From Bacteroidaceae bacterium (lineage in GTDB: Bacteria > Bacteroidota > Bacteroidia > Bacteroidales > Bacteroidaceae): a stretch of DNA of 52,410 bases. Location: the NCBI GenBank assembly GCA_024398515.1, contig JAKSIZ010000009.1:1-52410 (forward strand), read 5' to 3'. Positions 1 through 52,410 of the stretch are shown piece after piece. A program made the position numbers and the translations under genes. Position 1 is the stretch's first letter; every line of letters starts with the position of its first letter. The notes under the pieces were generated by a model that was given only the letters and a program-made list of their open reading frames with translations, was not told where the DNA came from and made no database searches.

Positions 1-1388
1 GCTTCTTTTACCAGGAACGATACCCATTCATCCTCGCCGTAGTTGTCGTCGCTTCCGCCATTATCCTTAAACACCTTTTCTGCAACATAGGCGAAGTTCA
101 CGTCGTCGTATTTCTCGTTCACTTCCTGTGTCCATCCGGTAATGTCTCCCTGATTGATTAGATAGGTCGGGTCTTCTGCTGAAGGAATGTAAGAGATAAC
201 GACAGCAGGATTCAGTTCGTTCATACAAGTCGCTTCGGCATAGATTTTGCCCGACTTTGTGTCTTCCCAGCAGTCCTGTGAATAACCCCTTGCGTTGCAG
301 GTTGCATCACATTGCTCGTGCTTGGTGGTTGGGATGGTGAGTTGTGAATTAGAATATTTCAGTACATTGCCATCGTAACCGTAGTAAACAGTATTGTGAT
401 TGTTAACCAGCACAGGTGAAAGGTCGCTTCCCAATGTCTGGAACCATTTCTGACTGCCGTCCGTCACACCATGGTTCAATCGGTAGCAAACTTCTCCGCC
501 AGTAAAGGCTTCGGCATTCTTTACGTATGAATCATGAATCTTTGATGCAGGGCAGTTGTCCACCAGAAATCCGTAGATTTTGCCGCAGGTGGTATGTGGC
601 AGTGTATTGTCTTCGTCGGTAGCATCTTTCGGCCTTTCTCCATTATTTATCAGTGTAAAGCAATTTTCAATAGCATAGGTTACATTATTGTTGCTATATA
701 CCGAGCCGCAGATTCCGCCGAATTTTTCATTTTGAGTGACACCTTGAGCTCCAACCTTTGACTCATACGTTGATACTATACCAATGTTGTAGCAGTTGGC
801 GATGGATGCATTGACATAGCAAGAACCGGAGATTCCACCTGCATCATAATCGTGAGCCATTACGTATGCACCGCTCCAGCAGTTCTCAATCCGTCCGCTT
901 GCGAAGTCACCGCAGATACCGCCCACATGATCATGACCATAGAAGTAGCTATCCTTGACGCCGAGGTTGTGGATGCGTGCATTGCCAACAAGCTTGCCGA
1001 AAAGTCCCACGTTGTTCGTGCTTGGGTCATTGAAGTAAAGCCCGCTGATGGTGTGACCGTTACCGTTAAACTCACCTGCGTAATCTACAGTATGTCCACC
1101 TATCCGAGTCCATGCTGTGAAAGTATTGTCACTGTTGAGCCTGCCATCTCTGTCCAGCACATTCGCATTCATCGTAATGTCTTCCGTGAGTATGGCACAG
1201 GCAGATGCGTATTCGCTATTACTGTTCACATGCTCTGCAAACCACAACAGGTTTTCCAACGTAGCAATCTGGTAAGGATCGGCTTGTGAGCCGTTGCCTA
1301 CTGAAGGCTGGGTTCCTACTGCACTAGCAGTCATGCAGCACATCATCAGTACTGCTGAAAGTAAAAGTCTAAGAAAGTTTCTTTTCAT
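1..1388 (-). CDS. GLUG-motif secreted surface protein, N-terminal part
   Basis: The frame opens at an ATG (complement of 1386-1388) and stays open to the left edge, so 462 residues are visible and the C-terminus is missing. The first 23 residues form a signal peptide (MKRNFLRLLLSAVLMMCCMT then ASA). After it come a 'GNGHTISGLYFN' segment and GLUG-type units such as VGLFGKLVGNARIHNLGV and VGGICGDFASGRIENCW. Such units are known from Bacteroidetes surface proteins and adhesin-like beta-helices. The product is probably secreted or displayed at the cell surface; no enzymatic motif is visible. It follows thiL on the same strand after 59 bp. No TAnnTTTG box is seen in that gap, so its promoter is unclear. 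The reading frame is certain, the function unknown. Confidence 0.85.
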   Translation of the reverse strand, partial: MKRNFLRLLLSAVLMMCCMTASAVGTQPSVGNGSQADPYQIATLENLLWFAEHVNSNSEYASACAILTEDITMNANVLDRDGRLNSDNTFTAWTRIGGHTVDYAGEFNGNGHTISGLYFNDPSTNNVGLFGKLVGNARIHNLGVKDSYFYGHDHVGGICGDFASGRIENCWSGAYVMAHDYDAGGISGSCYVNASIANCYNIGIVSTYESKVGAQGVTQNEKFGGICGSVYSNNNVTYAIENCFTLINNGERPKDATDEDNTLPHTTCGKIYGFLVDNCPASKIHDSYVKNAEAFTGGEVCYRLNHGVTDGSQKWFQTLGSDLSPVLVNNHNTVYYGYDGNVLKYSNSQLTIPTTKHEQCDATCNARGYSQDCWEDTKSGKIYAEATCMNELNPAVVISYIPSAEDPTYLINQGDITGWTQEVNEKYDDVNFAYVAEKVFKDNGGSDDNYGEDEWVSFLVKE

Positions 1389-1447
1389 ATTTCTTATACT
1401 TATTAGTTAATTCTTTATACAACCTACATCATAAACTGTAGAACCAC

Positions 1448-2485
1448 CTAACCGCCTAACGGATTCCACCCTTGTGCTTTGAGGTCGAACTCGGATTCGT
1501 CGCGAGTGACGAGGATGCGACCAAACTTCTCCTCGGTGATGTAGCCTATGAGCTTCACGTCGGGCAGAGACTCCACCTTCTCCTTGTCGCCTATCGGAAC
1601 GGTGAACAGCAGTTCGTAGTCGTCGCCGCCATTGAGAGCACAGGTGGTGACGTTCATGTTCAGTTCCTCAGCCATGACTGCCGTCTGGTAGTCGATAGGG
1701 ATGTTTTTCTCATATACCCTACAGCCACAGCCACTCTGCGTGCAGATATGGATGAGTTCGCTGCTGAGACCATCGCTTATGTCCATCATCGCTGTAGGAT
1801 GGATGTTCATTGCGCGGAGTTGCTGAACGATGTCGCCGCGTGCCTCGGGCTTCATCTGCCGCTCAAGTAGGTATTCTTTCCCGCTGAAGTCGGGGTTAGC
1901 GTCAGGAGTCTTCTGCTCCTTCAGTTGCTGATAATATACGGTCTTCTCACGCTCAAGCAGCTGCAATCCCATGTAGGCTGCGCCCAAGTTACCCGACACA
2001 CAAATCAAGTCGGTAGGCTTGGCACCGTTGCGATAGACGATGTCGCCGTCCGACGCTTCGCCTATTGCTGTGATGCTGATGGCGAAGCCAGTGAGCGACG
2101 AAGTGGTGTCGCCGCCAACGATATCCACTCCCCACCTGTCGGCAGCAAGGCGAAGACCAGAGTAGAAGTCCTCCATGTCCTCGACAGTGAAGCGTTTGCT
2201 CAGAGCAATGTTTACCACGAGTTGCCTTGGAGTGCCGCCCATGGCGAAGATGTCGCTGAGGTTTACCATGGCAGCCTTATAGCCGAGATGCTTCATCGGC
2301 ATGTAGGTCAGGTCGAAATGAACGCCTTCCATCAGTAGGTCGGAGGTGACGAGGATCTGCTTGTCAGCGTAGTTAAGAACTGCACAATCGTCGCCTATAC
2401 CGCGGATTGTGCTATCGTTTTTCGGTTTTATGTCGTGAGTCAGATGCTTTATCAGCCCAAACTCACCTAATTTTGATATGTCCAT
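1448..2485 (-). CDS. thiL: thiamine-monophosphate kinase ThiL
   Basis: ThiL phosphorylates thiamine monophosphate with ATP to give thiamine diphosphate, the last step of cofactor synthesis, in the cytosol. The 345 residues fit the family (about 320-350). Family motifs are the N-terminal GIGDDCAV (29-36), TSDLLMEGVHFD, VNLSDIFAMGG and GGDTTSS near 125 in the AIRS-type N domain, then DISDGLSSEL in the C domain. The start lies 2 bp after the lpxK stop, so translation is probably coupled. With sppA and lpxK it forms a minus-strand operon. No thiamine (THI-box) riboswitch is seen in front of the operon. Confidence 0.95.
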   Translation of the reverse strand: MDISKLGEFGLIKHLTHDIKPKNDSTIRGIGDDCAVLNYADKQILVTSDLLMEGVHFDLTYMPMKHLGYKAAMVNLSDIFAMGGTPRQLVVNIALSKRFTVEDMEDFYSGLRLAADRWGVDIVGGDTTSSLTGFAISITAIGEASDGDIVYRNGAKPTDLICVSGNLGAAYMGLQLLEREKTVYYQQLKEQKTPDANPDFSGKEYLLERQMKPEARGDIVQQLRAMNIHPTAMMDISDGLSSELIHICTQSGCGCRVYEKNIPIDYQTAVMAEELNMNVTTCALNGGDDYELLFTVPIGDKEKVESLPDVKLIGYITEEKFGRILVTRDESEFDLKAQGWNPLGG

Positions 2486-2487
2486 TT

Positions 2488-3657
2488 TTACATTTCAAAG
2501 CTTATTACTTTTGGTTTTTCCTCAACTTTCTTCACTTCAACAACGGGAGTGTGCTCCTCTTCATGCTTTGTTATGACCACTTCTGCCGAAGAGTTCTGGC
2601 GTACATAGTCGGCAATAAGCTTGTTGAACTTGTCCTCCTGGTCGTTGATGATGCGTATTCCTATGGGCTGGGAAAAGATGTTTGCACGAACCTCAGGACT
2701 CAAGCCGGCGATTGATTTCAGTCGTGCCTCGTCCTTTTCAGTGGTGATAATCAACTTCGGTTCGGGCATACTGGCGAATGTTGCGTTAATGTCGGCGATG
2801 TCTTTCGGGAGGAAGTCGTGATGGTCGTCGAACATCAGCATTCGTATCTTGTTTGTCCTTGCGGCAATCTGCTCGTGGAGCGTTGCAGGAGCAGCGATGC
2901 CCGTGAGCATGAGAACGTTCATTTCCTCGATTTCATCGATAGATTTCACGTCAACACCCTTGTCGGGGAAAATCTTTTTCAGCGGCTTATAGTCGATTGT
3001 TGAGAAGAAAAGTTTCTGGTAAGGAAAGGCATCTATCGTCTTCGTAAGCACTCGGAAGTCGATAGGTTTCATTGTTGCAGGGCACTTTGTGATGATGATC
3101 ACGTCTGCCCTGTCGCGGCTGCTTGCCGGTTCGCGCAGCCGTCCTGCCGGCAACAGACGGTCATCATTGATCATATTATTGTAATCTACGAGCAGGATGT
3201 TGAGCCCTGGCTTCACGTAACGATGCTGATAGCAGTCGTCGAGAAGTATCACGTCGGGGCGTTTTTCGCTGCTCAAAGCCAACAGGCGTTCTATTCCATC
3301 GACTCTTTTTTCGTCAACGGCAACGGTGACTTCGGGGTATTTCTGCTTCACCTGAAAGGCTTCATCGCCTATTGACTCCATCGTCGTAGCATTGTCGGCA
3401 AGAAGAAATCCCTTAGTCTTGCGCTTGTATCCACGGCTGAGCACGGCAACCTTGCAGCTTTCCTGCAGCAACTCTATCAGATACTCAACGTGAGGAGTCT
3501 TGCCCGTACCGCCCACTGTGATGTTGCCGATGCCTATTACCGGAGCATCGAACTGACGGCTCTTCAAGATTTTCAGGTTGAAGAGTTCGTTTCTCACCCC
3601 TACAGCCAAGCCGTAGAGCCAGCTCAGCGGAATGAGTTTAGGGCTAATCTTGTCCAT
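2488..3657 (-). CDS. lpxK: tetraacyldisaccharide 4'-kinase LpxK
   Basis: LpxK adds the 4'-phosphate to the tetraacyldisaccharide precursor of lipid A at the inner membrane (Raetz pathway). The Walker A motif lies within GNITVGGTGKTPH (residues 44-56, lysine 53), and the N-terminal LSWLYGLAVGVRN segment matches the membrane-associated N-terminus of the family. The later LDDCYQHR region and the R-EP-SSRDRAD stretch are also typical. At 389 residues it is longer than the roughly 330 of the E. coli enzyme. The extra length is mainly a charged, Glu/Lys/Val-rich C-terminal tail of about 40 residues. It lies 36 bp downstream of sppA and 2 bp upstream of thiL. Confidence 0.95.
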   Translation of the reverse strand: MDKISPKLIPLSWLYGLAVGVRNELFNLKILKSRQFDAPVIGIGNITVGGTGKTPHVEYLIELLQESCKVAVLSRGYKRKTKGFLLADNATTMESIGDEAFQVKQKYPEVTVAVDEKRVDGIERLLALSSEKRPDVILLDDCYQHRYVKPGLNILLVDYNNMINDDRLLPAGRLREPASSRDRADVIIITKCPATMKPIDFRVLTKTIDAFPYQKLFFSTIDYKPLKKIFPDKGVDVKSIDEIEEMNVLMLTGIAAPATLHEQIAARTNKIRMLMFDDHHDFLPKDIADINATFASMPEPKLIITTEKDEARLKSIAGLSPEVRANIFSQPIGIRIINDQEDKFNKLIADYVRQNSSAEVVITKHEEEHTPVVEVKKVEEKPKVISFEM

Positions 3658-3693
3658 AATATTATTTGCAATTTGTAGAAAGAAACACGCGGA

Positions 3694-5472
3694 TTAGTTC
3701 ATGTTCATTACGTAAGGAAGCCTTGCCTGCACTGCACTCTGGTTGCGGATGTTCCTTATCATCATGAACGGACTGTAGAATTCGCCGAGTGTTGACTGCA
3801 TCTGCTCGTCGAGGATTGTGTTGCTGCCATTAGCCTTATCGAACAATGTCTCGAACCATTCCTTTTGTGCAGGGTAGTCTGACGTGTAGTATTCGTCAAT
3901 CTTAGCAAGCTTCGCAGCCTTTGCCACGGCATCGTCGAGAGTTCCAAGCTGGTCAACAAGCTTGAGTTGTATTGCGCGTTCGCCAGTATAGACGTGTCCT
4001 TGTGCGATGCTGTCAACTTGGTCGCGAGTCATTCCACGGCCGCCGCCAACACGTTTCAGGAACAGTTCATATCCACGCTGTATGTATTTGTCAAGCATCG
4101 ACATTTCCTCTTCGTTGAACGAACGTGCCATCAGATTGCCGAACGTACTGTTCTTGTTGGTCTTCACTTCCTCGAACTTCACGCCGAGTTTCTGCGTTAC
4201 GAGTTCGCTGAAGTCAGGGAACATGCCAAATATACCGATGGAACCTGTCAATGTTGTTGGCTCAGCAACAATCCAATTTGAGTTGCAGCTCATGTAATAA
4301 CCGCCACTTGCAGCCATGCCACCCATTGAAACGACAACTGGTTTCTCTTTCTTCAACTGTTCTACGGCACGCCAAATCTGCTCGGAAGCGTAAGCACTGC
4401 CGCCACCAGAATTGACACGGATAACAACTGCCTTGATGTTTTCGTCGTTTGCAAGGCTTGCAAGATCCTTCACAACATTGGCACCGACAATCATCTCACC
4501 GCCACCTCCGAGGAGCGAACTCTCTGTTTCAGTCTGCACAATATCGCCGTATGCGTAATATACAGCAATCTCGTCGCCTTCGTCGTCGCTCTCAAGATTG
4601 TTCACGTCAGTGTATGTCACCTGGTTAATATCGTCGTCCTCATCAATTCCCAGCATCTTCTTTATCTCCTTTACAGCCTCATCGGCATAGAGGAGTTTAT
4701 CAATCAACTTCTTTGAAATGTAATCATGCTGATCGGCAAACGTAATAAGGTTGTCGGCGTAAGCATTGAGCGAGTCAACAGAAATCTTCCTGCTCTTCGA
4801 TACATCTGCAAGTACATGATTCCAGATGCTTGTGATGTAATCCGTGATTTGTTCGCGATTTGCATCGCTCATCTTGTCGGCAACAAACATCTCAGGTGCG
4901 CTCTTGTAGGTTCCGACCTTTGCAAGCTGCACCTTTACGCCAAACTTTGCAAGCATATCCTTGAGCAACATCGGCTGCGAACCAATGCCGTGCCAATCAA
5001 GAGAGCCGTTAGGGTTCAGGAAGATTGACGTTCCTACCGTTGCGAGGTAATACGAAGCCTGGTCGTAGTTGTCGGCGTAGGAAACAATCCACTTGCCCGA
5101 CTTCTTGAAGTCTGCCAGTGCATCGTGAATAGCCTGAACACTTGCCCATGAGTCAGGAGAGAATGCCCCCACCTCTATATATATGCCGTCGATGTCGTCG
5201 TTGCCCTTCGCTTTCTTGATAGAGTTCAATACGACATCAAGTCCTATCGACGTACCGTTGCCCGTAAACAGGTCCATAGGATTCTCGCTACTACGTTCGG
5301 TAAGCGTACCGTTAAGGTTCAGCACCATCACCGAATTACTCTTTATCGACGGCGCTGCACTACCAGAGGCAATACTGCCCACAACTCCAACACAACATAC
5401 AAGACTCGTCACAGCAACCAGAATAATAATACCCAAAATGGTTGCCAACACTGATTTCCAAAAACTTGACAT
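3694..5472 (-). CDS. sppA: signal peptide peptidase SppA, 67K (long) type
   Basis: SppA is a membrane-anchored serine protease that degrades cleaved signal peptides. The best start is the ATG at 5470-5472 (MSSFWKSVLATILGII, 592 residues). The open frame extends further upstream but would run through the promoter at 5507-5538. An N-terminal membrane helix (about residues 6-32) is followed by two tandem SppA domains. The catalytic pair is visible: lysine 190 in KVGTYKSAPE in the first half and serine 389 in GGMAASGGYY in the second, as in the long E. coli-type enzyme. An acidic linker (IDEDDDIN and LESDDEGDE) separates the halves. It is the first gene of the sppA-lpxK-thiL unit. Confidence 0.95.
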   Translation of the reverse strand: MSSFWKSVLATILGIIILVAVTSLVCCVGVVGSIASGSAAPSIKSNSVMVLNLNGTLTERSSENPMDLFTGNGTSIGLDVVLNSIKKAKGNDDIDGIYIEVGAFSPDSWASVQAIHDALADFKKSGKWIVSYADNYDQASYYLATVGTSIFLNPNGSLDWHGIGSQPMLLKDMLAKFGVKVQLAKVGTYKSAPEMFVADKMSDANREQITDYITSIWNHVLADVSKSRKISVDSLNAYADNLITFADQHDYISKKLIDKLLYADEAVKEIKKMLGIDEDDDINQVTYTDVNNLESDDEGDEIAVYYAYGDIVQTETESSLLGGGGEMIVGANVVKDLASLANDENIKAVVIRVNSGGGSAYASEQIWRAVEQLKKEKPVVVSMGGMAASGGYYMSCNSNWIVAEPTTLTGSIGIFGMFPDFSELVTQKLGVKFEEVKTNKNSTFGNLMARSFNEEEMSMLDKYIQRGYELFLKRVGGGRGMTRDQVDSIAQGHVYTGERAIQLKLVDQLGTLDDAVAKAAKLAKIDEYYTSDYPAQKEWFETLFDKANGSNTILDEQMQSTLGEFYSPFMMIRNIRNQSAVQARLPYVMNMN

Positions 5473-5506
5473 AACAATAAATCTTTTTAATATTAAAAAT
5501 GTACGG

Positions 5507-5538
5507 CAAAAGTATATAATTTTTTTCAAACCACCAAA
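5507..5538 (-). promoter_or_regulatory. sppA operon promoter, Bacteroidetes type
   Basis: On the minus strand TTTG (complement of 5535-5538) is followed after exactly 20 bp by TACTTTTG (complement of 5507-5514). This matches the sigma-ABfr consensus TTTG-N19-21-TAnnTTTG. The expected transcript start near 5500 leaves a leader of roughly 28 nt before the sppA ATG at 5472. Confidence 0.75.
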
Positions 5539-5666
5539 TTTCTCGAAACAAATATATCTTTTTGCGGTTGTACGGTTTTGCGGTTTGCATAGATTCATAA
5601 GTATTATAAAATCCTTTACTTTCTTCGGCGACGTTGCACAACTTAAACGCTTAACTTGAAAAAAAA

Positions 5667-5698
5667 TTTGGAAATATGAAATTTGATTTGTACCTTTG
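5667..5698 (+). promoter_or_regulatory. promoter of the flavodoxin-like gene
   Basis: TTTG at 5667-5670 is followed after 20 bp by TACCTTTG at 5691-5698, a full match to the Bacteroidetes promoter consensus. It leads into a leader of about 115 nt that carries the GGTTATAAGG repeats. Just upstream, at 5645-5658, lies AAACGCTTAACTTG, similar to the arm of the triple-palindrome elements found elsewhere in the window. Confidence 0.75.
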
Positions 5699-5725
5699 CA
5701 AGGTCAAAGACAATATTTATAATGT

Positions 5726-5771
5726 AAGGCTATAAGGTCGTGAGGTTATAAGGTTATAAGGAACTAAGGAC
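5726..5771 (+). repeat. GGTTATAAGG-type short tandem repeat in a leader
   Basis: The leader carries degenerate repeats of (A/G)GGTTATAAGG. The segment TGAGGTTATAAGGTT recurs exactly at 35160-35174 in another intergenic region. Further down the leader, CTCAAAACCTC and AACCTCAAACC are complementary to the GAGGTT units, so the leader RNA could fold. Confidence 0.6.
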
Positions 5772-5821
5772 ATAAAAAACTCAAAACCTCAAGGCATAAA
5801 AACCTCAAACCATAAGAAAAT

Positions 5822-6364
5822 ATGAAAAAGATTTTATTTATTGCACTGGCACTTGTAACTGCACTGAGCAGTTGTGCACAAAAAGGAAAGAGTATGGAAA
5901 AGAAGACATTAGTAGCCTACTTCTCGGCTACAGGAACAACAAAAGCCGTTGCCGAACGACTTGCAAAGGCTGCAAAGGCCGATCTCTATGAGATTACGCC
6001 CGAACAACTTTACACCGACGCCGACTTGGATTGGCGCAATAAGGAAAGCCGTTCGTCTGTAGAAATGCAAAATCTCAACTCTCGCCCAAAGATAAAAGGC
6101 AGCGTTGAGAACATTGAACAATACGACAAAATCTACATCGGTTTCCCTATTTGGTGGTACACTTGCCCGACAATCATCAACACATTCATTGAAAGCTACG
6201 ACCTCAATGGCAAGACACTAATACCTTTCGCCACTTCAGGCAGCAGTACAATCGAAAAGACTTGCAACGACTTGAAGGCAAAATATCCTTCACTCACATG
6301 GAAAGAAGGCAAGCTAATGAACTCCATCACCGACAAAGAACTCAAAAAGTGGGCGAAAGAATAA
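5822..6364 (+). CDS. flavodoxin-like lipoprotein
   Basis: The 180-residue product begins with a lipoprotein signal peptide ending in ALSSC (lipidated Cys18), so it should be anchored outside the cytoplasmic membrane. The mature part is a flavodoxin fold. It has an FMN phosphate loop VAYFSATGTTKAVA around residues 32-45, the FPIWWYTCP segment around residues 103-111 that should stack on the flavin, and PFATSGSS near the isoalloxazine site. It belongs with the short 'flavodoxin_4'-type proteins of anaerobes. The redox partner is unknown. An extracytoplasmic flavodoxin is unusual but such lipoproteins do occur in Bacteroidales. It is a single-gene unit with its own promoter and a terminator at 6445-6486. 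Confidence 0.88.
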   Translation: MKKILFIALALVTALSSCAQKGKSMEKKTLVAYFSATGTTKAVAERLAKAAKADLYEITPEQLYTDADLDWRNKESRSSVEMQNLNSRPKIKGSVENIEQYDKIYIGFPIWWYTCPTIINTFIESYDLNGKTLIPFATSGSSTIEKTCNDLKAKYPSLTWKEGKLMNSITDKELKKWAKE

Positions 6365-6444
6365 GTAGAGATATGCATAGTTTAGTCTGACTTTGTGAGA
6401 GCAAGAGACTAAGACTTATGATTGAAGTCTGCTCGGCATAAAAC

Positions 6445-6486
6445 AAGAAACACCTTCTAACTTACGAGTTATTAGGTGTTTCTTTT
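6445..6486. terminator. bidirectional hairpin terminator
   Basis: AAGAAACACCT (6445-6455) pairs with AGGTGTTTCTT (6474-6484) as an 11-bp stem. An inner TAACT/AGTTA stem closes a TACG tetraloop at 6463-6466. T-rich sequence follows on both strands, so it can end the flavodoxin transcript (plus) and the tRNA-Leu transcript (minus), whose 3' end is at 6488. Confidence 0.8.
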
Positions 6487-6487
6487 G

Positions 6488-6569
6488 TACCCAGACCCGG
6501 GATCGAACCGGGATGGATTGCTCCACTGGTGTTTGAGACCAGCGCGTCTACCGATTCCGCCATCTGGGC
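6488..6569 (-). tRNA. tRNA-Leu (anticodon CAA)
   Basis: The minus strand reads a complete class II tRNA. The acceptor stem is GCCCAGA/TCTGGGT, with the G1-U72 pair also found in other bacterial tRNA-Leu. The anticodon stem CTGGT/ACCAG holds the loop CTCAAAC, giving anticodon CAA (UUG codons). A variable arm TGGA-GCAA-TCCA follows, then a T arm CCCGG-TTCGATC-CCGGG. The discriminator is A and CCA is not encoded. Confidence 0.97.
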
Positions 6570-6604
6570 ATAGCGTCTGAAGCACGAAAAACGTTGCTTT
6601 ACGC

Positions 6605-6638
6605 TTTTGCGGATGCAAAGGTAATAAATTATTGACAA
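6605..6638 (-). promoter_or_regulatory. tRNA-Leu promoter
   Basis: TACCTTTG lies on the minus strand at the complement of 6616-6623. The whole 34-bp stretch 6605-6638 (read on the minus strand) is identical to 34522-34555 in front of tRNA-Glu. It includes a TTG 12 bp upstream of the TAnnTTTG box and GCATCCGCAAAA just downstream. The expected transcript start is about 40 nt before the mature tRNA 5' end. Confidence 0.75.
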
Positions 6639-6728
6639 ACTGCAAGGATTATTTCAGTTTTTTTTAGATTTTATTGTATTTATGTTCATATTTTTCGTTT
6701 TCAAGGGGTGAAATTTGTGTTTTTTTCA

Positions 6729-6736
6729 TAACTTTG
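6729..6736 (+). promoter_or_regulatory. cysS promoter, -7 box
   Basis: TAACTTTG matches TAnnTTTG and lies 22 bp upstream of the cysS ATG. No TTTG sits at the preferred distance; one at 6714-6717 is only 11 bp upstream. Only the -7 element is therefore supported. Confidence 0.5.
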
Positions 6737-6758
6737 CGGCGAAATTCACTTATATAAT

Positions 6759-8267
6759 ATGGAACAGAAGTTTTTCGTTTATAACACACTGAGTAGAAGA
6801 AAGGAGTTGTTTGAACCTATAAATGCGCCTCACGTAGGCATGTACGTGTGCGGACCGACCGTCTATGGCGACCCACATCTCGGTCATGCTCGTCCGGCAA
6901 TAACGTTCGACATCCTTTTCCGCTACCTTAAGCATCTCGGTTACAAGGTTCGTTACGTGCGCAACATTACCGATGTGGGGCATTTAGAGCACGATGCCGA
7001 TGAGGGAGAAGACAAGATTGCAAAGAAGGCACGACTGGAACAGTTGGAGCCGATGGAGGTTGCACAGTACTACACCAACCGCTACCACAAGGCTATGGAA
7101 GCGCTCAACGTGCTGCCGCCGAGCATTGAACCTCACGCAACTGGGCATATTATCGAGCAGGAGGAACTGGTGAAAGAGATTCTGGCAAACGGTTTCGCAT
7201 ACGAAAGCGAGGGCAGTGTGTATTTCGATGTAGAGAAATACAATGCCAAATACCACTATGGAATACTCTCGAACCGCAACCTTGACGATGTGATAAACAA
7301 CTCTCGCGAGCTTGACGGAGTGGGTGAAAAGCGCAACCAAGTCGATTTTGCTTTGTGGAAAAAGGCGCAACCGGAGCATATAATGCACTGGCCAAGTCCT
7401 TGGAGTGAGGGTTTCCCTGGCTGGCATTGTGAGTGTACGGCGATGGGAAAGAAGTATCTCGGCACGAAATTCGACATTCACGGAGGCGGTATGGACCTCG
7501 TCTTTCCTCATCACGAGTGCGAAATAGCACAGGCAGTTGCCTCTCAAGGTGAGCAGATGGTAAAGTATTGGATGCACAATAACATGATAACCATCAACGG
7601 ACAGAAGATGGGAAAAAGCCTCGGAAACTTCATCACATTGGAGCAATTCTTCACAGGAAACCATAAGTCTCTCGTTCAGGCTTACTCGCCAATGACGATT
7701 AGATTCTTCATCTTACAGGCTCACTATCGCAGCACCGTCGATTTCTCTAACGAAGCATTACAAAGTTCGCAGAAGGGATTGGAAAGATTACTCGATGGAA
7801 TCGGCAATATTTCGCGTATCCAACCAAGCGCGACAACCGACGAGGCGACGAAAAAAGTGGTGTCCGAACTGCGCCAAAAATGCTACGATGCAATGAACGA
7901 CGACATGAACACGCAGATAGTAATCAGCCACCTTTTCGATGCTTGCCGAGTGATAAATACGCTGGTTGACAAGAAGGCGACGATAACTGCCGACGACCTC
8001 AAGGAAATGGATGAGACGACACGTCTGTTTGCGTTCGACATCCTCGGTCTTCAGACAGCACAACAGTCGGCTGCCGGCGGCCAGGGTGGAGGCGAAGCAA
8101 GAGAGGAAGCCTTCGGCAAGGCTATCGACATGCTGCTTGAACTCCGCGCACAGGCAAAGGCAAACAAGGACTGGGCAACGAGCGACAAGATTCGCGACGA
8201 CCTTGCTGCCTTCGGTTTTGAAGTGAAAGATACAAAGGACGGAGCCACTTGGAAGTTGAACAAGTAA
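6759..8267 (+). CDS. cysS: cysteinyl-tRNA synthetase
   Basis: CysRS charges tRNA-Cys with cysteine in the cytosol. The 502-residue protein has the class I HIGH motif as HLGH (residues 40-43) in [18 protein letters not shown], with zinc ligand Cys31. It also has WHCECTAMG and [14 protein letters not shown], which supply the other zinc-site residues, and a KMSKS-type motif [10 protein letters not shown] near residue 285. The C-terminal helical and anticodon-binding parts are complete. A Gly/Ala/Gln-rich linker ([16 protein letters not shown]) interrupts the C-terminal region. It has its own -7 box, and a triple-palindrome element follows about 130 bp after the stop. Confidence 0.97.
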
Positions 8268-8394
8268 CGCCTCCGGACAGACTATCGTACCCTTATAAAG
8301 CCTTTTTTCTTACTTGCACAAACATGAAGACACCGATGTATCCTGCGGGTACAAACGTTGTCGATTCTTGACTTGTGCTTTAAGGCTTCAAAGA

Positions 8395-8519
8395 TTGAAC
8401 GCTTAACTCGGACAAACATTGCTGCAATGTTCGAGTCAACATTGCTGCAATGTTCGGACCAACATTGCTGCAATGTTTTTTTGCCCCAAGCGTTCGACCT
8501 CGGAAACCTAAGCGTTCAA
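8395..8519 (+). repeat. triple-palindrome element T1 (AACATTG core)
   Basis: Three identical 17-bp palindromes AACATTGCTGCAATGTT lie at 8415-8431, 8438-8454 and 8461-8477, separated by 6-nt spacers CGAGTC and CGGACC and followed by a T-run. The element is bounded by an exact 11-bp inverted repeat, TTGAACGCTTA (8395-8405) and TAAGCGTTCAA (8509-8519). A second partial right arm AAGCGTTCGA lies at 8488-8497. It occupies most of the non-coding stretch after cysS. In RNA each palindrome can fold on itself or pair with its neighbours. Confidence 0.9.
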
Positions 8520-8534
8520 CCTCGGAATTTCTTA

Positions 8535-8583
8535 ATCGGCTTGCCGCTTTCACAAAGCCTGAAAGGCGACTGAAAGAATGCTC
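8535..8583 (+). repeat. dispersed repeat shared with 48849-48893
   Basis: The 24 bp at 8535-8558 (ATCGGCTTGCCG then CTTTCACAAAGC) recur exactly, on the other strand, within 48849-48893. After a short variable part both continue with GCGACTGAAAGAA. It lies just outside the right arm of element T1. The function is unknown. Confidence 0.75.
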
Positions 8584-8720
8584 GAGTTCTCGAATAATAA
8601 CGTTCGCGGAGAGGAAAGAGAAAGAAGCATTCACGGGAAAATTTCACTAATTTAATAAACTTTTAAGATTTATTTAATTAAAAAATTAAATTAAATTGCC
8701 CTTTTTTGCGTATTTCTGTG

Positions 8721-8728
8721 TAAATTTG
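8721..8728 (+). promoter_or_regulatory. promoter -7 box of the envelope operon
   Basis: TAAATTTG matches TAnnTTTG and lies 27 bp before the ATG at 8756. ATTG at 8695-8698 is a weak upstream element with 22-bp spacing. It would drive the run of genes from 8756 to the terminator at 17561. Confidence 0.5.
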
Positions 8729-8755
8729 CACCCTGATTTGCAATTAAACGAAATT

Positions 8756-10144
8756 ATGACATTCAAGATGAAGAAATATCTCTCTATGATTTGCGCAGTC
8801 GTTGCGACTGCAATACTTTTCAGTTCATGCCTTGGCAATAGCGACGACAACACAATCGAAGCATCGGGCGACGCCATGATAACAGGCTTCACACTCGACC
8901 AGATACAACGCACGATACACCTCACGGCAAGCGACGGAAGCGACAGCACATACATCTCGAACTTCAGCGGAGCAAGCTGCAAGTTCAGCATCGACCACGT
9001 AAACGGACTCGTGTTCAATGCCGACTCACTGCCGAAGTGGACAAACCCGAAGAAGATCCTGTGCACCGTCTCCACTTACAATTCAAGCCCAGTAGGCTTC
9101 ATGAAACCAGACAACGACACGATTTTTATCTTCAACAACACCGACACAATGGACTTTACTGAGCCTATTGAGTTCCGCATATACCCTACCGACAACTCAG
9201 GCAACTACCGCAAATACATGGTATCGGTCAACATCCACAAGGAAGAAGGCGACTCGATGAAATGGACAAAAGTTGCAACGGAACCTAACATTGCCATCGA
9301 GAAAAGCCGTCTGTATAGCCTTGGCGACAGCATGATACTGATGGGACAAAAGGATGGCGCAACAAAGATTTACGGAACATTGGCAAAAGACGGAACGGTG
9401 TGGAACGAGGTTTCAGCCAACATCACACTCGACGAAAAGGCATACAACAACACCGTAATATACAAGAATGCACTGTTTACACTGAGCAACGGCACGCTTT
9501 ATAAGTCGGTTGATGCGAAAACATGGCAGGCAATCAGCACTCCGGCAATAGACAATCTCGTTGCTGCTGGCAGTGTTGAGATGTACGGAATAGGCTCAGG
9601 CAAGATAATGATGTCGAAGGACAACGGCACTACTTGGCAAGAAGATGCCATTAGCGATGCCTCGGCTGACCTGCCTGTAAAGGACTTCTCGTATGTCGTA
9701 ACCAATGTTTCAAGCAATGCAGAAACCGAGAGGATAGTGTTTGCAGGCAACAAGAACAGTGCCTCTGACGGAAGAAATGCAATGATATGGAGCAAGGTTG
9801 TAGAGAAAAGAGCCGACAGCGACACATACTCTTGGGTACACTTACAGCCAAGCAGAGAGCAAGGAGGACTGCCTTATCATGACAACTTGTGCATGGTACA
9901 GTACGACGGCAAGCTGTTTGCAATGAACAAAGACTACATTCTTGTGAGCATTGACGACGGACTTGTATGGAAAATTGCATCCAGTTTATACCAGAAACCA
10001 GCCAGTTTCAGCGCACAGGCATCGGAAATAACAATGGCAACCGACAGCAATAAGTACCTCTGGTTTGTCACCGACAAGGGCGAAGTTTGGCGTGCAAGAA
10101 TAAATCATCTGGCATGGGAAGAGAACAAAACAGCATTCAACTAA
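8756..10144 (+). CDS. DUF6242-like lipoprotein with Asp-box repeats
   Basis: About 460 residues. The start at 8756 (MTFKMKKYLSM) is preferred over an upstream in-frame ATG that would precede the promoter; the ATG at 8768 is equally possible. A lipoprotein signal peptide ends in LFSSC. An Ig-like N-terminal half (to about residue 160) is followed by repeats that look like a BNR/Asp-box propeller: LYKSVDAKTW, MMSKDNGTTW and VSIDDGLVW. This layout resembles the Bacteroidetes DUF6242 family, an assignment from memory. The role is unknown. Its stop overlaps the next start (TAATG), and the operon also encodes UppS, BamA and Skp-like chaperones, which suggests an envelope function. Confidence 0.8.
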   Translation: MTFKMKKYLSMICAVVATAILFSSCLGNSDDNTIEASGDAMITGFTLDQIQRTIHLTASDGSDSTYISNFSGASCKFSIDHVNGLVFNADSLPKWTNPKKILCTVSTYNSSPVGFMKPDNDTIFIFNNTDTMDFTEPIEFRIYPTDNSGNYRKYMVSVNIHKEEGDSMKWTKVATEPNIAIEKSRLYSLGDSMILMGQKDGATKIYGTLAKDGTVWNEVSANITLDEKAYNNTVIYKNALFTLSNGTLYKSVDAKTWQAISTPAIDNLVAAGSVEMYGIGSGKIMMSKDNGTTWQEDAISDASADLPVKDFSYVVTNVSSNAETERIVFAGNKNSASDGRNAMIWSKVVEKRADSDTYSWVHLQPSREQGGLPYHDNLCMVQYDGKLFAMNKDYILVSIDDGLVWKIASSLYQKPASFSAQASEITMATDSNKYLWFVTDKGEVWRARINHLAWEENKTAFN

Positions 10145-10821
10145 TGATAAAACGACTGATCCTTTCGCTCATCGTAGCCGTGCTAACCATTGGAGCATAC
10201 GCACAGGAAGCCGACTATTACCGCATGGAAATAGGCGGCGGACTCGGTGTGTGGAACTATCTCGGCGACTTCAACGGCAACCTTCTCAAGGGTTTTCAGC
10301 CTCAGTTATCGGCAATATGGAAGTATTTGCCAAACGAAAGAATGGCAATCAAGGCAGATTTCTCGTATGGAAACGTGAAGGGAGAAGCATCGAATGCGAA
10401 GGGTTATATACCCGAAGAACTCAAGGGATACGAGTTCAAGACCACACTCTACGACCTGAGTGCGATGTTTGAATACAACTTCTGGCGCCACGGAATGTCG
10501 GGCGACTACCGACACTTGCAGCGCCTCGTGCCATATATTACCCTCGGAATAGGCGGCACATTCATTCACTACGAGGGAGTAAACAAGGGAGCCTTATGCT
10601 TCCCAATAGGCTTTGGCGCAAAGTATAAGATAGCCGAAAGGCTGAACTTCGGCGCAGAATGGACGATGCACTTCTCCACTTCCGACTTCATTGACGGAGT
10701 GCAGGACTATCACGGCATCAAGAGTGAAGGACTTTTCAAGAACACCGACGGCTTCGGACAACTGAAACTTTACCTGACGTATAGTTTCATGGCGAAATGC
10801 CGGCAATGCAATAACCAATAG
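10144..10821 (+). CDS. DUF6089-like outer-membrane beta-barrel protein
   Basis: The 225-residue product starts at the ATG overlapping the previous stop (TAATG at 10142-10146). A signal peptide [20 protein letters not shown] is followed by [25 protein letters not shown] and alternating strands. These include ISAYT-free barrel-like segments such as [35 protein letters not shown] and [13 protein letters not shown]. The size, the '[13 protein letters not shown]' start and the place directly before uppS match the DUF6089 porin-like family of Bacteroidetes. The ligand and function are unknown. It probably sits in the outer membrane and may act with the lipoprotein encoded just upstream. Confidence 0.78.
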
Positions 10822-10826
10822 GAAAT

Positions 10827-11567
10827 ATGGTAGAAATAGACATGACACGCATACCTCGCCACATTGCAATCATAATGGATGGCAACGGACGATGGGCGAA
10901 CGAGAGAGGACAAGACCGCAGTTTCGGACATGCAGCAGGCATACAGACCGTAAAGGACATAACTGCCGAATGTACACGAATGGGAGTGAAATACCTGACG
11001 CTATACACATTCTCGACAGAGAATTGGAACCGTCCGGAGAATGAAGTCGGTGCAATCATGGACCTTCTCATAGCAGAATTGGAGGAGGAACTGTTCATGA
11101 ACAACAATGTCCGCTTCCGTGTCATCGGCGACATGGACAGATTGCCGGAACGTGTACAGGTGAAACTGAAAGAACTTACCGAACACACAAAGAACAACGA
11201 CCGCATGACCGTTGTCGCAGCAATAAGCTACAGCAGCAAATGGGAACTTGACCGTGCCGTAAAGAACATTGCATCTGACGCCATTGCAAACAAGATAAGC
11301 GTTGACGATATAAACGAGGAACTGATAAGCAGCTATTTGACTACTAACTTCATGCCCGACCCAGACCTGCTCATAAGGACTGGCGGCGAATTGAGATTGT
11401 CGAACTATCTGCTTTGGCAAATAGCCTATTCCGAACTTTATTTCTGCGATACCTATTGGCCAGACTTCAACAAAGAGGAACTCTATAAAGCCATCAAAGC
11501 ATACCAAGGCCGTCAAAGACGCTTCGGCAAAACAGAGAAACAAATCGAAAATGAAACGAAAGAATAA
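10827..11567 (+). CDS. uppS: isoprenyl transferase (undecaprenyl diphosphate synthase)
   Basis: UppS extends farnesyl diphosphate with isopentenyl units in cis to make the C55 carrier lipid for peptidoglycan and O-antigen. The catalytic Asp18 lies in [12 protein letters not shown] (13-24). The [10 protein letters not shown] region and the C-terminal [22 protein letters not shown] signature are intact. At 246 residues it is of normal length. The start is 5 bp after the upstream stop, with an alternative ATG five codons in. Its last 17 bp overlap the start of bamA, so coupled translation is likely. Confidence 0.97.
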
Positions 11568-14205
11568 GATTCATATAGTGAAACGAAAGTTTACAAGGGC
11601 AGTATTCGCGGCACTTTTCATGTTGTGCCCACTACTCCAACTGCAAGCCCAAGACAAGATAATCAATCCAAGCATAGTCTATGAGGGAATGCCTCGTACA
11701 TGTACCATTGGCGGCCTGAACGTGAAAGGCATCAAAGGTTACGAGGACTTTGTGCTGCTCGGCATATCCGGACTTGAGATAGGACAAGAGATTACGCTGC
11801 CAGGCAAGGAGATAACCGAAGCCGTGAAGCGATACTGGAAGAATGGTCTGTTCTCGGATGTTGCCATTTCAGCCGACTCACTCATTGGCGACCAAGTATA
11901 TCTCACGGTACACCTGAAACAACGTCCGCGCATTTCAGAAATACGCTATTATGGTATCAAGAAAAGCGAACGTGAGGATATGGAAGAGAAACTGGGCATG
12001 ATGAAGGGAAGTCAGATTACTCCGAACATGAAAGACCGTGCAAAAATACTTGCCAAGAAGTATTTTGACGACAAAGGTTTCAAGAATGCCGAGATAACAA
12101 TTGAGGAGATTGAGGACGTGGCAAATGAGAACCAAGTGTTCCTCGACGTAACAATTGACAAGAAAGAAAAGACAAAGGTAAAGGAAATCATCTTTGAAGG
12201 CAACGACAAGGTTACTACAAAGATGATGAAAGGTTCGCTCATAAAGAAGGGCGTATTGAAGAAACTGCACGAGGCAGGCAAATTCAGCAACATATTCAGC
12301 GGAAAGAAATTCACCGACGAAAAGCTGAAAGAGGACAAGGAAAACATACTTAAGAAGTATAGCGAACTGGGATATCGCGATGCAGAAATAGTCAAGGACA
12401 GCGTTTGGAACGTTGATGATAAGCATGTCAATGTCTATTTCAAGATCGACGAAGGACAGAAATACTACGTGCGTAACATTACTTGGGTAGGAAACACAGT
12501 CTTGCCTACCGACGGACTAAACCGCACTCTCCGCATGAAAAAGGGCGACGTCTATAACCAAGTCCACATGAACAAGCGACTCAAGGACGACGAAGACGCC
12601 ATCGGAAACTACTATTACAACACAGGATACGTGTTCTTCCGCTGCGATCCAACGGAAATAAATATCGTTGACGACTCCGTAGATATTGAAATGAGAATAG
12701 TGGAAGGTCCACAGGCACACATCAACAGAGTGCGCATCACGGGTAACGACCGACTTTATGAACACGTAGTTCGTCGTGAACTTCGTACTAAGCCAGGCGA
12801 CCTCTTCTCAAAGGATGCCATAGAACGTAGTGTACGTGAACTTGCGTCTATGGGGCATTTTGACCCTGAGCAGTGTGTTCCTGACATAAAACCAGACCCA
12901 GATAACGGAACTGTTGACATTGACTGGAACCTCGTCAGCAAAGGAAACGACCAGATTGAATTCTCACTCGGATGGGGACAGACTGGTGTCATCGGTCGTG
13001 TTAGCCTGAAGCTTAACAACTTCTCAATGCGCAACCTGTTCGGAAAGAACAAGGCTCATCGCGGTATCATGCCTATCGGCGACGGTGAACAGATGACCAT
13101 CAGTGCACAGACCAACGGTAGTTACTATCAGAGCTACAGCATATCTTATATGGATCCATGGTTTGGCCGTAAGCGTCCAAACATGTTTTCTGTCGGAGCA
13201 TTCTATTCTAAGCAAACAGATATTTCGAGTTCTTATTACAACTCAAGTTACTACAACAACTACTACAACTACTTGAGCGGATACGGCAGCAGCTACTACA
13301 GCGACTATACTGACTATTACGATCCTGACAAATACATCCAGATGTTTGGTGCTTCACTCGGTTGGGGTAAGCGTTTGCGCTGGCCTGATGACTACTTCCA
13401 GTTCAGTGCCACGTTGGCTTATCAACGCTATATGTTGAAGAACTGGCGTTACTTCCTCATCCAGACAGGTCACTGCAACAACATCAACCTCTCGTTGGCA
13501 CTTACACGTACATCAACGGACAACCAGTTGTTCCCACGTCGTGGTTCAGAGTTCTCGCTCTCAGTAACACTGACACCTCCGTTCTCAGCATGGGACGACA
13601 AGGATTATTCAGGACTTGCACAAAATCCTCTCGATGCACATTATCAGGATGAACTGCAAGACAAATACAGATGGATTGAATATCACAAATGGAAATTCAA
13701 GTCGCGTACATTCACTGCACTCACAAGTGCACAGAAGTGTTTTGTGCTTATGACACGTGCGGAAATTGGTATTCTCGGCAGTTATAACCAGAACAAGAAG
13801 TCGCCATTCGAAACATTCTACGTTGGTGGTGACGGAATGAGTGGATATTCTACAAGCTATGCAGAGGAAACCGTCGGACTTCGTGGTTATGAAAACGGTT
13901 CGTTGACTCCTCAAGGTTACACTGGTTATGCATACGACCGCTTCACACTTGAGCTCCGCTACCCATTCCTCTTCGGTAACACCACCATCTATGGACTTGG
14001 ATTTGTCGAAGGTGGTAACGCATGGACAGAAACCAAGAGCTTCAACCCATTCGACATGAAGCGTAGTGCCGGTGTCGGTGTCCGCATATTCCTCCCAATG
14101 GTTGGTTTGATGGGTATCGACTGGGCATACGGTTTCGACAAAGTTTACGGAAGCAATTCAGCAGGCGGAAGCCACTTCCATTTCATCCTCGGACAAGAGT
14201 TTTAA
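11551..14205 (+). CDS. bamA: outer-membrane protein assembly factor BamA
   Basis: BamA inserts beta-barrel proteins into the outer membrane. The 884 residues start with a signal peptide ending in LLQLQAQ. About five POTRA-type repeats follow up to around residue 435 (for example [19 protein letters not shown] and [21 protein letters not shown]), then a 16-strand barrel. The conserved VGLRGY motif of loop 6 and the C-terminal FHFILGQEF with terminal Phe are present. Residues about 560-594 form a Ser/Tyr/Asn-rich stretch ([15 protein letters not shown] and onward), probably an extracellular loop. The start lies inside the end of uppS; skp follows after 38 bp. Confidence 0.96.
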
Positions 14206-14243
14206 CACCATATATATATAATAAGGAATATAAAAAGAATATT

Positions 14244-14762
14244 ATGAAGAAAATAATCTTAACACTCGCATTGGCATGCACATTTGCATTCAATGCTTCG
14301 GCACAAAAGTTTGCACTCGTTGACATGGAATATATCCTCAAAAATATCCCTGCTTACGAACGTGCTAACGAACAATTAAACCAAACAAGCAAGAAATGGC
14401 AGGCAGAAGTTGATGCCATCAACACTGAAGTACAAACTCTCTATAAGAACTATCAGAACGAGTCGGTCTTCCTTTCACAGGAACAAAAGAAAAAGAAGCA
14501 AGACGAGATTATGGCAAAAGAAAAGGAAGCCGGAGAATTGAAACGCAAGTACTTCGGTCCTGAAGGCGAACTCTATAAGAAACGCGAATCATTGATGTCG
14601 CCTATACAAGAGGAGATTTACACTGCGGTAAAGGAAATAGCAAACCTCCGTGGCTATTCACTCATTCTCGACCGTGCGGCTGACAGCGGCATCATCTTCG
14701 CTTCACCAAAGAACGACATAAGCAACGAAGTCCTTGCAAAAATGGGATATTCTGTTCAATAA
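14244..14762 (+). CDS. OmpH/Skp-family periplasmic chaperone (copy 1)
   Basis: Skp-type chaperones hold unfolded outer-membrane proteins in the periplasm before BamA. The 172-residue product has a signal peptide (MKKIILTLALACTFAFNASA), then KFALVDMEYILKNIPAY, which matches the start of mature OmpH proteins. A long Lys/Glu/Gln-rich coiled-coil section (about 45-125) and the closing LILDRAADSGIIFASPKNDIS segment follow. It sits directly after bamA, the usual place. A second copy lies at 17040. Confidence 0.93.
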   Translation: MKKIILTLALACTFAFNASAQKFALVDMEYILKNIPAYERANEQLNQTSKKWQAEVDAINTEVQTLYKNYQNESVFLSQEQKKKKQDEIMAKEKEAGELKRKYFGPEGELYKKRESLMSPIQEEIYTAVKEIANLRGYSLILDRAADSGIIFASPKNDISNEVLAKMGYSVQ

Positions 14763-14829
14763 CAACTTTCCTATTCCAACACTTAAACTTATTGGAAGAA
14801 TATCAGTCTAACTAATAAAATGGTGGTAT

Positions 14830-16824
14830 ATGATACGCTTTATGACTAATAACATTTGCAAATCAATACTTACAGCAATGATGTTGCTCGTAGCAATCAC
14901 AAGTGCTGACGCGCGACAACTTACCCCTGACGCAGCATTGGCACGCTTCAAGGGCAGCAAAGGCACGCATATTGCAAAGACAGCAACCAAGCAACCAAAG
15001 CTTATCGGAACACAAAAGGCAAACGGACTTTCAACGATGTATCTGTTTAACCAACCAGACAATGGCGGCTTCGTCATCCTTTCTGCCGACGACGTTGCAC
15101 CAGCAGTACTTGCTTATTCCTACAGCGGAAGTATTGATATCAACGACCTCCCACCAGCAATGGAAGAATGGATGGAAGAATTCAGCCAAATCATCAGTAC
15201 TGCATCAAAGCAAAGCAAGACACTAAAGGCTACATCAAATTCAAATTGGAAAGATATTGCTCCAATGCTTACTACAACATGGTCACAAGGTAGCAACGCC
15301 TATAACCTTTACTGCCCACTGATTAATGAAAACGATGATACACAACATCGCGTTGTTGGTTGTGCAGCAACTGCCATGGGACAAATAATGAACTTCTGGG
15401 AATGGCCAACACAAGGAAAAGGCTCTTACAGTTATACAACATCAACTGACAAACTTTCTATAGAGGCAGACTTCAATGTTACATACGATTGGGCCAATAT
15501 GGCAGATGCATATCTGTACTACAAAATGGAAAAGGATGCAGAAGGGAATGACGTACTATATCTTTATAAAAAATCAGGTATCACCCCTGAGCAAAGGCAA
15601 GCCGTTAGCCTTTTGCTTTTCCATGCTGGTGCCGCTATAAATATGAATTATAAAACATCAAGTTCATCCGCAGTGTCCAGTCGTTATGTAAATAACGATT
15701 TGAACGGCAACATTAATCCAATGGTTGATTATTTCAGTTACGATGAAGGAATACGATTTGTTGAACGCAAAAATTATGCCAACGATGAGGATTGGCTGAC
15801 TCTGTTATACGATGAACTCAGTGCCGGACGACCTGTTTACTATACAGGACACACTACAGAGGATGAAGGACACGCCTTTGTGTGCGATGGATACGAATAC
15901 ACCGACAATGATTTCTTCCATTTCAACTGGGGATGGAATGGTCGTGCCGACGGATACTTCCTCGTTACCGGCAGCGATCCTTTGCACCCTACATGGCAAG
16001 GAACAGGCGGAGCACAGAGCGGATACGGCTTCTCACAGAACCACACCATGATTATTGGTATCCAACCTTATATGCCTGAAATCAAATACGGACACGCTTA
16101 CGAGGCTGCACAAGACAAATTGTGTAAGTCATTGCAATACAAATGGTATGCTTACCAGAACAAATGGAATAGCTGGTTCGTGCCGTTTGAAATCACAACA
16201 ACACAATTAGCAAGCAACGGAATGGAGGCTGCATACATCAATGGTGTGCATCAATACGACGACAATTCAGACGGTACGATTGACAGAACGACTGTTGAAC
16301 TCGTCAAAATCGCCGATGGAACGCTGTATCCAGGACATCCATATTTCGTCAGACCAAGCACAGGCGGCATCATAACCGTTGAAATCAACGACACTGTCAC
16401 ACTTAAAAGTGCATCGGAAACAGACAATGTCCACACTGAAACCAGCTATGCTGCATTCGATTTCATAGGCACATATTCACCCATTTCTTCAGAAATTGCA
16501 GCCGGCAACTTCTATATCATGAGCGACGCTGGCGCTCTTAGCATCACTACTGATGGCATTAACGCAATGGATTGGTATATGAAAATCACTCCAAAGAAAC
16601 CACAGTACGGCTCAAGTCCTATGCTGGCAAAAGTCGAAGACATCGATATTTCCATCATTGGCGAAGAGAACCAAACGACCGGAATACGCACTCTCTACAA
16701 CGAACCGATATATGGCGGCAAGCTGAACGGCACATTCAACATGAATGGACAACGCCTCAGCGCACCACAAACGGGCATAAACATCATCAACGGAAAGAAG
16801 TATATTATCAAAGAACGTCAATGA
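14830..16824 (+). CDS. C10 family cysteine protease (streptopain-type), secreted
   Basis: The 664-residue preproprotein may start at 14830 or, more typically, at MTNNICKS (14842). A signal peptide is followed by a Spi-like propeptide domain (about 30-130, with GFVILSADDVAPAVLAYS). The catalytic Cys178 lies in RVVGCAATAMGQIMNFW and the catalytic His348 in EDEGHAFVCDGYEY. The conserved FHFNWGWNGRADGYF follows, as in SpeB. The C-terminus ends in a beta domain and the tail NMNGQRLSAPQTGINI-NGKKYIIK, a form common at the ends of secreted Prevotella proteins. It separates the two ompH genes and is followed after one base by a 52-residue ORF. Target substrates are unknown. Confidence 0.92.
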   Translation: MIRFMTNNICKSILTAMMLLVAITSADARQLTPDAALARFKGSKGTHIAKTATKQPKLIGTQKANGLSTMYLFNQPDNGGFVILSADDVAPAVLAYSYSGSIDINDLPPAMEEWMEEFSQIISTASKQSKTLKATSNSNWKDIAPMLTTTWSQGSNAYNLYCPLINENDDTQHRVVGCAATAMGQIMNFWEWPTQGKGSYSYTTSTDKLSIEADFNVTYDWANMADAYLYYKMEKDAEGNDVLYLYKKSGITPEQRQAVSLLLFHAGAAINMNYKTSSSSAVSSRYVNNDLNGNINPMVDYFSYDEGIRFVERKNYANDEDWLTLLYDELSAGRPVYYTGHTTEDEGHAFVCDGYEYTDNDFFHFNWGWNGRADGYFLVTGSDPLHPTWQGTGGAQSGYGFSQNHTMIIGIQPYMPEIKYGHAYEAAQDKLCKSLQYKWYAYQNKWNSWFVPFEITTTQLASNGMEAAYINGVHQYDDNSDGTIDRTTVELVKIADGTLYPGHPYFVRPSTGGIITVEINDTVTLKSASETDNVHTETSYAAFDFIGTYSPISSEIAAGNFYIMSDAGALSITTDGINAMDWYMKITPKKPQYGSSPMLAKVEDIDISIIGEENQTTGIRTLYNEPIYGGKLNGTFNMNGQRLSAPQTGINIINGKKYIIKERQ

Positions 16825-16825
16825 T

Positions 16826-16984
16826 ATGAAGAAGACATATTGCATACCACAGACCAAATCAATTGAAGTAGAATACACTTTCGCCCTATGTGACAAAAGC
16901 GAAATAAATGTTGGAGGAGAAACAGGTAAAAAACCAATTATCACCGCAAAAGACGATATCTTTGATGAAAACTTCGGTTGGTAA
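16826..16984 (+). CDS. small protein of 52 residues after the C10 protease
   Basis: This short frame runs from the ATG at 16826 to the TAA at 16982-16984. It begins one base after the protease stop, so coupled translation is plausible. The product starts MKKTYCIPQTKSIEVEY and ends in an acidic tail (DDIFDENFGW). It has no signal peptide or membrane segment. A basic 'MKKxYxxPxTK' start with a variable Gly-rich and acidic tail resembles small uncharacterised proteins common in Prevotella. The tight linkage raises the possibility of an inhibitor or partner of the protease, but nothing in the sequence proves it. Confidence 0.6.
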   Translation: MKKTYCIPQTKSIEVEYTFALCDKSEINVGGETGKKPIITAKDDIFDENFGW

Positions 16985-17039
16985 ACATCGCACAACAATA
17001 AATAATATTTTTATATACACAACAAATAAAAAAAGAAAA

Positions 17040-17537
17040 ATGAAAAAATTGATTTTGATTGCACTTCTTTGTGCACCAATGAGCGCATTCGCTCAGAAGT
17101 TCGGACACGTGAACACACAAGACATCATCGTTGCCATGCCTGAATATACAAAGGCAAGGACTGAAATTGAAGAACTCGGCAAGCAGTACGAGGCAGATCT
17201 CAAAACTATGCAAGACGAACTTCAAAAGAAGTCAGAAGCATACGACAAAGAAGAGAAAACCCTTCCTGACAATATCAAGCAGCGTCGCCAGCAGGAGTTG
17301 CAAGACCTCTACCAGCGCATACAGCAGAGCTATCAGGACAACCAGCAGAGCCTGCAAAAGGCATCAGGCGAGAAGATGCAAGCCATCAGCGCAAAGGTAC
17401 AGGAAGCAATCCAGGCTATCGGCCAGGCAGGTGGATACGTGTATATCATGGACGTAGCAGCCGGAATACCTTACATCAGCACAACACTGAGCACCGACGT
17501 AACGTCACAAGTCAAGACTAAGCTCGGACTGAAGTAA
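17040..17537 (+). CDS. OmpH/Skp-family periplasmic chaperone (copy 2)
   Basis: The start is the ATG at 17040, giving a clean signal peptide MKKLILIALLCAPMSAFA and a 165-residue protein; the open frame upstream overlaps the 52-residue ORF and is not used. The mature part opens QKFGHVNTQDIIVAMPEY, the OmpH signature. It continues as a Gln/Lys/Glu-rich coiled coil (about 45-115) and closes with YVYIMDVAAGIPYISTTLS. It is related to but clearly diverged from copy 1. Two tandem skp-like genes after bamA are usual in Bacteroidetes, but here a protease gene separates them. A terminator follows. Confidence 0.93.
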   Translation: MKKLILIALLCAPMSAFAQKFGHVNTQDIIVAMPEYTKARTEIEELGKQYEADLKTMQDELQKKSEAYDKEEKTLPDNIKQRRQQELQDLYQRIQQSYQDNQQSLQKASGEKMQAISAKVQEAIQAIGQAGGYVYIMDVAAGIPYISTTLSTDVTSQVKTKLGLK

Positions 17538-17560
17538 GCCGGCACGATTGACAACATCAT

Positions 17561-17601
17561 AAGCCATGCGGTTCCAACACTCGGAATCACATGGCTTTTT
17601 T
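17561..17601 (+). terminator. terminator of the bamA-ompH operon
   Basis: AAGCCATG (17561-17568) pairs with CATGGCTT (17590-17597). An inner GGTTCC/GGAATC stem with one G-U pair closes the loop AACACTC, and a T-run extends to 17601. This is a strong intrinsic terminator 23 bp after the second ompH stop. Confidence 0.85.
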
Positions 17602-17648
17602 CATGCCTCAAACGCAAGCAAACGACGGGTTTACACATACCACTTCAC

Positions 17649-17756
17649 AAGTCGAGCGTTAAACCCTAAAAAACATTGCTCCAATGTTGACTCCAACATT
17701 GCAGCAATGTTGAGTCGAACATTGCAGCAATGTTTGAACGAGTTAAGCGTTCGACT
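17649..17756 (-). repeat. triple-palindrome element T2 (AACATTG core)
   Basis: On the plus strand the three units are AACATTGCTCCAATGTT (17672-17688, centre degenerate) and AACATTGCAGCAATGTT twice (17695-17711 and 17718-17734). The spacers GACTCC and GAGTCG are themselves complementary. Arms AAGTCGAGCGTTAAAC (17649-17664) and GTTAAGCGTTCGACTT (17742-17757) form an imperfect inverted repeat (14 of 16). By its arms and T-run it lies in the opposite orientation to T1. The non-coding stretch 17538-18068 holds the terminator, this element, and the mraZ operator and promoter. Confidence 0.9.
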
Positions 17757-17997
17757 TTCAAGACGGGAAACGTCAACCCTCGAAAAACATAAGCACAACT
17801 TTCAAAAAACATAAGCACGAACCACGAAAAACATACCATTATTTCACGGAGATTTTAACGACAAGTCAACAAACTTGTTCACTCAATATGCAAAATTACA
17901 CCACCTTTGTGTTATACAACATGTTTACACTCCCCACCTGTATTTCAGTGTGTTATAAAAAACTGTAAAAATATTTTCAAGATATTTAATAAAAAAG

Positions 17998-18013
17998 TGG
18001 GGAATTGTGGGGG
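17998..18013 (+). promoter_or_regulatory. probable MraZ operator (two TGGGG boxes)
   Basis: TGGGG at 17998-18002 and again at 18008-18012 are direct repeats with a 10-bp period. They fit the TGGGN-N5-TGGGN boxes bound by E. coli MraZ. They cover the place where the upstream promoter element for TACCTTTG at 18032 should be, which suits autorepression of the dcw cluster. Confidence 0.65.
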
Positions 18014-18031
18014 AAATAAAAAAATTTTTTG

Positions 18032-18039
18032 TACCTTTG
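18032..18039 (+). promoter_or_regulatory. mraZ/dcw promoter, -7 box
   Basis: TACCTTTG is an exact TAnnTTTG match 29 bp before the mraZ ATG at 18069. No good TTTG lies 19-21 bp upstream; that site is occupied by the second TGGGG box. Confidence 0.65.
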
Positions 18040-18068
18040 AACCGAAAAAGCAAAAAACGGCAAAAGAG

Positions 18069-18539
18069 ATGAGATTCATAGGCAACATAGAGGCAAAAAC
18101 CGACGCCAAGGGAAGGGCATTCCTTCCAGCACAGTTCCGCAAGGTGCTGCAGGCAAACGGCGAAGAGCGCATCGTGATGAAACGCGACGTGTTCCAGCAG
18201 TGCCTCGTGCTCTATCCAGAGTCAGTCTGGAATGCCCGTATCGACGAGTTGAACGGTCGCCTCAGCGTATGGAACGCAAAGCATCAGATGATAATGCGCC
18301 AGTTCATGAGCAACGTAGAGGTGCTTTCACTCGACTCAAGCGGCAGATTTCTCATCTCGGCACAGTACCGTAAGGCAGCCAACATCAATCAGGAACTCCG
18401 CTTCGTAGGCATGGGCGACGTGATTGAAGTATGGAACAACGACGAGTTGAACAAGACTATGATGGACCAGAATGCGTTCAGCAGCGAACTTGAAACGCTC
18501 ATGGCCGACAACATAAATGGAAGTGGGAAGGAAGAATGA
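18069..18539 (+). CDS. mraZ: transcriptional regulator MraZ
   Basis: MraZ is an AbrB-fold DNA-binding protein that represses its own operon in E. coli. The ATG at 18069 gives 156 residues starting MRFIGNIEAKTDAKGRAFLPAQFR, the family start; longer frames upstream would read through the promoter. Two SpoVT/AbrB-like halves are visible: DAKGRAFLPAQFRK near 12-25 and LDSSGRFLISAQYRKAA near 90-106. The two TGGGG boxes upstream are the likely target. Its stop overlaps rsmH by 4 bp (ATGA). Confidence 0.95.
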   Translation: MRFIGNIEAKTDAKGRAFLPAQFRKVLQANGEERIVMKRDVFQQCLVLYPESVWNARIDELNGRLSVWNAKHQMIMRQFMSNVEVLSLDSSGRFLISAQYRKAANINQELRFVGMGDVIEVWNNDELNKTMMDQNAFSSELETLMADNINGSGKEE

Positions 18540-19435
18540 TAGTCAAGGCAGAGTCATATCACATTCCAGTGATGCTGGAAGATAGCGTTGACGGTCTCGA
18601 TATTCACACTGGTGTATATATAGACACAACGTTTGGCGGAGGCGGACATAGCCGCGAAATACTCCACCGTATGCCTCAAGACGCACACCTCTACAGCTTC
18701 GACCAAGACAAGGATGCAGAGAGAAACATCATCGACGACAGTCGGTTTACCTTTGTAAGAAGCAATTTCCGATACTTGAAGAACTGGATGATGTACTACG
18801 GCATCGAAGCCGTTGACGGAATCTTAGCCGACCTTGGCGTGTCGAGTCACCACTTCGACGACGAGACTCGCGGCTTCTCATTCCGTTTTGATGCCCCACT
18901 CGACATGCGAATGAACCAGCGTGCAGGCAAGAGTGCAGCAGAAATACTGAAAGAATACGACGAGCAACAACTCGCACAGATGTTCAATCTCTATGGCGAA
19001 CTCAAAGACTCGCGCCGCATAGCACGCAAGATTGTGGCAGCAAGAGAGCAGACTGAGATACTAACTACCACCCAACTGATAGAAACCGTATGGGGCGACA
19101 TTCCCTCAAAAAAGGAAGCAGCACAGTTGTTTCAAGCCTTGCGCATAGAAGTCAATCACGAGATGGACGCACTGAAAGAGATGCTTCTCGCATCAGTTGA
19201 AATGCTGAAACCAGGTGGCAGACTCGTAGTGATAACCTATCACAGCCTTGAAGACCGCATGGTAAAAAACATAATAAAGGCAGGAAACATTGACGGAAAA
19301 GTGGAGCAAGACTTCTTTGGCCGCAAACAAACACCGCTGAAAGAGGTCGGGAAAATGCAAGTCCCAACCATCGAAGAGATAGAACGCAACCCACGCAGTC
19401 GCAGTGCAAAGTTGAGAATAGCAGTAAAATTATAA
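18536..19435 (+). CDS. rsmH: 16S rRNA (cytosine1402-N4)-methyltransferase RsmH
   Basis: RsmH (MraW) methylates N4 of C1402 in 16S rRNA with S-adenosylmethionine. The 299 residues hold YHIPVMLEDSVDGL, DTTFGGGGHSREIL (SAM loop), FDQDKDAERN, DGILADLGVSSHHFDDETRGFSF and DMRMNQ, then VITYHSLEDRMVKN near the C-terminus. All are family signatures. Start and stop are tightly packed between mraZ and ftsL, as in most dcw clusters. Confidence 0.97.
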   Translation: MIVKAESYHIPVMLEDSVDGLDIHTGVYIDTTFGGGGHSREILHRMPQDAHLYSFDQDKDAERNIIDDSRFTFVRSNFRYLKNWMMYYGIEAVDGILADLGVSSHHFDDETRGFSFRFDAPLDMRMNQRAGKSAAEILKEYDEQQLAQMFNLYGELKDSRRIARKIVAAREQTEILTTTQLIETVWGDIPSKKEAAQLFQALRIEVNHEMDALKEMLLASVEMLKPGGRLVVITYHSLEDRMVKNIIKAGNIDGKVEQDFFGRKQTPLKEVGKMQVPTIEEIERNPRSRSAKLRIAVKL

Positions 19436-19444
19436 AAGCAGACA

Positions 19445-19879
19445 ATGGCTGACGAAAGAGAAGACATACAGACACAAGAGGAACTACAACTTGAGAAAGA
19501 CCGCCTACGCGCCCTCAAGAAGATAAGAGACCTTGGAAGCGAAGAGGATTCAGTGAAAGGAAACCTCTCGTTTGCAAAGGTTCTTGGTGGCGACATCCTC
19601 ACGGCACGCATGATAAGAAGCCAGATTTGGCTCATCCTTCTCATTGTTGCATGCCTCATTGTCTATATATCGAACCGATACAGTTCCGACCAGGAGATAC
19701 AGCGCATCGACGAATTGCAGAAAGAATTAGTGGATGCAAAGTACAAAGCACTGGCAAGTGCAAGCCTCCTGACCGAGAAATGCCGACAAAGCAAAGTGCT
19801 CGAAATGCTGAAAGAAAACAACGACACACTGCTCAGCATACCAGACCGACCACCATACATAATAGAGGTGGAGGAATAA
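19445..19879 (+). CDS. ftsL: FtsL-like cell-division protein
   Basis: A 144-residue bitopic protein in the FtsL position between rsmH and ftsI. It has a charged cytoplasmic N-terminus of about 60 residues, one membrane helix (IWLILLIVACLIVYIS, 61-76), and then a periplasmic heptad-rich coil (about 80-130) where FtsB- or FtsL-type dimers form. The assignment rests on topology and position, because FtsL sequences are poorly conserved. The long cytoplasmic segment is usual for the Bacteroidetes form. Its likely role is to link FtsI and FtsW to the divisome. Confidence 0.85.
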   Translation: MADEREDIQTQEELQLEKDRLRALKKIRDLGSEEDSVKGNLSFAKVLGGDILTARMIRSQIWLILLIVACLIVYISNRYSSDQEIQRIDELQKELVDAKYKALASASLLTEKCRQSKVLEMLKENNDTLLSIPDRPPYIIEVEE

Positions 19880-19912
19880 AAACCGGAAAGAAATAAATAT
19901 AAAATATAATAT

Positions 19913-22066
19913 ATGAACCTGTTCGACAACAAGAAAATAATAAAGCGATACCGCATCATCGCATTCCTATTCGTACTGATAGGGATATATATTCTTGTGT
20001 CAGCAATGAAGATAATGACCGTTGACAAGAAACAATGGATTGAACTCAGCGAATCATTGCAGAAGGACAGCGTAGTTTCACTGCCTACACGCGGCAACAT
20101 TCTCAGTTGCGACGGTGAGGTTCTTGCAAGTTCTCTGCCGAAATATAAGATTTTCATGGACTTCAACGCCGGTGACCCAAAGACAAAAGACTCGGTATGG
20201 TACGCCAACGTTGATACCATCTGCAAAGGTTTGAACGAGATTTTCCCTGAAAGAAGCGTGGAGGAATTCAAGAAAGACCTGAGCAAAGGCAAGGAGAAAA
20301 ACAGTATGCACTGGTGCATCTGGCCGAAGCGTATCGACTATAATACGTACAAGGACGTAAAGAAACTCCCTGTATTCTGCCTTTCGTCAAACAAGGGCGG
20401 CTTCCATTTTGAGGAGTACAACGCCCGCAGTCATCCTTTCCAGTCGTTGGCAGGGCGTACAGTTGGCGATATGTATCCGGCAAAGGACAGTGCAAGATTC
20501 GGTCTTGAACTGTCATACGACTCAATACTTCGTGGAAAGACAGGTCTCATAATGCGCAAGAAAGTGCTCGACCGATACCTTGACATCACGACGCTTCCAG
20601 CCGAAGATGGTGCCGACTTAGTAACAACTATCGACGTAAACATACAAGACTTAGCTGAAAAAGCAGTCACCGACAAGTTGAAGGAGATTGGTGGCACCAC
20701 AGGTGTTGCCATACTCATGGAGTGCAAGACGGGTGATGTTAAGGCAATTGTCAATATGAATCGCTGTGCCGACGGCGAATATCGCGAGATAAAGAACAAT
20801 GCCGTAAGCGACCGCCTCGAACCTGGTTCCGTTTTCAAGACAGCATCAATCATGGTAGCTCTTGATGACGGAGTTGTCGATACATTCTACACTGTCGATA
20901 CTGGCTGTGGTATTCGTGATATGTATGGGCGAAAGATGAAGGACCATAACTGGCATCGTGGCGGTTATGGTACTATTTCTTTGCCTCGTTCGCTCGAAGT
21001 AAGTTCCAACATCGGCGTAAGCGTTATCATCGATCGCTTCTATCACAAGAATCCTGAAAAGTATGTTGAAGGCTTGCGACGCATAGGAATTGCCGAGGAT
21101 TTGCACCTTCCTATAGTTGGTTCTTCGGCTCCAATAATAAGAATGCCTGAAAAAGATGCCACTGGCAAACACTATAAGAACTGGTATGCTACGGCTCTTC
21201 CTTGGATGAGCATCGGCTACGAGACGCAGGTTCCACCTATTTCTACCGTATCCTTCTACAATGCAATAGCCAACGGAGGCAAGATGATGAAGCCACGTTT
21301 CGTGACAAAAGCCGTAAAAGATGGCGAAACGATAGCTGAGTTCCCACCTGTCGTATTGAAGGAGCACATCTGCAAGGACAAGACTCTGAAGATAATGCGC
21401 GAGATATTGACACATGTCGTAAGCCAAGGACTCGGCAAACAAGCAGGCAGCAAACTGTTCAAAGTTGCTGGCAAGACGGGTACTGCACAGATTTCCCAAG
21501 GTGCAACTGGCTACACATCGGGCACTACACATTATTTATTAAGCTTTGCAGGTTTCTTCCCTGCCGACAATCCTATGTACTCATGCATCGTTTGTCTTCA
21601 GAAGGCTGGACTTCCTGCTTCGGGTGGAGGAATGGCAGGACCAGTGTTCAAGAAGATTGCCGAAGGCGTAATGGCAAAGCTTTTGAAGCAGGATGCTGCG
21701 AATGCAAAGGACACGGCAAACATAATGCCACGCGTCAAGAGCGGCAATATGTTGTTGGCAGTAAACTCTCTTGCAACGTTGGGCTTCAATGCAAATGTGT
21801 CATGGGAAGCAACAAACAACCATCATCAACCCGTCTGGGGCACTGCAAAGTCAACTCAAAAAGGAATAACCCTCTCAAAGAACAAATCATATCGCACGAA
21901 TCTTATGCCTGACGTGATAGGTATGGGAGCACGCGATGCAGTATATATGCTCGAAAATCGTGGCGTTAAGGTTAGGCTTTCCGGCCGTGGAACAGTGGCG
22001 GCACAAAGCATTCCTGCCGGCAACACGATAGCTAAGGGCGCAACATGTAAATTGGAATTAAACTAA
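19913..22066 (+). CDS. ftsI: peptidoglycan transpeptidase FtsI (PBP3) with PASTA domain
   Basis: FtsI cross-links septal peptidoglycan. The 717-residue protein has an N-terminal membrane helix (about 14-33), a dimerisation and pedestal region, and a transpeptidase domain. The SxxK motif is SVFK (306-309), SxN is SSN (364-366) and KTG is K521-T522-G523 in VAGKTGTAQ. A C-terminal PASTA domain (about 655-717, MPDVIGMGARDAVYMLENRG..) is present; E. coli PBP3 lacks this, but Bacteroidetes and Gram-positive homologues often have it. It lies between ftsL and murE. Confidence 0.96.
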   Translation: MNLFDNKKIIKRYRIIAFLFVLIGIYILVSAMKIMTVDKKQWIELSESLQKDSVVSLPTRGNILSCDGEVLASSLPKYKIFMDFNAGDPKTKDSVWYANVDTICKGLNEIFPERSVEEFKKDLSKGKEKNSMHWCIWPKRIDYNTYKDVKKLPVFCLSSNKGGFHFEEYNARSHPFQSLAGRTVGDMYPAKDSARFGLELSYDSILRGKTGLIMRKKVLDRYLDITTLPAEDGADLVTTIDVNIQDLAEKAVTDKLKEIGGTTGVAILMECKTGDVKAIVNMNRCADGEYREIKNNAVSDRLEPGSVFKTASIMVALDDGVVDTFYTVDTGCGIRDMYGRKMKDHNWHRGGYGTISLPRSLEVSSNIGVSVIIDRFYHKNPEKYVEGLRRIGIAEDLHLPIVGSSAPIIRMPEKDATGKHYKNWYATALPWMSIGYETQVPPISTVSFYNAIANGGKMMKPRFVTKAVKDGETIAEFPPVVLKEHICKDKTLKIMREILTHVVSQGLGKQAGSKLFKVAGKTGTAQISQGATGYTSGTTHYLLSFAGFFPADNPMYSCIVCLQKAGLPASGGGMAGPVFKKIAEGVMAKLLKQDAANAKDTANIMPRVKSGNMLLAVNSLATLGFNANVSWEATNNHHQPVWGTAKSTQKGITLSKNKSYRTNLMPDVIGMGARDAVYMLENRGVKVRLSGRGTVAAQSIPAGNTIAKGATCKLELN

Positions 22067-22074
22067 AGTAGAAC

Positions 22075-23562
22075 ATGAAACTACAGGAACTCTTGAAGAA
22101 AGTCAAGCCAATCTCTATCGTTGGCAACGAAGATATAGACATTACGGGTGTCAATATCGACTCTCGTCGCATTGAGGATGGACACATGTTCATCGCCATC
22201 AAGGGCACTCAAACCGACGGGCACAAGTTTATTGGCAAGGCAATTGACCTCGGTGCACAAGCCATTCTCTGCGAAGATATTCCTGAAGAGAAAGCACCTG
22301 GAGTGACATACATACAGGTTGACAACACCGAACAGAACGCTGGAAAGGTCGCAACCGTCTTTTATGGTGAGCCGTCGAAAAAGGTAAAACTCGTCGGAGT
22401 GACCGGAACAAACGGCAAAACCACCATTGCCACCTTATTATATAATATGTTCCGCAAGTTCGGTTTCAAGTGTGGTTTGCTTTCAACCGTGTGCAACTAT
22501 ATCGAGGATCTCCCTATTCCTGCCGACCATACAACCCCTGATCCTATCGAACTCAACCGTTTACTTGCAAGCATGGTAGAGATGGGATGCAAGTATGTGT
22601 TCATGGAATGCAGCAGCCACGCCATTGCACAGCAGCGAATTGGTGGGCTTGAGTTTGCCGGAGGCATCTTCACAAACCTTACACGCGACCATTTAGACTA
22701 CCACAAGACAATAGAAAACTACCGCGACGCGAAGAAACTTTTCTTCGACAATCTCGGCAAGAATGCCTTTGCCATAACCAATGCCGACGATAAAAACGGC
22801 ATGTATATGGTTCAGAACACAAAGGCAACCGTAAAGACATACTCCATTCGTTCGATGGCCGACTACCAGGCAAAGATACTGGAATGCCACTTCGAAGGTA
22901 TGCTCCTCGACGTTGACCATCGCGAAATCAACGTGCGTTTCATCGGAAAGTTCAACGTCAGCAACCTTCTCGCAGTGTATGGTGCAGCCATTATGCTGGG
23001 CAGAAATGCTGAGGATATACTCGTCGTGATGAGTTCACTCAAGAGTGTAAGCGGTCGTCTTGAGCCTATCCATAGCCCGAAAGGCTTCACTGCATTGGTT
23101 GACTACGCCCATACCCCCGACGCACTTGAGAATGTTCTGAAGGCAATTCATGAGGTCATCGACACGAAATCGAGGGCAAATATGCTTAAACCACAGATAA
23201 TAACCGTGTGCGGAGCAGGCGGCAACCGCGACAAAGGCAAGCGTCCACTCATGGCACAAGAGGCTGCAAAGTACAGCGATAAAGTCATTATCACAAGCGA
23301 CAACCCTCGCGACGAAGAGCCGCAGGACATTATCAACGACATGCTTTCAGGTCTTGACAGCAAGCAGCGCAAGGCTGTGCTCACCATAGTTGACCGCAAG
23401 GAAGCCATCCGTACAGCGTGTATGTTGGCTCAGTCGGGCGATGTAATCCTCGTTGCAGGCAAAGGACACGAGAACTATCAGGAAATTCGTGGCGTGAAAC
23501 ATCACTTCGACGACAAGGAAGTGATAACAGAATGCATCGCCGACGAGGACTATAGAGCTTAG
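22075..23562 (+). CDS. murE: UDP-MurNAc-tripeptide ligase MurE (meso-DAP type)
   Basis: MurE adds the third stem-peptide residue to UDP-MurNAc-Ala-Glu with ATP. The ATP loop is GTNGKTT (111-117). The order of domains is the usual Mur ligase N, middle and C. The SDNPRDEEP segment near residue 410 carries the DNPR motif that marks meso-diaminopimelate as the substrate. It is 495 residues long. A 21-bp tandem repeat begins at its stop codon, and mraY follows after 79 bp. Confidence 0.97.
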
Positions 23563-23612
23563 AGATTTTAGGTTAGAGGTTAGAGATTTTAGGTTAGAGG
23601 TTAGAGAAAAGG
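23559..23612 (+). repeat. 21-bp tandem repeat after murE
   Basis: TTAGAGATTTTAGGTTAGAGG occurs twice head to tail (23559-23579 and 23580-23600), followed by a partial third unit TTAGAGAAAAGG. The first unit overlaps the murE stop codon. It resembles the GGTTATAAGG-type intergenic repeats in base content. No promoter is evident here. Confidence 0.8.
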
Positions 23613-23641
23613 ATTAGATTTCTACAAAAAAACGACACATT

Positions 23642-24940
23642 ATGTTATACTACATATTCAGATTCTTCGACCAATTCGGCATTGCCGGTTCGCATCTCTG
23701 GAGTTATATTTCGTTCAGAGCAATACTTGCGTTGATTCTTTCGCTCGTAATATCGGCATGGTTTGGCGAGTATTTCATCAAATATCTTCACCGCAAAAAC
23801 ATCACCGAGACGCAACGCGACGTCAAAATCGACCCATTCGGCATCAAGAAGATGGGCGTTCCGTCGATGGGAGGCATCATTATAATCGTTGCAATGCTCG
23901 TTCCTGCACTGCTGCTTGGACGCTTGAGAAACATCTACATGATACTTATGATCATCACAACCCTATGGCTTGGTTGCCTTGGATTTGCCGATGACTACAT
24001 CAAAATCTTCAAGAAAGACAAGGAAGGTCTGCATGGAAAGTTCAAGATTATAGGGCAAGTGGGGCTTGGACTCATCGTTGGTCTTACGCTTTTCCTCAGT
24101 CCTGATGCCGTCGTACGTGAGAATGTAGAGATGCCAAGCAAGCATCAGACAGAGATAGTCAAGCCTTTGTCGAACGATAACATAACGGTGAAACACGCGA
24201 AAGTCGAGTCAAAATCCACGAAGACAACAATACCATTCGTGAAGAACCACAACCTTGACTACACCGACATCTTCTCGTTCCTCGGCAAATACAAAGACGC
24301 TGCGGGATGGATTTTCATCGTCATACTCACCATCCTCGTCGTTACTGCCGTGTCGAACGGAGCCAATCTGAACGACGGAATGGACGGTATGTGTGCCGGA
24401 AACTCGGCTATCATAGGCGTGGCACTCGGCATATTGGCATACGTGTCGAGCCATATCGAGTATGCCGCCTACCTTAATATAATGTATATACCAGGCAGTC
24501 AGGAGCTGGTGGTATTCATGTGTGCATTCATCGGCGCACTCATCGGTTTCCTCTGGTACAATGCTTACCCAGCACAGATATTCATGGGCGACACTGGTTC
24601 GCTCACCATCGGTGGCATCATCGCCGTATGTGCCATCATCATCCATAAGGAACTCCTGTTGCCTATCCTCTGTGGCGTCTTCTTCGTTGAGAGCCTCAGC
24701 GTGATACTTCAGGTATGGTACTTCAAGCTTGGCAAGCGTCGCGGAGTGAAGCAACGCATATTCCGCCGCACGCCTATTCACGATAACTTCCGCACCGAGG
24801 ACTCGCAACTCGATCCGGAGTGCAAATACCTCCTGCGGGGTTCAAGCCGTGTGTTCCACGAATCGAAGATTACGTTCCGCTTCTGGATCATTACTGTCTT
24901 GCTGGCAGCACTGGCTATAATAACGCTGAAGATAAGATAA
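23642..24940 (+). CDS. mraY: phospho-MurNAc-pentapeptide transferase MraY
   Basis: MraY transfers phospho-MurNAc-pentapeptide to undecaprenyl phosphate, forming lipid I in the inner membrane. Catalytic motifs are FADDYIKIFKKDKEGLHGKFK (about 116-136), NLNDGMDG (around 245) and FMGDTGSL (around 315). About ten membrane helices are visible. At 432 residues it exceeds the roughly 360 of E. coli. The extra length is mostly a hydrophilic insert around residues 155-205 (VRENVEMPSKHQTE..STKTTIPF), an expanded loop also known in other Bacteroidetes. It is followed by element T3. Confidence 0.96.
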   Translation: MLYYIFRFFDQFGIAGSHLWSYISFRAILALILSLVISAWFGEYFIKYLHRKNITETQRDVKIDPFGIKKMGVPSMGGIIIIVAMLVPALLLGRLRNIYMILMIITTLWLGCLGFADDYIKIFKKDKEGLHGKFKIIGQVGLGLIVGLTLFLSPDAVVRENVEMPSKHQTEIVKPLSNDNITVKHAKVESKSTKTTIPFVKNHNLDYTDIFSFLGKYKDAAGWIFIVILTILVVTAVSNGANLNDGMDGMCAGNSAIIGVALGILAYVSSHIEYAAYLNIMYIPGSQELVVFMCAFIGALIGFLWYNAYPAQIFMGDTGSLTIGGIIAVCAIIIHKELLLPILCGVFFVESLSVILQVWYFKLGKRRGVKQRIFRRTPIHDNFRTEDSQLDPECKYLLRGSSRVFHESKITFRFWIITVLLAALAIITLKIR

Positions 24941-24972
24941 ATATGGAGACTCGACGCATAGAGTTTGACACC

Positions 24973-25078
24973 TTGAGCGATAAGGGCAAAAAAACATTGC
25001 ATGAATGTTGACTCCAACATTGCAGCAATGTTGAGTCGAACATTGCAGCAATGTTTGGACAAGTTAAGCGTTCAACTT
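24973..25078 (-). repeat. triple-palindrome element T3 inside the dcw cluster
   Basis: Units AACATTGCATGAATGTT (24993-25009, degenerate) and AACATTGCAGCAATGTT twice (25016-25032, 25039-25055) carry the same spacers as T2 (GACTCC, GAGTCG). The right arm TTAAGCGTTCAA (25064-25075) is intact; the left arm TTGAGCGATAAG is degraded. The tail shares CGGGAAACG and AAAACATAAGCA with T2. It fills the 202-bp gap between mraY and murD. Confidence 0.9.
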
Positions 25079-25142
25079 TAGCAACGATAAGCAACGAGTC
25101 GGGAAACGATAAGCAACGAACAAAGAAAACATAAGCATAGAG

Positions 25143-26474
25143 ATGAAAAGAATAGTAGTATTAGGAGCAGGTGAAAGTGGCGCAGGTGCAGCCGTTTTGG
25201 CAAAGAGCAAGGGCTTCGACGTCTTTGTGTCGGACATGTCAGCCATAAAGGACAAGTATGCGAAGATGCTCGACGACCACGGCATTGAGTGGGAATCGGG
25301 CCATCACACCGAGGAGAAGATACTCTCAGCCGACGAGGTGATAAAGAGTCCAGGCATACCCGACACGGCACCGATGATGCAGAAGGTCATAGCCAAAGGC
25401 ATCCACGTAATCAGCGAAATCGAATTTGCAGGCCGTTACACCGACTCGAAGATGATTTGCATCACAGGTTCGAACGGCAAGACCACGACAACTTCGCTCA
25501 TCTACCACATCTTCAAGAATGCCGGCTACAACGTCGGTCTTGCAGGCAACATAGGCAATAGCCTTGCACTTCAGGTGGCAGAGGACCCACACGACTACTA
25601 CATCATCGAGTTGAGTTCGTTCCAACTCGACAACATGTACGACTTCAAAGCCGACATCGCAGTGCTATTGAACATCACTCCCGACCATCTCGACCGCTAC
25701 GACAATAACATGCAGAACTATGTTGATGCGAAGATGCGCATCATTCAGAACCAAACCGAAGACGACTACTTCATCTATTGGTACGACGATCCAATCATCA
25801 AGGAGGAACTTGAGAAGTACGATATCAAGTCATACCAGTGCCCATTCTCGGCAGTGAAGAAGAACGGTGTCATCGGTTATATCGAAGAAGGGCAGTATGT
25901 AATTGAGGAACCTCGCGCATTCAATATGGAACAAGAGGAGCTCAGTTTGACTGGTATCCACAACATCTACAACTCGCTTGCAGCCGGAATCACAGCCAAT
26001 GTAGCCGGTATATCCAATGAAATCATACGCCAGAGCCTGAGCAGTTTCCCTGGTGTAGAGCACAGATTGGAGAAGGTTGCGAGTGTACGTGGCGTACAAT
26101 ATATCAATGATTCGAAGGCAACAAACGTCGATGCATGCTGGTATGCGCTTGAAAGTATGACTACACCAACGGTGCTCATACTCGGCGGAAAGGACAAGGG
26201 CAACGACTATAGCGCAATACGCGAGCTGGTTGAGCAGAAGTGCAAGGCACTTGTATATCTCGGTGCAGACAACACAAAGCTAAAGGATTTCTTCGGCGAC
26301 ATGTCAATTCCGCAAGTCGATACGCACAGCATGAAGGATTGCATGGCTGCATGTTACGAGTTATCAGCGCCAGGCGACACGGTTCTATTGAGCCCTTGCT
26401 GCGCCAGTTTCGACCTTTTCAAGAACATGGAAGATAGAGGCGAACAATTCAAAACCTGCGTCAGAGCATTATAA
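25143..26474 (+). CDS. murD: UDP-MurNAc-L-alanine:D-glutamate ligase MurD
   Basis: MurD adds D-glutamate to UDP-MurNAc-L-Ala. The 443-residue protein starts with a Rossmann-like VVLGAGESGAGAA and has the ATP loop ITGSNGKTTTT near residue 108. It continues with the Mur central motifs (ELSSFQLDNM, NITPDHLDRY) and HNIYNSLAAG, then GVEHRLE and NDSKATN in the C domain. Its stop overlaps ftsW (TAATG). A repeat element separates it from mraY, so transcription must pass through T3 or restart; no TAnnTTTG box was found in the gap. Confidence 0.97.
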   Translation: MKRIVVLGAGESGAGAAVLAKSKGFDVFVSDMSAIKDKYAKMLDDHGIEWESGHHTEEKILSADEVIKSPGIPDTAPMMQKVIAKGIHVISEIEFAGRYTDSKMICITGSNGKTTTTSLIYHIFKNAGYNVGLAGNIGNSLALQVAEDPHDYYIIELSSFQLDNMYDFKADIAVLLNITPDHLDRYDNNMQNYVDAKMRIIQNQTEDDYFIYWYDDPIIKEELEKYDIKSYQCPFSAVKKNGVIGYIEEGQYVIEEPRAFNMEQEELSLTGIHNIYNSLAAGITANVAGISNEIIRQSLSSFPGVEHRLEKVASVRGVQYINDSKATNVDACWYALESMTTPTVLILGGKDKGNDYSAIRELVEQKCKALVYLGADNTKLKDFFGDMSIPQVDTHSMKDCMAACYELSAPGDTVLLSPCCASFDLFKNMEDRGEQFKTCVRAL

Positions 26475-27724
26475 TGGCAAAGATTTACAACATATTCAAA
26501 GGGGATAAGGTCATCTGGATGATATTCTTCTTCCTCTGCATGATAAGCATCGTCGAGGTTTACAGTGCTTCGAGCGAACTTACATACAAGAGCGGAAGCT
26601 TCTCAGGACCGATACTGAAGCATGTGGGAATGCTCATCGGAGGACTTGTGGTCATGGTTGTCACGCTCAACATACCGTGCCGCTTCTTCAAGGTACTGAC
26701 GCCTTTCCTGCTTCCAATCTCATTCCTCATGCTGATTTACGTGTTGGTAATGGGCGAGGCAACCAACGGCGCACAACGCTGGATAAGCATTCTCGGCATA
26801 CAATTCCAACCATCGGAGATAGCAAAAGGGGCGGTGATACTTGCAGTAGCGCAGATTCTGAGCTTCATGCAGACAGAACATGGCGCCGACAAACGGGCAT
26901 TCAAGTACATAATTATTGTATGTCTGTTCTTCATTCCGCTTATTCTGCTCGAAAACCTATCGACGGCAGCACTGCTCTCGGCGGTAGTTTTCATGATGAT
27001 GATAATAGGCCGCATCCCTGCAAACCTGTTGGGAAAACTGATTGCGATAGTGGTGATAGGTCTTTTGTTGATTGTCGGCATGGTGATGTTGCTTGGAAAA
27101 GAGTCGCCAGAACCGACGCAAGAGACCACGGCATACGTCGAGGCAAGCACCCAAGAGGCTGCTGCGGAAGAAACAGGAGCGTTTGGCAAACTATTCCATA
27201 GGTTCGGAACATGGAAAAGTCGCTTTAAGAATCACTTCGGAAAAGACGATACCGTTGACCCAAAGACATACGACTGGGACAAGGATGGGCAAAAAGGACA
27301 TGCAAACATAGCCATAGCCTCGTGCGGAATCATAGGCAAAGGACCTGGCAATTCCGTTGAACGCGACTGGTTGCCACAGGCATTTTCCGACTTCATCTAT
27401 GCCATCATCATAGAGGAGTTGGGCATCATCGGCGGTGCAGTAGTGCTGTTGCTGTACATATTCCTGCTGTTCCGCGTAGCAAGAATAGCAAACAATTGCG
27501 AACGCAACTTCCCAGCATTCCTCATTCTTGGCTTGGCATTGCTGCTCGTGACGCAAGCCATATTCAATATGTGTGTGGCAGTCGGAGTGGTTCCAGTGAC
27601 AGGTCAGCCGCTTCCATTGGTAAGCAAGGGAGGAACATCAACGCTGATAAACTGCGCATATATGGGCGTAATCCTTAGCGTCAGCCGTTCAGCAAAGAAG
27701 AAAGACGAAACAGAAAAGATATAA
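26474..27724 (+). CDS. ftsW: peptidoglycan glycosyltransferase FtsW
   Basis: FtsW is the SEDS polymerase that builds septal glycan strands with FtsI. The 416 residues give about ten membrane helices with the family's AQRWISILGIQFQPSEIAK segment and a C-terminal GQPLPLVSKGGTS motif. The large loop before that (residues about 205-280, from MLLGKESPEPTQE to DGQKGHAN) is longer and more acidic than in E. coli and should be extracytoplasmic; it precedes the conserved GKGPGNS segment. It starts on the last base of the murD stop and lies 7 bp before murG. Confidence 0.96.
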   Translation: MAKIYNIFKGDKVIWMIFFFLCMISIVEVYSASSELTYKSGSFSGPILKHVGMLIGGLVVMVVTLNIPCRFFKVLTPFLLPISFLMLIYVLVMGEATNGAQRWISILGIQFQPSEIAKGAVILAVAQILSFMQTEHGADKRAFKYIIIVCLFFIPLILLENLSTAALLSAVVFMMMIIGRIPANLLGKLIAIVVIGLLLIVGMVMLLGKESPEPTQETTAYVEASTQEAAAEETGAFGKLFHRFGTWKSRFKNHFGKDDTVDPKTYDWDKDGQKGHANIAIASCGIIGKGPGNSVERDWLPQAFSDFIYAIIIEELGIIGGAVVLLLYIFLLFRVARIANNCERNFPAFLILGLALLLVTQAIFNMCVAVGVVPVTGQPLPLVSKGGTSTLINCAYMGVILSVSRSAKKKDETEKI

Positions 27725-27731
27725 AATATAT

Positions 27732-28838
27732 ATGAAACAAGAAATCAAAGTCATCATAAGTGGCGGCGGTACGGGTGGACACATCTTCCCAGCAATCTCA
27801 ATCGCCAATGCGATAAAGGAGCAAATACCTTCGACAAAGATACTCTTCATCGGTGCAGAAGGCAGGATGGAGATGCAACGTGTGCCCGATGCAGGCTACG
27901 AAATAAAAGGACTTCCCATCTGCGGCTTCGACCGTAAGAACCTTTTGAAGAACGTAAAGGTGCTCTATAAGATATGGAAAAGCCAACGCATGGCTAAGAA
28001 AATAATAAAGGATTTCAATCCTGACGTTGTCGTAGGCGTTGGTGGATATGCAAGTGGACCGACACTCAACAAGGCAGCAGCGATGGGTATTCCTTGTCTG
28101 ATACAAGAACAGAACTCGTATGCAGGGGTGACAAACAAGTTGCTTGCCAACAAGGTGGCAAAGGTTTGCGTTGCCTACGAAGGAATGGAACGCTTCTTCC
28201 CTGCCGAGAAGATTATCATGACAGGCAATCCAGTGCGTCAGGCATTGCTCGAAACCAGCCTGTCGAAGGAGGAAGCAAAGAACCTTTTAGGTTTGAATCC
28301 AAACAAACGCACAATACTTTTCGTTGGCGGAAGCCTCGGAGCAAGGACAATAAACGAGAGCATACTCAATCATCTCGACATCATGAAGTCTGCAAACGTG
28401 CAAGTGATTTGGCAAACTGGGAAGTATTATAGTGCTTCTATTGCCGAAAGACTCAAAGGCGAAGACATACCTAACCTGAAAGTCATGGACTTCATAAAGG
28501 ACATGGGCACCGCTTACAAGGCTGCCGACTTGGTTGTCAGCCGTGCAGGTGCAAGTAGTATCTCGGAGTTCTGCCTGTTGGGAACGCCTGTAATCCTCGT
28601 TCCATCGCCTAATGTTGCCGAAGATCATCAGACGAAAAATGCAATGGCACTGGTCAACAAGGGTGCTGCACTGTTTGTAAAAGACGCAGACGCAAAGGAC
28701 ACTCTGCTCGGACTTGCCATAGATGCAGTGGAGGACAACGAAAGACTCCAGACACTCAGTACAAACATCAAGGCACTTGCACTGCCCGACTCGGCAAAGA
28801 TAATAGCCGAAGAAGTAATAAAACTTGCAAAATTATAA
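27732..28838 (+). CDS. murG: UDP-GlcNAc:undecaprenyl-PP-MurNAc-pentapeptide GlcNAc transferase MurG
   Basis: MurG adds GlcNAc to lipid I to make lipid II at the cytoplasmic face of the membrane. The N-terminal loop ISGGGTGGHIFPAISIA (9-25), GVGGYASGP, QEQNSYAGVTNK and the C-terminal VVSRAGASSISEF with SPNVAEDHQTKNA are all diagnostic. The 368-residue length is normal. It sits between ftsW and murC with gaps of 7 and 3 bp. Confidence 0.97.
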   Translation: MKQEIKVIISGGGTGGHIFPAISIANAIKEQIPSTKILFIGAEGRMEMQRVPDAGYEIKGLPICGFDRKNLLKNVKVLYKIWKSQRMAKKIIKDFNPDVVVGVGGYASGPTLNKAAAMGIPCLIQEQNSYAGVTNKLLANKVAKVCVAYEGMERFFPAEKIIMTGNPVRQALLETSLSKEEAKNLLGLNPNKRTILFVGGSLGARTINESILNHLDIMKSANVQVIWQTGKYYSASIAERLKGEDIPNLKVMDFIKDMGTAYKAADLVVSRAGASSISEFCLLGTPVILVPSPNVAEDHQTKNAMALVNKGAALFVKDADAKDTLLGLAIDAVEDNERLQTLSTNIKALALPDSAKIIAEEVIKLAKL

Positions 28839-28841
28839 GAA

Positions 28842-30221
28842 ATGAAGATAGAAGATATAAAGGCTGTATATTTTGTTGGTGCCGGCGGCATAGGCATGAG
28901 TGCCATTGCACGATACTTCATCAATAAGGGCATTGTCGTTGGTGGTTATGACAAGACACCTTCAACCCTGACAAAAGCACTTGAGGAAGAAGGCATGTCA
29001 ATACATTATGATGAGGATGTTGACAAGATACCGACGGAATGCAAGAACAAGGAGAACACCTTAATAATATATACTCCTGCAATTCCAAGCGAACATCAGG
29101 AGTTGGTATTCTTCCGTGAGAATGGTTTTGAAATACAGAAACGTGCGCAGGTGTTGGGAACCCTCACCCATAGCCACAAGGCACTTTGCGTAGCAGGAAC
29201 GCATGGCAAGACAACGACTTCGACCATGGCAGCACACATAATGCACCAGAGCAGTAAGGACTGCAATGCGTTTCTTGGTGGAATATCTAAGAACTACGGC
29301 ACGAACTACATACTCAGCGACAGCGAATATGTGGTAATCGAAGCCGACGAGTTCGACCGTTCGTTCCATTGGCTGAGTCCTTACATGACTGTCATTACCT
29401 CGACCGATGCCGATCATCTTGACATCTACGGCACAGAAGAAGCATATCTTGAAAGTTTCCGCCACTACACTTCGCTCATTCAGGAAGGCGGTGCGCTGAT
29501 TCTTCATACAGGACTTAAGATGCAACCTGACGTAAAGCCAGGTGTCACGACATATACATATAGTCGTGATGAAGGTGATTTCCATGCAGAGAACATAAAG
29601 ATTGAGAACGGAGAAATAACGTTCGACTTCGTTTCTCCAGTAGGAAACATTGAGGGAATAAGTCTCGGTCAGCCTATTCCTATCAACATTGACAATGGTA
29701 TAGCCGCAATGGCATTGGCACAACTCAATGGATGCAGCGACGACGAAATACGCAATGCAATGGCAACTTTCGGTGGCGTTGACCGCAGATTTGACTTTAA
29801 GATTAAGAACGACAAGATAGTTTTCCTCAGCGACTACGCACATCATCCGAAGGAAATACTGCAAAGTGCAAAGAGCCTGAAGGAAGTCTATAAGGACAGA
29901 AAGGTTACAGCCCTCTTCCAACCACACCTCTACACGCGCACGCGCGATTTCTATAAGGAGTTCGCAGAAAGTCTGAGCTTGTTCGACGAAGTAATACTGC
30001 TCGACATCTACCCTGCACGTGAAAAGCCGATAGAAGGCGTTACGTCGAAACTCATCTACGACAACCTGCGCACAGATATGGAGAAGATGATGTGCCACAA
30101 GGACGAAGTCCTCGACATTGTACGCAGCAAGGAGTTTGATGTTGCAGTTGTATTAGGTGCTGGCGACCTTGACAACATGGTACCAGAAATAACAGAGATA
30201 CTAAATAATAAGTTGATATGA
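28842..30221 (+). CDS. murC: UDP-MurNAc:L-alanine ligase MurC
   Basis: MurC starts the stem peptide by adding L-alanine to UDP-MurNAc. The 459 residues show the N-terminal VGAGGIGMSAIARYF nucleotide fold, the ATP loop GTHGKTTTS near residue 118, EADEFDRSF and TDADHLDIY in the middle domain, and RRFD and YAHHPKEI in the C domain. The gene overlaps ftsQ by 4 bp. Confidence 0.97.
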   Translation: MKIEDIKAVYFVGAGGIGMSAIARYFINKGIVVGGYDKTPSTLTKALEEEGMSIHYDEDVDKIPTECKNKENTLIIYTPAIPSEHQELVFFRENGFEIQKRAQVLGTLTHSHKALCVAGTHGKTTTSTMAAHIMHQSSKDCNAFLGGISKNYGTNYILSDSEYVVIEADEFDRSFHWLSPYMTVITSTDADHLDIYGTEEAYLESFRHYTSLIQEGGALILHTGLKMQPDVKPGVTTYTYSRDEGDFHAENIKIENGEITFDFVSPVGNIEGISLGQPIPINIDNGIAAMALAQLNGCSDDEIRNAMATFGGVDRRFDFKIKNDKIVFLSDYAHHPKEILQSAKSLKEVYKDRKVTALFQPHLYTRTRDFYKEFAESLSLFDEVILLDIYPAREKPIEGVTSKLIYDNLRTDMEKMMCHKDEVLDIVRSKEFDVAVVLGAGDLDNMVPEITEILNNKLI

Positions 30222-30967
30222 TAAACAAGACTTGGAGTAACATCATCTTCATTGTGCTCGACATCGCCATACTGGTGTATGTTGTTCTGGCAATGACCTC
30301 TTTCAATAAGCCACTTATTGAGACCAACGACACGTGCTCCAAACTTGAAATCAACATAGAAGAAAACCTCACGGCAGGATTCCTTACGTCTGACGACATA
30401 AAGAGCATACTTATGTCGAAGAAAATCTACCCATTGGGCAAGTCAATCAGCATGATAAGCACAAGGGAAATAGAGGAAACTCTGCTCGAAAACAATCTTG
30501 TAGAGTCGGTGCTTTGCTACACAACGAGCAACAATCACGTCATCATAGGACTCAAGCAACGTACGGCTGTTTTGAGAATTAAAACCGACATGGGCGATGA
30601 CTATTACCTTGACAACAACGGGAACATCATTCCGAAAGTGCAATACCCAACCGACCTGATTGTCGCTACGGGCAACTTCTCGCGCAAATATGCACAGAAA
30701 CATCTGTCAGGATTAGGCAACATCCTTGTCGGCGACAACTTCTGGAAAGACGAGATTGAACAGATATACGTCATGCCTTCAGGCACGATAGAAATGATTC
30801 CACGCACAGGAAATCACGTAATCTACCTTGGCGAACCAACCGACATAGAGAGCAAACTTGAGCGTCTGTACAAGTTCTATAAGTTCGGTCTCAACAAGAT
30901 TGGATGGAACAAGTATTCATACATCAACCTGGAGTTTGACAACCAGATAATTTGCAAGAAGAAATAA
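30218..30967 (+). CDS. ftsQ: cell-division protein FtsQ/DivIB-like
   Basis: A 249-residue bitopic protein in the ftsQ position. It has a short cytoplasmic N-terminus, one membrane helix (IIFIVLDIAILVYVVLAM, about 9-26), then a periplasmic part with POTRA-like and beta domains (NLVESVLCYTTSNNHVIIGLKQRTAVLRI and the DNNGNIIPK segment typical of FtsQ). FtsQ recruits the FtsL/FtsB pair and FtsW/FtsI. The assignment relies on topology, the 'R-PVA/xNG' type motif and position. It overlaps murC by 4 bp. Confidence 0.9.
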   Translation: MINKTWSNIIFIVLDIAILVYVVLAMTSFNKPLIETNDTCSKLEINIEENLTAGFLTSDDIKSILMSKKIYPLGKSISMISTREIEETLLENNLVESVLCYTTSNNHVIIGLKQRTAVLRIKTDMGDDYYLDNNGNIIPKVQYPTDLIVATGNFSRKYAQKHLSGLGNILVGDNFWKDEIEQIYVMPSGTIEMIPRTGNHVIYLGEPTDIESKLERLYKFYKFGLNKIGWNKYSYINLEFDNQIICKKK

Positions 30968-31000
30968 ACAACAACACGAATATAAAACCAATACAAATAT

Positions 31001-32371
31001 ATGGCAAAAGATTTTGTAGTCGCTATTGAACTCGGTTCATCAAAGATGACGGGCATAGCTGGAAAGAAAAATGCTGATGGTAGTATCAATGTTCTTGCCC
31101 TTGCGCAAGAAGATTCCTCTGCTTTCATACGTAAAGGGTATGTTTACAACATTGACAAGACAGCAAGTGCGATTTCAAGCATCGTGACGAACCTGTCAAG
31201 TCAATTGAAGACTCAAATCAAGAAGGTCTATGTGGGCATTGGCGGACAATCTATTCGCAGTTACACGAACAAGATTATCCGCGAGTTCCCTATGGAAACA
31301 AAGATTACACAAAACATGGTGTTCGACCTTATGGATGCCAATCGTGCCACTCGCTATCCTGAACAGGAAATACTCGATGTTGTCGTTCAGGAATACAAGG
31401 TCAACAATCAAATGCAAATCGACCCTGCCGGCATAGAATGCACACGTCTTGAGGGTACATTCCTTAATATTATATATAGACAAGCATTCTACCGCAACCT
31501 TGCCAATTGCTTTGCAACAGCAGGCGTAAGGGTTGAAGACATGTTCCCTGCATCGGTTGCTTTGTCCGAAGCAGTGCTTACCGAGTCAGAACGTCGCTCC
31601 GGTTGTGTGCTCGTTGACTTGGGAGCAGACACTACGACAGTAGCAGTTTATTTCAAGAACATACTTCGTCATGTTGCCGTCATCCCATTGGGAAGCCGCA
31701 ACATAACGAAAGACATTGCTTCACTGCAACTCGACGAAGACGAGGCTGAGGCTATAAAGTTGAAATATGCCGTGGCTTACACCGACAACAGCGACATTGA
31801 CCTTGACCTCAACTACTCTATTGCCCCTGACCGTTCAATCGAAAGCCAGCGATTCATCGAGATTGTAGAGTCGCGACTTGAGGAGATTATCGAGAACGTG
31901 AAAAGCCAGATACCGCAAGAATACGAAGGCAGGCTTATGGGTGGATTTATCCTTACAGGCGGTGGTGCTAACATGAGAAAGATTGAGATAGCATTCGAAA
32001 AAATCACCCACTCTACTAAAATCCGTATTGCAAAGACCATCTGCTGCCCTATCTTCTCAAAGATTGACAAGATAAATGCCAAGGACGGAACGCTGAACAC
32101 AGTTATAGGAATTCTTGCAAAGGGCAATGAGAACTGTGCCGGCGACGAGATTGTACTTGGCGATTTATTCCAGAACTCTGCCATGACAAATGATGTGCTT
32201 GAGGAAAAAGAGCCTGTCGAACCTGAAAAGTTTGTCGTTCCAGAACCTGAAATAGTCGAAGACGACGAGGAACAGGACGAGAAGCCATCCAAGGAAAAGC
32301 AGAAGAAAAACAGTGGATTTAACAACCTCTGGAAGTTCATCAAGGACATGGTTGAGCCAGAAGAAGAATAA
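31001..32371 (+). CDS. ftsA: cell-division protein FtsA
   Basis: FtsA is the actin-like anchor that ties FtsZ to the membrane. The 456-residue protein has AIELGSSKMTGIAG at the N-terminus (phosphate 1), VLVDLGADTTTVAVY (phosphate 2) and GGFILTGGGANM (adenosine loop). After residue about 390 comes an acidic, Pro/Glu-rich linker (VEPEKFVVPEPEIVEDDEE..). It ends in NNLWKFIKDMVEPEEE, which looks like the amphipathic membrane-targeting helix. The tail is longer than in E. coli FtsA (420). Confidence 0.96.
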   Translation: MAKDFVVAIELGSSKMTGIAGKKNADGSINVLALAQEDSSAFIRKGYVYNIDKTASAISSIVTNLSSQLKTQIKKVYVGIGGQSIRSYTNKIIREFPMETKITQNMVFDLMDANRATRYPEQEILDVVVQEYKVNNQMQIDPAGIECTRLEGTFLNIIYRQAFYRNLANCFATAGVRVEDMFPASVALSEAVLTESERRSGCVLVDLGADTTTVAVYFKNILRHVAVIPLGSRNITKDIASLQLDEDEAEAIKLKYAVAYTDNSDIDLDLNYSIAPDRSIESQRFIEIVESRLEEIIENVKSQIPQEYEGRLMGGFILTGGGANMRKIEIAFEKITHSTKIRIAKTICCPIFSKIDKINAKDGTLNTVIGILAKGNENCAGDEIVLGDLFQNSAMTNDVLEEKEPVEPEKFVVPEPEIVEDDEEQDEKPSKEKQKKNSGFNNLWKFIKDMVEPEEE

Positions 32372-32394
32372 TAAAAATCGTAAATAACACATAT

Positions 32395-33720
32395 ATGCTT
32401 GGATCAGAAATTAACAACATGCCAAACGTATTAGACTTTGGTGAACCAACAAACGAACACAGCATAATCAAAGTCATCGGCGTAGGTGGCGGTGGCGGCA
32501 ATGCTGTCAACCACATGTACCGTCAGGGAATACACGATGTTTCCTTCGTACTCTGCAATACCGACAATCAGGCTCTCACTGATTCCAACGTTCCGCTCAA
32601 GGTGCAACTCGGCAACGAGGGGCTTGGAGCAGGCAACAAACCCGAAAAGGCACGTGCTGCTGCCGAAGAAAGCATCGACGATGTGCGCCGTATGCTCAGC
32701 GACGGCACAAAGATGGCTTTCATCACAGCAGGCATGGGAGGCGGCACAGGAACTGGTGCGGCACCTGTCATCGCACGTGTGTCAAAGGAACTTGGAATAC
32801 TCACGGTCGGCATAGTGACCATTCCTTTCCGTTTCGAGGGCGAGAAGAAAATAGACCAGGCACTCGATGGAGTAGAGGAAATGTCGAAAAACGTTGACGC
32901 TATGCTCGTGATAAACAACGAGAGACTACGCGAAATCTACCCTCACCTCACGGTTCTCGACGCCTTCGCAAAGGCCGACGACACCCTGAGCGTGGCAGCA
33001 AAGAGCATTGCGGAAATCATTACAGTCCACGGACTTATCAATCTCGACTTTAACGACGTGAAGACTGTGCTCAAGGATGGAGGCGTTGCCATAATGAGCA
33101 CTGGCTATGGCGAGGGCGAAGGCAGGGTAAAGAAAGCCATCGAGGATGCGCTCAACTCTCCGTTGCTGAACAATAACGACATCTTCTCTTCACGCAAGAT
33201 TCTGCTCTCAATATCGTCGAGCGACGACAAAGAGGGCAATAACGGTCTCACAATGGAAGAGATGGGCGACGTGCATAACTTCATGTCGAAGTTCGACGAC
33301 TTCGAAATAAAGTGGGGACTTGCCGTTGATCCTGAACTCGGACGCAAGGTGAAAGTGACTATCATAGCCACTGGTTACGGTCTCGACAGTATATCTGGCA
33401 TGGACGAGCACAACCGCAAATACACTCAGCAGGACGCACAAAAGGCTGCAGAACTTGCCGAGAAGAAGGCTGAACATCGCATCCGTCGCGAGAAATACTA
33501 CGGTTTGGAAACCAACGTGCCGCACAAGAACCGCCCGAAGGTATTCATCTTCGAACTCGATGACCTCGACAACGACGACATCATAGAGCAGGTTGATGCA
33601 ATCCCGACCTACAAGCGTTCGCTCGAAAACCTGCGCAACATCAAGAACATATCACCGATATTGCAGCCAGAAAAACCTCTTGAGCCCGACAATAGCGGAA
33701 AGATAAGTTTCTTTGATTAA
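32395..33720 (+). CDS. ftsZ: cell-division GTPase FtsZ
   Basis: FtsZ polymerises into the division ring. The 441 residues show VIGVGGGGGNAVNHM, NTDNQAL, the tubulin signature GMGGGTGTGAAP, RFEGEKK and the T7-loop NLDFNDVK. After the core, a short charged linker leads to the C-terminal region ending PLEPDNSGKISFFD. An in-frame ATG nine codons downstream (MPNVLDFG) could also start it. It closes the dcw cluster, converging on recO with a 3-bp gap and no visible hairpin between them. Confidence 0.98.
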   Translation: MLGSEINNMPNVLDFGEPTNEHSIIKVIGVGGGGGNAVNHMYRQGIHDVSFVLCNTDNQALTDSNVPLKVQLGNEGLGAGNKPEKARAAAEESIDDVRRMLSDGTKMAFITAGMGGGTGTGAAPVIARVSKELGILTVGIVTIPFRFEGEKKIDQALDGVEEMSKNVDAMLVINNERLREIYPHLTVLDAFAKADDTLSVAAKSIAEIITVHGLINLDFNDVKTVLKDGGVAIMSTGYGEGEGRVKKAIEDALNSPLLNNNDIFSSRKILLSISSSDDKEGNNGLTMEEMGDVHNFMSKFDDFEIKWGLAVDPELGRKVKVTIIATGYGLDSISGMDEHNRKYTQQDAQKAAELAEKKAEHRIRREKYYGLETNVPHKNRPKVFIFELDDLDNDDIIEQVDAIPTYKRSLENLRNIKNISPILQPEKPLEPDNSGKISFFD

Positions 33721-33723
33721 ACC

Positions 33724-34428
33724 TTAATTTCCATACACCTCTCTGAGGATTTCAAGCGACTTCAGCTCGGGAAATCCTGGGATGCGAAGCTTGTAATAAC
33801 TTATAAGAACCTCTAAGCACTGGTTCCTCTCCGAGTGATTCATTGCGTAGAGGTTCATCTTTTCATACTCCATGCCGATGAGATTGGCTATATCGTTCAT
33901 GTCGAGCCGCGGACCACTCATCGCATCTCTACCCACCTTGCTTGCCACAATCTCTCTGAACTCCTCGTCGTACATAGGATTATACCCCAGAAAACATAGC
34001 AGCTTCGCAAGGAAAACGATATGAAAACTTGCAAAATCCTCACCACTATGTTCGAGCCACACGAGGCTCTCCACTATGAACCGAAACAACTCCGCGTTCC
34101 CCTTTTCGCCCTTCAGCACATACCGCAGCACCTCAGCAACGAACATGACTATGGTAATCTTATAAGGATTACGATACACCTCGTCGAGCATCACAGCCGC
34201 ACGCACCTCCTTCATATACTGCAACTGGCGGTTCTGACGCAAGTCAAACTCCACCTCGACCACCGATAAAGGCTGCATCAGCATCCGCACGCCTCTCCCT
34301 TGCTTCCCCTTTGCTGCCCTGCAAAGAAAGGAGACCACGCCCTCATTCTCGAAATAAACCGCCACGATGTTGGCATCGTCGCCGTATTTCAACGAGTTCA
34401 ATACTATACCCCTACCCTTTGTCAACAT
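33724..34428 (-). CDS. recO: DNA repair protein RecO
   Basis: RecO loads RecA on gapped DNA with RecF/RecR and anneals strands. The start MLTKGRGIVLNSLKYGDDANIV at 34428 is typical (234 residues); an upstream in-frame start would run through the promoter box. The OB-fold N-domain (VSFLCRAAKGKQGRG, LMQPLSVVEVEFD) and the helical C-domain (FIVESLVWLEH, FHIVFLAKLLCFLGYNP) are present. The usual zinc cysteines of the C-domain are not evident. It is transcribed against ftsZ. Confidence 0.93.
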   Translation of the reverse strand: MLTKGRGIVLNSLKYGDDANIVAVYFENEGVVSFLCRAAKGKQGRGVRMLMQPLSVVEVEFDLRQNRQLQYMKEVRAAVMLDEVYRNPYKITIVMFVAEVLRYVLKGEKGNAELFRFIVESLVWLEHSGEDFASFHIVFLAKLLCFLGYNPMYDEEFREIVASKVGRDAMSGPRLDMNDIANLIGMEYEKMNLYAMNHSERNQCLEVLISYYKLRIPGFPELKSLEILREVYGN

Positions 34429-34433
34429 AACTG

Positions 34434-34441
34434 CAAAGTTA
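34434..34441 (-). promoter_or_regulatory. recO promoter, -7 box
   Basis: TAACTTTG (complement of 34434-34441) ends only 5 bp before the recO ATG at 34428. Transcription would begin at or just before the start codon, implying a leaderless or nearly leaderless mRNA. No TTTG is seen at the standard upstream distance. Confidence 0.45.
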
Positions 34442-34521
34442 GTGCAAATCGAAGACAATACATGCCTGTTTTTGTTAAAAAACCTAAAAAAGCAGACAAA
34501 ATATCAATTATCAATTGCCAA

Positions 34522-34555
34522 TTGTCAATAATTTATTACCTTTGCATCCGCAAAA
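34522..34555 (+). promoter_or_regulatory. promoter of tRNA-Glu and rpsT
   Basis: TACCTTTG lies at 34537-34544. ATTG at 34514-34517 sits 19 bp upstream. The stretch 34522-34555 is identical over 34 bp to the tRNA-Leu promoter region (6605-6638, minus strand), including the GCATCCGCAAAA just after the box. Confidence 0.75.
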
Positions 34556-34563
34556 AACAAAAC

Positions 34564-34638
34564 GGTCCCTTCGTCTATCGGCTAGGACGAGAGATTTTCA
34601 TTCTCTAAAGAGGAGTTCGACTCTCCTAGGGACTACCA
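34564..34638 (+). tRNA. tRNA-Glu (anticodon TTC)
   Basis: The acceptor stem GGTCCCT/AGGGACT, a D arm with TCTATCGGCTAGGA, the anticodon stem AGAGA/TCTCT with loop TTTTCAT (anticodon TTC), and the T stem AGGAG/CTCCT around TTCGACT make a complete tRNA of 72 nt plus discriminator-adjacent CCA. A CCA is present in the DNA at 34636-34638, unlike in the tRNA-Leu of this window. It probably shares a transcript with rpsT, 34 bp downstream. Confidence 0.97.
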
Positions 34639-34672
34639 ATTAGAATAACGTAAAAAAAGAATTTTTAACAAG

Positions 34673-34930
34673 ATGGCAAACCACAAATCATCTATCAAGA
34701 GAATACGTCAGACAAAGACGAGAACTCTTCATAACAAGTACTACGCAAAGACAATGCGTAATGCTGTTCGCAAACTACGCGCAACAACCGACAAGGACGA
34801 AGCACTCAAGATGTACCCAGAAGTACAGCGAATGCTCGACAAGCTTGCAAAGACCAACATCATCCACAAGAACAAGGCTGCAAACCTCAAGTCAGGTCTT
34901 GCTCTCTACATCAACTCTTTGAACAAGTAA
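34673..34930 (+). CDS. rpsT: 30S ribosomal protein bS20
   Basis: bS20 binds 16S rRNA early in 30S assembly. The 85-residue, very basic protein begins [21 protein letters not shown] and ends in [24 protein letters not shown], both typical of the family. No separate promoter is seen after tRNA-Glu, so the two are probably cotranscribed. A terminator follows at 34958-34989. Confidence 0.97.
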
Positions 34931-34957
34931 TTCCCTTAGTCGCAATGATTCATCATA

Positions 34958-34989
34958 GGGGGGCAAATGCAATGTTTGTCTCCCTTTTT
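34958..34989 (+). terminator. rpsT terminator
   Basis: GGGGGGCAAA (34958-34967) pairs with TTTGTCTCCC (34975-34984), allowing two G-U pairs, around the loop TGCAATG. TTTTT follows at 34985-34989. Confidence 0.8.
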
Positions 34990-35008
34990 CGTTACCATCT
35001 CTGAGGAC

Positions 35009-35090
35009 GAACGCTTAACTCGGAAAAAAGTTGTACAACTTTCACTTGGAAGTTGTACAACTTTCGAACGAAAGTTGTACAACTTTTTTT
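35009..35090 (+). repeat. triple-palindrome element T4 (AAAGTTG core)
   Basis: The units AAAGTTGTACAACTTT (35027-35042), AAGTTGTACAACTTT (35050-35064) and AAAGTTGTACAACTTT (35071-35086) are separated by CACTTGG and CGAACG and run into TTTT. The arm GAACGCTTAACTCGG (35009-35023) is identical to that of T1, but the palindrome core is different. No right arm is found. The non-coding stretch 34931-35255 holds the terminator, this element and the inverted repeat at 35159-35221. Confidence 0.9.
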
Positions 35091-35158
35091 CACCCCCACC
35101 ACACACACCTGTAGAGTCTATCGCACGCTCAATGAAAATCGTATAAGGTTATTAGGTT

Positions 35159-35221
35159 GTGAGGTTATAAGGTTGTAAGAACTTTTTATGTCTTTAGGTA
35201 CTTATAACCTTACAACCTCAC
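35159..35221. repeat. 21-bp inverted repeat of the GGTTATAAGG family
   Basis: The 21 bp at 35159-35179 (GTGAGGTTATAAGGTTGTAAG split around a centre) are the reverse complement of 35201-35221 with two mismatches, both able to form G-U pairs in RNA. The loop is 21 nt. It lies between the convergent rpsT and arabinofuranosidase genes and could act as a terminator for the latter. TGAGGTTATAAGGTT also occurs at 5726-5771. Confidence 0.7.
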
Positions 35222-35255
35222 TTGAAACTGAAAGCTGCAAACATTAACCTTCAAT

Positions 35256-37772
35256 CTACATTAACTGCAATTTAAGGATATTCACGCTGAAGGCTGGCAC
35301 ATGGAACTTAACAGTATGAGAATCGGCAGCCTTGGCTTCTGCCTGTGTAGGATAGATGGCACGAGGATTCTGTAGTGTGTTCTCATCGTCACCACTTGCA
35401 GACGACAGTCGGGTAAGGACCACAGCGTTTGGTGAGTTCACGTCAACCTGACAGTTGGCAAGATTGAGGATGCCATCGGCATGTCCTTCGCCTACGTTTA
35501 CCACCTTAACGTACATCACCTTGGATGCCTCGTCGATAGTTGTTGTGGCATAGACTCCTTCCATGGCAGAACTCTTCTGTATCTTGCATGTGAAGTCCTC
35601 TTTACCGTCTATGCTGCAGCGAAGACTGTCACCCTCCACATCCACCTGTATTGTGTACCAACGGTTGTTGTCAACATGGAAACGGGATTCGCGTCCTATC
35701 TGTAGTCTGCTACTGCCGATGGTCTGCTCGGCATTGTTCTGCACGTTTCCCCATCCACCAATGTTATACCATAGGAAATGTTTATTGTCAAGATAGTTGG
35801 CAATAGGCATGAACCCCTCTGCACCATCACGCTTCAAGGCTTCGACCTTGAAGGAGTAATTCTTTGCTGTGATTGGGAAAGGACATGTTGCGATGGCTGG
35901 CTGTTCGTTTGATGTCTGAACGTAATTGCCGTTCTCCACCGTCCATTTCCCGTTCTGTGCCGTCCATGTAGAGAAATCGCCAAGACTGGTTTCCTTGCCA
36001 TCAATAATGAGTCGTGGGTTACGATACTCCACGGTGGTGTTGTATGTAGCCAAACCTACGTTCACAGGCTTCACTTCCTCCACTTCTGCTTTCTCAGGCA
36101 TCTGAAGCGACCATGTGCAATCTGTCTTCACAACGCGTGTTCCAATGTTGTTTGGGAATAGCTGCTGAACGTAGTAAGAAGGTGTCCCCATGCAGTCGCG
36201 TGAGTTGAAGCGTATCATGTCAGGACGCCAGCGGGCATCGTTCTCGTTGACGAAGATAGGGGCGTATGAGTTCATTACCACTACATCGCTGTTATTCTCC
36301 ATGCCCATCATATATACAGCTTCGCCAAGAGCTGCGTTAAGGTTGCCTATGTCACCAAACTGACTTGTTACGGCATACTCGCCTACATAGACCTTATGGC
36401 GGCCGCGGGGATAGGTGTCATACTTCTTGAAACGGTCGGCAAACCACTTTGGATTACGATAGTAGTGCTCATCCACCATATCCACAGGATAATTGTTGCG
36501 CCAACTTGGATTGTCCGTACCCCAGCTCTCGACGTTGCCGATGCACTTCACGTTAGGGTATTTCGCCTTGATGGCATTATAGAACTGGATGTAACGCTCC
36601 GGATAGTGGTCTGACTGGTCAGAGTTGTTGCCCATGTTGTAGTTATAGTTCTCGTTGCCTATCTCTATATACTCCAGATTGAAAGGCTCAGGATGGCCAT
36701 TGTCAGCACGCATCTTTCCCCACTTCGACGTGACAGGACCATTGGCATACTCAAGTGCGTCCAGGCAATCCTCAATCCAACTGTCTATCTTGTCGTAAGG
36801 ATCACAGCCGCCATGCCAGATGCCAACATTCACCACAAAGAGAGGCTTTGCGCCAAGGTCTTCACTCAGTTGCAGATATTCATGGAAACCGATGCCGTCA
36901 CTCGTGCGGTAGCCCCAGTTGACGTTGGCATGTCCTTCTCTTTCTTCTATCGGACCAATGGTACGCTTCCAGCGGAAGGCATTGTCAGGACTATTCTGTC
37001 CTTCTACGAAACACCCACCAGGGAAGCGCATGAAGCGTGGATGCATATCGGCAAGCATCTGTGCCAGGTCGGGACGCATACCGTTATTGCGGTTCTTGAA
37101 CGTAGGTGGGAAGAGGCTCACAACGTCGATTTGTATCTCTCCGGCTTTGTCTGCAGTCAGAACGAACTGCGCCTTTGCATCGTCGGCTGTGGCAATGAAC
37201 TGGGAAGTTATCTTCTTCCAATTCTTCTTTGCTTTCACCTTCACAGGAACAGAGGCGAGCACCTTCCCGTCTGTGCCTACGAGTTTTGCGGTGAGAGTTC
37301 CCTTATATCCCCTTTCGCTTCTGATGAAGAACGAGAGCTGATACTCACGCCCCTCAACAGCATTGATACCCCAGAAACCTTCGTTGCGCACTCCATCGCC
37401 CTCTTTGCTTATTATTACGTTCAGGGCATTGTGCTGCACGCTGTTTAAAAGGTTCTGCTGAGTGAGGCTTATCTGTGCCGTGCCCTCTGCCGACCAACTT
37501 GTGATGCTGGTTGGTGAGTTTGTCAAGCCTCTTCCACGTCTGTTGCGAGTGCCTGGTGCAATCAGGTTATCCTCGAACGAACGGTTGCGGATAAGTTCGG
37601 CATAAAGACCTCCATCTGCGGCATGGTTTATGTCCTCGTAGAATATGCCATAATGCGTAGGACTAACAGCCGGACCTTGATTACGGGCGTCAACATTGAT
37701 CGTTACCTGTGCTGATAGGCTTGTGCTCATACAAGCCATGAACATTGCTAAATAAAAGTTTTTTGTTTTCAT
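35256..37772 (-). CDS. GH51 alpha-L-arabinofuranosidase, secreted
   Basis: The enzyme releases arabinofuranose from arabinoxylan or arabinan. The 838-residue protein has a signal peptide (to about residue 21), the GH51 opening THYGIFYEDINHAADGGLYAELIRNRSFED (39-68, in two parts) and a carbohydrate-binding insert (about 90-220). A TIM barrel follows, with acid/base Glu374 in EIGNENYNY and nucleophile Glu465 in VYVGEYAV. A LamG/concanavalin-like domain (about 598-745) sits inside the C-terminal beta part. It lies 72 bp behind an esterase on the same strand and has no promoter box of its own, so the two probably act together on substituted hemicellulose. Confidence 0.93.
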   Translation of the reverse strand: MKTKNFYLAMFMACMSTSLSAQVTINVDARNQGPAVSPTHYGIFYEDINHAADGGLYAELIRNRSFEDNLIAPGTRNRRGRGLTNSPTSITSWSAEGTAQISLTQQNLLNSVQHNALNVIISKEGDGVRNEGFWGINAVEGREYQLSFFIRSERGYKGTLTAKLVGTDGKVLASVPVKVKAKKNWKKITSQFIATADDAKAQFVLTADKAGEIQIDVVSLFPPTFKNRNNGMRPDLAQMLADMHPRFMRFPGGCFVEGQNSPDNAFRWKRTIGPIEEREGHANVNWGYRTSDGIGFHEYLQLSEDLGAKPLFVVNVGIWHGGCDPYDKIDSWIEDCLDALEYANGPVTSKWGKMRADNGHPEPFNLEYIEIGNENYNYNMGNNSDQSDHYPERYIQFYNAIKAKYPNVKCIGNVESWGTDNPSWRNNYPVDMVDEHYYRNPKWFADRFKKYDTYPRGRHKVYVGEYAVTSQFGDIGNLNAALGEAVYMMGMENNSDVVVMNSYAPIFVNENDARWRPDMIRFNSRDCMGTPSYYVQQLFPNNIGTRVVKTDCTWSLQMPEKAEVEEVKPVNVGLATYNTTVEYRNPRLIIDGKETSLGDFSTWTAQNGKWTVENGNYVQTSNEQPAIATCPFPITAKNYSFKVEALKRDGAEGFMPIANYLDNKHFLWYNIGGWGNVQNNAEQTIGSSRLQIGRESRFHVDNNRWYTIQVDVEGDSLRCSIDGKEDFTCKIQKSSAMEGVYATTTIDEASKVMYVKVVNVGEGHADGILNLANCQVDVNSPNAVVLTRLSSASGDDENTLQNPRAIYPTQAEAKAADSHTVKFHVPAFSVNILKLQLM

Positions 37773-37780
37773 ATATTTTT

Positions 37781-37807
37781 ACGGTTATACGGTTATACGG
37801 TTTTGCG
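37781..37807. repeat. short tandem repeat before the arabinofuranosidase
   Basis: ACGGTTAT is repeated in tandem (ACGGTTATACGGTTATACGG then TTTTGCG). A similar GCGGTTGTACGGTTTTGCGG lies at 5564-5583 upstream of sppA. It sits between the esterase stop and the GH51 start, in the GH51 mRNA leader. Confidence 0.55.
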
Positions 37808-37844
37808 TTTGTCTTTTTCGCCTCCATTTTTGGAGGAGTTTTGT

Positions 37845-38699
37845 TCATTTTTTTACAAAGCCTTGAAGCCAAAGTTTCAGTTCTTCCAAAGCCATGTTAC
37901 GATAATTAAAGTCACTCTTGTTGAACCATCCATGACCGCCTGACGGATATATATGCAAGCATGCCGGCACTCCATGTTCCAGGAGCGCCTTGTAATACGC
38001 TATACTGTTATTTACCGACACATGAGGGTCTGTACCACTTGTAGCGATGAATGCTGGAGGCGTGTCCTTTGTCACATGCCGCTCATTACTGTAAAAGGCA
38101 ATATCCTCTGCTGAAGGATTCTGTCCAAACAGGTTATCACGTGAAGGTTTATGACAAATCAATGAGTCCATAGATATTACTGGGTAGAACAGAATCTGGA
38201 AGTCAGGACGAAGGTCAAGCGATGTATAGTGAGTAGCCGCTGTCGATGCCAGATGTCCACCGGCACTGTTTCCGTGCACTCCCAGTTTTGTGAAGCCGTA
38301 CTCTGCCTGATGGTCACGCAGGGTCTTCATTGCCTTATTAAGGTCATCCATCGGAACTTCCATACATCCGTTTGGTATGCGATAGCGTAAAACAGCCAGC
38401 AGTATGCCTTGTTCATTATACCATTTGGCTATGTTATGAAACTCACGCTCCCATATCTGCAGATAACTGCCACCAGGGCATGCCAACACAGCAAGACCAT
38501 TAGGATGTTCGGGACGATACACCGTCATTACTGCACTGGTGACATTCTCCCAAAATACGCCTTTGTCTGTCTGTAGAAGAGTCACTCCATTACCTGAAGG
38601 CGCATGGGCATTATCCCAAAGAGGTAGCGTGACAACACTCTGGGCAGATACAAGCAAAGGCAAAATGCTCGCTATGGCTATAATAATCTGTTTTTTCAT
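37845..38699 (-). CDS. secreted alpha/beta-hydrolase, acetyl-xylan-esterase-like
   Basis: The ATG at 38699 gives a 284-residue protein with a signal peptide MKKQIIIAIASILPLLVSAQ; the open frame continues upstream without a better start. VLACPGGSY supplies the oxyanion region and GVHGNSAGGHLAS the nucleophile serine (GNSAGG). TSGTDPHVSVNNS carries the likely Asp, and GGHGWF the catalytic His. This is the BD-FAE/esterase-lipase type common among carbohydrate esterases of gut Bacteroidetes. Its place before a GH51 enzyme suggests deacetylation or deferuloylation of hemicellulose, though the acyl group cannot be told. Confidence 0.88.
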   Translation of the reverse strand: MKKQIIIAIASILPLLVSAQSVVTLPLWDNAHAPSGNGVTLLQTDKGVFWENVTSAVMTVYRPEHPNGLAVLACPGGSYLQIWEREFHNIAKWYNEQGILLAVLRYRIPNGCMEVPMDDLNKAMKTLRDHQAEYGFTKLGVHGNSAGGHLASTAATHYTSLDLRPDFQILFYPVISMDSLICHKPSRDNLFGQNPSAEDIAFYSNERHVTKDTPPAFIATSGTDPHVSVNNSIAYYKALLEHGVPACLHIYPSGGHGWFNKSDFNYRNMALEELKLWLQGFVKK

Positions 38700-38768
38700 T
38701 TTAATTCTTTCGCTACGAAACAGTAAGAATAATTCAGGCTGAAACAGTAATGTACAGCATAACAATTG

Positions 38769-38799
38769 CAAATTTACTACTTTTTTCCAACCCATGAAA
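38769..38799 (-). promoter_or_regulatory. promoter of the esterase-GH51 operon
   Basis: TAAATTTG (complement of 38769-38776) matches TAnnTTTG, with TTTC (complement of 38796-38799) 19 bp upstream. The transcript start would be near 38762, about 60 nt before the ATG at 38699. Confidence 0.55.
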
Positions 38800-38842
38800 T
38801 ATATAGCGTTAAAAAAATTGCTTTGTTCTAAAATTTTTTTAT

Positions 38843-38850
38843 TACCTTTG
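38843..38850 (+). promoter_or_regulatory. promoter of the CoA-transferase gene
   Basis: TACCTTTG, in the context TTTATTACCTTTGCA, is the same extended form found in front of both tRNAs and close to that of pnp. Upstream, ATTG at 38817-38820 lies 22 bp away. The ATG at 38892 is 41 bp downstream. Confidence 0.65.
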
Positions 38851-38891
38851 CACCTTGAAAAGAGTTTGAATTCTAAATTATAACAGTAGAA

Positions 38892-40391
38892 ATGGCATTT
38901 ACAAGACTTACGGCTGCCGAAGCTGCAGCTATGATTAAAGATGGTGAGAACATTGGTTTGAGTGGTTTTACTCCTGCTGGTACGGCAAAGGCTGTTACCC
39001 GCGAACTGGCTTTGAGGGCAGAGGCAGAACATGCTGCCGGTCGTCCGTTCAAGGTGGGCATCTTCACAGGTGCATCAACAGGACAGAGCACAGACGGAGT
39101 GATGAGCAATGCTCAGGCTATACGCTACCGTGCCCCTTACACCACAAACCCCGACTTCCGCAAGCACGTGAACGCAGGGGAACTGGCCTACAACGACATT
39201 CACCTTTCACAGATGGCACAGGAACTGCGCTATGGGTTTATGGGACAGTGCGACTGGGGAATCCTTGAAGTTTGCGAGATTACCGACGATGGCAAGGCAT
39301 ACCTCACGGCAGCAGGAGGCATAGCACCGACGGTTGCCCGCATGGCAAAGAAGATAATCATTGAGCTCAATGCTTTCCACACGAAGAGTGCTATGCAGCT
39401 GCACGACGTATATGAGCTGCAGGATCCTCCTTACCGTCAGGCAATACCTATAGTGAACGTTGCCGACCGCGTAGGCAAGCCTTACGTACAGATTGACCCA
39501 GCGAAGATAGTCGGAGTCGTAGAGTGTAACCTTCCTGACGAGGCACGTGCATTTACCGATGCTTCACCAGTGACTGACACTATCGGTTTCAATGTTGCTG
39601 AATTCCTCGTAAACGATATGCATCGCGGTATCATCCCATCGACATTCCTGCCATTGCAGAGCGGAGTAGGCTCAACGGCAAATGCTATCCTCGGCGCATT
39701 GGGCAACGACAAGCATGTACCAAACTTCAACGTATATACAGAGGTGCTCCAGGATGCAGTAGTAGGACTGATGCAGCAAGGTCGCGTGGTCAATGCAAGT
39801 ACCTGTTCGCTGACGGTATCAAACAAGTGCCTGTATGAGATTTACGACAACATAGACTATTTCAAGGATCATCTTACGATACGTCCAAGCGAGATATCCA
39901 ACTCGCCAGAGGTTATCCGCCGACTTGGAGTTATTGCTATCAACACGGCTATCGAGGTTGACATCTACGGTAATGCCAACTCAACCCATATCAGCGGTAC
40001 AAAGATGATGAATGGTATCGGCGGTAGCGGCGACTTCGAGCGCAATGCCTACATCAGCATCTTCACATGTCCAAGTACGGCAAAGGGAGGACTTATCTCG
40101 TCGATCGTTCCGTTCGTTTCTCACTCAGACCATTCAGAGCACGATGTGAACGTGATTGTGACCGAACAAGGAGTTGCCGACCTTCGCGGCAAGAGCCCAA
40201 GAGAGCGTGCGCAGCTAATCATTGAGAACTGTGCTCATCCTGACTATAAGCAGTTGCTTTGGGATTATCTCAAGATGACTGGTGGCGGTCAGACTCCTCA
40301 CTATCTGCCAGCAGCATTCGCCATGCACGACACCCTGATGCGCAAGGGCGACATGAGGCTCACAGAATTTGGTGAGTATGTAAAGGAGTAG
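38892..40391 (+). CDS. acetyl-CoA hydrolase/succinyl-CoA:acetate CoA-transferase
   Basis: Enzymes of this family move CoA between acetate and succinate or hydrolyse acetyl-CoA; in fermenting Prevotella this links acetate and succinate formation. The 499 residues match full length. The likely catalytic Glu284 lies in FNVYTEVLQD. PLQSGVGSTANAILGAL (254-270) forms the CoA loop, and GNANSTHISGTKMMNGIGGSGDF and VTEQGVADLRGKSPRERA are conserved in the C-half. Its own promoter lies upstream. It is followed after 3 bp by an LpxL-like gene, an apparently unrelated neighbour. Confidence 0.93.
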   Translation: MAFTRLTAAEAAAMIKDGENIGLSGFTPAGTAKAVTRELALRAEAEHAAGRPFKVGIFTGASTGQSTDGVMSNAQAIRYRAPYTTNPDFRKHVNAGELAYNDIHLSQMAQELRYGFMGQCDWGILEVCEITDDGKAYLTAAGGIAPTVARMAKKIIIELNAFHTKSAMQLHDVYELQDPPYRQAIPIVNVADRVGKPYVQIDPAKIVGVVECNLPDEARAFTDASPVTDTIGFNVAEFLVNDMHRGIIPSTFLPLQSGVGSTANAILGALGNDKHVPNFNVYTEVLQDAVVGLMQQGRVVNASTCSLTVSNKCLYEIYDNIDYFKDHLTIRPSEISNSPEVIRRLGVIAINTAIEVDIYGNANSTHISGTKMMNGIGGSGDFERNAYISIFTCPSTAKGGLISSIVPFVSHSDHSEHDVNVIVTEQGVADLRGKSPRERAQLIIENCAHPDYKQLLWDYLKMTGGGQTPHYLPAAFAMHDTLMRKGDMRLTEFGEYVKE

Positions 40392-40394
40392 GAT

Positions 40395-41306
40395 ATGCTC
40401 AAATTCGTTACATTCATTCTGCGGGCAATCTCGATCCTGCCTTGGCGAGTGCTGTATGCCATAAGCGACTGCACCAGCCCTGTGGTGAGGTTGCTCTATA
40501 GGAGAAAGGTTGTTCGCAAGAATCTTGTAGCGTCGTTCCCCGAGAAATCGCTGAAGGAGATAAAGGAAATAGAACGCAAGTTCTACCGTTTCTTCTGCGA
40601 CCTATGGCTTGAGACCATCAAGCAAATGTCAATGTCGAAGGAAGAAATGATGAAACGCCTCGTCTTCACTGGCATGGATCCTATAAAGAGTGGATTCAAT
40701 GGCGGTAAAGACGATGCGTTTTGCTATTTAGGGCACTACGGCAATTGGGAATGGATTGCCTCACTGCAGTATTGGGCTCCAGGCTATCAATGTGCACAGA
40801 TCTATCATCCTTTATATAATAAGGTGATGGATAAACTGTTTCTCGACCTCCGAGGCAAATATGGTGGGCTTAACATTCCGATGAAGTCGTCGCTGAGGAT
40901 TCTTATCAACGAGCGCAACAAAGGTTCGAAGATTTGGCTTGGACTTATCAGCGACCAACTGCCGAAATGGGAAAACATTCATCATTTCACTCCATTCCTC
41001 AACCGCGAAACAGCCGTGTTCACTGGTGGCGAACAGATGGGAAAGAAGTTTGATGCCATGATGTATTACATGAGAGTGGTTCGGCCGAAACGTGGGTACT
41101 ATGAGGTTGAGTTCATTCCAATGTTTCACGATTCAAAGAATGTAGAAGACTTCAAGGTTACCGACCGTTTCATGGAAATGCTTGAGGAAGACATCAGACG
41201 CTGTCCTGAACTTTGGCTCTGGACACATAAGCGTTGGCACCGTACAAAGGAAGAATGGTTGGAAAGAACCAAAGCAGCCCCCCTCTGTCCCCCCAAGGGG
41301 GGATGA
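40395..41306 (+). CDS. lipid A biosynthesis (LpxL/HtrB-type) acyltransferase
   Basis: The family transfers a secondary acyl chain to Kdo-lipid A or a related precursor. The 303-residue protein has an N-terminal membrane segment (FVTFILRAISILPWRVLYAI). The HX4E catalytic motif is HYGNWE (His114, Glu119), and the GLISDQLPK and ELWLWTHKRWHR segments are typical. The final TKAAPLCPPKGG and stop are encoded inside the repeat element 41276-41353, so the natural end has been replaced by element sequence. Which acyl donor it uses cannot be seen. The gene starts 3 bp after the CoA-transferase stop. Confidence 0.93.
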   Translation: MLKFVTFILRAISILPWRVLYAISDCTSPVVRLLYRRKVVRKNLVASFPEKSLKEIKEIERKFYRFFCDLWLETIKQMSMSKEEMMKRLVFTGMDPIKSGFNGGKDDAFCYLGHYGNWEWIASLQYWAPGYQCAQIYHPLYNKVMDKLFLDLRGKYGGLNIPMKSSLRILINERNKGSKIWLGLISDQLPKWENIHHFTPFLNRETAVFTGGEQMGKKFDAMMYYMRVVRPKRGYYEVEFIPMFHDSKNVEDFKVTDRFMEMLEEDIRRCPELWLWTHKRWHRTKEEWLERTKAAPLCPPKGG

Positions 41307-41353
41307 AAGGTCACCACTCTATTCTCTCCCCCTTGGGGGAGTTGGAGGGGGCT
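41276..41353. mobile_element. MITE-like element A with CCCCAAGGGG-type ends
   Basis: Left end AGCCCCCCTCTGTCCCCCCA then AGGGGGGATG (41276-41305). Right end CTCCCCCTTGGGGGAGTTGG then AGGGGGCT (41326-41353). The ends are imperfect inverted repeats, AGCCCC..../....GGGGCT, around a core of about 20 bp. A second copy with the ends swapped lies at 48816-48936. No transposase is encoded, so it would move only in trans. It covers the 3' ends of two convergent genes. Confidence 0.75.
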
Positions 41354-42579
41354 ATCACCACGCTGTCAATGAGGGTTCCACTGACGGCATCGTATCCACG
41401 CATTGTTATTGTTTCCTTGCCGACATCGACAATCTGATAATACCGGCTATCGTTTCCGATTGGGTGGAAACGTTCTGTCGGATGGATGCTATAGTTCTTC
41501 GGCGAACAATGGCTTATGGTGTAGAGAGGCTTATTGGTACAGACATTTCCCTTCAATGGACTCTCGTCGGAAGTGCAATGACTATAAGCATGTTCATGCC
41601 CTTGCATGACGAGGTCAACGCCACAATCCTTGATAATGCCGTTGAAAAACCAACGTTGAATTAGATTGTTGTTCTTTCTTTTTATTGAATAAAGAGGATG
41701 ATGGAGCATGACAATCTTATGCTTGGCATCGGTATTCTCCAAGTTTTCCTTAAGCCAAATCCTTTGACCAATCAGATTCCACGCCTCCCGATCAGAGTCG
41801 AGAAGGAAGAACGAAGCATTATGATAGGCGAAACTAAACAGGTGATTTTCGTCGCCACGCTCTTCCATTCCTTTCAGGAAATACGGAAAGATGAGAGCCA
41901 CACGACGCTCACTATGCTTGATGATTCCTTTCAGATAATCATGATTGCCAAGGATGTTGACCACTGGCATTGCGGTACAAATGCTGTCAATGCTGCGAAA
42001 AGTCTCTGCCCAATATGCATCTGTAGGGCGTTCGGTAAGGTCACCGCCGAATGCAACAAACTCTACCTCTGGGTGATTCATCAGTGCTTCTCGCAACATT
42101 TCATTGGCTTTTCCGTCAATGGTGTCCTGAACATCGCCTACGAACATGAACGAAAACTTATCAGCTTTTGGGTTATGAGTGCGGAAAGAATACCACTTTG
42201 ACTGCTGCCCATTGGTAACGACGGAGTAGTGATAGTCCTTCTGCGCATCAAGACTTTTCATTTCTGCACGATAAAATGCTGCTTTGCCGGCACGCGAATA
42301 GAAGACTTCGCCGATAGCCTTTATCATCATTGTGTCGTGTCCTTCGGCTAAGAGAAGTGCCGCATCATCGTGGATTGTTGTGTCGCACATCCACGAAACG
42401 TACCTTGACTGTTCGCCATCATTGCCGAATGTCAGGAGTATTCTCGTTGGCGAAGTGCTTACAGCGTAGGGCAGTTCTTCTGGATTATGAAACCACGAAT
42501 CCCATTGACTCCCAACCCATATCGCTACACCAACGATAAGAATAACGATTGCCAATAACTTAATAACCCATTTTTTCAT
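41311..42579 (-). CDS. membrane-anchored metallophosphoesterase
   Basis: The 422 residues start with one membrane helix (about 5-22), then a fibronectin-III-like domain (about 35-135) and a calcineurin-type phosphatase domain. Metal ligands are visible: Asp149 in FVGDVQD, Asp180 in GGDLTE, Asn212 and His213 in GNHD, His293 in LHHPLYS, and His328 and His330 in GHEHAY. This resembles purple-acid-phosphatase-like proteins; the substrate is unknown. The domain faces the periplasm. The last residues (VVIAPSNSPKGERIEW) derive from repeat element A. The start overlaps the preceding sulfatase stop by 4 bp (ATGA), so the two are coupled. Confidence 0.9.
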   Translation of the reverse strand: MKKWVIKLLAIVILIVGVAIWVGSQWDSWFHNPEELPYAVSTSPTRILLTFGNDGEQSRYVSWMCDTTIHDDAALLLAEGHDTMMIKAIGEVFYSRAGKAAFYRAEMKSLDAQKDYHYSVVTNGQQSKWYSFRTHNPKADKFSFMFVGDVQDTIDGKANEMLREALMNHPEVEFVAFGGDLTERPTDAYWAETFRSIDSICTAMPVVNILGNHDYLKGIIKHSERRVALIFPYFLKGMEERGDENHLFSFAYHNASFFLLDSDREAWNLIGQRIWLKENLENTDAKHKIVMLHHPLYSIKRKNNNLIQRWFFNGIIKDCGVDLVMQGHEHAYSHCTSDESPLKGNVCTNKPLYTISHCSPKNYSIHPTERFHPIGNDSRYYQIVDVGKETITMRGYDAVSGTLIDSVVIAPSNSPKGERIEW

Positions 42580-44513
42580 TGTCTTACAACGAGTTCATTA
42601 TGGTTCATCCTGTACATATATTGCTGGATTATGCTCTTCAACCGCTTCTCGTATTCCTTTGGCTGAGAGCCGTTCAAGTCTTTTTTCAGCAACTTGTCTT
42701 CCTTAAAACGATAGGCATGAACCGTCTTTTCCCCATCAAACTGCAACATCCAATCCCCCTGGACATACTGATAGAGCCCACTGCCTGGGTGATAGTTCAG
42801 GATAAACTTATCTTCCTTCGGCGTGTTCAGCGCATCTTGCCCAAAGGCGATATACGGTTTGTCGTAGCGTAGAAGTCCATAGACAGTAGGCATTATGTCT
42901 GCCTGACTCACGAGTTTGTCTCTGTCAACTTCGGCAAGTTCAGGCATTGCAGGCGAATAAATGACTATCGGAACCCTGAACACACCAAGGTCTGAGAGGA
43001 ATTCTTGGTCTATAGCCTCACTCGTATGGTCGGCTGTCAGTACAAACAGAGTGTTCTTAAACCACGGCTGTTTCTGTGCTTTCTCGAAGAAAAGACGCAA
43101 AGCGTTATCGCTGTACTTGATACAGGAGAACACTTTTGGCTCTGATGGAGGATAGACTTCCCTGTAACGCTCGGGTATGGCAAACGGTGAATGCGACGAT
43201 GCCGTGAACACAGAAGTGACGAAAGGTTCGGTCATCTCGCCCATCTTGTCGCAATAAAACTGCAGGAATTCCTCGTCCCATATAGCCCAAGTGCCGTCAA
43301 AATCCTTGTCGCCATTATATCTTGAGTCCTGATTATACTCCGTTCGACCATAGTATTTCTCGAATCCAGTGGCGTTGGCAAAGGCTTGAAATCCCATGCT
43401 GCCATTCTCTGCTCCGTGGAAAAACGCCGAAGAATATCCCTTATTTCGCGTCAGTTCTCCGGCAATTCCAGACAAATCGTTGAGTGCGGCAGGCGTAAGG
43501 AAGAACGGTTCTACAAGGCTTGGTATCGAAGAAAGAACCGAAGGCATACCGTCGATGCTCTTTCTTCCGCACGCATAACTATATGTGAACGTCGCTCCTT
43601 GCTTTGCCAATTCACTCAGGAAAGGCATACATCCACGTGCCATTGCCTGCTGTCCAAAGCTTTCAAGTATGAACACAACCACGTTCATCTTCTTCATCTC
43701 TGTACTATCCGAGGCTTCGTGCAGCGGAGAGAATAGCTTTAGGGCTTCTTCCTCGTCCATATAATTTCGCTCGGAAAAAGGTTTTTTGCCTATGGTTCGC
43801 ATTATGCAGAACGGCGTATTGAGCACTATACCTGCATCGATTGCATGGTCAACATACTGGTTGGCATTCGACAAAGTGATTGGTCGCACTGCTGTAGTGA
43901 AGCCGCCACGCATTCCTGCAACGGTAAGTCCTGACGCCAAAGCCAACAATATCACGCATGAAATATAGTATCCTACTAAGCCTTTGCCCACGGGTTTCTC
44001 ACTTGTCGCTGGGCTCCTGAACAACTTCCACAGCCCATAGCAAAGCAATATGCCTATCGGGAACAAATACCAATACGGCAGACTTTCCTTTAATACAATG
44101 CCGAAGATATTGCTCTCGTTGCTAAACTCGGTCAGTACATTCCACGTAGTCCTGCGCCCAGTGAACGGAAAATAAGCGCAATCGCAAAGGTTGGCGACTA
44201 TTCCAATGAAGTTGACCACGACAAACACCACCCTCAACGTCGGGTAATACCACTTCCAGCCTTCCTTCTTGTGCAGCGGCAACAGGAAGAAGAGTATCAT
44301 CCAGCAGTTCAAGTAGAGTATGGCAGTGCAGTCAAAGCGCAGTCCACTGACAAGCAGTCGTAACGCATAGCCCCACGTAAGATGCGACTCAAAGAGGTTC
44401 ATGTTGCACAGCATGAACACCACTCTCGTAATCGTGAAACACACAAACACTACAAAGAGGTTTGCTATCAGGGCCGACACGGTCCTTAGCGTCGTAGAAG
44501 ATTTTATCATCAT
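42576..44513 (-). CDS. LTA-synthase-like sulfatase-fold membrane transferase
   Basis: The start MMIKSSTTLRTV at 44513 gives 645 residues; a longer frame to 44576 is excluded because the promoter (44547-44577) lies inside it. About five membrane helices (to residue about 205) precede an alkaline-phosphatase/sulfatase domain. FILESFGQ holds a metal Glu (284) and CGRKSIDGMP the likely nucleophile (Ser319). DADLQ-like motifs are absent, but FVLTADHTSEAI supplies late metal ligands. The layout matches phosphoglycerol or phosphoethanolamine transferases (LtaS/MdoB type), which decorate envelope glycans or lipids. The acceptor is unknown. It is translationally coupled to the phosphoesterase. Confidence 0.88.
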   Translation of the reverse strand: MMIKSSTTLRTVSALIANLFVVFVCFTITRVVFMLCNMNLFESHLTWGYALRLLVSGLRFDCTAILYLNCWMILFFLLPLHKKEGWKWYYPTLRVVFVVVNFIGIVANLCDCAYFPFTGRRTTWNVLTEFSNESNIFGIVLKESLPYWYLFPIGILLCYGLWKLFRSPATSEKPVGKGLVGYYISCVILLALASGLTVAGMRGGFTTAVRPITLSNANQYVDHAIDAGIVLNTPFCIMRTIGKKPFSERNYMDEEEALKLFSPLHEASDSTEMKKMNVVVFILESFGQQAMARGCMPFLSELAKQGATFTYSYACGRKSIDGMPSVLSSIPSLVEPFFLTPAALNDLSGIAGELTRNKGYSSAFFHGAENGSMGFQAFANATGFEKYYGRTEYNQDSRYNGDKDFDGTWAIWDEEFLQFYCDKMGEMTEPFVTSVFTASSHSPFAIPERYREVYPPSEPKVFSCIKYSDNALRLFFEKAQKQPWFKNTLFVLTADHTSEAIDQEFLSDLGVFRVPIVIYSPAMPELAEVDRDKLVSQADIMPTVYGLLRYDKPYIAFGQDALNTPKEDKFILNYHPGSGLYQYVQGDWMLQFDGEKTVHAYRFKEDKLLKKDLNGSQPKEYEKRLKSIIQQYMYRMNHNELVVRQ

Positions 44514-44546
44514 TTCTTTACTCCTTCGATATTTTTCAGTTGAATG

Positions 44547-44577
44547 CAAAGATAGGCATTTTTCTTTTCTTTTCAAA
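44547..44577 (-). promoter_or_regulatory. promoter of the sulfatase-phosphoesterase pair
   Basis: TTTG (complement of 44574-44577) is followed after 19 bp by TATCTTTG (complement of 44547-44554), a full consensus match. The expected transcript start near 44540 is 27 nt before the ATG at 44513. Confidence 0.75.
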
Positions 44578-44656
44578 AAATTGCCCCTATCTTTCTTAAA
44601 AATTTGACTTGTGTTAACAGAATTTTTCCGGCTCGTGCGGATGTTCTCCGTGGGGC

Positions 44657-44760
44657 GAACGCTTGGCTTTTACGGAACGTGCCTAATACTCGGGGAAAAA
44701 CTGTAGCAGTTTTCACTTGAAAACCGTAGCAGTTTTCGATCGAAAACTGCTACAGTTTTT
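44657..44760 (+). repeat. triple-palindrome element T5 (AAAACTG core)
   Basis: The units AAAACTGTAGCAGTTTT (44697-44713), AAAACCGTAGCAGTTTT (44720-44736) and AAAACTGCTACAGTTTT (44743-44759) are separated by CACTTG and CGATCG. Unit 3 is the exact reverse complement of unit 1, so the outer two can pair over 17 bp around the middle one. GAACGCTT (44657-44664) and ACTCGGGG before unit 1 recall the arm of T1 and T4, split by about 20 bp. It fills much of the 299-bp gap between the sulfatase and the glycosyltransferase. Confidence 0.85.
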
Positions 44761-44812
44761 TGTCGGGTATAAGCGTCGTCATGTGAATGACAAACGGTCG
44801 ATGCCAAAAAAA

Positions 44813-45754
44813 CTATTCGAGGAAGTCCTGCTCGTTATATATTGGGCGACGTTTCACTTCGCGATATATCTTGCCGACGTATGCTCCTACGCTTCCGAGA
44901 GCAATGAGGATTACTCCGCCTACAAACCAAACTGAGAGTATCAACGAAGCCCAGCCTTGCACAGCCGTGCCGCTGAGGAGCGATACGAGTACGTAGATGG
45001 CAATGAGTATGCTAATGAGAATGAACACCACGCCAGTATAGACCACGTAAAGGAGTGGCTTGGTTGAGAACGACGTGATGCCGTCGAGTGCGAGATTGAG
45101 CATCTTGCTCAAGGTGTATTTCGACTTTCCTGCCTGGCGTTCGCTCAGCACGTCTTCGACGATTGTTGACGGAAATCCTATCTGTGGAAACATTCCCCTA
45201 AGGTAAAGGTTTCGCTCTGGGTATCGGGAGAGTGCCTCGATGACTCGGCGACTGACAAGACGGAAATCGGCATGATTATAGACCATATCGACGCCCATAC
45301 GCTTCTGCAGCTTGTAGAACAATTGTGCCGACGTGCGTTTCAACCATGAGTCGGCATGGCGTTGTACCTTTACGCCATAGACAACATCGAAACCTTTGTC
45401 GAAGTTATCAACCATCTGCTCTATACACTTTACGTCGTCCTGAAGGTCGGCATCAATAGTAACGACAGCATCACTCATGTCCTTCGCCTTCATCATACCA
45501 GCGTATATGGCCGATTGATGCCCTACATTGTGGGCAAGGTTAAGGCCTTTGACGAATGGATATTCGTTGTGCAGACGGCAGATGACATCCCATGTGGAGT
45601 CGTGGCTACCGTCGTTTACAAAGAGTGCAAAACTGTCTGCCGAGATTTTTTTCTTACATTTGAGGTCGTTGAAGAGTTTGTTCAGCTGTCTTGCAGTCAA
45701 TGTGAGCACCTCTTCTTCGTTGTAACAAGGCAGTACAATTGCTAAGCGTATCAT
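44813..45754 (-). CDS. GT2 family membrane glycosyltransferase (DPM/GtrB-like)
   Basis: The 313-residue protein has an N-terminal GT-A domain (IVLPCYNEEEVL, then FVNDGSHDST, LAHNVGHQSAIYAGM and the DADLQDD metal site near 102). Two C-terminal membrane helices follow (about 235-262 and 272-297). This matches enzymes that load a sugar onto undecaprenyl phosphate (GtrB, DPM or ArnC type). With a polysaccharide deacetylase gene 62 bp upstream, a role in envelope polysaccharide decoration is likely. Sugar and acceptor cannot be read from the sequence. Confidence 0.92.
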   Translation of the reverse strand: MIRLAIVLPCYNEEEVLTLTARQLNKLFNDLKCKKKISADSFALFVNDGSHDSTWDVICRLHNEYPFVKGLNLAHNVGHQSAIYAGMMKAKDMSDAVVTIDADLQDDVKCIEQMVDNFDKGFDVVYGVKVQRHADSWLKRTSAQLFYKLQKRMGVDMVYNHADFRLVSRRVIEALSRYPERNLYLRGMFPQIGFPSTIVEDVLSERQAGKSKYTLSKMLNLALDGITSFSTKPLLYVVYTGVVFILISILIAIYVLVSLLSGTAVQGWASLILSVWFVGGVILIALGSVGAYVGKIYREVKRRPIYNEQDFLE

Positions 45755-45816
45755 TGTTTGTAGGGTTATTTTAATTTGTTTGTTCGGTGGTCTGGTAGTT
45801 TTTGTTGTTTTGTTGT

Positions 45817-46602
45817 TTAGTTTTTTTGGAGTCTAAACGAGCAAAACGACTTGTATGTGGCAAAGGTTTCACCGCTGGATTTCAACTTCTTTATCAGTCG
45901 GTCGAGGCGTTGCTGCATCTGTCGGCCGCTGTGATTACGTATGATGAAAGGCATCCTGAACTCTGGATGTTGCTTCAATTCATAGAACTCCCACGGGTGG
46001 AAATAGGTATTGAAGTAGCCGTCGTGCTTTAATACTCGCTTCACAAATGCATAGTAGAGCCACTCAGGGAAGTTGTGGAGAGCAAGCCAGAAGAGTGGTA
46101 TGCGCAACCAAGGAGTGACGGATGCAGGTATCTGAAGCACTCCGTCCTTCATGAAATAAGTTCGTGGAGTGGTAAGATGCATGTATCGCCCAGGGATGAA
46201 TGCAGGGTTCAGCGATGAGTTGTACGTGTAACCGCACGCCTTTATATCGGCATCGCTGACAGGGAACATGCGTGGCTGACGGTAACCATAGCACTTGATT
46301 CCCATCTGACTTTCGATGATCTGCTTTGAGTTTTTCACGTCTGAAGCCTCGGGTTTCCAGTGGTCGCAGCCGTGGCAAGCAATCTCGTGTCCCTCGGAGA
46401 GTATGCGTTGTATCACGTCAGGAGCGTTCTGCACGAAGTTTGAAGTGCAGAAAAACGTGGCTTTTACCTGATTTTCTGCAAGAATATCAAGTATTTTGTT
46501 AGTGCCATAAACGGAGACTTCCATCCCTTGTGCGAGTGAAAAGTCAACTCCATGCTCGCGTGGAACGTCGAATTCTTCGGTGTCGAAACTCAGTAGAACC
46601 AT
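45817..46602 (-). CDS. polysaccharide deacetylase (NodB fold)
   Basis: The 261-residue protein begins directly with the catalytic motif LLSFDTEEF (Asp7). It has HEIACHGCDHW with metal ligands His77 and His81, then YGYRQPRMF and the closing FHPWEF. This is the NodB/DUF3473-type form seen in polysaccharide loci. No signal peptide is visible, so it is probably cytoplasmic and acts on a lipid-linked or nucleotide-linked sugar. It sits between the DUF3089-like gene (27 bp) and the GT2 gene (62 bp). The substrate is unknown. Confidence 0.92.
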   Translation of the reverse strand: MVLLSFDTEEFDVPREHGVDFSLAQGMEVSVYGTNKILDILAENQVKATFFCTSNFVQNAPDVIQRILSEGHEIACHGCDHWKPEASDVKNSKQIIESQMGIKCYGYRQPRMFPVSDADIKACGYTYNSSLNPAFIPGRYMHLTTPRTYFMKDGVLQIPASVTPWLRIPLFWLALHNFPEWLYYAFVKRVLKHDGYFNTYFHPWEFYELKQHPEFRMPFIIRNHSGRQMQQRLDRLIKKLKSSGETFATYKSFCSFRLQKN

Positions 46603-46629
46603 TGTGTTTTTATTTTCTTTCTTATGACA

Positions 46630-47535
46630 TCAATATGCACGTTTGTATGCATTGGCCTTTATTGACTCGCGATAGAAGAGCAAATCCCAATGATGCAGGT
46701 TGCCTTTCGGGTAGAATGCTTCCTGCCCTGGCGTATAGTATTTGCTGATGTCAAGGCCTTCGACGATGAGAACATTCATTGCCGTATCGACTTTTACGGT
46801 TGCTGTGTCGCCATGATAATACAGAGGCGCAGGAGTTGCATCGGTTGTCCAGTTGATAGGATTGATACATACTGCGGCACCATCAGTGATGTCGTGCCAG
46901 ATGGCATCGGTTGAAGTGACGGAGTTGAACGAAACAGTGACGCCTGTTCCAGTCTCAGACATGGCAGGTTTGATGTGAGGGTTCTTCAAGTCTTCGGCTG
47001 TCAACCTGTAGCCTATCATGTAGGCAGCAACGAGACGTTCGTATTGCTTGTCGGAGATATGCTTCAGCAACGACAAAGTATGCATTGCCCCCTGACTGAA
47101 ACCAGCAATGATGAAACGGCGGCCTTTGTTGTAATGCTTCATGTAGTAGTCGAAGGCGTCGCACACTTCTTGCGTGATTGCCGAAAGGCTGTCCATACGA
47201 TTTTCCACTGTTGCATTGATTGCCGAGAGGGTGAACTGGTGGTAATACGGCGAGAAGAAGTTTACGGAATCGCCAAACATATACTTGGCATAGTCCATCT
47301 CCTTGTAGAACTGCTTGCGTTCATCGGGTGTAAGTTGTGCACGGAACACTTCATTTCCGTTGGCATCGACCGACTTGTTTGTGACTGTTGACGTGATGTA
47401 GAACACATCAACAAGGTTATCGTCGGCAGGTTTGTCTGTCTGATACCACATGTCAGACGCATCCCACGGCGAAAACTGCTTGTGGGAACAGCCGATCATC
47501 AGCAACGTCAGCAAAAGGAAAAATAGTTTTTTCAT
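46630..47535 (-). CDS. DUF3089-like alpha/beta-hydrolase lipoprotein
   Basis: The 301-residue protein has a lipoprotein signal peptide ending in LLMIGC (Cys16). The mature part carries WDASDMWYQTD, VDVFYITSTV, a long helix before the nucleophile elbow FIIAGFSQGAM (Ser147), and CINPINWTTD toward the end. These are features I associate with the DUF3089 family of Bacteroidetes. The hydrolase fold is well supported, the reaction unknown. The gene follows the U32 gene after 22 bp and precedes the deacetylase by 27 bp. Confidence 0.85.
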   Translation of the reverse strand: MKKLFFLLLTLLMIGCSHKQFSPWDASDMWYQTDKPADDNLVDVFYITSTVTNKSVDANGNEVFRAQLTPDERKQFYKEMDYAKYMFGDSVNFFSPYYHQFTLSAINATVENRMDSLSAITQEVCDAFDYYMKHYNKGRRFIIAGFSQGAMHTLSLLKHISDKQYERLVAAYMIGYRLTAEDLKNPHIKPAMSETGTGVTVSFNSVTSTDAIWHDITDGAAVCINPINWTTDATPAPLYYHGDTATVKVDTAMNVLIVEGLDISKYYTPGQEAFYPKGNLHHWDLLFYRESIKANAYKRAY

Positions 47536-47557
47536 ACCTTATTATATATATAATGTG

Positions 47558-48793
47558 TCAATCTTGTTGCACAAGTTTATACAGTTTATCCGATGGCCGT
47601 ACCTTTTCAGGCACAGGGATTGATATGCTCTGGCCCTTTACGGCTTCATCTACAGGCTTTAAGTCGAAGCGGATCTCGTCGGCATTCAGGTAGATTACAC
47701 CAGTCGTCGGACCAGTGATGAGCAGTCGGTCGCCCTTTTTCAGAGTGCCGGCTTCCATCTTGAACTCTGCCACGCCGATGTTGCTGAAGTATCTCACGCC
47801 CTTGGCAATATACTCTTTCTTCTCGGTGGCATTGCTGCCGTAGTTCCTGTTCCACTCTCCAAGTCGCTGACCGAGATAGTAACCATTCCAGAAACCACGG
47901 TTGAACACGGTGCTGAGTTGCTCGTCCCACTTGTCTTTCTTCTCGTCGGTAAACGTGCCCTCTACCACCGCGGCAATCGCTTCCTTGTAGCAGTTCACCA
48001 CGGTATAGACGTATTCTGCCGAACGTGCACGGCCTTCAATCTTGAAAACACTGACGCCAGATTTCATCATCTTGTCGATGAAACGGATTGTCTTCAGGTC
48101 TTTCGGCGACATTATATACTTGTTGTCTATCTCAAGTTCATCGCCTGTCTCGCGGTCGGTGACGATATAACTGCGACGACAAATCTGCATACATTCACCA
48201 CGATTAGCACTGCGCCCTGCATTGTCTAACGACATGTAGCACTTGCCGCTTATTGCCATACACAACGCTCCATGGCAGAACATCTCGATTCTCACAAGTT
48301 CGCCACTCGGACCACATACGTGTTGCTCCTCGATCTGACGATGTATCTCAGCCACTTGGTCGAGGTTAAGTTCTCGTGCAAGGACAACAACATCGGCAAA
48401 CTGGGCATAGAACTTCAGTGCCTCGATGTTCGAGATGTTGAGTTGTGTTGACAGGTGAACCTCCATTCCACGCTGCCGGCAATAGAGCATCACGGCAATG
48501 TCGCATGCAATGATTGCCGAAATCCTTGCCTCGACAGCAGCATCGACAATCTCGTGCATCGTATTGATGTCCTCACCATATATCACTGTATTGACCGTCA
48601 GGTACGACTTCACGTCGTGTTCATGGCATATCTGTGCTATCTCCTTAAGGTCGTCGATAGTGAAATGGTTCGCACTATGTGAGCGCATGTTGAGTTTGCC
48701 TATACCGAAATATACGCTGCCTGCCCCTGCTTTCAAAGCCGCCGATAGGCTCTCACGAGAACCTACCGGCGCCATTATTTCATATTTATTCAT
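47558..48793 (-). CDS. peptidase U32 family protein (RNA-hydroxylation type)
   Basis: The 411-residue protein starts MNKYEIMAPVGSRESLSAALKAGA, as U32 proteins do. It holds a cysteine set (MFCHGALC, SGKC and GECMQICRR, about 172-215) that in RlhA and TrhP supports iron-sulfur-dependent hydroxylation of rRNA or tRNA. VFKIEGRARSAEYV follows and a small beta domain closes the protein. Despite the family name, protease activity is doubtful for such members. Whether the target is rRNA or tRNA is open. Repeat element B lies between it and pnp. Confidence 0.88.
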   Translation of the reverse strand: MNKYEIMAPVGSRESLSAALKAGAGSVYFGIGKLNMRSHSANHFTIDDLKEIAQICHEHDVKSYLTVNTVIYGEDINTMHEIVDAAVEARISAIIACDIAVMLYCRQRGMEVHLSTQLNISNIEALKFYAQFADVVVLARELNLDQVAEIHRQIEEQHVCGPSGELVRIEMFCHGALCMAISGKCYMSLDNAGRSANRGECMQICRRSYIVTDRETGDELEIDNKYIMSPKDLKTIRFIDKMMKSGVSVFKIEGRARSAEYVYTVVNCYKEAIAAVVEGTFTDEKKDKWDEQLSTVFNRGFWNGYYLGQRLGEWNRNYGSNATEKKEYIAKGVRYFSNIGVAEFKMEAGTLKKGDRLLITGPTTGVIYLNADEIRFDLKPVDEAVKGQSISIPVPEKVRPSDKLYKLVQQD

Positions 48794-48815
48794 TTTTTTT
48801 ACGGTCTAAGGTTAA

Positions 48816-48936
48816 AGCCCCTCCAACTTCCCCAAGGGGGAGTGATATGAACGTTCTTTCAGTCGCTACGCTTTGTGAAAGCGGCAAGCCGATGACATCC
48901 CCCCTTGGGGGGACAGAGGGGGGCTGGAGGGGGGCT
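48816..48936. mobile_element. MITE-like element B, second copy with longer core
   Basis: Left end AGCCCCTCCAACTTCCCCAA then GGGGGAG (48816-48842). Right end CATCCCCCCTTGGGGGGACA then GAGGGGGGCT (48896-48925), plus a partial repeat of that end to 48936. The ends match those of element A but in swapped order, so the copy is inverted relative to A. The core of about 53 bp contains the repeat shared with 8535-8583. It lies between pnp (stop at 48941) and the U32 gene. Confidence 0.75.
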
Positions 48937-48940
48937 GCCT

Positions 48941-51175
48941 TTACTCTTCCTTACGTGGAGCCTTTTCGCGATGGTTGTCGCGACGATTGTCGTGACGCTC
49001 GCCACGCTCTGGACGCGGACGGCGCTCACGCTCTACATAACCTTCTGGCTTTGGAGTAAGCACACGGCGAGAGAGTTTGAACTTGCCTGTCTTCTTGTCA
49101 ACGTCGATAAGCTTAACCGTAATCCTGTCGCCTTCCTTCACTCCTGTCTCTTCAACAGTCTCAAGACGATTCCAATCCATTTCGCTTATGTGGAGAAGTC
49201 CATCCTTGCCTGGCATGAATTCTACGAAGCATCCGTAAGGCATTATCGACTGAACCTTGCCTTCATATACCTCGCCAATCTCAGGAACTGCTACTATGGC
49301 GCGAACCTTGCGCAATGCTCCGTCGATGCTTTCCTTATTCGGACCGCTAATGATGACCTTTCCGCCTTCTTCAACTTCCTCTATTGTTATCGTTGAGCCT
49401 GTCTCTTCCTGGATACCCTGGATAACCTTGCCACCAGGACCTATCACTGCTCCGATGAAGTCCTTTGCGATTATCATCACTTCCATGCGTGGTACCTGTG
49501 GCTTGAACTCGGCACGAGGTTCTGAGATTGTCTTCATCATCTCGCCCATGATATGCTCACGGCCAGCCTTTGCCTGCATCAATGCCTTCTCGAGTATTTC
49601 GTAAGAGAGTCCGTCGCACTTGATATCCATCTGTGTTGCTGTCAAGCCGTTTACTGTTCCTGTAGTCTTGAAGTCCATGTCGCCGAGGTGGTCTTCGTCG
49701 CCAAGGATGTCGCTGAGTACGGCATATTTATCTTCGCCAGGGTTCTTTATGAGGCCCATTGCTATACCTGCCACTGGGTTCTTCATTGGGATACCGGCAT
49801 CCATGAGGGCAAGTGTGCCGGCACATGTTGTTGCCATCGACGAACTTCCGTTGCTTTCCAATACGTCAGAGACTACGCGTACAGTGTAAGGGAAGTCCTC
49901 AGGTATCTGTCCCTTGAGGGCACGCCATGCAAGATGTCCGTGTCCTATCTCGCGACGACCTGTTGAACGCTGCGCCTTTGCTTCGCCTGTGCAGAATGGT
50001 GGGAAGTTATAGTGCAGCAGGAATCTCATGTAACTATGGTCGAGAACATCGTCAACAAGTTTCTCATCGAGCTTTGTCCCGAGCGTACATGTTGCCAATG
50101 CCTGCGTTTCTCCACGTGTGAATATGCTGCTTCCGTGTGGGTAAGGCAGCGGTGAAACCTCGCACCAGATAGGGCGGATGTCCGTAGTCTTACGTCCATC
50201 GAGGCGGATACCTTCGTCGAGAATACAACGGCGCATGGCGTCGCGCTCCACGTCGGCATAGTATCTGTCAGCCAGTACGGCCTTTTCTTCCATCTCGTCC
50301 TCGGTCAGTTCTGCATGTGCTTCAGCGTAAGCAGTCTTGAAATCCTCTATAATCTGTGCAAAAGCCTCGGCACGTGCCTGCTTCTCAAGTCCTTGTTTAG
50401 TTACGTCGTATGCCTTCTGGTAGCACTCGGTTCTCACCTGTTCGCGAAGTTCCTCATCGTTCACCTCGTGGCAATACTCGCGCTTTACGTCCTTGCCCAA
50501 CTCCTTCGAGAGTTCTTCCTGAAGCTCACACATCGGTTTGATAGCGTCGTGTGCAGCCTTGAGCGCACCGAGAAGATCCTGCTCGGAAACTTCCTTCATC
50601 TCGCCTTCAACCATCATGATATTGTCCTTCGATGCACCAACCATAAGGTCCATATCGGCATCCTTCATCTGGGCAAACGTTGGGTTGATGACATACTCGC
50701 CATTCACGCGTGCCACGCGAACCTCAGAGATAGGGCACTCAAACGGTATGTCCGACACTGCCAACGCTGCACTTGCAGCAAAACCAGCCAATGCATCTGG
50801 CTGATCAACGCCGTCGGCAGAGAACAGTATTACGTTAACATAAACTTCTGCGTGATAGTTCGACGGGAACAGTGGGCGCAAAGCTCGGTCAACGAGCCGG
50901 CAAGTGAGGATCTCATTGTCGCTTGGCTTACCCTCGCGCTTCGTGAAGCCTCCAGGGAAGCGGCCGTAAGCGGCATACTTCTCGCGGTATTCCACCTGCA
51001 GAGGCATAAAGTCAGTTCCAGGAACAGCATCCTTTGCGGCGCAGACAGTTGCCAATAACATTGTGTTACCCATACGGAGCATCACAGCACCGTCAGCCTG
51101 TTTCGCCAGTTTTCCTGTCTCAATGCTGATCTGACGACCGTCAGGCAGAGAGACTGTCTTTGTTACTACATTCAT
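48941..51175 (-). CDS. pnp: polyribonucleotide nucleotidyltransferase (PNPase)
   Basis: PNPase degrades RNA 3' to 5' with phosphate. The ATG at 51175 ([22 protein letters not shown]) gives 744 residues; the upstream extension to 51229 is not family-like. Two RNase PH domains flank a helical linker. The first carries the [14 protein letters not shown] segment, the second [19 protein letters not shown] and [14 protein letters not shown] domain ([18 protein letters not shown]) and an S1 domain ([30 protein letters not shown]) follow. It ends in an Arg/Glu-rich tail ([19 protein letters not shown]). A promoter box lies about 110 bp upstream. Confidence 0.98.
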
Positions 51176-51282
51176 AATTTTCTTTTCTTTTTCGTTAAAT
51201 AAACCTCTAAAAATTACATCTAAAAACATCTAATACATCAAAAATAACATCTTAAATATTCAGATAATTTCATAATCGACTG

Positions 51283-51290
51283 CAAAGGTA
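51283..51290 (-). promoter_or_regulatory. pnp promoter, -7 box
   Basis: TACCTTTG (complement of 51283-51290), in the context TTATTACCTTTGCA, gives a leader of about 100 nt before the ATG at 51175. No TTTG lies at the usual upstream distance. The leader carries four ACATC/GATGT repeats (51216-51251). Confidence 0.6.
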
Positions 51291-51488
51291 ATAAAAATTT
51301 ACAACATCCAATGTCCAATTTATAATTTATTTGCATTTCCCTTGTTATTTATCATCCCTCTGCGCTAAAGTCGCAAAGATTGACCTTTATACTTGAAAGT
51401 CATCGACGCTTGCGTCGGTTCTTGCAGTCGTCGCTGGCTCCTTTGTGCAAGCGCTAACGCGATGATTACCAAGCGCAGCGACTAAAAG

Positions 51489-51554
51489 AAAACTGTAGCA
51501 GTTTTCAACCTAAAACTGTAGCAGTTTTGGATCGAAAACTGCTACAGTTTTTTT
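51489..51554 (+). repeat. triple-palindrome element T6 (AAAACTG core)
   Basis: AAAACTGTAGCAGTTTT at 51489-51505 and 51512-51528, then AAAACTGCTACAGTTTT at 51535-51551, with spacers CAACCT and GGATCG and a T-run after unit 3. Units 1 and 2 are each the exact reverse complement of unit 3, so unit 3 can pair with either. No GAACGCTT arm is seen; CCAAGCGCAGCGACT lies just before. The non-coding stretch 51176-51658 also holds the pnp leader and promoter and two hairpins. Confidence 0.88.
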
Positions 51555-51585
51555 CGCATCAATAAGGTCAATTTATAAATGCATA

Positions 51586-51650
51586 ACGGACACATTGGGA
51601 AAAGACCAACGTGTCCGTATCTATTGCTATGCATCGGGCAATAATTGCCC
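51586..51650. other. two hairpins after the 51659 gene
   Basis: ACGGACACATTGG (51586-51598) pairs with CCAACGTGTCCGT (51606-51618) with one mismatch around GAAAAGA. Next to it, GGGCAATAATTGCCC (51636-51650) is a perfect palindrome. Both lie just downstream of the minus-strand gene that ends at 51659. They could stabilise or end its transcript, although no clear T-run follows. Confidence 0.55.
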
Positions 51651-51658
51651 AGCCGTTT

Positions 51659-52410
51659 TCACTTCTTCAAATACTTCTTTCCGCGGACGATTACTATTCC
51701 CTTATAGTTCTTGCCTACATGAATGCCTTGGAGGTTTACTCCATCTCCTTGCAAGAGACCTGAAGAGATGTTTTCGATGCCTGAAGGCGTATCGTTGAAC
51801 TCGAATGTCACACCCTTTGCTTCCATTTCGTCCAAATGCAGATAGGCCTTGTTGTCGCCGATGGTCTTGCCATCCCAGAGGTAGAAGCCTACGCCATTCT
51901 GTCCATACGACAGTGCATAGTCGTCTTCTCCCAATATGGTTGACCTATCTACGCCTAACAGCTGATTGTCCGCCGAAGCTTTCTGCCTGTTGCTCGACGG
52001 CATCAGGGTGATGCTGCTCTTGTTGGCCTTCAGCACCACTGCCTCGCTCTTGTGGATTAGGCTGACTGCATCTAACTTCAACACTTTTGTGCGCTCGTCT
52101 TTCTTCTCTACACTTCCGATGTAAGCCTTAGCGTTAACATCCTCCGGCAACTTGTATGCGCCTTCACTCGTGAAGAACGTAGAGTAGTAGTCCGTCGGGT
52201 TTTTAGGGTCTTGGTTGGCTGTGAGCTTAAAAGTATGGGCAAAGAATGTTTCCAATGGCTTGGTCTCGTTAAGGGAGTAAGCTGTTTCCTCGCCATTTTT
52301 AACTTTCATCTTCACCGCATCTCCGTCGAAAGTGACAGTGGCAATGAGTGTCTCACCTTCTCCTTCTGTCGGAGGCGTGAATGTGTGGCAGTCATCATAG
52401 ATTTTACCTT
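51659..52410 (-). CDS. secreted protein, C-terminal part
   Basis: The frame is open from the right edge to the stop at 51659, so 249 residues of the C-terminus are visible and the N-terminus lies outside. A GTG at 52315 is not a real start, because the frame continues in good codons upstream (DCHTFTPPTEGEGETL..). The visible part is beta-rich with no recognised domain. The end, VNLQGIHVGKNYKGIVIVRGKKYLKK split as GxHVGKNYKGIVI and GKKYLKK, is the closing motif found in many secreted Prevotella proteins and similar to the end of the C10 protease here. The function is unknown. Confidence 0.8.
   Translation of the reverse strand, partial: GKIYDDCHTFTPPTEGEGETLIATVTFDGDAVKMKVKNGEETAYSLNETKPLETFFAHTFKLTANQDPKNPTDYYSTFFTSEGAYKLPEDVNAKAYIGSVEKKDERTKVLKLDAVSLIHKSEAVVLKANKSSITLMPSSNRQKASADNQLLGVDRSTILGEDDYALSYGQNGVGFYLWDGKTIGDNKAYLHLDEMEAKGVTFEFNDTPSGIENISSGLLQGDGVNLQGIHVGKNYKGIVIVRGKKYLKK

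Follow-up and report, generated by a model that had tools for sequence, protein, structure and literature searches.

Evenly spaced triple-palindrome elements with interchangeable cores in a Prevotella genome

Introduction

Dispersed short palindromes act as architectural sites for nucleoid proteins in the matS, parS and Noc systems, and the ends of Mu and Tn7 carry several transposase sites of ~22 bp. The triple-palindrome elements described here resemble both. Like matS, parS and Noc sites they are short and palindromic and putatively serve a nucleoid protein, but they come as arrays of three, in several families, evenly spaced, and with cores swapped between sister species. With Mu and Tn7 ends they share inward-facing modules of ~22 bp and an exclusion over about 5 kb that works like theirs; unlike those ends, they lack sharp termini, carry three central palindromes and come without a demonstrated transposase. 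REP, BIME and REPIN sequences are likewise short, palindromic and extragenic, with hundreds of units per genome in lineage-specific families, whereas the present elements have no tag, three units set at an exact 22-23 bp pitch, arms common to different families and mutual exclusion over kilobases.

Two described repeats of the Bacteroidales are closer in host. As set out in PMC4596501, BrickBuilt of Porphyromonas gingivalis, itself a member of the Bacteroidales, is alike in its intergenic location, 23-nt tandem period, inverted-repeat ends and assembly gaps; it differs in a printed 23-nt consensus that is non-palindromic, 18 repeats in one copy, 19 copies per genome and ends of the IS5 type. 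Identity with BrickBuilt was rejected, as the units found here do not match its 23-nt AGAYCATARTATCCTCTCRTRTG unit (consensus from PMC4596501). PINSR of Prevotella intermedia is also intergenic, 188 bp long, present in 177-184 copies and confined to one Prevotella sublineage, but the account in PMC4755523, to whose description our comparison is limited, gives it no terminal inverted repeats. A literature search found no description of such triple-palindrome elements.

Results

We found 78 triple-palindrome elements in 803 kb (30%) of this Prevotella genome. Full triplets accounted for 73; the remaining five had one or two units, and a contig end cuts or adjoins two of these. The palindromes are 16-17 bp long, the spacers within a triplet are exactly 6 nt, and all 146 unit-to-unit steps measured 23 bp (F1, F2 and F4) or 22 bp (F3), a pitch of about two helical turns. 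Four core families were distinguished: F1, AACATTG-nnn-CAATGTT; F2, AAAACTG-nnn-CAGTTTT; F3, AAAGTTGTACAACTTT; and the rare F4, AACATTCT-n-AGAATGTT (4/78 elements, none within the window). A common frame, inverted arms built of degenerate 22-bp modules, surrounds all four. Unit identity rests on cores detected with at most two mismatches, with an arms-only search as control; 178 of the 219 units had a core without mismatch. T-runs were seen after the third palindrome.

The window, the whole stretch of 52,410 nt that was analysed, holds six elements:

T1, 8349..8543, unstranded: three F1 palindromes (8415-8477), inverted arms left and right; arm-profile matches at 8333-8413 and 8479-8531
T2, 17606..17800, unstranded: three F1 palindromes (17672-17734), inverted arms left and right
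T3, 24927..25121, unstranded: three F1 palindromes (24993-25055), one mismatch in one unit; right arm good, left arm weak (E 2.3)
T4, 34961..35152, unstranded: three F3 palindromes (35027-35086) at pitch 22; standard left arm, G-rich B-type right end
T5, 44631..44825, unstranded: three F2 palindromes (44697-44759), inverted arms left and right
T6, 51489..51617, unstranded: three F2 palindromes (51489-51551); arm detectable on the right only

Direct reading of the sequences confirmed the three tandem palindromes that the preliminary description had assigned to each of the six, and its division of the cores into T1-T3, T4 and T5-T6 corresponds to F1, F3 and F2. Its spacers of about 6 nt proved to be exactly 6 nt, whereas its extents were too short: the elements are larger than first drawn because conserved inverted arms extend at least 66 bp outward. 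Arms were detected on both sides of T1, T2, T3 and T5, and on one side of T4 and T6. Predicted single-strand folding was very strong in all six (z -5.3 to -10.2).

A core-blind de novo scan of 434 kb of this genome recovered 28 same-core triplets, compared with 0 in one Markov-resampled control. With a looser score, a second core-blind scan recovered 37 triplets, all scoring 19-21/21 and none at 18, with 0 in two controls. The triplets thus stood up to the comparison with randomised sequence that had been proposed for them, and a chance origin was rejected on the empty resampled controls of both scans.

A single arm profile fits all core families. By this profile, arms were detectable on both sides of 54/78 elements, on one side of 22/78 and on neither side of 2/78. 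When the 803 kb were searched with arms only, 149 of the 150 matches adjoined known elements; consequently, this search showed no copies in which the arms were still readable but the core had decayed, although copies with decay of both would escape this control.

Conservation differed sharply between the parts of an element. Among 68 elements of F1-F3 compared without gaps, identity between same-family elements was 96.5-97.4% in the units and 57-64% in the spacers (random, 35%). Arm conservation peaked beside the core and faded outward with no sharp boundary: 44-77% at positions -1 to -4, 49-61% at -5 to -22, 40-43% at -23 to -44 and 32-37% at -45 to -66. When gaps were permitted, identity over the inner 22 nt of the arms was 58-64%, compared with 44-47% for shuffled arms. 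The corresponding series for 21 arrays of P. lacticifex was 95, 61, 44 and 31%. A recent burst of copying was rejected, as units are 97% identical and arms only about half. Among the explanations offered in the preliminary description, the best fit is selection for protein recognition, given that the palindromes stay ~97% identical while the inner arms have drifted; concerted copying of whole triplets found no support, because drift extends to the spacers within the triplet.

The elements are evenly spaced across families. The 62 intervals had a mean of 10.2 kb, a minimum of 4.1 kb and a CV of 0.395, compared with CV minima of 0.55-0.62 for five random-gap nulls; no interval fell below 4 kb, where these nulls never gave fewer than seven. 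This feature was absent from the preliminary description. An interspersed repeat that keeps ~10 kb apart across four unrelated cores is unusual; the one REP family whose spacing was tested in PMC3116915 is reported there as random beyond 200 bp. Even spacing is not general, as neighbours in genome G074, which is dense in AAACG arrays, lie ~3.3 and 3.5 kb apart. Among the elements listed for G210, a sister species with other cores, the 12 within-contig intervals had a minimum of 6.1 kb. P. lacticifex carries at least 53 elements on one contig, and among those listed the minimum interval was 6.6 kb (P=0.0009), but their CV of 1.01 also tells against general evenness.

Using gene calls and gaps made within this analysis, we found elements in 73 of 217 intergenic gaps with no orientation preference: 43/135 tandem, 21/56 divergent and 9/26 convergent gaps were occupied. 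These 73 are the elements classified as lying in gaps; four more lie at piece edges, and one touches a called gene end.

In the sister species G210, the closest known relative, similar arms surround different cores. The arm profile gave 12 matches there, representing eight distinct places (the loci overlap), all beside other-core palindromes and individually weak (E 0.001-0.4). The proposal that the architecture is kept while the core is replaced as a set is supported by the one profile that serves all families here and that, weakly, finds these eight places. Two syntenic G210 sites with other-core arrays made orthologous core replacement in place a candidate, and the gap equivalent to that of T2 holds an array with a different core (L099:10822-10888). 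This candidate was rejected on a fuller count: of 32 G210 elements, 18 lacked a syntenic flank within the sequence compared and three had one more than 500 bp away, and four of the 11 usable sites had a counterpart in this genome, about the background of 73/217 gaps. The four coincidences all involve F1 sites, a number too small to draw on. Element positions are not conserved relative to G210. For T3, which sits between mraY and murD (genes named by NCBIfam), no core was found at the equivalent site in G210, G371 or G256, and the comparison for a target-site duplication was ambiguous.

Triplets also occur further afield. The named species P. lacticifex (JCM 34664) has triplets with an unrelated core at pitch 22, and the search of related Prevotella that had been suggested yielded a sharp pitch-22 peak among sampled genomes, with 19/27 triplets at this pitch compared with 1/7 in resampled DNA.

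Discussion

The reading that we prefer, with confidence just short of even, is that the elements act as docking arrays of dyad symmetry for a putative sequence-specific, probably dimeric DNA-binding protein, perhaps one concerned with chromosome architecture. Dimers would occupy the three palindromes cooperatively, all on one face, with the arms extending or positioning the protein complex, and the complex might mark or bound chromosomal segments in a nucleoid or supercoil-domain role; supercoil domains of ~10 kb are quoted in PMC3420936. The recognition sequence would change by co-evolution with its protein, which may be why cores are swapped as complete sets, with the geometry, the arms and the spacing rule all kept. 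On this view, the presence of several core families in a single genome would correspond to several paralogous binding specificities that share one spacing role. The strong single-strand folds, the non-conserved positions and the spacing that is not general all count against a docking array, and even spacing does not single it out, because Mu-like immunity would give the same spacing.

More speculatively, and with confidence clearly below even, we suggest that Prevotella has genus-wide architectural arrays evenly spaced at ~10 kb, each with three palindromes at a two-turn pitch within phased inverted arms, in which fast-evolving binding proteins rewrite the recognition sequence across the genome from one sister species to the next but leave geometry and spacing intact. 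Such arrays would be a bacterial analogue of centromere or boundary DNA that co-evolves rapidly, and core exchange between sister species would amount to a replicated evolutionary experiment on DNA-protein co-evolution. If an architectural protein is bound, the arrays mark the size of chromosomal domains in the sequence itself, which is testable in Prevotella, a major genus of gut and rumen.

The main alternative to a docking array, which we consider unlikely while giving it appreciable weight, is a MITE-like non-autonomous element whose 22-bp modules are bound by a transposase and whose target immunity bars a copy of any family within several kilobases. High copy number, intergenic location and places that differ between sister genomes are consistent with such an element, as are the inverted arms, present on both sides of most elements. 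The cis-immunity of Mu, reported in PMC7350765 as strongest at ~5 kb and decaying over 5-25 kb, is near the minimum interval found here. A mobile element, however, is at odds with arm conservation that peaks next to the core and declines with distance without sharp ends, with the retention of cores despite drift in arms and spacers, and with the failure to see copies with readable arms and decayed cores. Pairs of F1, F3 and AAACGG cores were absent from viral contigs (three scans, F2 left out), and T1 had no BLAST match among phage and plasmid records. As regards an autonomous relative, arms within the 803 kb (30% of the genome) were confined to the flanks of cores. The Mu-transpos_C model had no match in 20 genomes, a result that counts for little as no control matched either. 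If the elements are mobile, they are natural evidence for target immunity over a whole chromosome.

A REP/BIME-like repeat mobilised by a Y1 (RAYT) transposase, as envisaged in the preliminary description, is very improbable. The elements share the short, palindromic, extragenic and high-copy character of REPs and REPINs; Y1_Tnp matches occur in the array-bearing genomes G210 (4) and G211 (2), and Bacteroidetes Y1 proteins of subclass 2.6 are described in PMC6006769 as accompanying atypical hairpins. Yet in the 30% of this genome that was read the only Y1 sequence is a fragment interrupted by a stop, and three array-bearing genomes, G074, G149 and G136, lack any match; in all, 4/7 known array-bearing genomes have one, as do several without arrays, the genomes being incomplete. 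None of eight core patterns adjoins any of seven Y1 loci (one each in G000, G010, G211, G210, G371, G004 and G061; flank to ~1.5 kb). The canonical GT[AG]G tag stands beside 1/438 unit sides and CGTC beside 3/438, and REPIN spacing is given in PMC3116915 as indistinguishable from random above 200 bp.

A role in RNA, as terminators or mRNA 3'-end stabilisers, is scarcely credible, for all that T-runs follow the third palindrome and the predicted folds are strong. Elements are as frequent in divergent gaps as in the rest, which makes the suggested RNA-processing unit unlikely, and an intrinsic terminator was rejected since elements are not absent between divergent genes. The asymmetric ends of F3 are unbiased (4 vs 3 of 7 usable), and the arms of one element do not covary. 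Complementarity between the two arms of one element averages below that between arms taken from separate elements, clearly in F1 and F3 and weakly in F2 and F4, although in F3 and F4 the mixed A/B ends alone would lower this value. The proposed selection on a fold is therefore unsupported, and an RNA or cruciform outer stem was rejected. Rfam matched nothing in the window except a tRNA.

Least probable of all are self-recognition signals for DNA uptake: the elements recall USS/DUS in their even spacing and species-specific cores, or dialects, but USS, abundant and relatively evenly distributed in genomes as PMC7811141 describes them, are short single motifs, far denser at ~1 kb apart than these triplets with arms 10 kb apart.

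Palindrome triplets recur across the genome with fixed geometry

Direct reading of the sequence bore out the preliminary description of six palindrome triplets in the window (T1 to T6), which lies on contig C89 of a 2.65-Mb assembly (90 contigs, 88% complete). The genome falls within Prevotella as the genome collection defines it; members of its genus group match named Prevotella records. In 803 kb (30%) of this genome, read as 16 pieces, we identified 78 elements (73 full triplets) in four core families: F1 (AACATTG-nnn-CAATGTT; 24), F2 (AAAACTG-nnn-CAGTTTT; 28), F3 (22) and F4 (4). Scaling up from the 803 kb, we infer a whole-genome total of ~260. A core-blind scan of the 434 kb read first identified zero triplets beyond these families, and zero in resampled controls. 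The step from unit to unit (pitch) was 23, 23, 22 and 23 bp for F1, F2, F3 and F4, respectively, in 146/146 steps. These counts come from a fragmented and incomplete assembly, in a sample of one genome per species, with genes called within this analysis.

Several contigs of this genome (e.g., C2:20, C12:62 and C11:221) and of its sister species G210 (C109, C126, C171) start or stop inside or right beside an element; thus, the arrays have probably broken up the assemblies.

Units are conserved while arms and spacers drift

Flanks aligned outward from the palindromes revealed arms that are conserved and inverted on both sides in F1, F2 and F3. Their consensus consists of degenerate 22-bp direct repeats, the inner module terminating in ...GAACGTTTAACTCGGAAA at the first palindrome. 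In the 803 kb, the arm profile matched 150 places at E up to 10, of which 149 adjoined known elements; the sole match elsewhere was weak (E 4.3) and lay within a gene. Arm matches were present on both sides of 54/78 elements, on one side of 22 and on neither side of 2. F3 and F4 elements often combine this standard (A) end on one side with a G-rich (B) end on the other.

The B end, a hairpin-like sequence (CCCCTCTACAG...CTGTTGGGGG), adjoins many F3 and two F4 triplets, for example at window 35087-35130 and at about 7731-7770 of locus L039; it was not seen among the F1 or F2 flanks inspected.

We compared elements within families (68 elements of F1-F3, ungapped). The units (16-17 bp) were 96.5-97.4% identical and the inter-unit spacers 57-64% (random, 35%). 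Arm identity was 44-77% at -1 to -4 and 49-61% at -5 to -22, falling outward to 40-43, 32-37 and 27-30%. When gaps were allowed, the inner 22 nt of the arms were 58-64% identical, versus 44-47% in shuffled arms, and the units were unchanged. The simplest reading of these sequences is that each palindrome is recognized sequence-specifically by a putative binding protein, in line with the selection on recognition that had been suggested for the window.

The companion suggestion, selection on a fold, fared worse: it would keep paired arms matched, but an element's own left and right arms showed, on average, lower complementarity than did arms taken from different elements, clearly so in F1 and F3. 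Predicted RNA folds were strong (z -5.3 to -10.2), as is inevitable where three palindromes can pair. A recent burst of copying would have left the whole element alike, rather than units at ~97% between drifted spacers and arms.

Elements are evenly spaced

Neighboring elements in this genome were separated by a mean of 10.19 kb (n = 62 intervals, CV 0.395, shortest 4119 bp). Random intergenic gaps (5000 trials each) gave a mean CV of 0.87 and never fewer than 9 intervals below 4 kb when drawn uniformly, and 0.78 and never fewer than 7 when weighted by length. Three further nulls, in which element length was first removed from its gap, had minima of 7 to 9 such intervals (3000 trials each). 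Distances were similar for same-family and different-family neighbors (medians 8.3 vs 9.6 kb; minima 5.0 vs 4.1 kb), so the spacing rule acts across cores. Space for elements near existing ones is present yet unused, as 41 of 63 unoccupied gaps (≥250 bp) fall less than 4 kb from an element. One exceptional interval, 28 kb on contig C12, is mostly occupied by long genes; eight of its proteins were scanned, and one carries a TonB-receptor plug domain and another a family 8 glycosyl hydrolase domain.

The sister species has similar arms but other cores and places

The F1 pattern had 181 plus-strand matches in this genome but never more than one in any of 23 further genomes of the genus; the F3 core had 124 matches, and no more than one in any of 397 further genomes. 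Of the 398 genomes sampled, G210 is the nearest to this one (MraY 92% identical, next 81%; mraY named by NCBIfam). It contains 33 units of a 17-bp core, AAAGTTG-nnn-CAACTTT, which has none in this genome, and AAGTTTTGCAAAACTT at two contig starts. It also has ACACCT-n-AGGTGT arrays with inverted ends of their own (123 and 125 matches on the two strands at ≤1 mismatch; none in this genome).

Our arm profile had 12 matches in 192 kb of G210 loci, representing 8 distinct places since loci overlap (individual matches E 0.001 to 0.4). All eight adjoin palindromes of the AAAGTT or AAGTTTT type, including L101, where there is just one palindrome, and none lies beside the ACACCT arrays. The arms are therefore similar in both species while the cores differ, as expected from the earlier proposal that the architecture is kept and the core replaced. 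The profile had no match at E up to 1 in the sequence examined from genomes G371 (100 kb) and G256 (87 kb), from 57 other loci (1.04 Mb) or from AAACG loci (0.66 Mb).

Among the matches listed, G210 has at least 96 elements, with at least 12 intervals inside single contigs. Of the listed intervals, the shortest measures 6.1 kb and three join different core families. At the three loci first compared, the mraY-murD site was empty in G210, possibly with a remnant, and two held other-core arrays. In a fuller comparison, 4 of 11 usable G210 sites coincided, no excess over background (73/217 gaps occupied). Elements thus seem to shift position or turn over from one species to the next; what persists is the spacing rule rather than the places.

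Period-22 arrays occur more widely in Prevotella

In Prevotella lacticifex JCM 34664 (G211), AAACGG-n-CCGTTT arrays had exactly three units in 20/24 cases, steps of 22 bp in 48/48 (20-24 allowed) and conserved inverted flanks of their own. G211 was assigned to this strain through exact 700-base identity at 2 of 6 loci tested. Identity was 95% in the units, then 61, 44 and 31% outward. On one contig, none of the 53 elements among the matches listed were less than 6.6 kb apart (P = 0.0009). Against uniform spacing, some neighbors in the array-dense genome G074 are separated by about 3.3 and 3.5 kb.

Paired AAACG-nnn-CGTTT units with a pitch near 22 were present in 9 of the 249 genomes searched within the genus. 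A permissive triplet scan (pitches 14-30; 57 loci, 1.04 Mb, 43 other genomes of the genus) placed 19/27 triplets at exactly pitch 22, versus 1/7 in resampled DNA, although 6 of these 19 belong to the AAACG family and some of the rest have cores in common, so not all are independent. Period-22 tandem arrays, palindromic or not, numbered 23, in 14/52 stretches, with none in resampled DNA; other periods above 16 gave at most 6 each, and periods 10 and 11 gave 19 and 15.

Several period-22 arrays with cores GCACCATTGGTGC and TTTTCATGAAAA lie within 20 kb, and two other genomes contain similar ones (loci L128, at G148:C1:100001-120000, L130 and L135). These could be related to the intergenic repeat PINSR. 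Near a contig start, L150:20-125 (G192:C4) contains a pitch-22 triplet of ATTACGACGTAAT-type palindromes inside a perfect inverted repeat, GATTACGCTTTTTT, with related copies elsewhere in G192, several close to contig starts.

Candidate explanations

We favor a mechanism in which a dimeric protein would bind the palindromes, phased and cooperatively, and a protein complex would thereby form at about 10-kb intervals, matching the supercoil-domain size given in PMC3420936. The strongest competing explanation is a mobile element subject to target immunity. In Mu, cis-immunity is described as strongest around 5 kb and decaying to 25 kb (PMC7350765); a similar immunity would yield the observed spacing, and places do differ between the sister species. 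In favor of function, the cores are intact between drifted arms, the ends fade outward, and the arm search of 803 kb revealed no decayed-core copies. Both may be true in turn, with elements spreading first and then being kept by selection.

A REP-like repeat moved by a Y1 (RAYT) transposase is less well supported: Y1 genes are present in some array-bearing genomes, including G210 and P. lacticifex, but had no match in three others, and no core adjoined any of the seven Y1 loci examined. The only PF01797 match found in this genome, L022 (C18:22396-22599), is a Y1-type fragment with an internal stop and no adjoining core.

A terminator or 3'-end RNA element, and with it the RNA processing or stability unit once considered, is disfavored by orientation: elements occupy 43/135 tandem, 21/56 divergent and 9/26 convergent gaps of ≥100 bp in this genome, and of 21 P. 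lacticifex arrays, 7 are tandem, 7 convergent and 4 divergent, whereas 2 lie at edges and 1 overlaps a called ORF.

Searches of an open-access library turned up no description of such elements; the nearest repeats were PINSR (PMC4755523) and BrickBuilt (PMC4596501).

Other repeats in the window

Two further repeat families were noted.

Window 5717-5776 and 35136-35179: degenerate 8-bp tandem repeats ATAAGGTT/GTAAGGTT (family D3), in two intergenic regions
Window 41328-41353 and 48900-48925: C-rich/G-rich sequence CCCCCTTGGGGG...GGGGGCT (family D18), two copies 77% alike
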